Assembly (NCBI GenBank): GCA_039545315.1
Contig: BCIM01000010.1
Span: 1-64,000, forward strand
Source: Kondoa malvinella
Lineage: Eukaryota > Basidiomycota > Agaricostilbomycetes > Agaricostilbales > Kondoaceae
DNA length: 64,000 nucleotides
Reading direction: 5' to 3'
A model generated the notes under the pieces. The model worked only from the letters and a program-made list of their open reading frames with translations. It was not told the DNA's origin and ran no database searches. Shown here piece by piece: positions 1 through 64,000 of the stretch. Position 1 is the stretch's first letter; each line of letters starts with the position of its first letter. A program made the position numbers and the translations under genes.

Positions 1-341
1 CAATGTGAGCCTCTCTATCCGTTGGTATAGAGCTTGAACTGATTGCTCTGCTCTAGCTTGCACCTATTCTCGACAATAAGAAGCCTCTCGTCGACGTCAA
101 AGCGGTTGTTGGCGATGCCAAAGCTCCTCTAGTCGATGCCAAAGCCAAGGTCGGAGGCGAAAAGCTGCTCGATGTCAAGGCCAAAGTCGGCAACGCTGCT
201 GCTCCCCTAGTCAAAGCCGATGCAGCTATCGATCTCAGCGGCAAAGGTCCTCTAGTCAAGGCAGACGCAGCAGTGCCCAACCTTCTCGGCGTCAAGCTTG
301 ATCTTGGAGGTGACAAGAAGGGATCGCTGCTCGGACTGTGA
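1..341 (+). CDS. Secreted repeat protein, 3' end only
   Basis: This is the last exon of a gene of the secreted C-x13-C family, cut off by the window start. Positions 4-56 are the final intron (GTGAGC to CTCTAG), and the exon runs from 57 to the TGA at 339-341. It encodes a tail of about 94 residues made of repeated short blocks such as VDAKAKVGG, LLDVKAKVGN and PLVKADAAV, and ends GSLLGL. It is the exact mirror of the 3' end of the complete gene at 22664-24272 and differs at a handful of bases from the related gene at 3974-5582. No function is known. Confidence 0.8.
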
Positions 342-525
342 GACTGCAGGGCGGTTTTCAGGGCTTTCGGACAATTCTGCCATACTTAGGCATCTTTAGT
401 TGAGATATCAAAATAATGGGCAATTTGAGTAGTAGTCGTTTAGCATAACATTTGGGTCTTANTGCACATTGACTGTGATTTCTTAACATCTATTGAATTG
501 CCCGTTGTCTTGCTATGCTCTTGAG

Positions 526-1445
526 TCAAGCAGTTAATGGATCTGCGCTTCCACGGCGGTATTCCTTGACCTCTTTGCTGACGCTTTCGGATTCCCTCTT
601 CCTTCTCTGTCTGGCCAGCGGTTCCGCGATCACCCATCCAACTAAATAAGCAAACACTTCGATCGAAAACAGAACCCAGAAGATGACGANGATGCTGAAT
701 GGCACTTTCGTTTCCGAATCTGAAGTTTCATTCCATTCACTAGATATGATTCAGCTCAGAAAGAGAGTGAAGCTTGACTAGCACTGACCTGTAACCGGTG
801 TAGAGTTGCGCATCTGCATAGACTGATTAGACTTCGATCGGATACTACAGCAGGGCTCACTAACACAACAAAGCAGCTGTTGCTATGCCCAAACCGATGT
901 GCACATATCGAACATAGCTTCGCTGAGCGTTGAGAGTGACATAGTTGTAAGAAGGCTACTTGAGATAGTGAGCCAAAAGCCACTTAAGCGGCAAAGAGCT
1001 GCTTACGTATTTGGTGAACTTTGCGCCGATACCGCTTAGCCCTTGTATAACAGCAATGATGAAGACTGCAAGCCCGAGCTTGTGATGAATGTCGGAATGT
1101 GCGCCAGAATACTGATTCGGATCCTTGAGCGCCGCATTGCCCAAAGCGAAAGTAATGATGATCAATACGACAGTCGACAAATTGAGTACAGCATGAACCA
1201 GGTTCCAATGACGCCATGTCCTTAGATCTAGTACCACTCAGTGAGCGTAATTTATGCAGATGAACACGCGTACAGCGTCCTACCAGCAGTGCTATGGGCA
1301 TGGTAATGAGCACAGCAGTTGATCCAAGTGTCGCTGCATTTATCAATATGAGCCAATACAGATGTCTGTAAACGCATCAAGACGTACCGTGAGCGACAAC
1401 ATAGCGATCATGCTTTGATTGCGAGATGGGAGACGGGCTGTCCAT
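526..1445 (-). CDS. Cytochrome b561-domain membrane protein
   Basis: Seven exons can be joined into a protein of about 210 residues. Reading from 1445, a short polar N-terminus leads to a first membrane segment (STAVLITMPIALL), then WRHWNLVHAVLN with a second membrane helix, then a segment with SDIHHKLG and a third helix, then VRYVHIGLGIATAALL and a last helix (FSIEVFAYLVGWVI), followed by a basic-acidic tail ending at TGA 526-528. Paired histidines on successive helices are the expected haem ligands of b561 transmembrane electron carriers. An intron near position 1240 would be only 37 nt, so that junction is uncertain. N at 690 lies inside the last helix. A perfect copy lies at 21560-22479. 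Confidence 0.7.
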
Positions 1446-2432
1446 CTTAGAGGCTGCACTTGGATGACAAAGAGAGGCCACTGGTCTTATGCTGACGCCG
1501 ACAGCGATCTTGAGAGGCGAGGTCAGTCCTCAAATATAGACACCGACATCTCGATATAGAACAATCGAAATCTTTTGCCGAGGCAGAGTCCCGCAGCGGA
1601 TTCCACTAGTCCGGTACTAGATGAAATAGTACCAAGAATGACAGTGACCCAAAGTGCACACGATGTGATCCAATCAAGAGTATTGCAAGACAAGCAATAA
1701 AGATGGGATATGTTATGGTCGGTAAAGCTGCAGACGAAGACTTTCCAGGCATATTATACGGAGATAAGAGATCAGCCACTATACTAGTAATGTGAGAGTA
1801 AGATGGGGAGTGACCAAGTTGTGAGATATTCATCTTCGAGCACAATGAAGTGATAGGATATGCGACCATCGAGAGACCACTTTGCTTCGCTCGCATGAGC
1901 AGCATAAGCAATTTACAGAGTGTAAGAGCATGAATGGGTACAAAGATTGTTCGGCGCGACTCGAATCCAAGAGCTTCGCCATGGCCAAACTTAGCCGAGC
2001 ACCTTGCAGCGTGTTGACTGGAGCTCCACTCTACCCTTGTAGGTCCTCTGGCGCTACTGGAAGACTGTGCATTGCCCAACCTCGGTCCGGATGCTGAAAT
2101 TCTTCTTGACCTGTTATCGATGCCAAAGGCCTTGCAAAGCTGCTTCCAATGAGTTCTATGAGCAGAGGTCGCAGCATGCACAACAGCATAGTCAGAGCGG
2201 ATCTTGTCTTGCGGTGTCCGGTCGTTCTCCGCTGGCAGATACGTTTTTGCCCTGAATGCCGAAGTCTGGACGAATAGAAGCGCATCCAGAGCAGCCAACA
2301 CACCGTCCGTGAATTACAAGCGGGCAGAGTCCACCATTAAAGGCAGATATCGCAAGAAACTACATCGATAGCGGTCAACACATCTGGCGCAAACTTCAAA
2401 GTATAGCGAGCTCTCTACGCCCCGGCGGAACA
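1446..2432. other. Gap with one unassigned 231-codon ORF
   Basis: The gap between the b561 gene and the hydrolase holds an open frame of 231 codons on the minus strand (2301 down to 1606). Its N-terminal half looks moderately protein-like, and its last 40 residues include a hydrophobic stretch (FIACLAILLIGSH). No family was recognised. In the hydrolase's own frame the sequence stays open from 2313 to its ATG, so the hydrolase could have an upstream exon. The same stretch is mirrored at 20573-21559. Confidence 0.35.
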
Positions 2433-3617
2433 ATGGTCTCTGTGCAAGATGCTGAAAAGGCAATGACTGAAGCTGCGTCGAAAGGAAATAAAGAATCTAT
2501 CGGTGGTGAGTTGATGCAAGAGCGCGCAGACAGCTCGACTGAGGTCTTTGCGCTTTGTGAGACTCTGTGCCTAGGCTATTCGGCATCTTTCTACCTCTGC
2601 AAGCTCAGCGAGAGCAAGAAATACTCAAAGCTGCACCAGTCGAGCATCAGTATGGACCGCTCGACAGGCAGATGCTCGATTGCTATGTCTCGCAGAACAG
2701 CACTGGCAAATCACCTGTCCTCGTCTTTGTGCACGGAGGCGGTTTTCTGATGGGAGACAAACGGCTCAGCCCTGCAATACATGCCAATTTGGGTCAATTC
2801 TTCAGCTCGCGGGGCTTTGTCACTGTGAGTTGAAGGCTCTGAAAAGTCTCCAACGAGCCTCACGCTGTTGATCGATAGGTCATCATCAACTACAGACTGT
2901 ATGGCAAACATGACGCCGTTTTTCCAAGCGGAGGAGAAGACATCTCTCTCGTTCTCCAATGGCTCGCTGCAAACACCGACAAGCTTCCTTCAGCTGATCT
3001 CAACAACGTCTTCCTTTGCGGCAATAGTGCAGGAGGTGTCCACCTAGCCACCTTTCTCTACGGGCCAGACGCGATCCCGGAAGAAGCTACTTTCAAGACG
3101 GCCGACCAGATCAAGGGCTTGCGCATCAAAGCTGCCGTGCTCATGAGCGCACCTATGCACTTTGGCGACCCGGTCAACGACTCGCGAAGAGCTGTCCTCA
3201 ATGGCTACTTTGGTAGCGCTGAGAGATCAAGCAAGTACGATATAATCGGCCTTCGCAAAGCCAGCAAGAACAACATTCCGACTTTGGTCAGCTGGGGCGA
3301 GCTTGATCCAATGGACGAGATCCTGGATTCTGTGAGATACTTCAATGATTCGCAGACCTCCAGCTGAGCGAATATTCAGATACGCGACTATCTCGCTTTG
3401 TGGAAGAATGGCCAAGTACCTGAAGGTGTAGACAAGCCTGAAGAGATGGTCATGAAGAATCAGACACATATCGTTCCTCCTATGTCTCTCGGTCTTGGTG
3501 GTAAGCGCGTCCCAAAGACTCTACCCCTCAAGGCTCATATGTCAACCAGGCTCTGCTGATCAATGGGGCTTGGATCTGATTGGCTGGATGAAGTCAATAA
3601 TAGATCAAACTGGATGA
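2433..3617 (+). CDS. HSL-type alpha/beta hydrolase, left copy
   Basis: A serine hydrolase of the hormone-sensitive-lipase/esterase group, likely acting on a small ester or lipid. The oxyanion-hole motif VFVHGGGF, the nucleophile elbow GNSAGG, the acid in GELDP and the base in KNQTHI are all visible in order. Exons join across introns near 2505-2561, 2825-2878, 3330-3377 and 3502-3550. The fourth-exon edge matters: without the 48-nt GTGAGA...TTCAG intron at about 3330 an in-frame TGA at 3365 would end the protein before the catalytic His. ATG 2433 fits the family N-terminus. The last exon lies at the repeat edge, so the C-terminus (ending IIDQTG) differs from the right copy (ending SMIAP). Confidence 0.75.
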
Positions 3618-3973
3618 GGTCAATGGGTAGCGCGGTGAATCCCTGAAGCCTTCCGACGCCAACGGCGATAACTCATTGATATGCAACAGTGATATGTATC
3701 TCAGTGACAGCTGATGCCTAGGCTTATTCAACTTGGCGGCCGTCGCGAGTCGTGCTAACCCTAGCGCATTCCAAGATGTGCATTTGGAATTCGACTATGT
3801 TATGTTTTCCTCTTGATAGAACTCTACTTGTGCTGCTCTTTTCTCTTTCTCTTTGCTTCTATCCATCCAAATTCCGATATCGTCTTGGTCACTAACACTT
3901 TTCCAGCCTTCCCAGGTCAATAACACTCTTTTGAAAATCAGCAGTCCTATCTCTCCAGGCTTATTGTTCAGCT
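3618..3973. promoter_or_regulatory. Intergenic region and promoter of secreted gene
   Basis: No gene is seen. The last 170 bases before the ATG are rich in pyrimidine runs (TTTTCTCTTTCTCTTTG), a common feature of strong fungal promoters. It differs from the promoter of the paralog at 24273 onward. Confidence 0.4.
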
Positions 3974-5582
3974 ATGCGCGTCTCTATTGTGGCTCTCACA
4001 GCCTGCGCTTCTTCCATCTACGGTCTACCTCTTCTCGGCCTTGGTGGTAATGATGTGAGTCTGTGTCTCTGTCTGCCTAAGCCGCATCTGACATGTCACT
4101 TGCAGGGTCTGCTCGATGTCAATGCGAAAGTCAAAGTTGGCAATCTGGTCGACGCGACTCTGTCTGCCGAGGTGAGCATATTCTCTTGAGCANTTGACGC
4201 GTTCTGACTTTGAGTAACAGGTCGCCGGCAAAGAAGGTCTTCTTCAAGCTCACGCGACTGCCAACGTTGCCAACATTGTCAAAGCTTGCGTTGATGTCGA
4301 CGTCTTGGCCAACACGCATCGACCAGACTGCCCTGGCTACAAATCTCCAGCTGCTCCTTCGCCCAAGCCTACTCCGAATAGCTTCAAACCCAGACCCATT
4401 AAGATTGCCCCCCGACCGTCTTCCACATCTCAGCCGCCAGCTTGGACGCCTGCTCCATCTCCTCGGCCTCAGGACCAGCTCAAGAACGAGAACAATGGCG
4501 CACCCGAGAAGCCAAAGAACAACAACGCTCAACCACCTAAGCAGAAGGACAACAACAAGCCTGCCAATTGTCCCTTCGGCTTCTTCAGGGACCGCTCAAC
4601 CGGTCAATGCGAACGCAACAACCCGATTCGTCTTGCTCCTCGCCCAGTCCGACCCAGCAAAGATCAAGGCTGCCCATCTGACTACAAGCAGCATCCTTTC
4701 CTTCTTGACCTCTGCATCGACATCGACTTCGACATTGACCTCGACCTGGGCATTTCTGGACCTCACAAAGAATGGGACAGCAACGACAACTGCCCGGACA
4801 GCTGGAAGGACCACCCTCACCTTGTCGGCATTTGCATTGACCCGCTCATTCGCTTTGATCTGGACCTTGGTTTCGGCGGACGTCGCCCGGACAGGCAGCA
4901 GAATTGTGCAGCAGGATGGTCAGTCCTCTCTCTCCTTTTTATCCCTTTGCCCTGTACTCATGCTTGTCCGACAGGCGCAAACACTCTTCCATTCTCAACT
5001 TGTGCTTGGACGTCAGCCTCGACTTGCCTATTCTTGACGGTCTGCTCGGTCGCCAATACGGACGCGACAAGCACTGCACTGCCGGATGGAAGCGCCATCC
5101 TACTGTTGCTGGTCTTTGCATCGACTCTTCGCTCAGCCTCGATCTGTTCAACAACCAACGCCAAACTGATGCTGTTGGCAACTGTGCTCAAGGCTTCAAG
5201 CGTCACGCTACTATCCTTGATCTCTGCTTGGTTGCCGACATCAAAGTGAGCCTCTCTATCCGTTGGTATAGAGCTTGAACTGATTGCTCTGCTCTAGGTC
5301 GCACCTACTCTCGACAACAAGAAGCCTCCTGTCGATGTCAAAGCGGTTGTTGGCGATGCCAAAGCTCCTCTAGTCGATGCCAAAGCCCAGGTCGGAGGCG
5401 AGAAGCTGCTCGATGTCAAGGCCAAAGTTGGCAACGCTGCCGCTCCTCTAGTCAAAGCCGATGCAGCTGTCGATCTCAGCGGCAAAGGTCCTCTAGTCAA
5501 GGCAGACGCTGCAGTGCCCAACCTCCTCGGCGTCAAGCTTGATCTTGGAGGCGATAACAAGGGATCGCTGCTCGGACTGTGA
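3974..5582 (+). CDS. Secreted C-x13-C repeat protein, paralog B
   Basis: Five exons encode about 460 residues. The first exon is a signal peptide (MRVSIVALTACASSIYG). A short repeat-like segment follows (LLDVNAKVKVGNLVDA), then a proline-rich linker, then five copies of a cysteine module with invariant C-x13-C spacing, as in CPSDYKQHPFLLDLC, CPDSWKDHPHLVGIC and CTAGWKRHPTVAGLC. Each module is followed by an acidic, alternating hydrophobic stretch such as DIDFDIDLDL. The last exon repeats VKA/VDAK blocks and ends GSLLGL at TGA 5580-5582. Introns lie near 4055-4105, 4172-4220, 4919-4973 and 5247-5298. I do not recognise the family; a cell-wall or secreted structural role is only inferred. The middle is almost identical to 22664-24272, while both ends have diverged. 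Confidence 0.75.
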
Positions 5583-5795
5583 GGAGGCTTTTGCCGCTCT
5601 CCTGAATGTTCCCTTTCGTGTCTATATCTTCGTGTACATTTATGGTTAGCTTGTTCCATAGTAGTAATCATGTTCCTGTTTATAAGGGGGGTGCGCTGTG
5701 TCACTCAAGGTAATGCAAACGGATTTCCATCATAGTCTTACAAATGCAACACCACCCCTTGTGCCTTTATGTACAATGCTCTCGAGGTTTTCGCT

Positions 5796-8607
5796 TTACA
5801 GCTTGGCAAATCCACCTCTGCCTTTGTTCGCGACATCGAATTCTGCATAGAGTTCGTCCGCTTTCGATTTAAGCACTTTCGAAGCAACGTTTCTCTTAAT
5901 CTTCATTGTCTACAAACCAGTCGATCAGATGCGAGCAATGTCTTGGCCAAATTCAGCTTACTGGAGTCAATGTGTCTTCCTCGACGGAGACTACAGGACC
6001 AGATCAGTCATCATTCGGTAGGTCAACAGAAGGGCGATCAGCCTACAAGGAGTCATCCTGAAAGCAAATTGTCTTGCGGTCTCATAGCCGTTCAGCTTTT
6101 GTGACTTTGCTTCTTGATTGTAAATGTTCAAGGCAGCTTGACGAAGCTTCGGGTCATCGGCAACCTTGCTCAGGCCTGCCATATCGGTCGGGTCGATAGT
6201 CTTGCCAAGAACTTGTTTCACAAGACCTGCCAATCATGATCAACACGTTGAACAGGGTGAAGCAGGTAGCTATGTTACCAGAAAGCACAACTGGGTCGGG
6301 AACAACAAAGAGAATCAAGTGTGATTGTAGGGAGTCGGCGTAGATAAAGGTTTGTTGGCCAAGGGATGGAACACTGTAAACATTTTCAACCTTCTCAACG
6401 GCAACATATTCTCCTTGAGACAGCTTGATCAAGTTCTTGACTGTAGGCATTCACTGCTTTAGTTTTCGGCGACAGATCTGAGAGAAAGATCAGGCTCACC
6501 TCGATCGATAATCTTCAGACGTCCCAAATTATCGATAGCACCTATGTCACCAGTCTCTGCGAGGTCCCTCTGGTCAATAACAGATAGAACGTGTGAGAGG
6601 GAAAGAGCTTACTAAAGAAACCTTCATCATCAAAGGCTTCCTTTGTCTTTTCCGGCTCCTTGTAGTAGCCAGCTGAAGGGTCATGTATTAGCAGGTTTTA
6701 ATTGGTTATACAATGGAACGTACGAATGACACCTTCACCCCTGCAAAGAATTTCTCCTCTGGGCCAAGGTTTGTCGGTGGAGCGATAGCCAAGATCAGCA
6801 ACGTCTGCCAGTTTGATTTCGACAGTCGGAGCTGGAGGACCGACGAATCCACCTGCAGTGTAATCGTTGATAATGTTCTGTTAATTTTGAAGTCAGTTCA
6901 AGTCAAGTAGGCGGTAGAAGGTCTTTAACCTTGGTACATGTGCCTCCGTTCTCGGTAGATCCGTAGCCCTCTTGAATGAAGATACCAAAAGCAACCTGAA
7001 GAAGAGCATCAGTGCGGGCACAGTATATTCAAACTCAAGCACATACCGATAAGAATTCAAGCACTGCTGGCGCTACGGCGGCTGATCCAGTTCCGATGAA
7101 GCGAATGTTGCCACCGACTGCTGCAGCAATCTTCTTCATCATGATGCGATCCCAGAACGCATGAGTTACAGAGCCGTCTTTGCGGAGGTTCTCAATCTTG
7201 GTGCTGAATGCTCGACGCGCCAAAGCGCCTTTCAAACCGGTTGCCTCGATTGTAGATGCCTTGATGACTGGTGACATAAATGAGCGGCTGTCTTTGCGAA
7301 AAGCAGCCTTTCGTACCTTGGTAGAGTTTGTTGAGGACACGAGGAACAGCAACCATGAAAGTCGGTCTCACTAGACAAAATCAGACAATAGACTTCCGCT
7401 TCTGGGACAAAACGCTCACGGATTTGCAGGTCTTCAATCAGCCTTGTATTGTCGCCGCAAGAGTAGCCGATCGCAGTACCGGCGTAAAATGCAATGTCTT
7501 CAGTGAAACGTTCGTAAATGTGCGAGAGGGGAAGGTAAGAGATCATCACGTCGTCGTCTTCGAAAGCGCGACCGTAAATGTGGCCCACGACGCAGATGGC
7601 AAGAAGCTTGTGTGTGAGAATAGCGCCCTTGGGACTTTCAAAAGAGAGCAAGATGAGCTTTGTATGACGAGATGTAAGCCTCGCAACTTACTTGCCAGTG
7701 GTACCAGAGGTGTAACACAAGGAAGCCATGTCTTCTGGCTTGGGAGGAACGTGCGCTCTTGGGTTGGCTTTACCGAGCGTTTCTAATTCGTAGATGTCCA
7801 TGACTTTGATTCCTTTGGAAGCACCCCAAGCTTTCAAGACGTCGCCTTTGGGCAAAGCGCCAGCAGTAGGACCACCTTTGGGCATGTCAATGTCTTCGAA
7901 CCTGTCGACGCTGATAATGGCCTTAAGAAGTGGACATTTGTCGGTGAGGGCGAGCAAAGCAGGAATGTGCGATGGAGACGCAAAGATGACCTGCACAAAG
8001 GGTAAGCTACTGAGTTGGCTGTAAGCGATAGAAATCAGCTTACTCGGCATTCTGAATGCGTAGTGCAGTATTCCACAGCGGAAGGACCCAATGTTTCGTA
8101 TAGAGAGACAAGAACAAGGGAGTAGGCAGTAGTTGCGAGAGAGACGACCTGCCATTCCGGTCTGTTGAGAGCCCAGATACCGACAGTCCACCCAGTGACG
8201 GGGCTCAGAGCCAGATCGTTCTCAGCTAGGTGCATGAGACCCGCTCCGACATTGGTACGACGCTCGGCGATCTCGGCGTAGGTTTCCCATGTGTATCTTG
8301 GCTCGTAATCGCCTAGAGTTGAGCTCCAAGGTCGCTTGCCCAGACACTTTGCGTTTGGCTTGACCTTGAGACCGTGCTCAAAGCACTCGTATGCAGTCTT
8401 TGGGTAGTTGGGGTTTGAGTAGATAGAGAGCAATTCAGTGCCGTGATTGAAGATAGTATTGCGGTAGACACCAGTCTGGCCTTCCTTGCGTGTGCCAGGC
8501 ATTTCCTATCCGCGCGTGAGCTTACAGCGCCTCTCGCCATTGGGTCAACAGCTACGCACGACAGCCAGCGGATCATGAGGGAAGTTGGCCAAAGCCACAG
8601 CCGACAT
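5796..8607 (-). CDS. Long-chain acyl-CoA synthetase (FAA/ACSL type)
   Basis: Activates long-chain fatty acids with ATP and CoA for lipid synthesis or beta-oxidation. A 16-codon first exon (ATG 8607-8605, ending NFPHDPLAV) joins across a 54-nt intron to [11 protein letters not shown], giving the usual family N-terminus. The AMP-binding P-loop [10 protein letters not shown] is near 7690, followed by the [12 protein letters not shown] motif. The last exon, found by splicing at about 5920, ends in the typical lysine-rich tail ([10 protein letters not shown], then GGFAKL) at TAA 5798-5796. Many introns of about 50 nt interrupt it. No peroxisomal SKL-type signal is present. Confidence 0.85.
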
Positions 8608-8936
8608 CTCATGGTCGAAAGGCCTATGGGGCATCGACATGTCAGCACATCAAGCAAACAGCCCAAAGACGAGCTATTCCATACACTCTAGGGAGCTCTG
8701 AAATGACAGGAACCATGTTTGCTATGCTGGTGTTGCTAGTAGTTATAAGGCAAGACAGGCAAAGGCTTGAAGTTGGTCCCCGCTTGCGAGCCTGATCGCC
8801 GAGACACTTGAATTCACATGCATTTGCGACTTGATATATTTGGCCATTGCTGAGTACTAAATGGCGACTATGCAAGAGTATACAAGGCAGGGATATCCTC
8901 GACTTTCCAAATGAATGCTCTTGCTGCGCCATGCCA
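8608..8936. promoter_or_regulatory. Promoter of acyl-CoA synthetase and 3' end of RPC82
   Basis: Short intergenic stretch between two minus-strand genes. It should hold the acyl-CoA synthetase promoter and the RPC82 terminator. No specific motif was recognised. Confidence 0.35.
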
Positions 8937-11227
8937 TCAAAATGACAATCCACCAGAGTCTCGTTCCCGCAGCTGAAGCACCAATAAATCCGACAAGATG
9001 CGCCATTGACCAACCTGCAGATCCCTTAGCTTCCGTTGCAGATCTGACAAATTCTTCCATTCGTCTTCTCGCAACAAGGCCGAATCAGCTTGCACTTCAG
9101 GTCTTTGAGATTTGGCGAGCAGAGCCAACCAAGGCTGCTTCTCTTGCTCCTTGCGTGTCTCAATGTTGCCCAACGCTTGGTACAACATTTTCTCGAGCGT
9201 GTGGTTCGTCTTGTTCCAGTCGACAAACCAGAGGAAGAATGTTCGGGCGATGGCTCGATCTGTCGTCTTTGGAATCTCTTGTTGCTGGATGAAGTGGAAG
9301 CGAGCGAGATCAAAGATCCATTTCCGGCAATCTTTCTGTGAGATCATTGCGATCTTGAAGATCTGCATATCGTGTCTACCATCAGCAGGCATTCATAGAC
9401 CAGATCAATGACCAACGTGATTCTCTTGCAGCTTGCCATGCGTATCCAAGATCCTCATGATTCTAACCGCTTCTTTCCCAGCTTTCCCAGGCTTTTCATT
9501 TCCTTGCAGCACCACTCCGCTCTCTCGATCCGTAAAGCTCTGGTTCCAAAACTTGTCCCGAATGATGCTGTACGCTAGCTGCCTTTTCATGTCCAGTTGT
9601 ACTTTGTGAAAATCAATGACCCATTTCTCACTTCCGTCCGATCCTTGATTGGCATAATTGAACCGAGAGGTATCGTCCGCGTCTTCGTCTCGGTCTTCCT
9701 CCGAGACATTGATGATAGCAGGCCTCAACCAGCAAGGTGTGCTTTTCCCTCTAGTACTTGGATCTTCACCAGCACATGACAAATTGCCTAACAATTCTCG
9801 AACAAAGGAAGCTGTGTTTTCGCGTTTCGGGTTCCATATTTCGTGGTCGTCGTATGATGAATAGCGAGAGGAAGAGCGAGTTTGCATTTCGTGCTCATGA
9901 AAAGCGCTTCGAACAATCTCTTGAAGTCCCTTCTTTGAAGATGCTGATGATGTGAGGGAACCCATGCGTTCTAAGACTGATGTGGTTGAGAAGGGATCTG
10001 GAAGTAGAGCTTAGACCTTATAGCTGATGGAATACGTCCACATACCAGAAAAAGAGCCAAGGAGATCGATCATAGCCGGGTCGCCTTCGCAACGATCTTC
10101 AATGATGCTAAGCGCAGCTCGAATAACCAGTTCTGCAGCTTTCCCATAGTAATTGCGGAAAGCATCTTCTATGAGCTTGTTGCGAATCTTGAGCATGAAG
10201 CGGTCATTGTTGACTCGAATGACTACGCTTTCCTGTAAACGGCTATGTCAGCCGACAACCAATAGAAAGATGCAGCGACCAACATATAGACTGCTATCGT
10301 ATGTCCGTCTCTTTCTTGGCCCATAGCCTTCATCATCAACATCCATCTTCCGTTTTGAGCCAGATTTGGACGAAGAGGGTTTGAAAGAGCTTGAGCTACC
10401 GTATCGATCAGGCGAAGGACCAGCAAACATCTTTTCCCTTGCATGCTTCATTTCAGCATCTTGGCGTTCCGAGACAGCTTCGACAGCTTCTTTCTGCGCA
10501 GACTTGTAAGCTTTCGTAGTTGGGCCAGAAGTGATCTTGTCCAAAGCAATCTTTTCGCGTTCTAGATATCGATCTGCTGCTTTGGTGCTGGCTGATTTGA
10601 TGGCTGGGATGAGGTAAGACCGTTTGAGCATCCAATCAAGCACATTGTAGGCTTCTTCCCTCTCTAAAGAAAACAATGTTCTAGGCACATTCGAATGAAA
10701 TAAAGATGGGATGACTGACTCGCCGAATCATCTTGAGCATAGAATGTCAACAGATCCCCAATTGCAAGTTTGCCATGAGCCAAAACAACTTGCAGTAAGC
10801 CTTTGCTTGTGCCTTCTGCTAGCTTTTCGGCAATAACGAGAAAGTGAGGGAAGCGCAAGCGAGTGACAATCTCATCCGAGTTGATCTCATAGAAGACTGT
10901 GCCTTGAAATTCTTCGCTGTCGTGAGGTATATAATGGTCATTCTGCATCAAGCCAAACTCTTCAGCTCTTGCTCTTCGATGTATGGCATCGTTGGTCATT
11001 GTGCGGGTGAACCAGACGATGTTGTGTTGAATGAGGACAGCCAAAGCCGAGCGAACGAAATGAGGAGACAGAAGGACATGACCTTCAGCTGAGCAAGTTC
11101 GAGAAGACAGGCGAACGAGTTCAGATAAAGTGAGCCGGCCCTTTTCAAGCAGCAAAGTCGCTATTCTGCCAACGTGAGGGCCAAACTGCTGATGGACGAT
11201 ATGCTCGCATAGCAAAGTCTTTTCCAT
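8937..11227 (-). CDS. RPC82: RNA polymerase III subunit RPC3
   Basis: Subunit of the RPC82-RPC34-RPC31 subcomplex that directs Pol III initiation in the nucleus. The N-terminal winged helix reads HIVHQQFGPHVGRIATLLLE then KGRLTLSELVRLS, which is characteristic. The C-terminal winged helix is seen in RTFFLWFVDWNKTNHTLEKM and LYQALGNIETRKEQE, followed by a coiled LSDLQRKLRDL tail. Five minus-strand reading blocks with short introns between them (near 9393, 9966, 10197 and 10690) make up the gene. Length is normal for the family. The final 25 residues are weakly conserved, so the stop at 8937 could be displaced by an intron near 9015. Confidence 0.8.
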
Positions 11228-11545
11228 GGTCTGCGGTGTCGTCGTACTTCTCGTGATGCTATAGCTGCATGTCGTGTTTCAGAGAGGTGATGATGTTCTG
11301 CGGCCAAACAGAGCTGTCTCGTAGAGTTCGCAGAGTCCTTCTTTGGTTGCCAAAAATGACTTGGCCAAAATTCGGAAATCAACAATTGCCACGGTCCAGT
11401 CAAGCTCAGTCAGCTCCTTGCTTCTGGCCACCACCAAGCTGTGAATATACCTCGATCAGCGTACTTGGAGCATACCCTACATATACCTTTGAAAACTCCT
11501 TGACTCTGCCAGTCAGCAATTGCTACAGACTTCGATCGAGCAAAG
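11228..11545. promoter_or_regulatory. Shared promoter of RPC82 and IDO genes
   Basis: The two genes diverge from this 318-bp interval. Nothing specific could be identified in it. Confidence 0.45.
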
Positions 11546-12998
11546 ATGGCAAACTCGAGCTTCAGCGCTGGCCGCAGAGTCTACAAGTTGCCCTTTGACG
11601 TCTGCGATGAAATAGTAGAAGACTCTGCGATTGCTCTCCCGCCAGATCATTTCTTATCACAAGCTATTCCAGCGTTAACATCGGACAATATCGCGCAACA
11701 GAATGGAGGACGATTGGATCTGTCTACTCTTGCATCTGCAGATTTCGATATCGACATTGCTTCTGGCTTCTTACCTCCGTCTCCTCCACTTCGAAGGTTC
11801 TCAGCAAGTACGCCGTGGCATGCATGGGAAATACTCTGGGATCAGTCAGCCCATCTAAAGATCGCATCAAAGCAAAGCACTGCTTCAGATCATGCACAAG
11901 CTATGGCATGGCGGAAAAGTGTGGATTCCGCTCCAGTCATTACTGATGAAGGCCTTGAGACTATGGCTCTTCTTCGACGAGGACACGTTCTGCTATCGTT
12001 TCTCGCCCATCGCTATGTTCACCTGACAACGAATAAAGAAGGGGAGAACCCAACAATCCCACCAGCGATATCTGTACCTTGGCTTCAAATTTGCTCGCGC
12101 CTCGATATGCCGCCGGTTCTGACATATGCGGACACGGTTTTATGGAATTGGGATTATATAGACCCTCGCCGAGGCTTTGTTGCAGAGTATGTCTTACCTC
12201 TCTTGCATAGCATGCTGGCACTGATCCTGTCCTTGCAGCAATCTCCAAATGGTGCAAACCTTTACAAACACTCGATCAGAAGAACACTTCTACCTCACAT
12301 CCCTCCTCATCGAGCTACAAGGTGTACCAGCTCTCCGTTTGATGGCCACCTCCCTCGATGAAGCCTTCGTTAACGATTCGCTTGCCCACCTCAGAATCGC
12401 TTCATACCTCACTTCCCTTTCGTCTGTCATCGATCAACTCGCAGTCACCATGGAGGAAGTCTCCATGCACTGCACACCTCTATCATTCTACCACGACATC
12501 AGACCTTGGTTCAACGGAGGCTCTTTCCTTCATCTACCTTCACAAACAATACACACCTATGGAGGTCCATCAGCCGGCCAATCTTCACTCGTCCACGCAT
12601 TAGACGTCTTCCTCGGTATACTTCACGCACCACAAGAACAAGAAACAGGACACGACGAAACTTTCATGCTTCGAATGAGCAGCTACATGCCTCATCATCA
12701 TCGCAATTTCTTGCGTCATTTGGCAAGACAAGAACCTACTGTACGAAGCCTGGCGATGAGCAGTGATGTTCCGGAATTGGTAGAAGCGTATGATAGGAGT
12801 ATACAAAGCTTAAAGAAGTTCAGGGACGCGCATATGCGTGTGGTGTACAAGTTCATCATGCAGCCTGCTAGGGAGGAGAAGATGAAAGAGGCGCGGGAGA
12901 AGGGCAAGAAGGGGGAATTGAGAGGCACGGGCGGGACAAATTTGGTCAGCTTTTTGAAGAGCACTAGGGATCGGACGAGAGAAGCGTTGTTGGGTTGA
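11546..12998 (+). CDS. BNA2: Indoleamine 2,3-dioxygenase
   Basis: Haem enzyme opening the indole ring of tryptophan to N-formylkynurenine, the first step of the kynurenine route to NAD. The conserved opening WHAWEILWD-type segment, the central WLQICSRLDMPPVLTYAD block, the RSEEHFYLTSLLIELQG block and the proximal haem-ligand region SSYMPHHHRNFLRHL are all visible. One 52-nt intron (12187-12238) joins exon 1 to DNLQMVQTFTNTRSEE. The protein is about 465 residues with a lysine-rich tail after the catalytic domain. It diverges from RPC82. The gene appears intact. Confidence 0.9.
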
Positions 12999-13148
12999 AA
13001 AAGTAGACGCGGAACAGAGCTAGACGGGTTGTAAGTGAGAACAAGTTTGTCGTATTACTAGCGCATAGAAGCATTCATTGATAGTTGTCCCATACCTATA
13101 CACAAATTTGATTGTTCCTTCATTCCTTTCCGATCTTTCAACTTCTCT

Positions 13149-15009
13149 TCAGATATCCTCTTCGCTGACTTCAGTCTCCACTAATCGGCTTCCGTCCAAC
13201 TCGCGACCGACAATGCGAGAAGTGGTGACTTCAACATGCGTGCTGATGCCTCTGTTCTCGACTGGTCTTCTGAGGTCGGCTAAAAGCCATGACATGACGC
13301 TGTACAAAGTCACTATCAGCAGGAGTACGATAGTGAAAATCCGAGAGAGTATGTACGATGCTACCAAAGCTTGTCTGGCGCCCATCACAGCCGCGGCAAT
13401 CGCGCAGGACCAAGCAGTAAGCGGAAGCAAGTTCCACAAAGTGAGGAAGGCCGCCGGAGTAGTGAGAAGGAAGACAATGGTCGATAGTCTGCCAGTGGAT
13501 AGCTGGGGAATGACGAACAGTGCTAGGAAGATGAAGGCAAAGGTGAAAGGTAGAGAACGGGTGATAGCGTCGAACATGCTAAGAGGATCGAAGCTGGTTC
13601 GGAGCGTGGGAATGGCCTACATCACTAATTAGATTGGCATGTAAAGGTCAACTTATATACGCACGAGTAGAGGGTGAGCCAAAGCGAAAGCAGATGCGGG
13701 TCGATTAGCAGCAAAGTATGATGGAATGCTGTGTTCAAGTAGACCGGCTTTCATAACTTGATGCAAGAAAGTGCGGTCGGAAACGAATTCGATCAAAGCT
13801 GACAGCAGAACACCGAGACCAAGCGATTGAGCAACTGTGCGCAAGGTCAGATCAAACGGATGAAACTGTTTCAGCTGCACTGACTGGTTTGGAAGGAAGC
13901 TATGTTCAAGTTCCTCTTGATAGAAGTAATCGGTGGTGGGCGGAAAGCTTAGCGCAAAGTAAGCACTGGCATCACATCAAGACAAGAGTAAGACTTACTT
14001 GGAGGCGATGGCAGCAACATTCCAATGACAGCAAGAGCGGCCGCACCAGCAGCAGCGTCGGTAATCAATACTTCGCTGACGGTCTTGGTCGACAGAAGGA
14101 AGTGGTGGTGGAAGAATTGGTATAGAGTTGGACGACCAATGAGAGTGAGGACGATGCCCTGAGAGCCAAATGAGAGTTCAGCACTGCGCGATTGCATTAC
14201 GAGCCAGCCAAACTCACGAGAAGAGCTGTCACAAACAATTAGCTTCACATCAACAAAATATGATATGCAGACATACGAGCTTCAACCTTGGTACCTTCAG
14301 ATTGGTACACCCAGACTGCCAGAGCCAGGTCGATAGCCTTGGTCAGAGCGATATAGAGCCACGAGACATCATCCCGTTCGATCGGTGCCAATGTTTCGCT
14401 CAAGTGCTTGCCAAAGATAGGCAGAACAGGCGATAAGCAGGCCATCCGAACCAATGAAGAAGTCCAGAATGCGACGACATACGCAACGTAGGTGCGGCGA
14501 AGTGAGAAAGGCGTGCCAATGAAGGTATCGAGCCAGGTCTTTGCCTCGCGGGCTTTTTGTTGAGCTCTGATCTCCAATTCGCCAGCTTTTGCTTTTGCAG
14601 CGTCTGCTTGAGCGACGGCACGGTTTCTGACATCTTGAACTTGGTCCTGCGCTTCAGAGATTTTGCCAGCAGCCGTCCGTCTGATGCCGTCTGCAGCGTC
14701 TCTTGCCTGTGCAGCTCTAGCGGCGACTCTGTCTTTGCCAGCGCCTGCCTTTTCTTGTGCTTCCGATAGCTTGCCAGCAGCCGTTTGCCTGACGCCTTCG
14801 ACATTCTCTCTGACCTGAGCAGCTCCAGCCGCTGCTTTGTCCTTTCCTGCGGCAGCCTTTTCCTTCAAAGCAGCGCGCAACTCAGACTCTTGCATTTGTT
14901 CCAATTTCTCTAGAGCCGCTTGTTTGGCGTCGCTTGCTGCGAGCCCTGCTTCGTTGACTGCATTCTGCGAGTGGGCTTTCGCTTTTTCTCCTGATTTTGT
15001 CTTTGCCAT
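13149..15009 (-). CDS. Membrane protein with LEA-like repeat N-terminus
   Basis: ATG at 15009 opens a charged, alanine-rich region of about 170 residues with no hydrophobic segment. It contains two tandem 36-residue units (GKDKAAAGAAQ..., GKDRVAARAAQ...), each with a TAAGK(L/I)SEAQ core, like LEA or apolipoprotein amphipathic helices. The rest, over three further exons, is membrane-embedded, with segments such as YVAYVVAFWTSSLVRMACL, ALTKAIDLALAVWVY, FAFIFLALFVIP and IFTIVLLLIVTLYSVMSWL. Introns lie near 14250, 13949-13880 and 13640. The tail after 13250 is polar. I do not recognise the membrane domain. A role in desiccation or membrane protection is inference only. Confidence 0.6.
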
Positions 15010-15203
15010 AGTAGCGTTTGAGTAGAAGGAGTGCAGGAAAATTATCGCAAAGTAGGTCAAAACATGGCAGTGACGTCAATGGCTCGCTGGATTGACGTGT
15101 CCTCTCTAGAGTGCAGATAAATCGCTTCTGCACTGCTCTATTGTGCTGTAAGAAGCAATGCATCCTTTTCTTTGTGTCCACTGTATGCTCGACGCTTTCC
15201 GGG

Positions 15204-15534
15204 TTATTTCCACGGGTCTATCCAGCTTTCTGCTTTAATGGTCTCTTTCGAAAGCTGAGCCGGGTTCAATCTCATGCTTGCTGTACTGAAATTGAAGCTT
15301 CTGTCTTTGTCTGCAATCTGTTTAAAGACGACACGAACTTCGTTCGAGTCTGTACTTGATGGCTCTGTACTGGCTGTTTTCTGCTGTTGCGAATGATAGC
15401 ATTGCCCATACATGCCGGCAGCTCACCACCTCCTCGCCCTCTTCTTGCTGTGCGTTATGATCTGTAACCTCTTTTTCTTTCCGCTGCAACGGCTCAACTA
15501 GAGGCTGTACAGAGTGACTTGCTTCAAGATACAT
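15204..15534 (-). CDS. Small hydrophilic protein, about 93 residues
   Basis: Two exons join in phase: MYLEASHSVQPLVEPLQRKE to QQEEGEE, then after a 50-nt intron with AACAGCAG acceptor, KTASTEPSSTDSNEVRVVF to the end IDPWK at TAA. The composition is coding-like and charged. No family was recognised. Confidence 0.4.
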
Positions 15535-15687
15535 GCTTCGTCATGCATCTGCGCATTGTAGCTATCACAGACTGGAGAGGCCGAGCCGGTTCGAGTCAAG
15601 CCAGATCAATGGGATAAGAGTACACCTTCATTCTCCTCACAGACACCATATTACAAGCCATCCACACTACAGATACTCTCAGACATC

Positions 15688-18196
15688 CTATACCCTTGTG
15701 CGAGCAGCCCTTACTAATTCTTCCTTGGTCAGAGCGAACGAAAAGTAGCGATGCTGCGGTGCAAAGTCAGCGCATGGAAGAAATACGAAGAGAGAATGCT
15801 TACGTTCTTCAGCTCAGCAGCAGACTTTCGGTCGGCTGGATGAGGTTGCAAGATAGATATGAGCAAGTCGTAGAGAACTTGAACTTGTTTGTTGCCGGTA
15901 CGAAGACGTTCCATGTTGGCGGAAATGACAGCAGGATGCAAGCTATCTTCTTGCTCGGGAAAGATCATTGCATAAAAGAAGACTGAATGCAAAGTCAGCA
16001 CAGCACAAAAGAAGCAAGGATTGAAAAGACGGACTTCCAAGAGCATACATGTCTGAAGCCTTGCCATCATACTGCTTCCCCGTGTACAGCTCAGGCGCAG
16101 CAAACGGCACAGTACCACAACCAGAAATAGTTCGACTAGCAAGCTTGGAAAGACCAAAGTCGCCTAAAAAGCAAAGTCAGTTTTAGGGCACAAAGAAGAG
16201 CGAAGACCACCAACCGATGAGAATGTCGCCTTCCTGCGATATGAAGATGTTAGCTGGTTTGATATCGCGGTGACAGATGCCAAGGTAGTCTAGATGGAGA
16301 AGGCCTTCAAGAACTTGTTTGCCCTAGTATGCAAGTCGACCGTGATTCCAAAGAGAGCCATCCATACGCAGCTTGCGTAAGTCTCCGACTGCCAATTCGG
16401 TGACTATGTATTCGACGCCGCCAAGTGTCATGCCATGGTAATAGAAAGTTGGAAAGCGGTCGTGCTGGCTACAAATCTGAAGATGATCGACTTCTGCCTT
16501 GACGTTCTTGCAGTGAAGGAGGCTGTCTAGCAGCAGGATCTTGACGGCAAACTTGCGACTAGAATTGAGTTCGACACCTTGCCAAACAGAACCAAAACCT
16601 CCTGCTCCGAGCTGATAAGTCAATTTGATACCGTGATTGTTGAGCAGGGTGCGGTTGAGCTGAGGCTGAGAAGGAAGAGGACCAAGCATTCGAGCGACTT
16701 CAGCACTCTCACGAGCCTAGCTACAGTATCAGCATAGCGGTAAGTGAAAGAGGACAAGAAGACTGACCTCGCGCATGGTAGTAGCGTTGGCTGTTTCGGA
16801 GACGAGTCAGATGGGAAACATGGGCGAGAGCGAGCAGCTTACTGTTACTGTCGAGCTAGAGCACATATGAGCGAACGTTAAGAGCGGTACAGGAGTGTGA
16901 ACTTACAGACAAAGGGGACATCGTTTTGCTCGTGCCAACATATGCGGTCATGCGCTACATTTGCGTCAGTCAAGCGAGTCGCATTCGAGGAAGAGAAGAG
17001 CTTACCGACACAGCCATAGGAGTCTGCCTAGTGCGACCAATTGTAACCCTCTTGCGCAACATCGCTGGCGATATGCCTGATCCTCCTGTCTTTGTCCGCT
17101 AACAACAAGTCAGTAGCAATCAGAGCGTGCGAGCTGAGAACTCACTAAAGCTTTGCCGGGCAAGTTACGAGCAGCAGGAATCGCCTTGTATATAGATGCC
17201 TGAGATACTAATCAATCACGGAAGGATAAGGTATCAAGTTGACTCACTGCAAGTCCAACAGCGGGACGTGGATGGGGACGTGGATGAGGACGGTTTGCTA
17301 CTAGTTGAGGAGTCCTTGGGACACCTCTGAGTCGCATGATAGCTGAAACTTGTAGGCGAGGAATAGGTTTGTTGGTCTGCGGTGGACACTGGAGAGAACT
17401 TCAGCTCGCGAAGACAATTTCAGTGTACTAGAACATACATATCTGAGTCTGTTAGGCAATCCAAGCGTCTCGAAAAGTCGCCAGAAAGCGTATTCCTGAA
17501 AAGGGTGTCAGCATTCATAATGTAAAGAGAGACCGAACCGGAAGGGGGTGTAGTTGTTCGAGTTCAATGATATCTTGCCGCACTTCCACATGCACTTTGA
17601 CTGGTTCATTCAGACCCTTCGCAAAGCGAACACTCCGTGGGCTGTCACCGAGCCAGAGGATTCTGCATTGAAGGCAGCCAGATGTGTTGGATTATTGGGT
17701 GCATCGTTCAATGGTCTCATTCCCGGTTGCATTTGCAACTCTGCCTGAACGGTGCGTATCCAGAGTGTATAGTTGTATAGTATGCTGGTATGCTGCAAGG
17801 AAACTCGCGATGTGTGGAATCGAGACCTACATCGTACAGAAGATCTTTGATGCGCTGGTTGGCTCGACGAGCTGCCGCACACGGGAGCTTGGTAGCTTTG
17901 TCAAGCTCGACGCGCTGCACTTCACTAGAGAGAATTGTAACGATTTGGCTGCCGGACCATTCGGCATTATTGGGCAGTTGAGCATCTGGACAGGCTCTGA
18001 CGAGTCGCTGATATAAGTTGAGCAGAAGCGCGTCTTCATTCTTGTCTTTGCGGAAAGCGCTGAAAACGTCGGCCGACCTGATTATCCCGATAGGGATGGC
18101 TGTCGGGAACACCAATTTGACGCGTCGCTGGTCTTCGCCAACATCTTCTTCAAGAGGGAGCTCGTCGGGGAGGTTGTTGGCATCTATAGTGGGCAT
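15688..18196 (-). CDS. Serine/threonine protein kinase, long N-terminus
   Basis: The kinase domain is complete over several exons: glycine loop GAGGFGSVWQG, ATP-lysine in KFAVKIL, catalytic loop HRDIKPANI, DFGLSK, and an activation-segment end FAAPELYTGKQYDGKASDMYALG. It ends after a 47-nt intron with NHRYFSFALTKEEL and TAG 15690-15688. Upstream, exons with ATGs at 16689 and 17337 (MRLRGVPRTPQLVANRP) and an N-terminal block from 18196 (MPTIDANNLPDELPLEED) can be chained in phase. That block could also be a separate gene ending near 17400. The region before the kinase domain matched nothing I know. Exons here are unusually small and numerous. Confidence 0.6.
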
Positions 18197-18910
18197 AGTG
18201 AATGTTCTCAAAGAGGTGTGGAAAAAGCAAAGCTGACGCGACTGAGAGGTATGAAACGAGATAGGAGCAAGAACAAGAGACGAAAAGCGCGTGCAAGCCA
18301 GCCAGCACTTGTTTTGTATGCTGGACATGACCAGGAATGCAATCCAGTCGTTCGAGTGCGTCACACACTCGAGACCTTTCCATGTGTGGAAGGTGTACAA
18401 AAGAGCACAGTCACATAGCTTGGGGAGCGCGTATTGGAAAGGACGAGACAGGGTATCAGTGAAGTATGAAGCAAAAATGCTTTGTCCCGGAATGGCGCAG
18501 CGCGATGCAAAGGCAAGAGAGGATCACAAGCAGGATAAGCGCTACTGTATAGCATTGGGCCAATTATGCAGCAGAAACGCCAACATTGCAAACCACAGCA
18601 AAATCAAGATGCATGAAAGCTGGCCGGCTCCGAGTCGAAGAGCAGCGTGCGGATATCTCGGCGAACGGTATACCATTGGTTGCGGGAAACCACACTAGCG
18701 CCAACGGTTAATCGCCAGCTACACTGGTAGCCGTACGAAAGCAACATGGGTCAATCTTGGTCCGAAGTGTTGCTGCCGCGGTAAGCGCTCGCGAAATAGC
18801 GCTCTCGTACAAATCGTACACGGCAGTCATGCGCGAGCATATGTAATCTCGTCCTTGACAGGCCAGGCGCTGTTTCCTTCATGTCATTTCATGCAATTTG
18901 GTTCCCAGCT
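18197..18910. other. Intergenic region without supported gene
   Basis: Open frames here are short and not protein-like. It should contain the kinase promoter and the 3' end of the small gene at 18911. Confidence 0.4.
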
Positions 18911-19279
18911 CTACTTTCCGCTCAATCTCTCGTTCATCTCCTTCTCGCCATCTGTTGGCTCCTGGTCGATAGGAGCAGGGCCGCTTGAGCCTGGAGCAGT
19001 GGTCTGTGCCATGTTCTGTTCATACGTCAGCCCGCTATTGACGCTCAGGATACGTCCAACATACCTGAGGAGGGTTCTTTACTGCATCTTCAACAGTGGT
19101 GTTGTCGACTACCGGGTTGGGAGTGACGGTCTATACCTAGTCAGCTGCCTGCCGATGTTCCGAGCAGCGATCTTACTTGGTGAGTCTTTTTGAATTGACT
19201 GACAGTAGAGCAGCGGTCAGTTTGGTAGCCACACGCTATGCTTGAGCGCTAACCTTTGCTCTACTGTGTTTCCGCTCAT
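18911..19279 (-). CDS. Small hydrophilic protein, 71-72 residues
   Basis: Four tiny exons join in phase from ATG 19279: MSGNTVEQS, QFKKTHQ, TVTPNPVVDNTTVEDAVKNP, then NMAQTTAPGSSGPAPIDQE to LSGK at TAG 18913-18911. Introns of about 50 nt separate them. The product is polar, proline-rich and without a signal or membrane segment, so it is probably disordered. It was missed as a single reading frame because each exon is so short. No family was recognised. Confidence 0.5.
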
Positions 19280-19393
19280 GATTGTTGGTGAAAGAGCAAG
19301 TACGAATTTTGAGGAAGCGCGTCATCACCGCGATGAGCTAAGCGACATTTGGTACAGGCCTTACGGCATTGCATATCGCAGTTACAGGCGGCT

Positions 19394-20572
19394 TCACGGC
19401 GCTATCATTGACTTCATCCAGTCGATCAGATCCAAGCCCCACTGATCAGCAGAGCCTGGTTGACATATGAGCCTTGAGGGGTAGAGTCTTTGGGACGCGC
19501 TTACCACCAAGACCGAGAGACATAGGGGGAACGATATGTGTCTGGTTCTTCATGACCATCTCTTCAGGCTTGTCTACACCTTCAGGTACTCGGCCATTCT
19601 TCCACAAAGCGAGATAGTCGCGTATCTGAATATTCGCTCAGCTGGAGGTCTGCGAATCATTGAAGTATCTCACAGAATCCAGGATCTCGTCCATTGGATC
19701 AAGCTCGCCCCAGCTGACCAAAGTCGGAATGTTGTTCTTGCTGGCTTTGCGAAGGCCGATTATATCGTACTTGCTTGATCTCTCAGCGCTACCAAAGTAG
19801 CCATTGAGGACAGCTCTTCGCGAGTCGTTGACCGGGTCGCCAAAGTGCATAGGTGCGCTCATGAGCACGGCAGCTTTGATGCGCAAGCCCTTGATCTGGT
19901 CGGCCGTCTTGAAAGTAGCTTCTTCCGGGATCGCGTCTGGCCCGTAGAGAAAGGTGGCTAGGTGGACACCTCCTGCACTATTGCCGCAAAGGAAGACGTT
20001 GTTGAGATCAGCTGAAGGAAGCTTGTCGGTGTTTGCAGCGAGCCATTGGAGAACGAGAGAGATGTCTTCTCCTCCGCTCGGAAAAACGGCGTCATGTTTG
20101 CCATACAGTCTGTAGTTGATGATGACCTATCGATCAACAGCGTGAGGCTCGTTGGAGACTTTTCAGAGCCTTCAACTCACAGTGACAAAGCCCCGCGAGC
20201 TGAAGAATTGACCCAAATTGGCATGTATTGCAGGGCTGAGCCGTTTGTCTCCCATCAGAAAACCGCCTCCGTGCACAAAGACGAGGACAGGTGATTTGCC
20301 AGTGCTGTTCTGCGAGACATAGCAATCGAGCATCTGCCTGTCGAGCGGTCCATACTGATGCTCGACTGGTGCAGCTTTGAGTATTTCTTGCTCTCGCTGA
20401 GCTTGCAGAGGTAGAAAGATGCCGAATAGCCTAGGCACAGAGTCTCACAAAGCGCAAAGACCTCAGTCGAGCTGTCTGCGCGCTCTTGCATCAACTCACC
20501 ACCGATAGATTCTTTATTTCCTTTCGACGCAGCTTCAGTCATTGCCTTTTCAGCATCTTGCACAGAGACCAT
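19394..20572 (-). CDS. HSL-type alpha/beta hydrolase, right copy
   Basis: Mirror of the gene at 2433-3617 with the same exons and catalytic motifs (HGGG, GNSAGG, GELDP, QTHI). Inside the repeat arm it is identical; from 19442 down it differs, reading ADQWGLDLIDWMKSMIAP before TGA 19396-19394. This shorter C-terminus looks like the family-normal one, since the left copy carries an extra segment of about 26 bp there. Confidence 0.75.
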
Positions 20573-21559
20573 TGTTCCGCCGGGGCGTAGAGAGCTCGCT
20601 ATACTTTGAAGTTTGCGCCAGATGTGTTGACCGCTATCGATGTAGTTTCTTGCGATATCTGCCTTTAATGGTGGACTCTGCCCGCTTGTAATTCACGGAC
20701 GGTGTGTTGGCTGCTCTGGATGCGCTTCTATTCGTCCAGACTTCGGCATTCAGGGCAAAAACGTATCTGCCAGCGGAGAACGACCGGACACCGCAAGACA
20801 AGATCCGCTCTGACTATGCTGTTGTGCATGCTGCGACCTCTGCTCATAGAACTCATTGGAAGCAGCTTTGCAAGGCCTTTGGCATCGATAACAGGTCAAG
20901 AAGAATTTCAGCATCCGGACCGAGGTTGGGCAATGCACAGTCTTCCAGTAGCGCCAGAGGACCTACAAGGGTAGAGTGGAGCTCCAGTCAACACGCTGCA
21001 AGGTGCTCGGCTAAGTTTGGCCATGGCGAAGCTCTTGGATTCGAGTCGCGCCGAACAATCTTTGTACCCATTCATGCTCTTACACTCTGTAAATTGCTTA
21101 TGCTGCTCATGCGAGCGAAGCAAAGTGGTCTCTCGATGGTCGCATATCCTATCACTTCATTGTGCTCGAAGATGAATATCTCACAACTTGGTCACTCCCC
21201 ATCTTACTCTCACATTACTAGTATAGTGGCTGATCTCTTATCTCCGTATAATATGCCTGGAAAGTCTTCGTCTGCAGCTTTACCGACCATAACATATCCC
21301 ATCTTTATTGCTTGTCTTGCAATACTCTTGATTGGATCACATCGTGTGCACTTTGGGTCACTGTCATTCTTGGTACTATTTCATCTAGTACCGGACTAGT
21401 GGAATCCGCTGCGGGACTCTGCCTCGGCAAAAGATTTCGATTGTTCTATATCGAGATGTCGGTGTCTATATTTGAGGACTGACCTCGCCTCTCAAGATCG
21501 CTGTCGGCGTCAGCATAAGACCAGTGGCCTCTCTTTGTCATCCAAGTGCAGCCTCTAAG
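20573..21559. other. Gap with mirrored 231-codon ORF
   Basis: Exact mirror of 1446-2432. The 231-codon frame is on the plus strand at 20704-21399. No function can be assigned. Confidence 0.35.
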
Positions 21560-22479
21560 ATGGACAGCCCGTCTCCCATCTCGCAATCAAAGCATGATCG
21601 CTATGTTGTCGCTCACGGTACGTCTTGATGCGTTTACAGACATCTGTATTGGCTCATATTGATAAATGCAGCGACACTTGGATCAACTGCTGTGCTCATT
21701 ACCATGCCCATAGCACTGCTGGTAGGACGCTGTACGCGTGTTCATCTGCATAAATTACGCTCACTGAGTGGTACTAGATCTAAGGACATGGCGTCATTGG
21801 AACCTGGTTCATGCTGTACTCAATTTGTCGACTGTCGTATTGATCATCATTACTTTCGCTTTGGGCAATGCGGCGCTCAAGGATCCGAATCAGTATTCTG
21901 GCGCACATTCCGACATTCATCACAAGCTCGGGCTTGCAGTCTTCATCATTGCTGTTATACAAGGGCTAAGCGGTATCGGCGCAAAGTTCACCAAATACGT
22001 AAGCAGCTCTTTGCCGCTTAAGTGGCTTTTGGCTCACTATCTCAAGTAGCCTTCTTACAACTATGTCACTCTCAACGCTCAGCGAAGCTATGTTCGATAT
22101 GTGCACATCGGTTTGGGCATAGCAACAGCTGCTTTGTTGTGTTAGTGAGCCCTGCTGTAGTATCCGATCGAAGTCTAATCAGTCTATGCAGATGCGCAAC
22201 TCTACACCGGTTACAGGTCAGTGCTAGTCAAGCTTCACTCTCTTTCTGAGCTGAATCATATCTAGTGAATGGAATGAAACTTCAGATTCGGAAACGAAAG
22301 TGCCATTCAGCATCNTCGTCATCTTCTGGGTTCTGTTTTCGATCGAAGTGTTTGCTTATTTAGTTGGATGGGTGATCGCGGAACCGCTGGCCAGACAGAG
22401 AAGGAAGAGGGAATCCGAAAGCGTCAGCAAAGAGGTCAAGGAATACCGCCGTGGAAGCGCAGATCCATTAACTGCTTGA
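21560..22479 (+). CDS. Cytochrome b561-domain protein, right copy
   Basis: Exact mirror of the gene at 526-1445, ATG 21560 to TGA 22477-22479. The exon before the last is only 25 nt and supplies the end of the YAQLYTGY segment after a histidine-bearing helix. The N at 22315 falls in the codon before VIFWVLF. Confidence 0.7.
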
Positions 22480-22663
22480 CTCAAGAGCATAGCAAGACAA
22501 CGGGCAATTCAATAGATGTTAAGAAATCACAGTCAATGTGCANTAAGACCCAAATGTTATGCTAAACGACTACTACTCAAATTGCCCATTATTTTGATAT
22601 CTCAACTAAAGATGCCTAAGTATGGCAGAATTGTCCGAAAGCCCTGAAAACCGCCCTGCAGTC

Positions 22664-24272
22664 TCACAGTCCGAGCAGCGATCCCTTCTTGTCACCTCCA
22701 AGATCAAGCTTGACGCCGAGAAGGTTGGGCACTGCTGCGTCTGCCTTGACTAGAGGACCTTTGCCGCTGAGATCGATAGCTGCATCGGCTTTGACTAGGG
22801 GAGCAGCAGCGTTGCCGACTTTGGCCTTGACATCGAGCAGCTTTTCGCCTCCGACCTTGGCTTTGGCATCGACTAGAGGAGCTTTGGCATCGCCAACAAC
22901 CGCTTTGACGTCGACGAGAGGCTTCTTATTGTCGAGAATAGGTGCAAGCTAGAGCAGAGCAATCAGTTCAAGCTCTATACCAACGGATAGAGAGGCTCAC
23001 ATTGNCATCGGCCACCAANCACAGATCTAGGATAGTAGCGTGACGCTTGAAGCCTTGAGCNCAGTTGCCAACAGCATCAGTTTGGCGTTGGTTGTTGAAC
23101 AGATCGAGGNTGAGCGAAGNGTCGATGCAAAGACCAGCNACAGTNGGATGGCGCTTCCATCCGGCAGTGCAGTGCTTGTCGCGTCCGTATTGGCGACCGA
23201 GCAGACCGTCAAGAATAGGCAAGTCGAGGCTGACGTCCAAGCACAAGTTGAGAATGGAAGAGTGTTTGCGCCTGTCGGACAAGCATGAGTACAGGGCAAA
23301 GGGATAAAAAGGAGAGAGAGGACTGACCATCCTGCTGCACAATTCTGCTGCCTGTCCGGGCGACGTCCGCCGAAACCAAGGTCCAGATCAAAGCGAATGA
23401 GCGGGTCAATGCAAATGCCGACAAGGTGAGGGTGGTCCTTCCAGCTGTCCGGGCAGTTGTCGTTGCTGTCCCATTCTTTGTGAGGTCCAGAAATGCCCAG
23501 GTCGAGGTCAATGTCGAAGTCGATGTCGATGCAGAGGTCAAGAAGGAAAGGATGCTGCTTGTAGTCAGATGGGCAGCCTTGATCTTTGCTGGGTCGGACT
23601 GGGCGAGGAGCAAGACGAATCGGGTTGTTGCGTTCGCATTGACCGGTTGAGCGGTCCCTGAAGAAGCCGAAGGGACAATTGGCAGGCTTGTTGTTGTCCT
23701 TCTGCTTAGGTGGTTGAGCGTTGTTGTTCTTTGGCTTCTCGGGTGCGCCATTGTTCTCGTTCTTGAGCTGGTCCTGAGGCCGAGGAGATGGAGCAGGCGT
23801 CCAAGCTGGCGGCTGAGATGTGGAAGACGGTCGGGGGGCAATCTTAATGGGTCTGGGTTTGAAGCTATTCGGAGTAGGCTTGGGCGAAGGAGCAGCTGGA
23901 GATTTGTAGCCAGGGCAGTCTGGTCGATGCGTGTTGGCCAAGACGTCGACATCAACGCAAGCTTTGACAATGTTGGCAACGTTGGCAGTCGCGTGAGCTT
24001 GAAGAAGACCTTCTTTGCCGGCGACCTGTTACTCAAAGTCAGAACGCGTCAAATGCTCAAGAGAATATGCTCACCTCGGCAGACAGAGTCGCGTCGACCA
24101 GATTGCCAACCTGGACTTTCGCATTGACATCGAGCAGACCCTGTGTACGGACTGTCAGCCAGGGCATAGTGAAAAGGACAAGGTGTCTCACATCGTTACC
24201 GCCCAAACCGAGGATTGGCAGACCATAGATCGAAGAAGCGCAAGCAGCGAGCGCAACGAATGAAGCACGCAT
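22664..24272 (-). CDS. Secreted C-x13-C repeat protein, paralog A
   Basis: Full-length relative of 3974-5582 with the same five-exon structure. Its signal peptide exon is different in sequence (MRASFVALAACASSIYG) and so is its promoter, but from the second exon to the fifth cysteine module the two genes are nearly identical (KVQV here for KVKV there). Five C-x13-C modules and the VKA/VDAK repeat tail are present. Seven N calls between 23005 and 23145 fall in the last two modules and leave several residues undetermined. Stop TGA is at 22666-22664. Function unknown; secreted by signal peptide. Confidence 0.75.
23005..23145. other. Cluster of seven ambiguous bases
   Basis: N at 23005, 23019, 23061, 23110, 23120, 23139 and 23145, in the coding exon of paralog A directly outside the repeat arm. 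Ns elsewhere in the window are isolated (462, 690, 4192 and two mirrors). This pattern fits a consensus in which reads of two similar copies were mixed. Confidence 0.8.
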
Positions 24273-25028
24273 AGTGTTGTAGTAAGGCTTGAAGAGAAAG
24301 GACTGGTGATCTTCAAAAGGAACGTGGGTGACCTGAAAAGGTTGGAGGAAAGAGACAAGTAGAAGAGAGAAGGCTTGAGTAATGAAAGAAGGGAGAAAGA
24401 GGAGCAGCAGCGCGCTTTTTGTGAGCATCGCCAGAATAACACAGTCTAGTTCCGAATGGAGACTTGCTTGGATAGCCCAGGGTGCTTCGAAAGTGCACTG
24501 TGAATGCCGAGTGTACACGTCCACTTCTATACGCTCTTTGGAGACATAGACAGACAGCAGATAGGCCCGGAAAACACGACTTTAACGCGAGAATCAGACT
24601 GGTGCAGTCCTTTGATTGAATGCAGCCAGACTCCAACAGCAATCTATAGTAGCATCCAAGAGATCAACAGTCGTGTAGCTTGCACAGCTTTGGCGCGTGC
24701 GCGACACAGGAAAATCTGTGGAAAGGCTTCGCGATGTTGTCGTCAAATCGTCAAGACCGCTCTGACTGAGCTCTTTCAGAACATCCGTTTCAGTCTCTTG
24801 TGCTATTTCTTCTTTTTCTTGATGCACGGTAGCATTTCACTGCCTGGTCTTCGAACGTTTGCTTTTTTAAATTCTTTCGAGACAAGGCTTTTTCGCTGCT
24901 CTTGTTCCTTTGCTCTACCTCGCTTTCTCGGGGTCTCTTAGCCGTGGATGAGCATCTTCTCGGACTGTGACGGAAAACAGACATGACCGTCGTTCTGGTG
25001 TCAGTACTCAATTCCGCAAAGAAGCAAC
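24273..25028. other. Promoter of paralog A and gene-free stretch
   Basis: The first 200 bases on the minus strand carry pyrimidine-rich runs as expected for a fungal promoter. Beyond that only short, unrecognised open frames occur on either strand. Confidence 0.4.
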
Positions 25029-25420
25029 AAGGCCAGAAAGGACGAAGTACAAGAGCTGCTCAGCAGTGCCATTCAGACCATTCTGCTGGAAAAGGCATCG
25101 TCCGATATGTCCTAGCCTGCACTGCAGCTCGCAGCTCGCAGGGCCAACCGTCAACAGTATCTCTTCGATCAGCAAACGGGTCTTCCAGTGTTAGTACAGA
25201 CTGCGAAGAGGCAACCTACTACTGTGTCGATCTATGCCTGTCGCCGAGAAGAAGATTTTCGAGATGCCACCAACGCTGAAGCTAGACGGACCGCTCGTCC
25301 ATCGAATAAGACCTGAACAGAATAAAGACAGGGCGCTTGGCTGCGAATCTTCTCAATATCAATCGCTGGAAAGGGCTTGCTGCGGCCCTGAAGAAAAGCC
25401 CAGCGGTGACGAGTCTCTGA
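25029..25420 (+). pseudogene. Interrupted coding-like sequence, unknown family
   Basis: Three blocks in changing frames look like real protein: KARKDEVQELLSSAIQTILL, then ARRANRQQYLFDQQTGLPVL through REEDFRDATNAEARRTA, then KTGRLAANLLNINRWKGLAA ending TSL at TGA 25418. A TAG separates the first two in the same frame, and the third is in another frame. Possible introns between them would be only about 20-25 nt. It may be a broken gene or one with misread splice sites. Confidence 0.3.
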
Positions 25421-26126
25421 TTCAAGCGAAATCCTTTCGGTAGCGAAACAGGTCATGTGCACGACGACCTTGTGATTCGCTCGTCTTCTCTTCGCTGTCT
25501 CGATCTATAGTGCTGTAGATCAGAAGAAGAAGGCATCAATGTACTTTTCTCGGTCCTCGGCTCACAATCTCGACAGCTGCAAACGCTCCACATGCCCGCT
25601 ACTGCTTTTCGTTGGCCAACTTATACCGTTTGGCGACCTCGTAACTTACCATCAGGTCCGGTTGACGAGTCTCTACATGGCAAACAACAGCCTCAAAGTA
25701 GGCGATGACAGTCAAGCTGAACTGCCCATGTCTAACTGTGAAGCGGCGTCAAGGACTGCAACCAAAATTACAACCGGTCCTAATCTCAGTACAAAGAGTC
25801 TCATGAGCGTTTCAGCTGGATGATGGCTAGCTCCCGCTTTTGGGGAATGCAGAAGATGTCAGGTTGACTGACCCGGTCTGTTGTACAAAGAGCAGTATAA
25901 AAGACAAGGGTCAGAACAAAAGGTAAGATGTAGATGAGCCTCTTTGAATGCTGTTGTAGAGCATTGCGTGACGCACGGAGCTCGCACATTGTAGTGAGTG
26001 CTTCTTGACTCTTGACGACCACTTCTCAAACTGTGTTGTCAGCTAGACGCGCACCGACTTGCATTTCAGCTCTGCATCAAGTTTGACCCAACAAAGTTTG
26101 ACCCAACAACGCGATCATCAAGCAAT
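25421..26126. other. Gene-poor stretch with weak minus-strand ORF
   Basis: A 73-codon frame at 26022-25801 (minus) contains one membrane-like segment (LIYILPFVLTLVFYTALC) but has no other support. Confidence 0.25.
26079..26108. repeat. Two direct copies of a 15-mer
   Basis: AAGTTTGACCCAACA occurs twice in direct tandem just before the interrupted ORF at 26127. Confidence 0.7.
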
Positions 26127-26438
26127 ATGCCGCGTCGAAGCAAGATGATGATGGGCCACGAAATCAAATTCTAAGGCGACAAAATCTACATTGACGCAGC
26201 TGTACCAGCAGACGTAGAGACCGCGCTCGACTTCCTGTTGTCCCACTCAAGCGTCACGCCCTCGTCAGAAGGATATGCCGAGGCGAAGGAGCAGCTAAGG
26301 CAAAACGTTGACGTCGCTGTGACATGGCCAAATGCAGGCAAGCAGGAGACGGACGTGAAGGGAGAGCCAACAGCACCGGTCCAGCAGGAATCGAAAGGGG
26401 AGAGGTAGATTCGCAAAGCTTCTTCGCTCGAAAGTAGG
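26127..26438 (+). pseudogene. Small ORF interrupted by TAA
   Basis: ATG 26127 reads MPRRSKMMMGHEIKF, then TAA at 26172-26174, then an uninterrupted 87-codon frame with strongly protein-like composition (GDKIYIDAAVPADVETALDF, then EAKEQLRQNVDVAVTWPNAG) to TAG 26436-26438. No splice pair removes the stop. A CAA to TAA change would explain it. The family is unknown. Confidence 0.4.
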
Positions 26439-26861
26439 GCTCTCGTTTGGACACGAATTCGGCTCATTATGCTGCCCTCTGTATAGGCACGCTCTCCAAG
26501 GCTTGTAGACGTGATGCTGGGCGCACGGCTTCAGCTAGGTTGGCTCATCAGTCAGGCTGATGATGCCAGCATGTCAATGTATGCTTCGAACTTTGTTATG
26601 AGTGAAATACCATATAAGTCGCAGGGTGTATTTAGGCTTACCTCAAAGCGTGCTTGTCTGAGCTGCTGTCACCATCGCTTGTCTGGCATGCTTCCGCTTG
26701 CGCCTCTAATAAGTAGCTTGTCCCAGCACAACGACTTTCGATACCCGCTCGACTGGCAGATACCCTAGATACCTGCGTATTCGATACCAAGACAGTCACT
26801 CGCTTCTTTGCACTGTTTGCCCTGCTATCATCACAACCTTTTTTCCCTCGAGACTTTCGCG
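26439..26861. promoter_or_regulatory. Upstream region of first MYND gene
   Basis: No gene is seen in this stretch. It presumably holds the promoter of the gene starting at 26862. Confidence 0.3.
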
Positions 26862-28112
26862 ATGGATCATCTTGCTTCGGCCATCTTTTCATCTGCAGCA
26901 GCGGCAGCTCCTGGATCAGATCGTATGAAACTGCCGACCGCAGAAGAATTGCCTAAAGTGCTTGCCGATGCCAGAGAAGGCGCGGACAGGATCGTCGCAG
27001 GAATGCAAGCAGGCAAGGTGGATCAGACGTTCACCAAGTGGGTCTTCCGCGGGCGCTCGGAAGCTGGAACGGTCATGTCAAACATCAGATTGCGTCTCAT
27101 TCTGAGCGAGCAGCCGGATTTGTTTCTTGAGGGTGCGGAAAGAGCAATGGTGTTATTTGCGAGAGCAGTAAACCGCTGGGCTGGTCTAGGGTGGATAGGT
27201 GGCTTGTCCGACATGGCCGACTGCAGTCGAATGGGCTTTTCTCCTCTGCTTCAAGACATAGTTCAGCAAACCAGCTTCTTTCGATATATGCCAAAGCCTC
27301 ATTGCAAGCGCATGTTCATTATCCTCCTTCAAATTTGTGTTACCTTCGTAGAAGCATACTACCCTCGTTCCGCCTCAGCATCACACGAGTTGGATCTGGA
27401 AGGGAAGAGCTTGATCGAGTGTTCCTTGACACACATGCAAGCCTTCTACTCAGCTAATCCTCACGCCTCACAAGAAGCTTTCGACGCATTGCAAACATCT
27501 CAAGATGCCACCGACGTGTTCGATCGATTGCAAGCACTGATCAAGAAAGAGTTATCTTCCATGCCCATTTTAAGTCGTGCTCAATTTCCCGCGCATCCTA
27601 TCTACATTATCAGCTCGGTCACTGCGCTCATGATGCGGCAAATGAGGGTTTCCGGTCCTATGAATACAGCCAATACAGCCCAGTTGCGCGAAGTTCAGGC
27701 TATGAATGATGCAGAGGAGCGATGTAGGGCGATCGAGAATGAAAAATGTTGGAGGCGTGCAGAAGAACCTCCGACGACGCCCGGCCGAGCAATGGGCAGG
27801 ACGTACAAAAGCGATCCGGATTATCTCTCAGTCTGTGTATTTTGCGCGGCTCATGGAAGGGGTGCAGAAGCTAGCAAGAAATTTAAGCCTTGCAGCGCCT
27901 GCGGAATGGCCACTTATTGCGGTCAGTCATCCAGTTACGTTGTATAGGCATAGTCTCACATATCGCATTAGGCAAAGAATGTCAGAAAGCTGGTTCGTCT
28001 AGCGATCTTTCCCTTCTGGTTATGTTCCGCTCACCTTTGCTACACAATAGATTGGAAGAAGTCGCACAAACTCAAATGCTCAAAAATCAATGCGAAAACC
28101 TCGGTCAATTAA
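26862..28112 (+). CDS. MYND-finger protein 1
   Basis: ATG 26862 (MDHLASAIFSS) is preferred over the upstream in-frame ATG at 26808. About 330 residues of an alpha-helical region (AREGADRIVAGMQAGKVDQT; QAFYSANPHASQEAFDALQ) precede a C-terminal MYND zinc finger. Two introns (near 27921-27971 and 27992-28050) split the finger; joined it reads CVFC, CSACG, TYCGKECQK, then WKKSHKLKC, so all eight zinc ligands are present. MYND fingers bind proline-rich peptides. The N-terminal domain was not recognised. It is paralogous to 36082-37373 and is the only MYND locus here without an obvious lesion. Confidence 0.75.
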
Positions 28113-28499
28113 ACAAGTACACCGCCATTTCTATGCAAGCTCCTCCCGCCTATGCACTTCCGCCTATGTTCGCTCACAAAAAGAGTTTCAATGCAAGTTA
28201 TAGAATAGAATCACACAGTCCAGCGTTCATGCTGACCAAAATGACTTTTGGCTGAAAGGCGTTGTATGTTGTATGTCCGGGAGAGCTCTTTGCAATTCGC
28301 GTGGACGCCGCGCTGAACAGTGCTGCTGACTCCTCGCATGTCACTCCTGTTAGCGTGAATGCCACATTTTCGACGATACGGCCGTCCCCATCTGCTACAA
28401 GACTTGTTTTGAGGCTACCAGATAACAAAGACTACAAATACCCCCGCTGTACTCGTAGAACCCTGCTCTGAAGATACCATAAGCTATGCTCACTGAAAC
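28113..28499. other. Intergenic, no supported gene
   Basis: Only short overlapping frames on both strands. Nothing was recognised. Confidence 0.35.
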
Positions 28500-29407
28500 G
28501 GATTTGCTGCACGCGATGGCCGCGGGAAGCAGTCCTTTAAATTATGGGAATTCGATTGGAGACAGGAAATGATCAAGATGGGCGTAGACGGACACAAAAG
28601 GACCTGCAACAACCCGCTCTGTAATGCTGAGCCAGATTTTTAACCAAATGTCCGTTTTGGCCTTCAAGCTCTATTCCATTGGCTGACATCTTGGCCAGCG
28701 TCCAACTTCCTCTCATGTTCTGGCTGTGACATCAAGAAGACTAAATACTGCTCGCCGGCGTGTCAAGCTGTCGCGTGGCCGGACCATAAATTAGGGAGAG
28801 AGCAACGTGTGAGGCTGACCGAGCTTGTTGCGACTGGAAATTTTGGCAAGACGATCGAACGCACAACGCTATCATTGGCATGATTGTGGAGCACACCGCT
28901 GGTTTCGACTCTACCTTTGACAAAGATCAGGCTGTCATCGTGCACTACACCTACTGTCCAGAGTTACCACTCGAGCGCCGATTTCAATTCGATCATGCAC
29001 ACCGTAAACTGGCTCGTGAAGCTTATCAGCCCTACCTGTCCGCGCGGGAAGACATGTGTAACATGTCATTCAGTCCAGACGAAGCGGCACGAGTCTGGCT
29101 AAACAAAACTGCAACAACACCTGGTGCTGTTGTCATCCCTCAAATAAGCTTGGTCAAGGTCGATGGTCTCGAGCAAGGATTTTATTATGGGGGGCGGGAA
29201 GTCGATATACCAGCGCCGGATACTTCAGTCTGGCAGTATATGGTGCAAAGTAAAGTGGTTTCCCTTTGCTGCGCGGCTCACTGTTGGCTTAAATCATTTG
29301 CCTCTTAGGACCTTCTCAATAATGGGCTCACAAAAGAAGAGAAGAAGATCAAATGCAGTCACCCGCCATGCATCCGAGCGAGAGAAGCTAAGAAGGACAG
29401 TCGGTAG
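28500..29407 (+). pseudogene. MYND-finger protein 2, frame disrupted
   Basis: Pieces can be read as one gene like 32605-33574: HKRTCNNPLC, then after a probable intron a MYND core CSGCDIKKTKYCSPACQAVA with WPDHK, then CCDWKFWQDDRTHNAIIGMI and VIVHYTYCPELPLERRFQFD, then EEKKIKCSHPPCIRA to a TAG near 29405. The frame changes by one base between WPDHK and the CDWK block around 28790-28830, and I found no good intron there. It may continue in small exons to about 29600. Start is approximate. It is either a decayed paralog or has unusual splicing. Confidence 0.45.
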
Positions 29408-29853
29408 CAGGGTCACCTTTGTAGCGCAGAAGGGAGAGGTACAGCTTAGGCATGTGCGGCTATATCCTCCAAAGGGTGTTAGTGTGGTCCGAGCGAGTGC
29501 AGGGTTGTCCACCTGAAGAAGCACGGTTTGGCAAAGACTTCGACTGAAGGGGATGCTGCTCCTGGTACGACTACTGTGCAAACGGCTAAAACGGATATGC
29601 AGACATAGATGGACTGTATAACATTCTGACCCTGCGCTTGACTTTGACCTCCCTTGCATGAACCACCATGTATACCACTATTTGTGCTGTTTGATATCCT
29701 ACTACGCAACCTATCTTGTGCTGGAAGCAATCCAAGCGCGTGCTTTACCGCGGCCTAGCTGAATAGCGCTTCATCCCCAAGCTCCCCTTCGCAACTACCT
29801 CTGGCCAATTCTCGACAGATTCCACGCTCAAACAGACAAACTGTACTTGCATC

Positions 29854-30633
29854 ATGACCATCTCGGCTTTCTTCATCCTCAATTTCAAAGGCAGTCCTTC
29901 TCAGCTTTCCCACAGACAGACGAGCTACAAATCTCGCCAATCCATTCGCAAAGTCCCAGGCGGCTCTGGTCCTAAATTACACGACCGTTTCCTTGATCGT
30001 TGTCTGTCGCGTATCAAATCCGATAGGTCAGCGGCTTTGACAGCTGCTCGTGGTTCAGCCTATGCGAATGCTCTCTACGCGAAAGAAGAAGGGACGGGTG
30101 AATGGTCTGCTAAGGAAGAGTTGGTGATGCGTAGGATGATAAGGAGGGAATGGGAAATGTTCAAGAGGGATTATTCAGATGACTGGGTAGATGAGGTTGG
30201 GGAAGTCTCGCCTGAGGATGATGAGGAAGATACGATGCAGGCGCCGGAAGACGAAGAGCTTGAATACTGCATTCGGCAAGCTCTGGATCAGCAAAGCAAT
30301 GATATGGATATCGATGGTTCGTCGAATGCTTGACCATCTTTCGCGCAGTTGGTTGGGAACGCTCCTTGTCTGGTCTGTCAAGCTCCAGCATCTGCGCTGT
30401 GCCAAACGGACACCTTTATCGCGTGTCTAGCGTTTCATTGGTCTCTTACGCTTTCGAGCTTATCGAACGCGCAAGACGTCTTTTATCTTCATGGGTCCGT
30501 CCACATGTCGTATTACACTCTAATTGCTGACCGATGTCTCTGTCGTATAGCATACCTCCGAATCATACACCGCTATTCTATCATGATCCAGCTACGGACG
30601 CTGGCTATCTATTTTCTGGTTGTGAAGAGATGA
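29854..30633 (+). CDS. RPA-interacting (RPAIN)-like protein with in-frame TGA
   Basis: The N-terminal half matches the RPAIN layout: LHDRFLDRCLSRIKSDRSAA, then a REWEMFKRDY block, an acidic stretch (EDDEEDTMQAPEDEEL) and EYCIRQALDQQ. RPAIN proteins bind replication protein A and help its nuclear import. The zinc-binding C-terminal part (APCLVCQAPASALCQ) is in the same frame but lies just after a TGA at 30331-30333. A 32-nt intron over the stop would shift the frame. So the protein is truncated before its zinc finger, uses unusual splicing, or the base is miscalled. Confidence 0.45.
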
Positions 30634-31035
30634 TCGCGCTCGCCTGAGCCTTCCGCCTTTGTACATAGCCACTAACACATCTATCACAGCATTCACTGCG
30701 GTCACTGAGTGCGTGGATTCACGAAGGGTCCCAAACTAGAGGGGTTATAGCCCATTATCTCTTGTACAACTTTTTCCGAGAGGCAGGAAAACCTGATGTG
30801 TTGGAGATCTAAGGCGAAACCTTCTGTAATGCGCTCAATTGGGATCAAGAAGGATCCCACGGCTGCCCAACAGGACTTATTGCCGCCGACCCATGACTGC
30901 TCTTGCTCACGACCGTGACTTGCCTCTGTGACACTGCTCTGTCATGAATACATAGACCGCAAGGCTGGTCACCGCTTCCTCGCTAGACGGAGCAGACTGA
31001 GCTGCGCAGCGATATCGAGAGCAAAGTTCTCAGCC
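30634..31035. other. Intergenic region
   Basis: No gene is supported. It should hold the promoter of the HNH gene. Confidence 0.35.
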
Positions 31036-32538
31036 ATGTCGGATACCCCTTCAATTATACCCTCGCAAGACGTTGAAGTCCTCTCAATCATTGAACAGCT
31101 ATCGGAGCATGAGGACAAAATACCTATTCGTAACCTAATGAAGGCTTTGTGGATTCATGGACCAGCGAAAGCCAAAGCGCAACTGCGTGAGGACATTCAG
31201 TCGAAGAAGGATCGTATAGAAGATCTCGTAGAGGATGTCATTCGCTGGGCTGCCGTCATTCGAGCAGGTATAGTTGATTCTGTTGGTTGCACAGCGTGTC
31301 CATAATCAATCGTATCGCTTTCAGTCCGTGCGCAAGGTGGTACTACCCCTGAAGCATCAAGCCGCTCAAGTTCGACTACTTTTACGCGCGAAAACGAGGA
31401 CGCAGCATATGCTCCGAAGCAGAAACGACAGCAAAGTTCACTGCGAGCCAAGGTAGGTGTCGATCTGAAATCGGATTATACATGGTCTGAGCAGCTAGAG
31501 CAGGTTCAGGCACGCGAAGGTTACGTCTGCCCAGTAACAGGCCATCTCGACCAATCGCTAGCTGGCACCAACTCGGAGATATATGAGACACTGTTACTTT
31601 CGAGTTCGATACAGCAAAGTGATCGTATGGACGCTGCGCATATCCTTCCTTTCGCCTTGGCTGCTGTGGAGAGCGACTCTACAGATACCTTGACAGTCGG
31701 TTAACTGAGTATTCGCTCGACCAGACTTCTAACTCATATTTTCCACAGCACAAACAGGCAATTTGGTCGGCGCTCGAGCGATTCTGCGGCGACCAGACAG
31801 CTCAGGTATACTTAGAGCATGATACCAACTCGACTGCTAATGCAATGCTGCTCGCCTCGCACATACACAAGCGATTTGGACAGTTTGGTATGGGTTTCGA
31901 ACAAGTCAGCGCTTCATCTAGTCACTCGCCATCAGCTGAAACGTTTGGTAGACATCTAATCCGAACGAATATACTATCATCCACTTTCCAGCAATGCCTT
32001 CCCACAAAGTCGATGGCAGTACGCTGTACCAAACTCTTCAAGGGATTGCTACTTTCGCTTCAGACATCGCGTTTTCAAATGGAGAGCTGATCGATCCACC
32101 GTCTGCTGCTTTGCTCGCTCTTCATCTCGCCTTTTGCAAGGTCTTTCATGCTTCGGGAATGGCTGAGGTTGAAGACGACCTCGAGAGAGACTCGGAAGAC
32201 TTTGTCTTGTGCAAGTCAGACGGATCAACGGATGTTTCAGAGATGGTCAGGTATCGGATGCAGCGGTGGCTTTGCGTATGGGACGAGCTCGGCGGGTGTC
32301 ATTGTATGTCTCATCACCTCATGCATTGCTTGAATTTGTCGAACATTGTTTTGTCTGCTAGTCACAGAGACAACATGATAGTACACCGGCTGATCTACCG
32401 CGACGCTTCTGGCTTTATACCAACATGGCTGTCCCTCTTCTCGATTTACTTCTCAAACCTGTGAAGGCCTCTTATTTGCCTACCACATTATGGCTGCAAC
32501 ATCAGGGGCCGAAACACCTTCCGACAACGTCTATTTGA
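31036..32538 (+). CDS. Fungal HNH_2 endonuclease-domain protein
   Basis: ATG 31036 opens MSDTPSIIPSQDVEVLSII. Three or four short introns follow (near 31267-31322, 31700-31749, 31907-31950). The joined sequence has REGYVCPVTGHLDQS, DAAHILPFALAAVES, WSALERFCG and NAMLLASHIHKRFGQFGMGF, the order and spacing of the fungal HNH_2 (PF13391-type) domain; the AHILPF histidines are the likely metal-binding site. About 140 residues follow, including NEYTIIHFPA and an acidic EVEDDLERDSEDF stretch. The C-terminal exon is uncertain: a coding-like block ending LPTTSI at 32536-32538 needs a frame that no clear splice pair gives. Biological role of this family is unknown. Confidence 0.6.
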
Positions 32539-32604
32539 GGCTTGTCAAGGGTCTATGATTGAATGCGAGAGTGGAAAAGTAGAGCAAACCGAGAGGTGAG
32601 CTAG

Positions 32605-33574
32605 ATGGACTACAGCTGCGGTTTGCTGCGACATGGCGTGAAGGAAGCGGCAATTATCATGAATGCAGAATACGTTCAGCAAATACGAACAACTCTCGCT
32701 CAAGACGTAGCCAACTTACACAGAAGAGCTTGTCAAAATTCAGGATGCCTGGTTGGTAGCGATACTCCTCACGATGGTAAGCACCTTCTCAAGAGATATG
32801 CACAACGCTGGGCTGATAACCAGTGGGCCGAAGAGAACAAATTCCTCCGCTGTGCCGGTTGTACAGAGCAAAGGACACGTTATTGTGGGCGTGCGTGTCA
32901 AATTCAGCATTGGCCGTGAGATATACCTGATCTGTACTTCGGAGCTGACATCTTGGGACCCAGACAACACAAGGTCGAATGTGACCAGACTCTAAAGAAA
33001 TAGCGCATGAACTTTATCTATCCTGCCGAGATTATGATATGCGATTGGAAGCCATGGACATACCAGCTTGAGAATGATGTGCTCATTGCACATATCACTC
33101 AATACATCTCGGGCTACAACAGTAACACCATGAAGAGGGATCACGATGTTGTTTTAAGGTTCAAGTACTGTGATCTTCTGCCATTCAATCGCAAGTTTCA
33201 GCTCAAGAGGGCCGAATACATTCCCATTAGCGAAGCGCAGAAACTGGCGTTGTCTGAAACAATTTCCATTGATTTTCTGGGGAAAGCATGGATGCAGATT
33301 GGATCAGGACAAGTGGGCCAACACAACAGTAACACCACAGTACATAAGAATTCCGCGTCTCAACCTTCTAGAGCTGGAGGGCAGTGACGTGAGAGGGGGA
33401 CGACTGCTGGGGTGGTGCTGGCTCGTCCAAAAGCTCTTCATCCAGCGGACGTTCGTCTGCAGCCGGCCTTTTATGAGGTCACCAAGGTCGGTCCTTAGTC
33501 ATCTAGTGGCCTTCTCGCTTATCTTGGTACCTCATGCGGCAGATGATGCTGAACGAAGGATTGTCGCCAGCTGA
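32605..33574 (+). pseudogene. MYND-finger protein 3, nonsense and frameshift
   Basis: From ATG 32605 the frame gives HRRACQNSGC and, after a 49-nt intron near 32918-32967, a MYND core CAGCTEQRTRYCGRACQ with HWPQHKVEC. A TAG at 33001-33003 follows, yet the same frame continues with homology to MYND 2 (ICDWKPWTYQLENDVLIAHI; YCDLLPFNRKFQLKR). Near 33300 the homology moves to another frame (WANTTVTPQYIRIPRLNLLE). Two lesions relative to its own paralog make a decayed gene the simplest reading. A truncated product ending at 33003 could still hold the finger. Confidence 0.5.
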
Positions 33575-35515
33575 AAAGTCTTTGAAGTGTGACCACTTCG
33601 TCTGCATCGCCGCCAGGCAAGCCAAACAGAAGGTCAACCGCTGAGAGAAGATTCAGTATCCGCAGTATCACAATCACATCCATTTCCACTCTTCCAAAAG
33701 TCTCCGCTTTATGTCAATGCACTCAAATTCAAGCAGCTAGCCTGTCTTCACACTCATGCTTTTCACCACACTATGAATACATACCATGCATCATCTTCAT
33801 TCACTACATGCAAACAAGATCAAGTTCAGATTCAACATAATGATTCTGCCAGAAATACCAACACAAATTCTCAAGCGGGGTCGAGCGAGCGAGTCAGCGA
33901 CATGCCAGAATCTCGTAATGTCTGTCTCGTCATATTGGCGATTTGTGAAGCGGAAGGGTCGTTGTAAAAGCTCGTCTTGCGGCAGCCAAATTTTGGGCTG
34001 CAGCTATTGATATACTTCTGCTGTCAAGCTGTCTCTGTGAGGACTGCTCTGGCCATGTCATCCGAATGTGCTTGGAACATTCGCTAGATCTCCAATAACG
34101 CGGGAAAATGTCTATGTCGGGGCCGATAACTTTTGAACGATTCAAAAGAAAGAGAGAAAAAGAAAGGAGAGGAGGGAGAGACTGTATACAGCCAACCGTG
34201 ACCTAATGACATTTGCCTTTCCACCGCGTCATCAAGCACCCACTTCTTTGACCTTCTTTGACCTCTCACTACCGACGTCGTGACAATGAGATGCTGTCCT
34301 TTCAAGCATATACTACATAGATACTCTTCCTACGCTCTGTCAAGTTTGGAAGCTTCCAGTGGAGTCACCGCTTAGAACAGAGCAAGCGTTTAAGGGACAT
34401 AAACGCCTCTTTTCAAATCGCTCGCCTGCCGTCAAACCTACCTTTAATGCTGCACTTGGCCCATCATTCGCCGTATATACTTCTCAAGCAGGTGCGCTTG
34501 AACGGAGAGCCTGTCAAATGCCAAAACGACTGCGCTAGCGCGTTTCTGCGACATCGCCTTTGGGAACTCGTCATAGGCGAGCTGAGAGTTGGAAAGCTCT
34601 CTGAGGCTGTCCAATCTGTTGCAGGACATTCATAATGCATGGTTTACACTGGGTCATATCATCACACTGCTCTGCAATCCGATACATCCTTTTCGAATAA
34701 CCCGGACTGTGCAATGGCTTTTCGCGCTCATCTCTTCAGTTTAGCGCTCCGTGTAGGTTTGCCAAACCATTCGGACGACCAGTGACAAATGACAGCCGTG
34801 CTCAGAAGCCGTACTTTGCACCTCTCCCGTCCTCCGCTTCCAAGACAATCAGGCTGATGTCTCTTCTGCGTGAGCTGTGTAGCAACTGCAAAGCTCTTGG
34901 CTTTGGAAGCTGTCTCCACTTTAAGTCCATGCAGTCTTGAGTCCATGCAAGCCACAGTCTTTGGAAGGCTTCCTGCTGTCTCCGTCTCTGTGGTTGATAA
35001 ATTGCTCTTTCCATTGCGTCCATGAAACCGCACGCACAGAACCAGCAGCTGAAGGTGTTTAATTGGAAGTGGTGGGTATAAGTGCACTGGAGCATAATTC
35101 AATTCATCGAATCTGTGCATGCACGGTATGAGCTGTCATATACATTTAGGAACTGCAGTGACTTACCTGGGCGAGAACTGTTAGCTGCAGGCTGACTCAC
35201 TGTCTCAGATGTCGGAGACGCAGCAGCAGATTTTCGGGCCAGAGTCTCACTGCCCGGGCAAGCTTTGGCCTGCAGCTTTTAGCGACTGTTTGATGACTTG
35301 GTCGTTCTTTTGGATCAATCTGGTCCGACAATTTGGCTTGTATAGCTGGTGTACGAGATGAAGCAGAAGCTAGAGATGTGCAGGTTGCTCAACAAATGAC
35401 CTAGGAAGGATTCTCTGGTCCCCTAGCGTCTCTTTCGCTCTTGCCAATCTGATGCTTAGATCGCTTAGATCAGTCACTAGTATTGGCTTGCAATGCAGTA
35501 GACAGAGCTTACGAT
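33575..35515. other. Long gene-poor stretch
   Basis: Nearly 2 kb with only short frames. A plus-strand frame at 33839 onward (MILPEIPTQILKRGR) is faintly F-box-like but too short to call. At 35180-35400 the minus strand has coding-like text (SRTPAIQAKLSDQID) that may belong with the fragment at 35516-35672. Confidence 0.3.
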
Positions 35516-35672
35516 TGTCGAGCGTCTTCAAGCCCTCCTCTGACCGTCTTGCCTTTGCAGCATCATACCGATGTCCCCTATTGTTCGCAGCTACTCGCTT
35601 TCCACCACTACTCTTCTTGCGACGCTCGAGTGTAGCTTGGAGCCTGCCTTAGGCCCTCGGCCTTTTGCTCAT
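35516..35672 (-). pseudogene. Basic coding fragment with early TAA
   Basis: ATG 35672 reads MSKRPRA, then TAA (35651-35649), then in the same frame GRLQATLERRKKSSGGKRVA and YDAAKARRSEEGLKTLDN up to a good GTAAGC donor at about 35515. The charged composition is protein-like. A CAA to TAA change would explain the stop. Downstream exons could not be placed. Confidence 0.3.
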
Positions 35673-36081
35673 CTCCTGTGCAATTGAAAATGTGGGAGGT
35701 TCACGCGTCTCCGCCAGCAGGGGAGCAATGAAGAGGTATAAGCATATCAGAATCTTCCAGCACAGGTGGTATAAAGCGCAGACGATTAACGTTGCTGAAC
35801 AATAGGCAAACAGAGGAAGCGGCGTGCACAGAGCACTCCACTAGGCTCAGAAATTTATAAGCCCTACAAAAAGGACATAAACGATAAACGTCCCCGCCAC
35901 CGTCCGCTCCCCGAGCAGCCGAGCAGCTCAGCTTGACTCATAACCACCAATACCCCTCGACACTGGGACACCTTAGATACCCGCAGTCCGACTCCTGGCT
36001 AGCTCATTAGGCGTCGCGTTCTTTGCTGTTCTCGGCTGCGTTATTTGTCTTGTCTTTTCGGAATCCCCATCGCAATTCGCA

Positions 36082-37373
36082 ATGAGTATATCAGTCTCTG
36101 TGGTTATCAAATCAAAGGACGAGACGCAATTGCCTCTCGAATATCCAGAGACCCCTGCGGCAGCATCACTCTCGGGAATCTTGAACGAAGCTAGACAAGG
36201 CGCGGATTGGATTATTAGAGGGTTGCAAGCGGGCAAAGTCGACAGCACCTTCACCAGGTGGGCTGTAACCGATCGGGATCAAGTCTCGACTGTTCTGTCG
36301 GTCGCCAGGTTGCGCTTCTTTATGGGCGAGCAGCCGCAGCTATTCATTGACGGAGCGGAGGAGGCGATCGAGTTGTTTGTGATTGCATTAAAGAATTGGG
36401 CTGCTCGAGTCTCTGTTGGCGAGCTTGGTGATATGGACGATATTACCGGCTGGCATTGGCTCCCGCGCTACAGATGTTGGCTCACCAAACCAATTACTTT
36501 CGATACATGCCATTCAATTACAGCAAGCGCATGTTCGCTATCCTTCTGAAGATTCTGATGGTTCTCGTCGACGCCTATTACACTCTTTACTCCTTGAAGA
36601 CCGAAAAGCTCGATTCGCAGGGCGTTGATCTGATTGAATCTGCCGTGAAGTTTCTTCAGGCCTTTTACTCGGCCAATCCTTGCGCCTCACAAGAAGCATT
36701 CGACGAATTACAGGCATCCGATCATCGTACAAATGTCTTTGAATTGCTGCTTTCTCCCTTTCAGCTCGAATTAACCCGCCTCAACCTGAAGCCTTCCGAG
36801 CGCAATCCCAGCGTCCTCAAGACACAACAGACCTTCGTCACCAGTATGGTCACTCATATTTTGATCCAGCAATTGGGCATAATACGTACCATGGGTTTAT
36901 GGCATGCGCTCTCCGATGCCTCGCGTAAAGTGCAAGCTATCGACGACCCAGAGGAGAGAACTAGAGCGCTCGAACACATAGAATGGGATCAGGCTACGAC
37001 GCGAGAAAATCCATTGGACAGGACGTACCGAGGAGACGATAATTCACTAGCTGTCTGCTGCTATTGTGCGACGAGTGAAAGAGGTGTCGGAGGCAGGAAG
37101 AAGTTCATGATCTGTAGCTCTTGCGGTATGATGTCTTATTGTAGTCAGTGTTCCTCCCTTTCGTTGTTCCAAAGGCTAATTGCTAATTGTAGGCAAAGAA
37201 TCTCAGCAAGCAGGTCAGTCTGCTCGATGTCTGGCTATGTATATATAGACGCGGTGACTGATTCACAATGTTCAATAGACTGGACGAAATCGCACAAGCT
37301 CAAATGCTCAAGGATCAATGTGAAAGTCTCGTCGAAACAAAAGGCTAGCCGATCACCCGAGTCACAAAAATAA
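36082..37373 (+). pseudogene. MYND-finger protein 4, frameshifted paralog of 1
   Basis: Clear relative of 26862-28112 along its whole length (ARQGADWIIRGLQAGKVDST; QTNYFRYMPFNYSKRMF; QAFYSANPCASQEAFDELQ). Around 36450-36456 one base is missing: the first frame ends in ELGDMDDITGW and the next block ALAPALQMLAHQ is one frame over, where MYND 1 reads straight through. In the finger, joined over introns at about 37145-37190 and 37213-37278, the conserved EC is ES (KESQQADW), losing a zinc ligand. The rest of the gene stays open to TAA 37371-37373. This is a decaying copy unless the indel is a sequence error. Confidence 0.6.
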
Positions 37374-37822
37374 TCTGTCATGCTTTATCTCTTCAGTCCA
37401 ATGCGTCGTGTGTTTCAAACTGCCTCTGTTCTGCAGCACAAGCCTTAACAAGCTGAATCCTCCTATTCAAGCAACGACATACCCTTCCAATCGACATCGT
37501 CGCAAGAATACAGCGAGCAGCTCCCGTACAATATGACATTCCGCTACGGCTCAGTCACCGCAACAACAAACAAACCAGCGAATCGGATATCCGAGATCGA
37601 TATACGAGACAGAGAGCTCCGTGTTTGCTTGCCAGGGTATCGACGACATGACAGCTGGGACGAGAATAATTGATGTCGAGCTGCAATGAAATACAATGAT
37701 ATGCCACATAAATACAACGGAATCTCTATTATAAAGGCCAAAAGGGCACTCTATCTGACTGTTGTCGGCTTTGCTTTCTCTTCCCGCGCGACCTGATATA
37801 GCTGAACACGGATTGCCTCGAT
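37374..37822. other. Intergenic 3' regions
   Basis: Convergent ends of MYND 4 and NOP16. No gene is seen. Confidence 0.35.
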
Positions 37823-38718
37823 CTATGCTCGAAGCGCCTGGACGCCGCCTGCCTTCTTGATACTGTGAATGACAACTGATCTATCAACTCAGGCGCGAAG
37901 ATCAACATGCAACTCACGCTCTACTGATCTCTCCCTTTGTCTTTTGCCAAACATTGAGTTTTGGATCTCTGACCATGGCAGAAAGATCATCTCCATGCTT
38001 CGCTACGAGATTTTGTAACCATGCGACTTCAAGCTCTGAGCTATGCCTCGGGACTTTGACGACTGGTGCTGATGCCAGCTTTTCCAATTCTGCTCAGACA
38101 TGAGCGATGTTTAGACAGACAGAAAGGAGACTTACCCTGAACAACTGCCGTAGCTGGCCTGATGTGATTCTGGATGTGAACGCCATCACCGCCTTTACGC
38201 TGAGATTGAGGCATAGGTATGCCCTGCAGCTGATCCAGCCCGCTGTCTTCCAAAGGCGCAATCCCATTCCATTCCTCTTCTGTACCATTCAACGGCTGAC
38301 CCCAAGGTGTAGTCCTGCTGCTCCCACTCGCTTGAGGCTGACCAACTTCTTCATCCGCAAAAATCACATCAACCACATTTCCCTCTGCATCCCTTATAAG
38401 CCTAGCATAACCTTGAGGAATCTCTCCATTGGGCCCTAGTGTAGGCTGAACGACTTCCGCCTCTCTTGAAGCACTACCGACATTCGATGCTCTCGTCACT
38501 TGAACCGGTTCAACACCTCCCTTCTGCCTCGGATTCATAGAAGACAGCAAGCCCATAGCTGCATAATTCTGTCTCATCGTCTTGTTGACGTCCCATGCTG
38601 AGACTATAGCTGCTGGACCTCGTATCACTACTTTTTTCTCATTTTTCGTAGATTGCTTGGATTTCGTGTTTTTCGTTATGGACGAGCGCGCTTTCCTTCT
38701 CTGACGTGGGTTGGCCAT
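37823..38718 (-). CDS. NOP16: Nucleolar protein 16, 60S ribosome biogenesis
   Basis: Starts MANPRQRRKARSS at 38718, followed by a lysine-rich stretch and the diagnostic IRGPAAIVSAWDVNKTMRQN block and AAMGLLSSMNPRQK. A central acidic, disordered part follows. After an intron near 38094-38140 the C-terminal part reads ELEVAWLQNLVAKHGDD, AMVRDPKLNVWQKT, and a small last exon IKKAGGVQALRA to TAG. NOP16 is a nucleolar factor for 60S subunit assembly. Length and layout are family-normal. Confidence 0.8.
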
Positions 38719-38874
38719 TGAAACGTTGTTTTACTGCAAAGAAGAGCCTGTCGTGGAAGTCGAGTGTCAAGAGAGGGCTAAGGTCGACAAATCAACAGGA
38801 AGCTCATTGCCGCTTATACTCGCAATCGAGGAGGAAACCATTATACAATGCAGACGAATACATGCCCTCGCCTT

Positions 38875-40510
38875 CTAAACAGACCTGGCGAACCCAACCT
38901 GATGTTTCCCAAAATCAAAGCTCACATACAAACTCTTCAAGAACACGTCTCCCAAGATCCAACCGTTGATACCCAAATCTTGTCCTATCACAGACCCAAT
39001 GCATCTATCGCTTCCTTGATTCAGAGCACCAAGACTCAGATGGGCCGAGTCCATGTTCCATTCTTGCCCGCCGAATGAGAAGCTTATCGATGGTGGAGAA
39101 GCGCAAGGGTAAGAGTAGTAGCCATTCCCATATTCTGTTGCGCCTGGAACTTTTGACCAGAACAAAGTTGCGTCTGTTGGTGGAGCTACAATGACCGAAG
39201 TGCCTGTTCATCCAAGTTGGTCAGCTTACTGTCGGAAGAAGAGGTGGTAGGACTGACCGGTATCGATGATCAGATACGTCCCTTTAATAGGAGTAGTACC
39301 ATTGACGTTTACGTTCCCTTTGAGCGTCCAGAAGGATTGACTTTCGACGTTATGCCATTCCAATTCACCTTGATAAAGCGAAGGGTTGCTTCCTCCTAAG
39401 TAAAGTTCTGAACCTTGTCCGCTGGCTGACGAAGAAAGTTTGAAAGAGAACTGTGGTGCTGCTACTGCTCCATCTTGCATCAACTGGGAAGCCCCGTCAG
39501 CTTGAATCGTGCATGTTGAAGGGAAGCATACGTTTTGGAAGAAAGGAGCGGTTTGTAATTGAGAGATGGATGGGTACCCTAGGCCTAGTATGCCATCCAT
39601 TGGATCGTCTGACCAATCTTCCGAAAGGTTTTCTGCCGTACCAAAAGTTTGCGCTTTGATGTTCATCGATCCGACTATCCAAATGATCAGCAAAGCAATA
39701 ATCAAACAGAAGAGAGAAAGACGCACCAGAAACCACATCCGTAAAGACTTCACCACTAGTAGATGACCCATCACCATATTGTACATTCAAAGTAGCGCCT
39801 TGCACTTGTTTCGACGTCTTCGATAGTGTAGAATCGTATTTATGATGAGGCGCACAACCAGAAGTGGTACAATTGCTAGAAGGGATCCATAAATCTGACG
39901 AACCGGTATCGAAGAGGACTTTGAACGATTGCGCTGGTGTGCCTATCGATACTGAACCAGCCCATACTGTTCCTATCATCAGTATAGCTTAGTAAAGAGA
40001 GAGAAGAGACTATACGATAGTCATTGTTATAACTCTGGATTTCCGATCCAGAAGTTTCGCTTCTCCTCCCTAAGCGGGTGTATCGATCACCAGATCCAAA
40101 AGCCTGCGTGTCCCTAGTTTCCAAATCACCCATAGGTGCTTCTTCCTCGTTTTCACCTCTTTGTCTTCTTCTTAAATCAGCTTCGACGTTGAAGAGGTCT
40201 TCTTCTGCTGAATAGGATCGCGCGCCAAGTAAAGACGATCCAGTACGTTTCTGATAGGCTATAGTGCCTGATAGATATTTGATTTGTGCTCGAGCGACGT
40301 GTGACTACAGATCATCAGCATGTGTGGATTGCAAGAGGATCCAAAACGCACTTCTGCTGTATGCCATTTTATAGAACCATGTTCATCTTGTGTTGGGTAA
40401 TCTCCACTGCGTTTGGTCAAGGTGATAGAGGTACCTGCCCTCTTTTGTATTGGTGAAGCTGAAACGAGTGAAGCCAGTAGTAGTACAGATGCTGATAAGT
40501 GAAAGTGCAT
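38875..40510 (-). CDS. Secreted pepsin-like aspartic protease
   Basis: Signal peptide MHFHLSASVLLLASLVSASP and a probable propeptide ending in a KR site precede the mature enzyme. The two catalytic motifs are present: FDTGSSDLWIPS with the flap region VQYGDGSSTSGE, and the second IDTGTS, which is rebuilt over an intron near 39200-39255. MDGILGLGYPSISQL and the C-terminal WILGDVFLKSLYVSFDFGKH-type block complete the A1 fold. Stop is at 38875-38877. Five or so short introns. Likely an extracellular or vacuolar endopeptidase. Confidence 0.85.
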
Positions 40511-40676
40511 GATTTGGGTATTCTGAACGAAGGTATTGAGTATTGCCGAGATAAGGAACGACTAGTGATGAACGAGAGTGGTGATACAGTACGGTATGAA
40601 AGGAAAGGGGAACATCAGCGAGGATATCTTTGGACAATCTAGATGCATTTGTCAATCCCCATATCCTATGACGACG

Positions 40677-40883
40677 TCAGGAGAGATTGTTGCACAAATA
40701 CGGCCAAAGGAAGGCGAGCAACAGAACGAATCTCGAACTTAATTGGAGAATGGCTTGAACTTTGACAGAATAGGAAATTGCGTCTCCTAACTTTGTTTGT
40801 ACAGCACAGAACATCACTTGTAGGATGTGGACTACGGCTAGCAGCGTAGGATAGTCGTATGGCAGCTTTGGAGAGCGAGACAT
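40677..40883 (-). CDS. Small two-helix membrane protein
   Basis: A single-exon frame of 68 residues from ATG 40883 (MSRSPKLPYDYPTLLAVVHI) to ATCTCTCC-preceded TGA, with two hydrophobic segments (LLAVVHILQVMFCAV; FVLLLAFLWPYLC). No family was recognised. It shares an upstream region of about 130 bp with the divergent dephospho-CoA kinase. Confidence 0.4.
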   Translation of the reverse strand: MSRSPKLPYDYPTLLAVVHILQVMFCAVQTKLGDAISYSVKVQAILQLSSRFVLLLAFLWPYLCNNLS

Positions 40884-41013
40884 GGCGGTCATGACCAAGA
40901 GACGCTAGAATTGCCTGAATTCACCTTGACACCTTTCCAGCAGCTTGTACACCTAGCTACCCGGTCCACTGGATACCCTGTAACAGCTTTCTATCACTCC
41001 CAACAAGCCTAAC

Positions 41014-41899
41014 ATGCTAGTCGTCGGTCTAAGCGGGGGCATTGCATCAGGTCGCCCTTGTCCCTCTCTGACGTCTCGTTATCCGTTTCTCATGACTAGC
41101 AAACAGGCAAATCTACAGTCTCTTCTCTACTTACTTCCCAATTCCCTATCGTAGATTTGGACATTCTATCACGGCAAGCTGTCGAACCAACCACCCAAGC
41201 CTTTGCGGCTATAGTCTCTCATTTCGGTGATCGCGTAGTATCCAACGGTACACTCGATAGAGCCGCTCTAGGTGATATCATCTTTAACAATCCAAATGAA
41301 AGAAAAGTGTTGAATGGGATTGTGCATCCTGCTGTGAGAAAGTTGATGGCGAAGGAATTGGTCAGGTGTTGGTTGAGCGGAGAGAAGGTCGTTATTGTTG
41401 ATGCTCCGTTGTTGGTAGAAGCTGGGTTATGGAAGTATTGTGGGAAGATTGTCATCGTCTATTGGTCCGTCTTCCATTAGGCTCATCGGCGTCATGCTGA
41501 TTGAAGCCAAATGTGACGGACAGCTCGGAGCAACTACAAGCGAAAAGAATGGCATCACGCAACAACTACTCGGAAGCAGAAGCTCGCTCTCGTCTTTCTT
41601 CACAAGCACCATTATCATCCAAACTAGTCTACGCAGATCACGTAATAGACAACTCTGGTTCCCTCCCAGAACTAGAACGACAAGTTCAACTCGTCGCTAG
41701 TAAACTACGAAGAGATGCAGGCTGGTCCTGGGGTCTGAGCTGGTTAATCCCGCCTTTGGGGTTGTTGAGAGGATTGTTTGCTTGTTTCTGGCGGGTTTAT
41801 GTATTGGGTGTAGGGCAGGAAAAGAGGAGCAAAAGAATGAAGAAGACGTCGACACAGTCAGAGATTGAACTGAGGGAAATGAAAGGTTCAAAGTTGTAA
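41014..41899 (+). CDS. CAB5: Dephospho-CoA kinase
   Basis: Last step of coenzyme A synthesis, phosphorylating the 3'-hydroxyl of dephospho-CoA. The P-loop GLSGGIASGKST is split by a 54-nt intron after GIASG. FPIVDLDILSRQAVEP holds the substrate aspartate, followed by LNGIVHPAVRKLM and KVVIVDAPLLVEAGLW. A second intron near 41462-41520 joins to LQAKRMASRNNYSEAEAR, the lid region, and DHVIDNSGSLPEL. After the domain come a hydrophobic segment (WLIPPLGLLRGLFACFW) and a basic-acidic tail, as in eukaryotic enzymes that are membrane-attached, often to mitochondria. Confidence 0.85.
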
Positions 41900-42108
41900 C
41901 AGTAAATGCAGTGCTCTATTTCAGACAAATTCCTTCAGACAAAGTTCATGTTACAATGTTGCCTCGTAGCGCTGTATATACATGTTTGGTAGATAGAATG
42001 ACCCGGAAGGATATCTAGAAGGAGAGAATAAATGACAGATGGAAGGCGTAGACGATGATGAACAACTCTTCTTTGGATGGTATGGATATTCTTGTGATTG
42101 CACAGATT

Positions 42109-44364
42109 TCAAATCTTCTTTAAAGCAATGATGGAGATGTCCAGTTCGAGATGCTTCAATGCGCCGTCCTCGACCTATCCAAAACACTGAGCCAGAACCT
42201 GAAATCTGCCAAAGACAGACTGACCTTCTCCCTCAAAGCTTCCCATAACGCATCTAGCACCCATTCAATAGCTCCCCTTCCCAAGTTCCCATGCTCCTTC
42301 AATGCCCAGCGGAAATGACCTTCGTAGACATTCCGGCAGAAAGATAATACATGTTCCGCATAAACTCGATCGCTAAGCTGACCAGAAGCAAGACCTTTGC
42401 AAGCCGGATGGACGAGGTTGAGCTTTGATTCGAATGTAGCAGTTGGATGTTCGCTTGAGATTGACTCGTCAAACTCATCTGGGCCGCAAAAGTGCACGAG
42501 CTGCCAGTGGTCTGATACTGTTCGGAGGACCACGAGTGTGTCTTGCACTGTTCGAGGATGAATGGGTATCTGAACTAGTGATTAGCCATGATCACAGTAT
42601 CGAGGACTAGACTCACCTCAAGCAGATGCCTAGCAACATCAGATTTGACCATGCCACAAGAGACGAGCCGCTGGATACAGGGAGCCAAAGTGTTGGCGAG
42701 CGAATGCCAAATGTCGTATTGTTTGACAGGAGGATTTGGTCTGACGGGACTAGAACCAGATCGACCTCTCATCATGCAGGTCGAAAGCGAATCTGGATGA
42801 TGCATAGGTCGAGCAGGAACCTTCAATGGCGAAGTGAAGCCAGGCAAGTCGACGTGATTGGTCATTCGAGGTGATGAAAAGACATTTTCTTCTCGCTGAA
42901 GGTAGGCCAGGACCAGCACACCGCCCGTCTTGAATTCCTTAGCTCTTGTATGAAGAAATTTGGCCAATTTGACATCTGGTAGGCCTGCCTTTGGTCCAGT
43001 GCCCCAATGCAAGTCCACCAAGCTCAACCCAACCAAAGCAGATTCCCTTGGTACTACCATATCGCCAAAGTTTCGCGCAGAGAAAGCGTTAAACACTCGA
43101 TCATGCAAAGATGGACTTTGAGAAGCTTGCCAGCTGTTCGATAGATAAGAGGAAGAGTTGCTCTCGAGTTGCTGAATGATGGGTCGGAAATCGCTGGCGA
43201 ACAAATCTGTATGGACCAGGTTGAATTCGGCAGAAGGGTTTTCGGACTTGTTCAAAGCGGATACAATAGACGGAATAAGCGAGACTGAATTGCTTCTGCA
43301 ACATCCGTATTCGACAATAGTGACCATGGGATCGACTGGGAGAGCTGGAAGAAGCTTGTCGAGAAGATCTGAAACTTTGTCGCGTATAGCTGGACCAAAG
43401 TGTCCGCCCGAAGTGCCCATCAAGCCTGCTGGATTGGACGTAGAGTCGTTGGCCGCTTTGTTCACATCGCCTTGTCCAGATCTGATGTGAGCAGGAATCG
43501 AAGCGCGGTGAAGCTCAGCTGGCGAGCATCGACCCCGTTCGAGCAGATGAGCAAAAGAGTGCTGAAGGTCGGCTACTGGATCGAATTCTGAGTGCTGGCG
43601 ATGGTGTCCTTGACCTTGTGCGGAAGAACCAAAGCCAGGAAAGTGAGGAGTGTTGTGAGAAGTAAGGGATCGTTTGCGATAGCCGTCGTCCAGCACATGA
43701 TGATAGTCTTCGTCCGAAGGAGTGGTCGGTGCGCCAGTCGATCCGGTATAATTGGTCGAAAAGGTTTGATCGCGCGAATGCCGACGATATGACCAGTCAT
43801 CGCTGCCGAAGATGAACTCCTGTGATGTTCTATTTGACCGATTGTAGTACGAAGGAGTGTTAGGTAGATGGTAATTAGGCATTTGGTGTCCGCGGCGGCT
43901 CGCCAAAGGTGCAGATGCGGGAGTCGCTTCGTACCGCTCGCTGTGAAGAGGCATAGAAGTCGGCTACAGTGTTACAGTTTTAGCGTATAGAGTAAACCTG
44001 CAGTGGATAGACATACCGCAGGCCAAGACATGGATTTGGCGGAGCGAGGTTCGACAAAGGTGTCTTCTGTACAAACACTTTTGACGGCCTCAGATTTGGA
44101 AAAGGTTGGTGTCCAAGGCAATGAGATGCCACTATCGATTGTCATCTTGTAGTTGGGCTCAGAGATGGCGCTCCTTTTGTCTTTTGGTTTCTGCAGCTGT
44201 TCTGCCTGACGAGAATTGATGCCCAGAGCGGGAAGCGATCTGCGTGCCAGAAGACCAGAATTCCGAGTAGGTAGACTGATTCGAGCGTCTGGTAGTAAGC
44301 TGAGAGCTCTCTGAAACGACTTGGGACTGGTTTCGACATGCGAGCCGGGAGCTTCATGTAGCAT
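42109..44364 (-). CDS. SABATH-type SAM-dependent methyltransferase
   Basis: The core from about residue 300 has the SAM-binding VTIVEYGCCRSNSVSLIPSI motif, HTDLFASDFRPIIQQL, the VGLSLVDLHWGTGPK active-site loop and GGVLVLAYLQRE, as in plant-type carboxyl methyltransferases (Methyltransf_7) and their fungal relatives. The end is DGALKHLELDISIIALKKI at TGA 42111-42109 after a 50-nt intron. In front lies a Ser/Pro-rich N-terminus of about 260 residues that plant enzymes lack, joined over an intron at 43962-44013. ATG 44364 (MLHEAPGSHVE) is preferred, but the frame stays open to 44565. Substrate cannot be told. Confidence 0.65.
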
Positions 44365-44428
44365 TGCCACCGAGACCCAGTCGGGATTTGCAGGATGAAT
44401 GATTGCTTTGCTACTAGCTTTGCGCGCG

Positions 44429-44449
44429 CGAGAGAGAGAGAGAGAGAGA
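44429..44449. repeat. GA dinucleotide microsatellite
   Basis: About ten GA units next to a short CG run, upstream of the methyltransferase start. On the gene's own strand it is a CT tract, a frequent fungal promoter feature. Confidence 0.8.
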
Positions 44450-44941
44450 ACAGCAAAAGTGTGCAAAGAAGGCGAGAACAGAGAACAGGAAAAGGGACGA
44501 GGTAGATACTTGGAATTTTTATGAGGCGAGACGATTTCGATAAGGACTGAGACGACTGCCGCCAATGCCTGGCAAGCTCAGCGGTTGCCTGACAGCCTTC
44601 TCGTATTACGCGTGAAAGAATAGAAACGGCTGTAGAGGCAGTGCCAGTGCTATCTTCAGCCGCGCGCAGCCAGTCATGCGCTTCAAAATCGCGACCGCAA
44701 ATCCGCGACTGGGATGGAAAGGACACTTCTAGTCTGTCGACGAGGGCGTAAGGGACAAGAATGCAGAGGAGCTCAGTCCCGCAAACAATCATCCTTTGTT
44801 TCGGGTCAACAACACAATAATGCAATTCGTTGAACAGACGCGCTAGGCCATTTCAGACTAGTGAAAGTCAATCGCCGGCGGTACTGTACCGCTAGTTCGC
44901 CAGAACACCATCGGCCAGGCGGGTCGTGCTGCCTGGGTGCA

Positions 44942-47157
44942 TCATCGCTTGAGCGCTTCCTCGACGATACTTGCTATCGATAACGTCTCTTCTTCTTGAT
45001 ACCTTCGTCCGACAAGCTGCAGTCCGACCGGGAGTCCGTCAGTGAGATCAGCATCGTCTGCAGAGCCTCGTCAGTTGACGTTATTGTTTGTTTGGGTTGC
45101 TCACATCTGTCCCAAGATCGCTTGTCCATCTTGTCATACATGGAGACTGATTCCGCTTTCTGGTCCAGTTGCTTGTCTGCATGAGTGACAGGGAAAGCGA
45201 CAGTAGGTAAGTCCAAGACATTGAAAAGCGAAGTATAATTGTCGTAGTCCATGTGTCCGTGTTGGCAAGCTGGACTTGGTCCGATAGGACATATGAGCCC
45301 ATCCAAAGGTCGACCAGTGGATGTGCTGGTCTTTGTGTCGAGCCACTGCGAAAGGAATCGTTGCTGTAAATCTTCTTTCTCTTGATTGAGCTGATGCATT
45401 TCATAGACTGAGATGGCTTCCATTTCTCCCTCGATGACGAATTCTGTGAGGTCGTGTAGCGGCTACTAAAAGGATCAGACTACGTTCGAGGCAAAGCTGG
45501 AGGTAAGGCTGACTTCGTCGATAGCTTCTGCCGTTCTGCGAAAGTCTTCTCCACCATCAGCAAATAGGATTTTCTGCGTAAGTTTGCATCAGCTCCATTC
45601 CTTCTGTGCTATGTGCAATGAGAGTCTACATAATTCACATCCGGTATTCGCTTGAAAGCTTCTATCGGAAACTCAATCACTGAAGAAAAGTTCAACATGC
45701 TTACGAAAGGTGAGATTGCATTCACCTTCATGCCCAGCCTCTCGGAGTGCTTTCACTGTTATATCAAGTGCTCTCTGTATTGGCGGATGAGGTGTCCTTA
45801 TCCCATCCGTGCTTATAACACCAAAAGCCAATTGACCCAAACCTTTCTGCGCAGGACGGAAAGGAAAAGGTAGTGCAGTCGCATCATAATTAGCAGGCTG
45901 CATATCCAAGACCGTCTTGAAGAATAGTTCGAGACCTTCTAAAGAGCGCGCCATGGGTCCGATGACAGAGTGAATGCTTATTTGACCTAACCAAGAATTA
46001 CTTGCGTGACCATATGGTATGCGATGATAGCAGGGCCGTAGTGCGTATAAGCCGCAGAAACCAGCTGGGATGCGTACCGAGCCGCCTGTCCAACAGAATG
46101 AGACGGTTGTTAGGGGAGCATACTTTGGCTTACCTATATCGGTGCCAATACCCAGAGCTATTACCTCTTAGCTCGTCAGAGCATGCAACTCGTCAGGGCG
46201 ACTCACGAGCTAGTGATGCATGAAATCAGTTGTCTGTCCAGGCGCGCTGCAATCAATCACTTACATCCTTTCAATGCAAGTAAAGCGCCCTCTCCACCAC
46301 TGCTACCTCCTGGTGTGAAAGACGAGTGATAAGGATTCACCGTTCGACCAAAGACTTCAGGTGTCGCGTTAGCCGTATAAAGCGAGTAAACCATGCAAGC
46401 ATACCGTGATTGCCAGTCTCGCCGTGCATCAGCGTTTGCGGTACCTGCGCATGAGTTTAGAACGGCCCTGTTATTGAGATCACTCACCTACGGCTGTGCG
46501 AACATAAACGATTGCACCCGCGTCAAGCAGCAACCTGACTATAGCAGCACTCTTCTTTGATATCCGACCTAGCCAAGAAGCAAAACCCATCGTTATTTCC
46601 TTGCCCTCAATGTCGAACTGACTGAACAGAATCGTCAATACGTCGTCATTTTGCCAGTGACAGAGGAGCGCACTCTTTCAGAGAGATTGGAAGTCCATGC
46701 AAAGGTCCTTTGAGCTTTCCAGTACTCTTGTAGTACGCATCTAGCTCTTCAGCTCGACACAGCGCTTCATCAAAGTAGATCTCATGCAAGCAGTTGACCA
46801 GTTGATGCGCGATAGCGGCTCGCTTGCAATACGCTCGAGTTACTTGCACGGCTGAGAGTTCTCCAGTGTGCAGCCGACGAAGCAGAACAGAGACATTGTC
46901 CTCATTTGTGATGTCCAGCTCTTCGTCCGACAAGATGCCGCAAGAAGCTGGAATACCAGATACATCGACAGGAAGGGAAGAAAGCAGATCAGCAGGCAAT
47001 CGCCATGCTGCTGGTATGAGATCTTGTAGAGACTGTCGTTCTGTATGCCTCCGATCAGTTCATGCATTCGACCATGAGCGAGCAAATGCCAACTTTGTCG
47101 AGCAACCTCGGGCCAATTGTCTTTTGTGAGCGCCTGCATTCGTGCTGTATCTTGCAT
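44942..47157 (-). CDS. Amidase-signature hydrolase (acetamidase-like)
   Basis: Hydrolyses small amides to acid and ammonia. ATG 47157 reads MQDTARMQALTKDNWPEVAR, and a 52-nt intron then gives QKRQSLQDLIPAAWRLP, the usual fungal acetamidase start. GPLHGLPISLKE carries the catalytic lysine; the Ser-Ser-Gly motif is in SFTPGGSSGGEGALL. MARSLEGLELFFKTV and LDGLICPIGPSPACQHG follow, and the gene ends DGLPVGLQLVGRRYQEEE with LKR at TGA 44944-44942. About ten introns. It is divergent from a permease gene. Confidence 0.8.
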
Positions 47158-47486
47158 CCTTTGCTATAACAGAGCGGCCGAAGCAGGTCAGGCAGACCGC
47201 CTTGGCCAAATTTAGTCCCTGTCTTGCGGTTCTCTGACTCTGGGCCAGTCTGGTTCCTCTTAATAAGCCACTTCTCTCTGTGCATCTGTCTCAATCCTGT
47301 CTAGGGCTGTACTGTAAGCGCTCAGCCCTTTTCATCCGTGTCTCTCTATCCGCGGTGCTGGTCATCGTCATCTTCCGCGAAAGACCGCATTCTCGTGTCT
47401 AGCCTGCAAGTCTTTTCTGAGCTGCCCTATCACTACGGATCTGGTATCATATCTGCCAACACAAGTCCTTACGTGCATCTCAACAG
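47158..47486. promoter_or_regulatory. Shared promoter of amidase and permease
   Basis: The two start codons face away from each other across 329 bp. One HGATAR match, the binding site of nitrogen GATA factors, lies on the minus strand at about 47427-47432 (TGATAG). A single such site is weak evidence. Confidence 0.4.
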
Positions 47487-49777
47487 ATGGAAGAAGGCAA
47501 ACAGGCAGAGAAACCTCAAGTCCAGCAAGTCTCGTCAGACTCCGAGGCGGAGATCCTATCAGGTCATCATGCACAACATCTCGAGCGCAACTTTAGCTTT
47601 ATCGCGGCGCTCGGCATGGCATTCGGTACAGTCACAGATGCGTGCTTTAGACATCTTTGGCTGAAATGTGCGAGAAAGCCATGTTGAACAGCTGGACAGC
47701 AATGTCAAGTTCATTGAGTCTGGTCCTTCCCTCTGGCGGACCCATCTCGCAAGTCTATCTTCAAAGCGAATAAAGATTTCTGTTGATCAAAATAGCAGGA
47801 TGGTTTATGGTCTTCTCGTCTCAGCAACTGGATCGCTCTGCATGTGTGCTTCTCTTGCAGAGGTATGCCACGTGTACCCAGTACCTGGCGGACAATACGA
47901 TTGGACGTACATGCTTGCGCCTCGCAAGTATGCTGTTGGTCTGAGCTATTTTGTCGGTTGGATGGCGTGTGCCGCATGGGTCTCTTTAGTAGCTACTGGC
48001 TCGAGTCTCTTTGCAAACTTTATCATAGGTCAGTTATGTCGTGCTTTTGTCTTGTCTTTATGCTCAACGTCCTTCAGGCATCATCTCACTCTGGTCAGAA
48101 AGCTACACCTCGGAACCGTATCAGACTTTTTTGATCTATGTCGGCGCGACCGTCGGTGCTTTCCTACTCAACGCCTTTGCTGTTCGCCTATTGCCGATAG
48201 TGGATCAAACTGCTTTCGTTTGGTCTATGACTGGTATCGTCGTGTGTATCATCACCCTACTGGCTGTCGCTTCACCGGAATATCAGCCAGCTGAATTCGT
48301 TTTCTCTCGATGGACCAATCAAACGGGCTGGCCTGATGGAGTTTGCTTTATTCTCGGACTCTTGCAGAGCACATTTGGGTTGACTGGGTAAGTGCACGCT
48401 GCACAACCCTGGATCGTACTCATGGCTCGCAGGTTTGATGCTATCTCTCAGTGCGTACTGTCCAGTATGGTCAGCATGATAGTCTTTAATCATACACGCA
48501 CCTTTTTTCTAGCATGGTGAGTACTCTTGATTTTCACATCCGGCAAAGCGCTCATCGATGCCCGTATAGATCGAAGAGATTCCCAACCCATCTCGCAATG
48601 CACCTATCGTGATGATCCTGGCAGTCATGCTCGGCGCATCAACATCTTGGATCTTTGTGCTCGTTCTGCTTTTCGTCTTGAAGGACTTTCAAACCGTCAT
48701 CGATTCGCCTACTGGACCACTCTTGCAGATCTATTATCAGGCGCTCAACAATAGAACTGGAGCAACGTGTCTTTTGCTGTGAGTGGAACCAGATCAGAAG
48801 AAAATTGACTGACAAATCATTTCAGATTCAACGTTGGCGCGTACGTGCTGCGGTATGTACAATCTAGAGTAGCAGCTGATAGTCTATTCCTAGAATGGCC
48901 TTCGCTACCCAAGGTGAGAGCTGTCGAAAGCACGACTAATCGCAACCTGACGCTGCAGCGATTTCAGGACTGCTCACGGTCGCTTCAAGACTTGTCAGAG
49001 CTTTTGCTAGAGATCGTGGACTTGCGCAGGCTAGCACACTGCTCGTCAAGGTTCACCCTACTCTCAAAGTTCCGTTTTGGTCTATCCTATTTTGTTCCGT
49101 TTGGGTGAGCCCCTTATTCCAGCGCCTCTACATCGCTAACAGGACTCGAAAAGACGATCATATTGTGAGCGCTATCCTGTTAAATTCGACCCTGCTGATC
49201 ATTGAGCTAGCGGCTTGATCTTCCTTGGCTCCTCTGTCGCGCTCAACGCCATTCTGTCAGCCTCTGTCGTCTTCATCCGTACGTCCCACACCACCAAGTA
49301 CCTCTCAGCTACTTACATTCAGGGCCAGAGCTGTCATACATTGTCCCTATAGCATTAGTGGTCTTCCGCGGTCGCAAAATCCTGGATGTTGAAGGCTTTC
49401 CAGAGCGGACTTTGACACTTGGCAAATTTGGCTACGTAATCAATGCTGCCGGATTAATCTTTGCTCTGGTGACTACGTATGTTCCATGATTGTGGAAACC
49501 GTGCTTCTGGCTGATCCCGTGCAGCGTTTTCTTCATCTTCCCGCCTGCCATACCTTTGGCAAGCGCTGAAGAGATCAACTATGTCATTGTCGTAGTGGCT
49601 ATCGTACTAGTCATGATGGTCTGCGCGTGGTTTGCCGAAGGTCGCAGGACATTTACAGGTGTATGCACCCTGCTTCTTGTACGAAACATTCTGATGCGTT
49701 TGCAACAGCCAAAGAACATCGAAGCGCTGCTGTTGCAGAGCAGGATAGCAGCTCAAGTCGCGAGAAAAGCTGCATAA
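47487..49777 (+). CDS. Amino-acid/choline/GABA-type permease
   Basis: An APC-superfamily transporter of about 520 residues with twelve expected helices over roughly nine exons. After a polar N-terminus (MEEGKQAEKPQVQQVSSDSE) comes LERNFSFIAALGMAFGT, then ASLAEVCHVYPVPGGQYDWT, the signature loop of fungal choline, GABA and amino-acid permeases, then LSYFVGWMACAAWVSLVATG. Later helices are seen at 48200-48280, 48600-48680 and in VIVVVAIVLVMMVCAWF. Stop at 49775-49777. Paired with the amidase, it may import a nitrogen source, but the substrate is not readable. Confidence 0.75.
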
Positions 49778-50174
49778 GCTATGCCATAGTATCCAGGCAA
49801 GCTTGATTAACTGTGAACATATGTATATACACCGTGAATGTGGAGATGCAAAGTGCGACAACAGGCTTTACAGGTCGAGATACCCAAGCTCGACACTTGG
49901 AGACTGCTCTCGACATGAACGCGACAGAACGCGAACATGGCTTTCTCACGGACGATGCTCGTGGCAGAAAATTGAAAGGATACACGACAATGCTCCTTCT
50001 ACAGAGCCAGAGCAGGGCCTTCCAGATACAGAACTGAAAAGAAGACCTTCGAGAGCAAAGAAATTTCGATCATGCAAGGTTCTTGCATATCGGCCATGTC
50101 CTCAAAGGAAGCCAACGCTTTCATATAACAAGACACAAAGGCCTGGCTGAGTCGTAATTCAGGACAGCCGCGTG
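49778..50174. other. Intergenic region
   Basis: Terminator of the permease and promoter of the arrestin-like gene. No gene seen. Confidence 0.35.
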
Positions 50175-52649
50175 ATGAGCGTCAAGCTGCAAGTTCGCGT
50201 TGATTGTTTTGGTCAAAGCGTGGGATTGACGGTGCATGTCACAGACATATACGTCCTACGCCAAACCATGAATTCATTCACCACTGGCCTGGAATACCTT
50301 CAGGCTCATCAGATGTCAAGGCGGCCCACATTCAAGGATCAATTGAAGTAGTGCCGGTCAAGCTCAAAGGCGCAAAGGCCATCTCGCTCACTCTGCACTT
50401 CAAAAAGCTTGAGACTGTCGCTTCCAAAGGCCAAGGTATCAATCGATACAAGGAGATATTGAATTCGCAAGTACTCTGGAGGGCAACATCTGACAAGCGC
50501 AAGGTACTAGCGGATGATGCAAACGCTGTGGTACAATTACTGCAGCAGAAGGAGGTGAGCCTGACGCCGACCTGATTGTAGATCAGGCTCACGCTTGCGA
50601 CTGTCCTAGTTTCACTTCGAGTTCCCACTGCCAGAGGGTCTACCGCCTTCCGTGACGCTGTCACGCGAATCAAATCAAGGAATATCATACGAGCTCGTAG
50701 CGACGTTGAAGCACGTTTCAGGCAGCTCCTCCTGCTTCTCTTCATCTCGCGTAATCGAAACGTCATCTGTTGCCTCAATTATACTGGACAAGTATGAGCT
50801 GCTGCCCAACTGGCCGGTATACGAATATCGAGCTATGCAAGAGAATAATACTGTCATGGATCAAGGTATTTATATGACAGCTTCTCGACCGACCAGCGCA
50901 TACGGACCTGGAGATACACTGAGAGCAACTGTCGAAATTCGTTCGACTAGACCAGACTCAGTCAAGCTCGTTCACATTGACCTCTTCCTTTGCGAAGTCA
51001 TTACTATCGACCCTCAAGACAGTGCCAAATCAACAACAACAATCAATAGCGTCGTGCATTCTCGAGCAACAGCAAATGTTGTCCTCTCAGATCTAGGCCG
51101 AACCTTTGACCTGCAAGGATCGATACCCAAGACTCATCCTAGAGTATCTATATCCAGCGGCAAGCATGTCAGCATCAGCTACCACCTTCGGATAACAGCT
51201 GCTGTTTCCCGAATGACGCCCGGTCCAACGATAGCGCCATTAGACATTGACAAGCTGCCTGTCGCCATCGGTAACTGGACGATACAAGAAGCTTCTGCTA
51301 TCAAAGAGAAGATACTCGATTATTGCGTCGGCGTGCCGTACTTTCTAGATGCGCCCCTTTTGCCTGATCCAACACCTGAGCCATCTTTGCATCCTCAAGA
51401 GTCTTTCCAGCGCTTCACATCGAAGTCTATACCCTACAGCTCTGCACAGCACCAAGCACCAGACGGATTATCCGCCTTCACAAACCGCAACGTCTCTGCT
51501 TCATCGACGCCAACAGAAGAGAGCTCAGTGAAACGTCTTTCCATTGGTCCGAATCGCCAGAGCTCTCTTCTTGTAGCAGATGCCAAACGCCGCATCAGCG
51601 AAAACAAGCGCGTCTCCGTCGTTTCAGCTCATACGTTCGGCAGACCAGAACCCAAAGACGACGAGCCTGTGCCACCTATGCCTCCGCAAGCAGACCAAGA
51701 GAAAGCCCGTTTATACGCTGCTGCTCAAGCGGAAGTTGCCGAGAGGAGGGATTTGAACGAAGCGGGATTACCGGATGAATATATGGATGCGGCAAAGGAG
51801 AAACAAAGAGCGGCGAGAGAGGCGACCGAACGCGATCAAGGACCAGGGTCGTTTTTGAACATGTCGCAGAATTCGACAGTGGAGAATGATATTCATGCAG
51901 TTGAAGCGGAAAATTCAGCTGTTTCAGCTTGTGAGTGTGACTCACTCGATGAAGTTGCAGGCACTTACGGATGTTTAGATGCACTTGCTGTTCGCGAGCG
52001 GGAAATGCGCTCAGGCTCATCCTCTACGCCCGGCATACCAGGCAACTATGCACCCATGACTACAGCAACTTCAGCGGCTGCAGAAACAGAGAAAGCCCGT
52101 CTCGCACGCGAATACCGACCTTCTCTTCCTTCTATTCCGGGCCGGGCATTACCAGAACCTGGAGTCAGTCGATCAGTCAGCAATATGTCTGCTCATACTT
52201 TCAACACCGAGCGAGAAGCCTATGAAGCAGCTGTTGCTGCCAGAGATGCTAGGCGGATCGTGTCTGATAGCGGACATTCAAGGCATACGTCAGTCGATAC
52301 AGTGCCCGAAGAGGAACGGACGTTTGGACCAGCGCAACAAAGAATGCTAGCGGAGGAAGTGGCACCACCTGTTCCGCATCAACAGCTGAGCGAGGTCAAA
52401 CAGAGTGAATATGCATCGCTTGGTATCAGGCAGCCTCCTTCAGCTAGCAATCGTTATTTGCCAGCATCTTTCCAGCAGCAAACCAGCAACACGCCGTATC
52501 GAGATCAAGAACAATCAAACTCCCCAGCAAGGCAGTCGCGCGTCTCTGTTGCTGCATCCGATGGCTCGGCATCTCTGTACCGTGATCCTTCTATCTCGAT
52601 TGGCAAAAGGAGAGCCTTGGATCCGTCAGAATCGAATGGCATCCAATAA
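50175..52649 (+). CDS. Arrestin-like (ART family) trafficking adaptor
   Basis: Arrestin N-domain strands are visible in IEVVPVKLKGAKAISLTLHF and, after an intron at about 50556-50608, FEFPLPEGLPPSVTL and YELVATLK. The C-domain begins TASRPTSAYGPGDTLRATVE and includes ISYHLRITAAVSR and a LPVAIGNW block. About 400 residues of low-complexity, Ser/Pro-rich and acidic sequence follow. Such proteins recruit Rsp5-type ubiquitin ligases to plasma-membrane transporters. I saw no PPxY motif. Exon 1 (ATG 50175, MSVKLQVRVDCFGQS) and its splice to the HEFIHHWPGIPSG block are uncertain. One small intron may interrupt 51930-51980. Confidence 0.7.
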
Positions 52650-52999
52650 TACCCAGGCGTTCACAACAACCTAATCAAGCCGCTTGTTTATAGTGGAATA
52701 CCAGCACTCAAATTCGTTGATTACATTACTTTGGTGCAAGAATACTTGCTCACCACTGGCCGCCTCCATTTTGACTATCATATCTGCTCAACATGCTTGT
52801 CTCTTCGCTCGCTTCTCGTCTTACTTCGCGTCCAACTTGCTGACGGGATTGCTGTCTCGGCCCCAGATTCTCCAGATTTTACCGGTCTGTTAGGATTTTC
52901 TCTCTTCTTCCCACACAAGCAATTCGTCACCTTACTGTCCATCGTGAGGCTGGGAACGACACATACTCTTGCTCAGATCCACATACCTCTACCTTTGCT
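52650..52999. other. Intergenic region
   Basis: No gene supported. It should hold the promoter of the first GNAT gene. Confidence 0.35.
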
Positions 53000-53973
53000 A
53001 TGCCAGACCTAGATTTTGTGCCATTCGATTACAACGATGCTGGTCATCTTGCAGAATTCAAATACCAAAGAGTACTATGTGGCTGGGATTACGAGGACGA
53101 GACAATAGACATCTGGCTAAGGGACTGTAGGAAAGGCGACAAGGCATGTCGACGTGTATTGCACTCGTACCTGACTGAATGAGTCAAACAACAGCTTATA
53201 TGGTGGCTTTTCGCTCAAGCAGAAGATAACCAAGCTTCAGCCAAGGCTTCAGTGCAAGAAACTTTGAATATACGCGTAGCTGGCCGAGAAGCGAAACCTC
53301 CTTCGCGACCCGACCACGATTTCAGGCCAGTGGGTCATATAGCTCTGTTTGTCCTACTCCACACCATGCCTTACAAAGCTTATTGGCGCTTGAAGTGACT
53401 GGCAAGACTACAAGAGGGATGAAAGCCTGGCCAATCGAGAAAAGGGTCGAATCACCATTGCAACTTTCTTCATCCTTCGATCTCAGCAGGGTAAAGGATT
53501 TGGTTCTATGGCCATGAATCGTGTAGAAGCCATTGCAGCTTCAAAACCGCATAACGCAAAGGTCTTGACACTTGCTAGCACTCCAGCTGTAAGTGGTGAT
53601 TCTGGTAGTTGATCAACAGCTCATTATCTGCAGGCCGACTCGCAAAACCGAGACTATTGGGCGCAGTTCGATCTGGAATACATAGAGCCAGTCCCTACAG
53701 CAGAGTGAGCATACCGTTTCTCTGTCCCTTTATTTGGGCTGAACTATCATTGTTGTACAGATGGTATGCAAGGAGAGGCTTCAAGCCATAGTGAGGCTCG
53801 TGTACTTGAGACATTTTTCATGCTGATACGGGCAGCAGTAAGACGGAAGTCCGATATCAGCAAGAAAACAAAGCTGGACAATTGCTCGATATGGAATGCG
53901 TGGTAAGTCTCTGAACGAGCGATCTTGATAAATGCTGATCACGATATAGTTCATGGAGAAACATATCAGCTAG
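53000..53973 (+). CDS. GNAT-family N-acetyltransferase, copy 1
   Basis: Seven exons join from ATG 53000 (MPDLDFVPFDYNDAGHLAEF) to TAG 53971-53973. The acetyl-CoA binding motif is ATFFILRSQQGKGFGSMAM, with QGKGFG as the Q-x-x-G-x-G loop. The C-terminus is WYARRGFKPYKTEVRYQQ with a last exon FMEKHIS. The first intron begins GCATGT after GGCGACAAG and ends CAACAG: a GC-AG intron, supported because the tandem copy reads straight through the same point (GDKLIWWLF). Introns elsewhere are shared in place. Acceptor substrate unknown. Likely cytosolic. Confidence 0.75.
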
Positions 53974-54386
53974 GTTGTGTTGCCTACAGATCAAGCTTTA
54001 CAAGGAGCAGCGGATTGCAATTGTTGGCTCTGCAAGCAGTCCGTGTCTAGCTGGAAGAGGTCAGTGCTGCGTTCCATTGCCAGCTGTCTGTCGCTCATTG
54101 TAACTCAGTGCAGTAGAGGTGTCAGGGAGATTAGGTCTCAGATGCAGCTGAATATCTCGGCTTCATGCTTTAGGGTGGCTCATGTCTCTTTCCGAGGCAT
54201 CTGCTCTTGTATATAGCTTCCCTGTCACTTACATGTCGACTGCAATGAGGGCAACTGATCAAGTGACCATGTTCGACCACGCGATGCGAGTCATATTACT
54301 TGCCAGCCGCCCTGCTTCATACAACGGCCTAGACTTGTACATACGCTGCCTTGCTGCTTGGCTTATACCTCACTGCATCGCCCTTC
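53974..54386. other. Spacer between the two GNAT genes
   Basis: No gene supported. Short frames only. Confidence 0.35.
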
Positions 54387-55308
54387 ATGCCTGACGGTCT
54401 CACCTTCGTGCCGTTTCAATGCGATGATGCAAAACATGTCGCGGAGCTCAAAAGACAGCGAACATGTTGTGGATGGGACTTGTCGGATGAAATTATCGAT
54501 ATTTGGCTGAAAGACTGTCGAGCGGGCGATAAACTCATTTGGTGGCTCTTTCTCGATTCTGGCAACTTGGTCCTCCAACCAAATGAAAAGGAACTACTCA
54601 ATGTTCAAGTCGAAGGCAAAGGAACTTATGCTCCTCCTCCGCCATGCCAAGATTTCGCTCCCATAGGACATATCGCTCTGTCAGTAATCATGCCCAGCAA
54701 CGACGTTCACAGGCTCATTGATGTCTAAAAGTGATTGGGTTGATTACAAGCGAGACGAATCCCTAGCCTGTCGTGCAACCGGTCGTGTGACGGTAGCTAC
54801 CTTCTTCATCCTGAAATCTCAACAAGGGAAGCGTTTCGGTCGTCTGGCAATGGACAAAATCGAGGCAATCGCTTCGGAAGATCCGCATAATGCGAAAGTA
54901 CTGACCTTGTGCAGTATACCTGCTGTAAGTAATCTGATCCCTAGATGTCTGCAGATAGCTCATCCATGTTGTAGGTAAATGCAAAGGATCCGAAATATTG
55001 GGCCAAGTTTGACAGGAATCATACCGAGCCTTTGCCTACAGAAGAGTAGGCCAATCAGTTTCTCCTTTGCATCAAGCTGAGCAATTACCAGGTGGTATGC
55101 GCGGCGGGGCTACAAACCCTAGTACGCCGATCTTGAGATCATCTTGTCATCCGCTGAGCTGTTCGAGCAGCAAGACTGAAGTACGATACCAACGCACAAA
55201 CAACGCAGGTCAAGTACTAGACATGGAATGCGTTGTCAGTGCATCATCTTTGGCTGGGTCAGGGCCTTGCTAATAAGGTTTTAGTTCATGGAGAAACGAA
55301 TTCGATAA
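54387..55308 (+). CDS. GNAT-family N-acetyltransferase, copy 2
   Basis: Tandem paralog of 53000-53973 with the same exon order, from MPDGLTFVPFQCDDAKHV to FMEKRIR at TAA 55306-55308. The first intron of copy 1 is absent. The acetyl-CoA loop reads QGKRFG where copy 1 has QGKGFG, so the first glycine of the G-x-G pair is arginine. That would be expected to weaken pyrophosphate contact. All exon junctions remain in phase, so the gene is open and may be active, altered or on its way to loss. Confidence 0.7.
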
Positions 55309-55788
55309 GTCCACGCTCTTCCCCCTCGACAAGATCAGCGTGGATCCACCCGAGACGATCTATTGCGGATTATGGTCAGCTCAGCACTGTCTCGCCCTAT
55401 ATGGTGTCTCTGCCGCTACAACGGATTCATACAGCAAAAGGTAGTCGAGAACTGTCCTGTTCTCTGGGAAGAGGATCTCATCCTGGACGAAGAGTAGAGA
55501 GGAGAACGAAAAACAACGAAGCCATTCGCGGCTGGGCATATCGTCTTCGCCAAAAGCAGACACTTATAGATGCTGGAAGGTAATGCATTTGCAGAGGGAA
55601 CTGAATAGAACAGATTTAATGCAGTCGTGCTATTTCATGTCTAGAAGCCGCTATGCCATGTGGCCTCACAGAGTCCACGCAGCAAACCTTGTTTCTGGGC
55701 AACGATATCACGAAAGCTAGCTATTCCTTTGCTAAAGAGCCTCTTGTTCCGCCTTATGCTTGCGATTTAGCAGGCGGTGGTGATTTGA
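55309..55788. other. Intergenic region before phosphodiesterase
   Basis: Nothing recognised. Open frames on both strands are not protein-like. Confidence 0.3.
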
Positions 55789-57246
55789 TGCTGCAGCCTG
55801 TACGCTTGAACGACAAGCCTACGTTCTCTATTTGCGTCGTCGTATGTTATACTGTCGCATCTCAAAGAGGCCGTCTGAGCAGCTCTATGCATATCTCGAT
55901 ATAGGGCTGTGGAGGAGGACCGGACGAGAACAACTTGTCCTCGTATTTGTGCAAGCTTTACGATAAGCCTTGGTCAGAAGGTTGCTTTGCCTTGGAAGGA
56001 GGTGAGCTTCTTGTCCTCTCACTCTCCGGTACTGGCATGCTGATTGCAGATGTCTACAGGTTCTGGCATAGGCGCTATAGCAAAGCTACTCTCTTCCAGC
56101 AATAGCAATACCTTTCGAGACTTCACGGTGCCTGAGGCGTCTCTGCATCAACAGGCAACCTATGTTTTGTCTCTCGTCTCGGCTTATGTGATCACTCATG
56201 CGCATTTCGGTGAGTCCTTCCCGCTCTGGCTCCAGTGTAGCGATTCTCATGCTTTCTGACTGGTCGGCATAGATCACATTAGCGGGATGGTCTTGTCAGC
56301 TGGTGCATTTTGCACGTCGAGACCCATCTTTGGCACGTGTGTAGCATAGACGACTGTACCATTCGTGGCTGATTATCTACCTTGCTAATCACATAGCATG
56401 CAAACATTGCAAAACATTGCCAAAGTCTTTGATGGAGGTGTATGGCCCAGACTAGCTAGTTGGGAAGACGAAGACGCAATAGCCTACGTCTACAAGCCGT
56501 TTGTCACGTCTTTCTGTCCAAGATGATAAAGTCTGATCTGACAGGCAGGCTGGCCTCGGATCCGGTTTCGCCTTTTCCAGGCGTATCAATTCAGGCAATG
56601 TCCATCTCGCACGGTCTAGCTTCAGAAACAGAACCATACGACAGCACGGCTTTCTTCGTTTCTACACCTAGCGCCCAATCCTTCCTCTTCTTTGGCGATG
56701 TCGGTCCTGGTAGGCTTCAAGTTGGCTCGCATGAAATTTCCTCTGATGACATTGGCAGATTCTTTGAGCAATCGACCGAGAAATGCAGCTGTATGGAGAG
56801 AAGCAGCTTATGCCATCTCGCATGGCCGCCTATCAACTATATTCATCGAGTGCTCATATCCAGTCAGTGTCTCTCTCAATGTGCTCTATCTGAGCTCACT
56901 TGTAGCCGTACGACAGTCCGACCGAGACGCAAAGCTACTTTACGGACATCTTTCGCCGCCATACCTCCTCGAAGAACTGCATGTTCTAGCTCGGGAAGTA
57001 TCAGCGTACCCGAACAGGCGGGCGAAACCTCTTGCTGGTTTAAACAGTGAGTATGTATCATCTGTCGTGTACTTGGCTGACAATTCTGTAGTATGCATCA
57101 TTCACATTAAAGATTGCACCGACCCTTCCACAGGTGTCGCAAAAAACGCGGAGGTGATAGAAAAAGAGTTGAACGCCCTAGAAGAGAGGCATCAATTGGG
57201 AGTCAAGTTTTTGGTAGTCAAACAGGGAATGATAATAGATCTGTGA
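55789..57246 (+). CDS. PDE1: Class II cAMP phosphodiesterase
   Basis: Hydrolyses cAMP (and often cGMP) to the 5'-nucleotide, lowering PKA signalling. ATG 55789 gives MLQPVRLNDKPTFSICVV; after a 66-nt intron GCGGGPDENNLSSYLCKLY matches the family start. A further intron splits the metal-binding motif, which joins to ITHAHFDHISGM, the class II HxHxDH signature of the metallo-beta-lactamase fold. FLFFGDVGPDSLSNR and STIFIECSYP follow, and the C-terminus is IHIKDCTDPSTGVAKNAEVI to MIIDL at 57244-57246. About six introns. Low-affinity yeast Pde1 is the model. Confidence 0.75.
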
Positions 57247-57573
57247 GAGCAAGGTTTTTGTTCAGGAGTTTGATTGTTGGCGGGGGAGTGTACAGTGTTG
57301 TGATATTTGGATGAATGGAATATAGCGTGCTACAATTACAATGCTCCCGTTCCCGATACAGATGGACATGTTCATGCTAATGGAACCGTGTCAGCCAAGT
57401 TTGATGAGAAGGCACAAAGACAAAGACTTACTTCTAAAGGCTATGTAGGCCCATAAAGAACGCGAGCATTTGGCTTGGCTAGCGAGAATAGCCATGCAGG
57501 AGATATCTGCGAAGTTGAGCCTGGAGAGAAGTCAGGACGATAGGCCAGAGTAGTGCTGCGACTCACCAAGCGA
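57247..57573. other. Convergent intergenic region
   Basis: 3' ends of the phosphodiesterase and of the membrane protein gene. No gene seen. Confidence 0.35.
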
Positions 57574-58062
57574 CTAGGCCTCTGCTACCTCCTTAGCACT
57601 GAATACAATCACAAACGCAACAGCTGTAAGCGCCGCGACTGCCAACACGCTAACGCCAATCCAAGCGAGTTCGAAATGACTGAGTGGTTGGAAAGCGCTC
57701 TTAGAGCTGCCTGTACGATTGCTGACGTGCATGTCCGTCTCGCCTAGCATCTTCCAGCCGCCTCTACCTTCTGAGCCTGTGCGTGAAGCCATTCTGAGAT
57801 CTGAATCCCAAATATCGGAATCTGTCCAGAGCTACGCACCTTTATTGAATGTGTGCATCTCTAATGAATGATTGGCTTCATCCTCCTCATCCTCATCATC
57901 GCTGTGTTCCTCCCCTTTGCCCTTTTCCGAATCTATAGCACTCGACGAAATAGCAGGCGAAGTTAAATTGCTCGTATGCGCCTCGTAGTGATCCAGAGAA
58001 GCTGGCTCGTAGATCAGTATAGACGTATTGGAACTGTTGGAACTTCTGTTGCTCCGCGGCAT
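57574..58062 (-). CDS. Acidic Ser-rich protein with C-terminal membrane helix
   Basis: ATG 58062 (MPRSNRSSNSSNTSILIYEP) opens a polar N-terminus with an acidic run (SDDEDEEDE). A 39-nt intron joins it to RMASRTGSEGRGGWKMLGE, and a single hydrophobic helix (WIGVSVLAVAALTAVAFVIV) lies ten residues from the stop. That is the layout of a tail-anchored protein. An earlier ATG at 58137 is possible. Family unknown. Confidence 0.45.
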
Positions 58063-58162
58063 GCTTGGATAATCGTCGCTCAGAACAACATGCGACGAAT
58101 AGCGAACTATAACACCCTCTGTACATGCTCTATACACCCGCGCCCATGAGCCTATGATGCGT

Positions 58163-59433
58163 TCACTTTGCAGTACTCATCTCCAAATCACTATCTCGTT
58201 CAATTGCCGGCTCGACATGCTCGAGAGATCGATTCTTATCCAGCGGTAGATAATTGACAGGGTTGCTCAAGATCGCAGTGAGCGAAGCAGCCATGATGGG
58301 CGCAGCTTCCAAGCCGAAGAACCATGACTCGCGCGTAATCAGCTATTGTAAGATCAGCTTTGATTTTGGCTGAACGAGAGTGAACGACTCACGTAACCTG
58401 CTCGAACACCTTCACCAGACGCAAATTCTATCGTCCTGAAGATTGATCGCATGAGGATGAAAATGCATCTGGGAAACGTTAGCTTGTCTCTGCAATGCTC
58501 AAGAAAGGAACGAACATAAGGTATAGAGTGTAAAGCAATTTCGACCATGATCCAGGTTGTACACCGCCCTTCCTTGCTCGTATCTGGTAGATGATCGCAA
58601 AGACAAAGAAGCAGCCGAAAGCAAAGATTTGAATCACTAGAGCAGGAGATGTAAGCTCACCCAAAATTGCTATGAAGGAAAGCAGGACCCACAGAAGCCA
58701 ATCGTCAAGATGATCTTTCTGTTGAGCAGAAACAGAGATAAGCTGGTTACACAGGCAACCTATTCCAGGACCAACGCTGTAGTAAATAAGCTCCTCTTGC
58801 CCGCATAGAGCGCGCCTCCAGCTCCTTGAACGACGAAAGAAAGAACATCAAAGCCAATAAAGGTCTTTGTTACTCTGCTTGGTCGAACGTAGCTGTATCT
58901 TGGGTCGGTCTGAGCGATCAGTCGACCAAAGATCATATAGCAAGTCAGGGCCATGACGACTGGAACAAGCTTGTTTAGGTCTCTTTTGCTTGGATGTAAA
59001 GCTGGATTCAATGTACCTGGGGCCAATATGAGCGTCTGTCAGGCAAATAAGATCAGTTACCGACAGCGCAATAGCCAGGCGTGCACTTACTAGCTGACTT
59101 CCAATATACAAACCAAGCTCGAAAGGCGATTGCGCTGAAACGACTCGAATCCCATACCCAACGCTCTCAGCTGCTACGCCCAGTATGAACCACCACATGT
59201 ACTTCCAATCTAAAAAGGTGCTTTCAAAATGAACAATGTTACGGGATTGCAAATCAGAATGAACTCTCACGATCGTATGGATTCCGCTTTTTCGCCCAAA
59301 AGACTTGTCCGATCAAGACAAGAGTAAAGACAGCAAACACGACAGCGATTGCTATAGCTGCTGTCTGATTCGGTCGATATGCGTAGAGAGGGAATTTGAG
59401 CTCTCCATCGACGATCCGCGGCTGGTACGACAT
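58163..59433 (-). CDS. RTA1-like seven-helix membrane protein
   Basis: Member of the fungal RTA1/RSB1 group, implicated in lipid translocation and resistance to toxic lipids or drugs. Start MSYQPRIVDGELKFPLYAYR at 59433, then a helix IAIAVVFAVFTLVLIG. The block MWWFILGVAAESVGYGIRVV and the family motif ALTCYMIFGRLIAQTDP with TKTFIGFDVLSFVVQGAGGA are diagnostic. Later helices include IQIFAFGCFFVFAIIYQIRA and a segment with RSIFRTIEFASGEG. The tail ends in DLEMSTAK at TGA 58165-58163. Introns are short and frequent. Confidence 0.8.
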
Positions 59434-59629
59434 CGGAAATCTTTTTGTCGGTATGTGACTGCTTCAGTGGAGTGGAAATTTAGAATCAGGAAGGGAACAG
59501 AACAAGAAGCGGAAAATAGAAACAAGCCAAGCATGTGTGACGCGGAGTAGTAGCCGAACAGATCGATAAGCATAAAGGCGCGTCTATACTGTACACTTTT
59601 GTACGCGTTCTGATAAGACCTGCACAAGC

Positions 59630-60381
59630 TCATGATAGACTCTTCTTGACTGCTTCAACGCCATCGGAAACGACCTTTGATGCCTGGTCAAGAATGCTTG
59701 CGCCAGATTGTGTCGCTGGCTGAGCGGGTCCTTGATCGGTTTCGAAGCGGTCAGCTGATACGACGGATGAGCTAAGGCTAATCATTAGACGGAACGGAAC
59801 TTACCTGAAGCTGGGCTGCTTGTCTTGTCAAGAGGTTGAAGTTTTGAGTGAGAAAGAGTGGTAGCTAGAGCAGGATTTTTAGCTCAAACCGCTGCCATGA
59901 GGGATATCGAAGACGCCTACTGTCAGCTAGAAAAGCGAGAGCCACATGCTCAGCGGATAATCTCGAATCTATGATTAAGCAGCATACCTTCCGCTACACC
60001 AGGACCTGTAGCTTGAGCGTCAGCACAACTCTTCTTCGTTCGACGACGGTCTTACCAGTCTGCAAGTCTCGAACACCAGCAGCTGCATTCGCATCGTACA
60101 GCTCTAATGAAATTTGTCAGCATTTCTCTTATCACAGTGATAACTCAAACAAGCGCTCACTGGCATTGTTGTCGCTCTCTTTATCTCCATAGACTGCCTT
60201 TGACGATGGGTTACGGACGCTGAAACCATTTGGCTTGAGCGAAAAAGCCTGCAATCAAAAAATAGCACACTGACCCAACATTGATGTCGGAGCCTAAAGC
60301 TATAGGCAGAGTCAGCTATCTTCGTCTACAGGACATCCCTTTGGCCTTACTTGGGTTCAAAGAGGTATCGTTCAGCGACAT
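59630..60381 (-). CDS. Small hydrophilic protein, multi-exon
   Basis: Tiny exons chain in phase from ATG 60381: MSLNDTSLNP, then AFSLKPNGFSVRNPSSKAVY, GDKESDNNA, LYDANAAAGVRDLQT, GPGVAEAKNPALATTLSHSK, and SADRFETDQGPAQPATQSGA to VEAVKKSLS at TGA 59632-59630. Five or six introns of 30-70 nt. No signal or membrane helix; probably disordered. The first two junctions are uncertain. Family unknown. Confidence 0.45.
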
Positions 60382-60843
60382 GATAAGCGTTTGGGGACAA
60401 GCCGTCGAAATTCAAGATAAGGAATGACGTAGTGTGTCGGCCTAGACGAAAGTGGCTCGAATGCATAGTATACATTATTTCCGATACAATGGTCTATCAC
60501 GGTACAGCTTGTATACCGCTGGGCATGATCTTGAACAGGAGTCATTAAACCTCTCATGGTAATCTTCTGTGCATACGGGTGCTGCTTTACTATCAACATC
60601 GTTTAGCTTCGAATCATGGTACCAGATAGAATGTCCTGTACCGCGTACAGCTTGTTCATGTCCACTTGGCTTCAAAACACGGGCTTGAAACATTGCGATG
60701 GATTCCTTTGCATTGCATCATATCCTTGCTTTACAAGAGGTCAATGCAAGCTGAAAGATGGTACAGAAGTGAGAAGAGAAGAAACGAAGGGCAGGCACAA
60801 GATTGATGGCAGGAAACAAGAGTAGAGAGTTGTTGGCCAAGAG
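60382..60843. other. Intergenic region
   Basis: No gene supported. Confidence 0.3.
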
Positions 60844-61022
60844 CTAGGATTCGTTTGCCGTGACTTGCCAGACAAAGGCTTTGTCGACTATACCTGCAAA
60901 CTGCGTCAGGCTGAACGAGTAGACATCTACTATGGCAACTTGAAGGTCGTCGCCTTGCTTGAATCGAACTTTGGGAAAGTTGGTGCGATAAAGTGACGGG
61001 ACAGCATGTCGATAGGGCAGCA
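60844..61022 (-). CDS. Last exon of an unidentified gene
   Basis: On the minus strand, after a CTGATAG acceptor, an open and protein-like exon reads LLPYRHAVPSLYRTNFPKVR and QGDDLQVAIVDVYSFSLTQF, ending QVTANES at TAG 60846-60844. Upstream exons were not found with confidence; a short block near 61030-61120 is a candidate. Family unknown. Confidence 0.35.
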
Positions 61023-61524
61023 ATGCCTATCAGATTATCATCCCACTGTGCCGTTCATTCGCGAAGACGAGTATAACCCGCTATCAGAACGTTTCTGAGC
61101 TCTGAGATTGATAAGCTTGAGTTGTCCAAAGATGTTTGCGAGAAGACAACACAACAGATTAAAGTCTGGAAGAGCGCGCTCGCAAGTCTATATAGATAAC
61201 AAGCAGAAAGAAGCAGATGACGGAAACTGGGCAGAACAGCAGAATGTATTTCCATCTCAGTCGCTCGCTGGCATGATCAAGGACAATACAAGCCGTCTGC
61301 TGAGAATCCTACAAGTCTCAGAGCAGGTGTGTATATAGATGTTGACAGTGGTATCTTTGCGCTTCACGGTATACCAAGTCATGGTTCATCTCCAAGCATC
61401 GAAATCATTTGTTGCCTTGAAACAGCCTCCAAGCCGGAGCCTGTTGCAGTAATCTATCAAACCTATCAAGCGTTCCAGCGCTCTATCAGGACCCTGTCTT
61501 TAATCAAACACCGCTCAACCCGTC

Positions 61525-62262
61525 ATGGCAATGCCAACGCTTCCCCGGCGTGTATCGCGACGTAGTTCAACACACTTGACTTCACCAGAAGGAGAAATGG
61601 GCATGCCGCAACGTTTGCCCGTTCAACCTGCTCGTGGTGCTACCGAAGAAGCGCTCATCAACCAATTCGAAGCAGAGGAAGAGAGACTAGTACTGCTGCT
61701 CACAAGAAAGTTGGAAAAGGTCTGCCAGCCTTTGTCTACTCAGGGATAGGCTAGCTGAATGCGCAATCAATACAGCTGAGGCAAGACAAGGCAGCGTCAG
61801 AGAATGAAATGGGCAAGTTGAACCCAAAGCATCTCTCTTGCATTCAGCATTCAATCTAATCTGTCGATATATACAGAAGCAGAAAGCGAAAACATGGTTC
61901 TCCGTCTATCGAAACAACTTTCCGCCTTGCTTCAACCAGCAGACCAGAACCTACCTGAACGCGTTTCTCACTTGGAGCATGAATTAGAACAAACGACCGC
62001 TACTGCCGATCTATATCGGTCAGAGTTGATAGAACTACGAGGGAGACTAGGGATGGATATATCAGATCTGGTAGGGATAAGCAAACCTTCAACGGCGGTT
62101 AGTAGTTTGCCTATCAGTGGAGCGAGTTCGTTGGGTTTGAACGGGGCAAGAGAGATGGAAACGGCGCAAACTACCCCTTGCGGGAGTTATGGTCAGACGA
62201 CCGGTCCACCGCCGCCTAGTCTTGCGAGCTCTTTTGCTGATCAAGTCGGTCGTTTCCTATGA
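61525..62262 (+). CDS. CCDC6-like coiled-coil protein
   Basis: ATG 61525 leads through a basic Ser-rich start to a coiled coil, INQFEAEEERLVLLLTRKLE, that after an intron continues LRQDKAASENEMEAESENMV and then LSHLEHELEQTTA-like heptads. The repeated pattern of KLEKLRQ-K and long E-rich helices resembles DUF2046/CCDC6 proteins. The second intron starts GCAAGT and ends TATACAG, a textbook GC-AG intron that keeps the phase. The C-terminus is Ser/Pro-rich and ends DQVGRFL at 62260-62262. Function in fungi is unclear. Confidence 0.55.
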
Positions 62263-62523
62263 CATGTTAGTTAATCTGATCATTAGATCAGATTGGTTTC
62301 TGGCCACAAAGCAACAGAAGAATAGCAGAATCAGGGACGTTGGAACGAAGAGGTAGAGCAAGGCAACTTTCAACAAGCAGTAAAGAAGTAGAAGAAACAG
62401 AACAAGAACAAGATGGGCATTTGGGCAACATGTCGCTTCCTAGATCACCAGTTTAGTTTTCATTCATACACCCGCATACATATACCTTGCATAAGAAATA
62501 ACCGTTTTCACAATTTCGCCTTT

Positions 62524-63999
62524 TTATCCCTCGCTTTGTTCACGCTGAGCTGTAATTATGCATTGAGCTAGTTCACCAGCCCAAAAAGGAAAAAGACCGA
62601 CTGGTAAAGCCCAAGCGAATTGTGTGCACCTGGCCAAACAAACTTGTTCTTGCCTCCAATTCCCCTTTTCCCTGTCTGGCGCTGGAACAGTCCAGACTTC
62701 GACCGTGCAATCGTGTCTTCCTTCTTCTAGGAAACTACCTTTGGCATAGAGGAAGACTTTGGTTTTGTGGTATTTCGAATCATCTACCCTAGACATGTAT
62801 TGTAGATGCTGTGTCAACGTCGTCAGCTCAAACAAAAGTTATCAATGTACGGAACACATACGATTGACATGGTCGGGTACCACCTTTTTCAGATATCACT
62901 TTAAAAGTGGCATGTAGTGTATGCTTGCGAGCTCACCATTCTCCTTCAGCGCCAGCCATGAGTTCCGGCGCGTTCTTGAACAGATCTAGACGGGAATAAG
63001 CGTCCGCACATGTACTGCCAGACCAGGCTGAACTCACCACCAGCAAACGCCAACATGCTATCTTGCCATTTCTCATCCCGCAGCAGTTCGAGGTAAGCGC
63101 CCCATTCCAGACCACCTGAATGTCTTTCGTCCGGTTTATTCAATTTTGACTGGTTGGCAGCGATGAAGGAAGGATCTTCAGACCAAGACATGTTTGGTTT
63201 GAAAGGGGAAAGTTTCGAGCCTAGTTCTGTTGGTTTTAGTTCGGAAGGTAGGTGCAAAGTTGGAATGTAGCGCGCTTGAGCTGATGGTGGTAGAAGGGAG
63301 GTCTTGATGTCTGTTGGTAGCGAGACGGGCGGGATAGAAGTGAAGATGAGCTGGGCAGAGATGGTGACTTTACCCTAAAGCATACGTCAAGACATGAAGC
63401 AGACTCAGAGAGCTTCAACATACATGCTGCACCATCTCAGCTAGCAAGTTGGTAAACTGTCGCCCGCTCTTGATGACGGTCACATTGATGCGCGTTTTCG
63501 GTTCACAAGTGTTTGCGACCAGGTATTGAGCGGAAACAGACGCTGGATGAGGGTGCAAAGTACTCTTCTGATGCTGACAGCAAGCTTCTACTATGCACGT
63601 CAAGGAATAACCGCCTTGAGGGACGCTGTATTTCACATGGATTACCCTGAACAGCTACTAGGACAGCAGTGAAGGGACTCACGAGCCTATAGCCCATTCT
63701 TTAGGCATAGAAGGTCTTTTGTAGACAGAGACTGGAGGGACAGCTTGAGTTGTATAGGCATCTGAGCGCGAAACATGGGTAACCAGTCAAATCAAAGGAC
63801 ATTTGACGAGACGAGCAAAGGCGAACAGTCAAATTCGATGGCACTCTTCAAAGTCATGCTGGACTGCTGTCTGGATGCGTGCCTTATCGCTACGAGCGTT
63901 TCGCAGCGGTTGTATTGTGTCAAGAGAATATCCGGGGAAGTTGCTTGCTCCCAGTCGACGAGCTCATTTCCCTGCACAGCTACTATACTGTTCTCATAA
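62524..63999 (-). CDS. HotDog thioesterase-like protein, 5' end uncertain
   Basis: Exons from about 63690 downward give VKYSVPQGGYSLTCIVEACC, RINVTVIKSGRQFTNLLAEM, KVTISAQLIFTSIPPVSLP, WGAYLELLRDEKWQDSML, a WYPTMSM block, and KTKVFLYAKGSFLEEGRHDC, finishing at TGA 62526-62524. GGY, the sxGR-x5-L strand and the late nGR block are the pattern of TesB/4HBT_3 acyl-CoA thioesterase-like double HotDog proteins. Introns lie near 63375-63414, 62836-62945 and 62860-62900. An upstream exon at 63800-63999 (GNELVDWEQATSPD) may be its start or a neighbour, so the gene may run out of the window. Confidence 0.5.
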
Positions 64000-64000
64000 T

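What the first reader, a model, noticed from the sequence alone, without database searches (positions are those of the whole stretch)
1..23004. Perfect 3.56-kb inverted repeat whose arms share their ambiguous bases
1-3562 and 19443-23004 are exact reverse complements, and N calls at 462 and 690 recur at 22543 and 22315 (both pairs sum to 23005). Independent sequencing of two loci would not give the same unresolved bases. The likeliest reading is that one collapsed consensus was placed twice, giving a false perfect palindrome at the contig start over two similar but not identical loci. A real gene-converted palindrome remains possible.
Basis: partly seen in the sequence, partly recalled or inferred. 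Interest (0 to 1): 0.75.

Follow-up and report, generated by a model that had tools for sequence, protein, structure and literature searches.

The report
Collapsed inverted repeat at contig start
A draft fungus-like genome seems to hold a real but imperfect pair of mirror-image five-kilobase copies that the assembler partly merged and printed three times, so the "perfect palindrome" is largely an assembly effect over an ordinary duplication.

Summary
The inverted repeat is there but not exact: 4 mismatches in 1-3562 against 19443-23004 besides the two N pairs, and 8 to the end of homology at 3603/19402. The block occurs a third time near the end of a 37-kb contig, C19. C19 shares seven further Ns with the right arm, reads C where both arms read N, and reads N where the arms read A and G. 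At 2 of 11 distinct N sites other copies show two bases, so I read the Ns as differences between merged copies. The contig starts just after the mirror of the N at 23005; C11 shows the same signature. Yet differences cluster at the inner arm edge (C10) and the outer edge (C19), each beside its own flank, so the copies are real. Best reading: two arms of about 5.0 kb around a 15.8-kb gene-bearing spacer, with C19 as missing left neighbour; the arms' middle cannot be trusted base by base. C19 and C10 imply opposite spacer orientations: a misjoin, or a flip/flop inversion as in Saccharomyces. Reads are needed to decide.

The parts
1..3603 (+). Left arm (A), truncated: 3' end of gene S (1-341), weak cytochrome b561-like frame (959-1237, minus; below the curated cut-off), unassigned frame (1609-2313, minus), esterase-like frames (2561-2830 and 2879-3364)
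   Evidence: starts at the base after the mirrored N (23005)
3604..19401 (+). Spacer: S-gene copy P (3902-5583), AMP-binding frames (7235-7687 and 8038-8505, minus), RPC82 helix-turn-helix frame (10667-11278, minus), indoleamine dioxygenase frames (11504-12358 and 12225-12995), weak kinase-like frame (16327-16716, minus)
   Evidence: Pfam. For 3600-13500 one search listed matches to the S-gene part only (4 of 5 candidates scored, its own place not among them). 15398-18748 is 91% like C19:13805-17159
19402..24422 (-). Right arm (B), full length about 5.0 kb; 24422->18570 equals C19:31407-37260 at 99.88%
3902..5583 (+). S-gene copy P: 94% like the arm copy overall, exactly identical over 907 bp (4194-5100)
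462..462 (.). N, paired with 22543; C19 reads C
690..690 (.). N, paired with 22315; C19 reads C
4193..4193 (.). N in copy P, where arm B reads T and C19 reads A
23005..23145 (.). Seven single Ns, each also N in C19 (32685-32825); the first mirrors the base before contig position 1
3414..3603 (+). Inner edge of arm A with seven differences from B and C19
24423..24610 (+). Outer flank of arm B; the C1 relative stays similar across this boundary, so this junction looks ancestral

Best explanation
A genuine inverted segmental duplication (two arms of about 5.0 kb, roughly 99.6% alike, around a 15.8-kb gene-bearing spacer) was partly merged by a graph-type draft assembler. The merged stretch was written out three times: C10:1-3603, C10:19402-23004 and C19:32826-36428. 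The Ns are sites where copies differ. C10 starts where the merged stretch meets such an N. C19 is most likely the true left neighbour of C10, and its last 832 bp were continued along the wrong arm's inner flank. Shown: shared and discordant Ns, edge differences, contig overlaps. Inferred: that every N is such a site, two rather than three copies, the kind of assembler, and the misjoin.
For: N sites shared between A, B and C19, and two bases visible at A2926 and P4193. 12 of 12 window Ns lie in repeat copies that make up 16% of the window. Differences at arm edges beside distinct flanks. C19's 832-bp tail has 0 differences from C10, against 3.5 expected at the arms' rate, P about 0.03. Same signature at C11: 1-671 mirrors 7228-7897, with an N at 7898. 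Exact overlaps between contig ends of 95, 182 and 273 bp. A relative on C1 stays similar across the outer boundary on the B side (z 25.3) but not on the C19 side (z 1.5), so the duplication has a history.
Against: Five Ns at the start of C8 lie in a stretch with no second copy in the assembly, so Ns may have other causes, or that copy was lost. For 9 of the 11 distinct N sites two alternative bases are not visible. No reads or depth were available; sequencing method and assembler are unknown. The P of 0.03 against a third copy is weak and assumes an even rate of differences.
Confidence: 0.68

Rival explanations
1. Flip/flop: the spacer exists in both orientations among the sequenced cells or nuclei because the arms recombine, so C10 and C19 each record one isomer.
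For: C10 joins the flank from 24423 on, through an arm, to the inner flank ending at 19401. C19 joins its own flank, through an arm, to that same inner flank. With two arms these are the two isomers. The S copies look homogenised: 907 bp identical inside a gene whose ends are diverged. Precedent in Saccharomyces (PMC9731477).
Against: An arm that cannot be resolved gives the same conflict through a wrong join alone. In Saccharomyces no change of orientation was seen in about 53,800 mitoses and 950 meioses (passage), so two isomers in one culture are not expected unless it is heterozygous or switching is faster here.
Confidence: 0.17
2. Three real copies: C19 is a separate locus that duplicated arm plus inner flank.
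For: C19 has its own outer flank and four differences from B near it. C19 and C10 share a second, 91% alike block.
Against: 832 bp beyond the arm are identical with no N. Two copies suffice for every junction except C19's tail.
Confidence: 0.12
3. Pure fold-back artefact: the left arm does not exist and C10's start is a mirrored copy of its own interior.
For: The contig starts right after a mirrored N, at C10 and at C11.
Against: Seven differences at A's inner edge, 4 of 7 of them silent in the esterase-like frame (read), and a diverged stub of the arm end just inside the spacer (0 of 1000 shuffles reach its score).
Confidence: 0.03

Closest known systems
Saccharomyces chromosome XIV flip/flop inverted repeats (YNL018C/YNL034W; PMC9731477)
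   Same: Two near-identical arms of 4-5 kb in opposite orientation, each with protein genes, around a block of 16-24 kb with other genes. Copies look homogenised. That paper says short-read assemblies tend to break at such repeats and usually merge them.
   Different: No independent evidence here that the orientation varies. Different genes. ARAGORN listed no tRNA gene in the window (bacterial setting). Only one genome was available.
Collapsed repeat in draft assemblies, as described in the Pilon paper (PMC4237348)
   Same: Mixed evidence at sites where true copies differ gives ambiguous calls.
   Different: Here the merged stretch is printed three times, with partly different calls, rather than in fewer copies than the genome holds.
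Inverted segmental duplications kept alike by gene conversion (general; recalled)
   Same: High identity in the middle, differences at the edges.
   Different: The middle's identity is partly an assembly product, so conversion cannot be measured here.

Membership tests
Collapsed repeat in an assembly | Ambiguous bases lie where true copies differ | tested here: met
   Two bases visible in other copies at 2 of 11 distinct N sites, A2926 (A/G/N) and P4193 (N/T/A); not visible at the other 9
Collapsed repeat in an assembly | Abnormal read depth | not testable with these tools
   no reads held
Real inverted segmental duplication | Each copy has its own flank and its own variants | tested here: met
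   inner edge of A and outer edge of C19; C1 relative polarises the outer boundary
Flip/flop inversion polymorphism | Near-identical inverted arms around single-copy genes | tested here: met
   Arms. For 3600-13500 one search listed matches to the S-gene part only (4 of 5 candidates scored). Part of the spacer, 15398-18748, does have a 91% relative on C19
Flip/flop inversion polymorphism | Both orientations present | tested here: inconclusive
   C10 and C19 imply opposite orientations, but a misjoin gives the same
Perfect palindrome | Arms identical | tested here: not met
   4 mismatches within the claimed span, 8 to the end of homology
Transposon with long terminal inverted repeats | Transposase or mobility gene | tested here: inconclusive
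   No such Pfam hit in the 19 frames scanned of the 110 stop-to-stop frames of 85 aa or more in 1-30000, nor in one frame at 50652; 91 frames were not scanned

The most novel reading that the evidence does not exclude
A flip/flop locus in this fungus-like genome: inverted arms carrying a gene family without Pfam match are kept alike by gene conversion, with a third gene copy inside the spacer, and crossing-over inverts a 15.8-kb block that includes housekeeping-type genes, both isomers having been sampled in one assembly.
Probability: 0.15. Interest if true: 0.45.

Novelty: new member of a known kind. Interest (0 to 1): 0.22.

Why it matters
Mostly as a caution. Arm identity, gene-copy counts and the start of this contig should not be used as they stand, and C19 should be tested as the neighbour of C10. 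If both orientations prove real, it would be another fungal flip/flop of the Saccharomyces kind and a test of whether homogenised gene families drive inversion.

Tried and rejected
A chromosome-end palindrome: not supported. TTAGGG x3 has no match in the genome. An end-specific ATAACCTCAATAAC array lies at six contig ends, none of them of C10 or C19.

A lost splice site in arm A at 3563: considered, then dropped. With an acceptor just before 3550 the change is silent (translations).

Homology beyond the arm ends, as a sign of an older and longer duplication: not significant in 300-base tests (z 0.2 inner, 1.7 outer). A test that included the arm's own end found a 34-column stub just inside the spacer.

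Naming the organism: failed. Two protein searches gave one unnamed hit each; a paper search for the genome size and scaffold number gave none. A paper search for the telomere-like motif gave 19 papers; the 8 listed looked unrelated by title and start of abstract.

Identifying the assembler: the 95-bp overlaps equal K-1 for K = 96, the ALLPATHS-LG default (recalled, from no call). Not proven.

Full report
What is in the sequence. The window is the first 64 kb of contig C10 (797,639 bases) of an unnamed 19.09-Mb, 20-contig genome. Short introns with fungal-looking splice and branch sites suggest a fungus; that is my inference and was not tested. 1-3562 and 19443-23004 are near-exact reverse complements: 4 mismatches plus two columns with N in both arms. 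BLASTN extends the match to 1-3603 against 23004-19402, with 8 mismatches in 3603.

A third copy. Searching the whole genome with 1-3562 gives five places: the two arms, C19:32826-36387, a 342-base stretch at C10:5242-5583 (94%), and a 389-base stretch on C1 (80%). C19 is 37,260 bases long. Its right end, 31407-37260, equals window 24422->18570 at 99.88%. So the full arm is about 5.0 kb (24422 to 19402), and C10's left arm is cut short by the contig start.

What the Ns are. The 12 Ns of the window are single bases, and 12 of 12 lie in repeat copies covering 10,306 of 64,000 bases (the chance figure given there, 3e-10, treats clustered Ns as independent and is too small). Seven of them, 23005-23145, are also N at C19:32685-32825. 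At 462 and 690 both arms read N but C19 reads C. At 2926 the arms read A and G while C19 reads N. In the spacer's gene copy, 4193 reads N where B reads T and C19 reads A. So at 2 of 11 distinct N sites the copies show two bases; I infer that the Ns are places where reads of different copies disagreed, and that one merged sequence was used in several places, though called separately at some sites. In 24 other stretches of this genome (18 contig starts, C10's end, one stretch of C1, four that make up C19; 224,638 readable bases) there are 14 single Ns: 8 in C19's arm copy, 1 at C11:7898 and 5 in C8:138-1829. The C8 stretch has no second copy in the assembly, which does not fit directly unless the other copy was lost.

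Why the contig starts there. Position 1 is the mirror of 23004, and 23005 is an N. C11 repeats the pattern: 1-671 mirrors 7228-7897 with 668 of 671 columns identical, and 7898 is an N; no further copy was found. Other contig ends overlap exactly: C13:1-95 = C20:1-95 = C20:25914-26008; C10:797367-797639 = C20:94-366; the starts of C3 and C18 share 182 bases in inverted orientation. This is how contigs cut from an assembly graph would look; 95 is K-1 for K = 96 (ALLPATHS-LG default, recalled). I infer that contigs in this draft tend to end inside repeats.

Why the copies are still real. Counting C19's outer part and C10's inner part as one arm, that arm differs from arm B at 21 sites in 5,022 bases, Ns and one indel included. 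They are not evenly spread: four at the outer edge (C19:31484-31870), seven in the N cluster, three scattered (A462, A690, A2926), and seven in the last 190 bases (3414-3599). Each edge cluster adjoins a flank of its own. In the esterase-like frame the changes at 2926, 3460 and 3478 are silent and 3414 is not; in the last exon as I read it, 3563 and 3581 are silent and 3583 and 3599 are not, so 5 of 8 are silent. That frame also holds an in-frame stop in both arms, so the pattern is only weak evidence of selection. Just inside the spacer, 34 columns resemble the end of the arm again (score 45 against a shuffle mean of 14.5, 0 of 1000 shuffles reach it). The C1 relative of the first arm gene stays similar for nearly 190 bases past the outer arm boundary on the B side (z 25.3) but not on the C19 side (z 1.5). 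I infer that B's outer junction is the older one and that the other arm is the derived copy.

How it fits together. Two copies explain every junction but one. C10 says: right flank (from 24423), arm, inner flank ending at 19401; and arm, inner flank starting at 3604. C19 says: its own flank, arm, then the inner flank ending at 19401 again, for 832 bases with no difference (3.5 expected at the arms' rate, P about 0.03). If C19 is the left neighbour of C10, C19's tail is either a wrong continuation or the inverted isomer. The spacer holds AMP-binding, RPC82-like and indoleamine dioxygenase-like frames, in a stretch for which one search listed no second copy outside the S gene (4 of 5 candidates scored), and a weak kinase-like frame (25 bits against a cut-off of 31.7) in the block that has a 91% relative on C19. 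The arm holds the S gene (no Pfam match in the one exon frame scanned, from copy P), a weak cytochrome b561 match (22.2 against 23 bits), and an esterase-like gene (BD-FAE, Abhydrolase_3).

Homogenisation. The S gene occurs in the arm, at 3902-5583, on C1 (70%), and as a distant relative at C10:400392 (46%). Copy P and arm B are identical for 907 bases (4194-5100) but clearly diverged upstream, and 5242-5583 differs from the arm at 19 of 342 bases. A graph assembler merges only nearly identical sequence (general knowledge), so true identity is probably high there. That is what recent gene conversion would leave, but the exact figure is not trustworthy.

Compared with what is known. The closest biological parallel is the Saccharomyces flip/flop region: 4.2-kb inverted arms, a 24-kb spacer, and homogenisation by gene conversion with occasional crossing-over (PMC9731477: outline with abstract, passages, and section 6 read). 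That paper states that short-read assemblies tend to break at these repeats, usually merge them, and obscure their differences. Pilon's paper describes mixed calls in collapsed repeats (PMC4237348, passages). I saw passages of PMC6434015 on ALLPATHS-LG ambiguity output and of PMC3861042, which added little. The paper searches were otherwise read as listings only, with starts of abstracts.

Verdict. Most likely an ordinary inverted duplication, over-printed by a draft assembly. The perfection is false, the duplication is very probably real, and the orientation of the spacer is open.

Noticed in passing
G000 ends of C1, C2, C3 (right) and C7, C12, C17 (left): An irregular array (ATAACCTCAATAACGCAGG and shorter units; match spacings 9, 19 and once 23) sits at six contig ends, always with the same strand facing inward: 18 of 20 genome hits of ATAACCTCAATAAC lie within 65 bases of an end. 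It behaves like an unusual telomere repeat; TTAGGG x3 has no match.
   Followed up: partly
G000:C11:1-671 and 7228-7897: A second inverted repeat at a contig start, ending next to an N at 7898, with three differences at its inner edge; no other copy found in the genome.
   Followed up: partly
C10:797367-797639, C20:1-366 and 25914-26008, C13:1-95: Exact end overlaps suggest the order C10-C20-C13; C20 carries the same 95 bases at both ends.
   Followed up: no
15398-18748 and C19:13805-17159: A second duplicated block, 91% alike and in the same contig orientation, holding a weak kinase-like frame.
   Followed up: no
2879-3505 and its mirror in arm B: The esterase-like frame carries one in-frame stop in both arms before its C-terminal part: a broken gene, or an error in the merged stretch.
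   Followed up: no
G000:C8:1-1829: Five single Ns at a contig start with no second copy in the assembly.
   Followed up: partly
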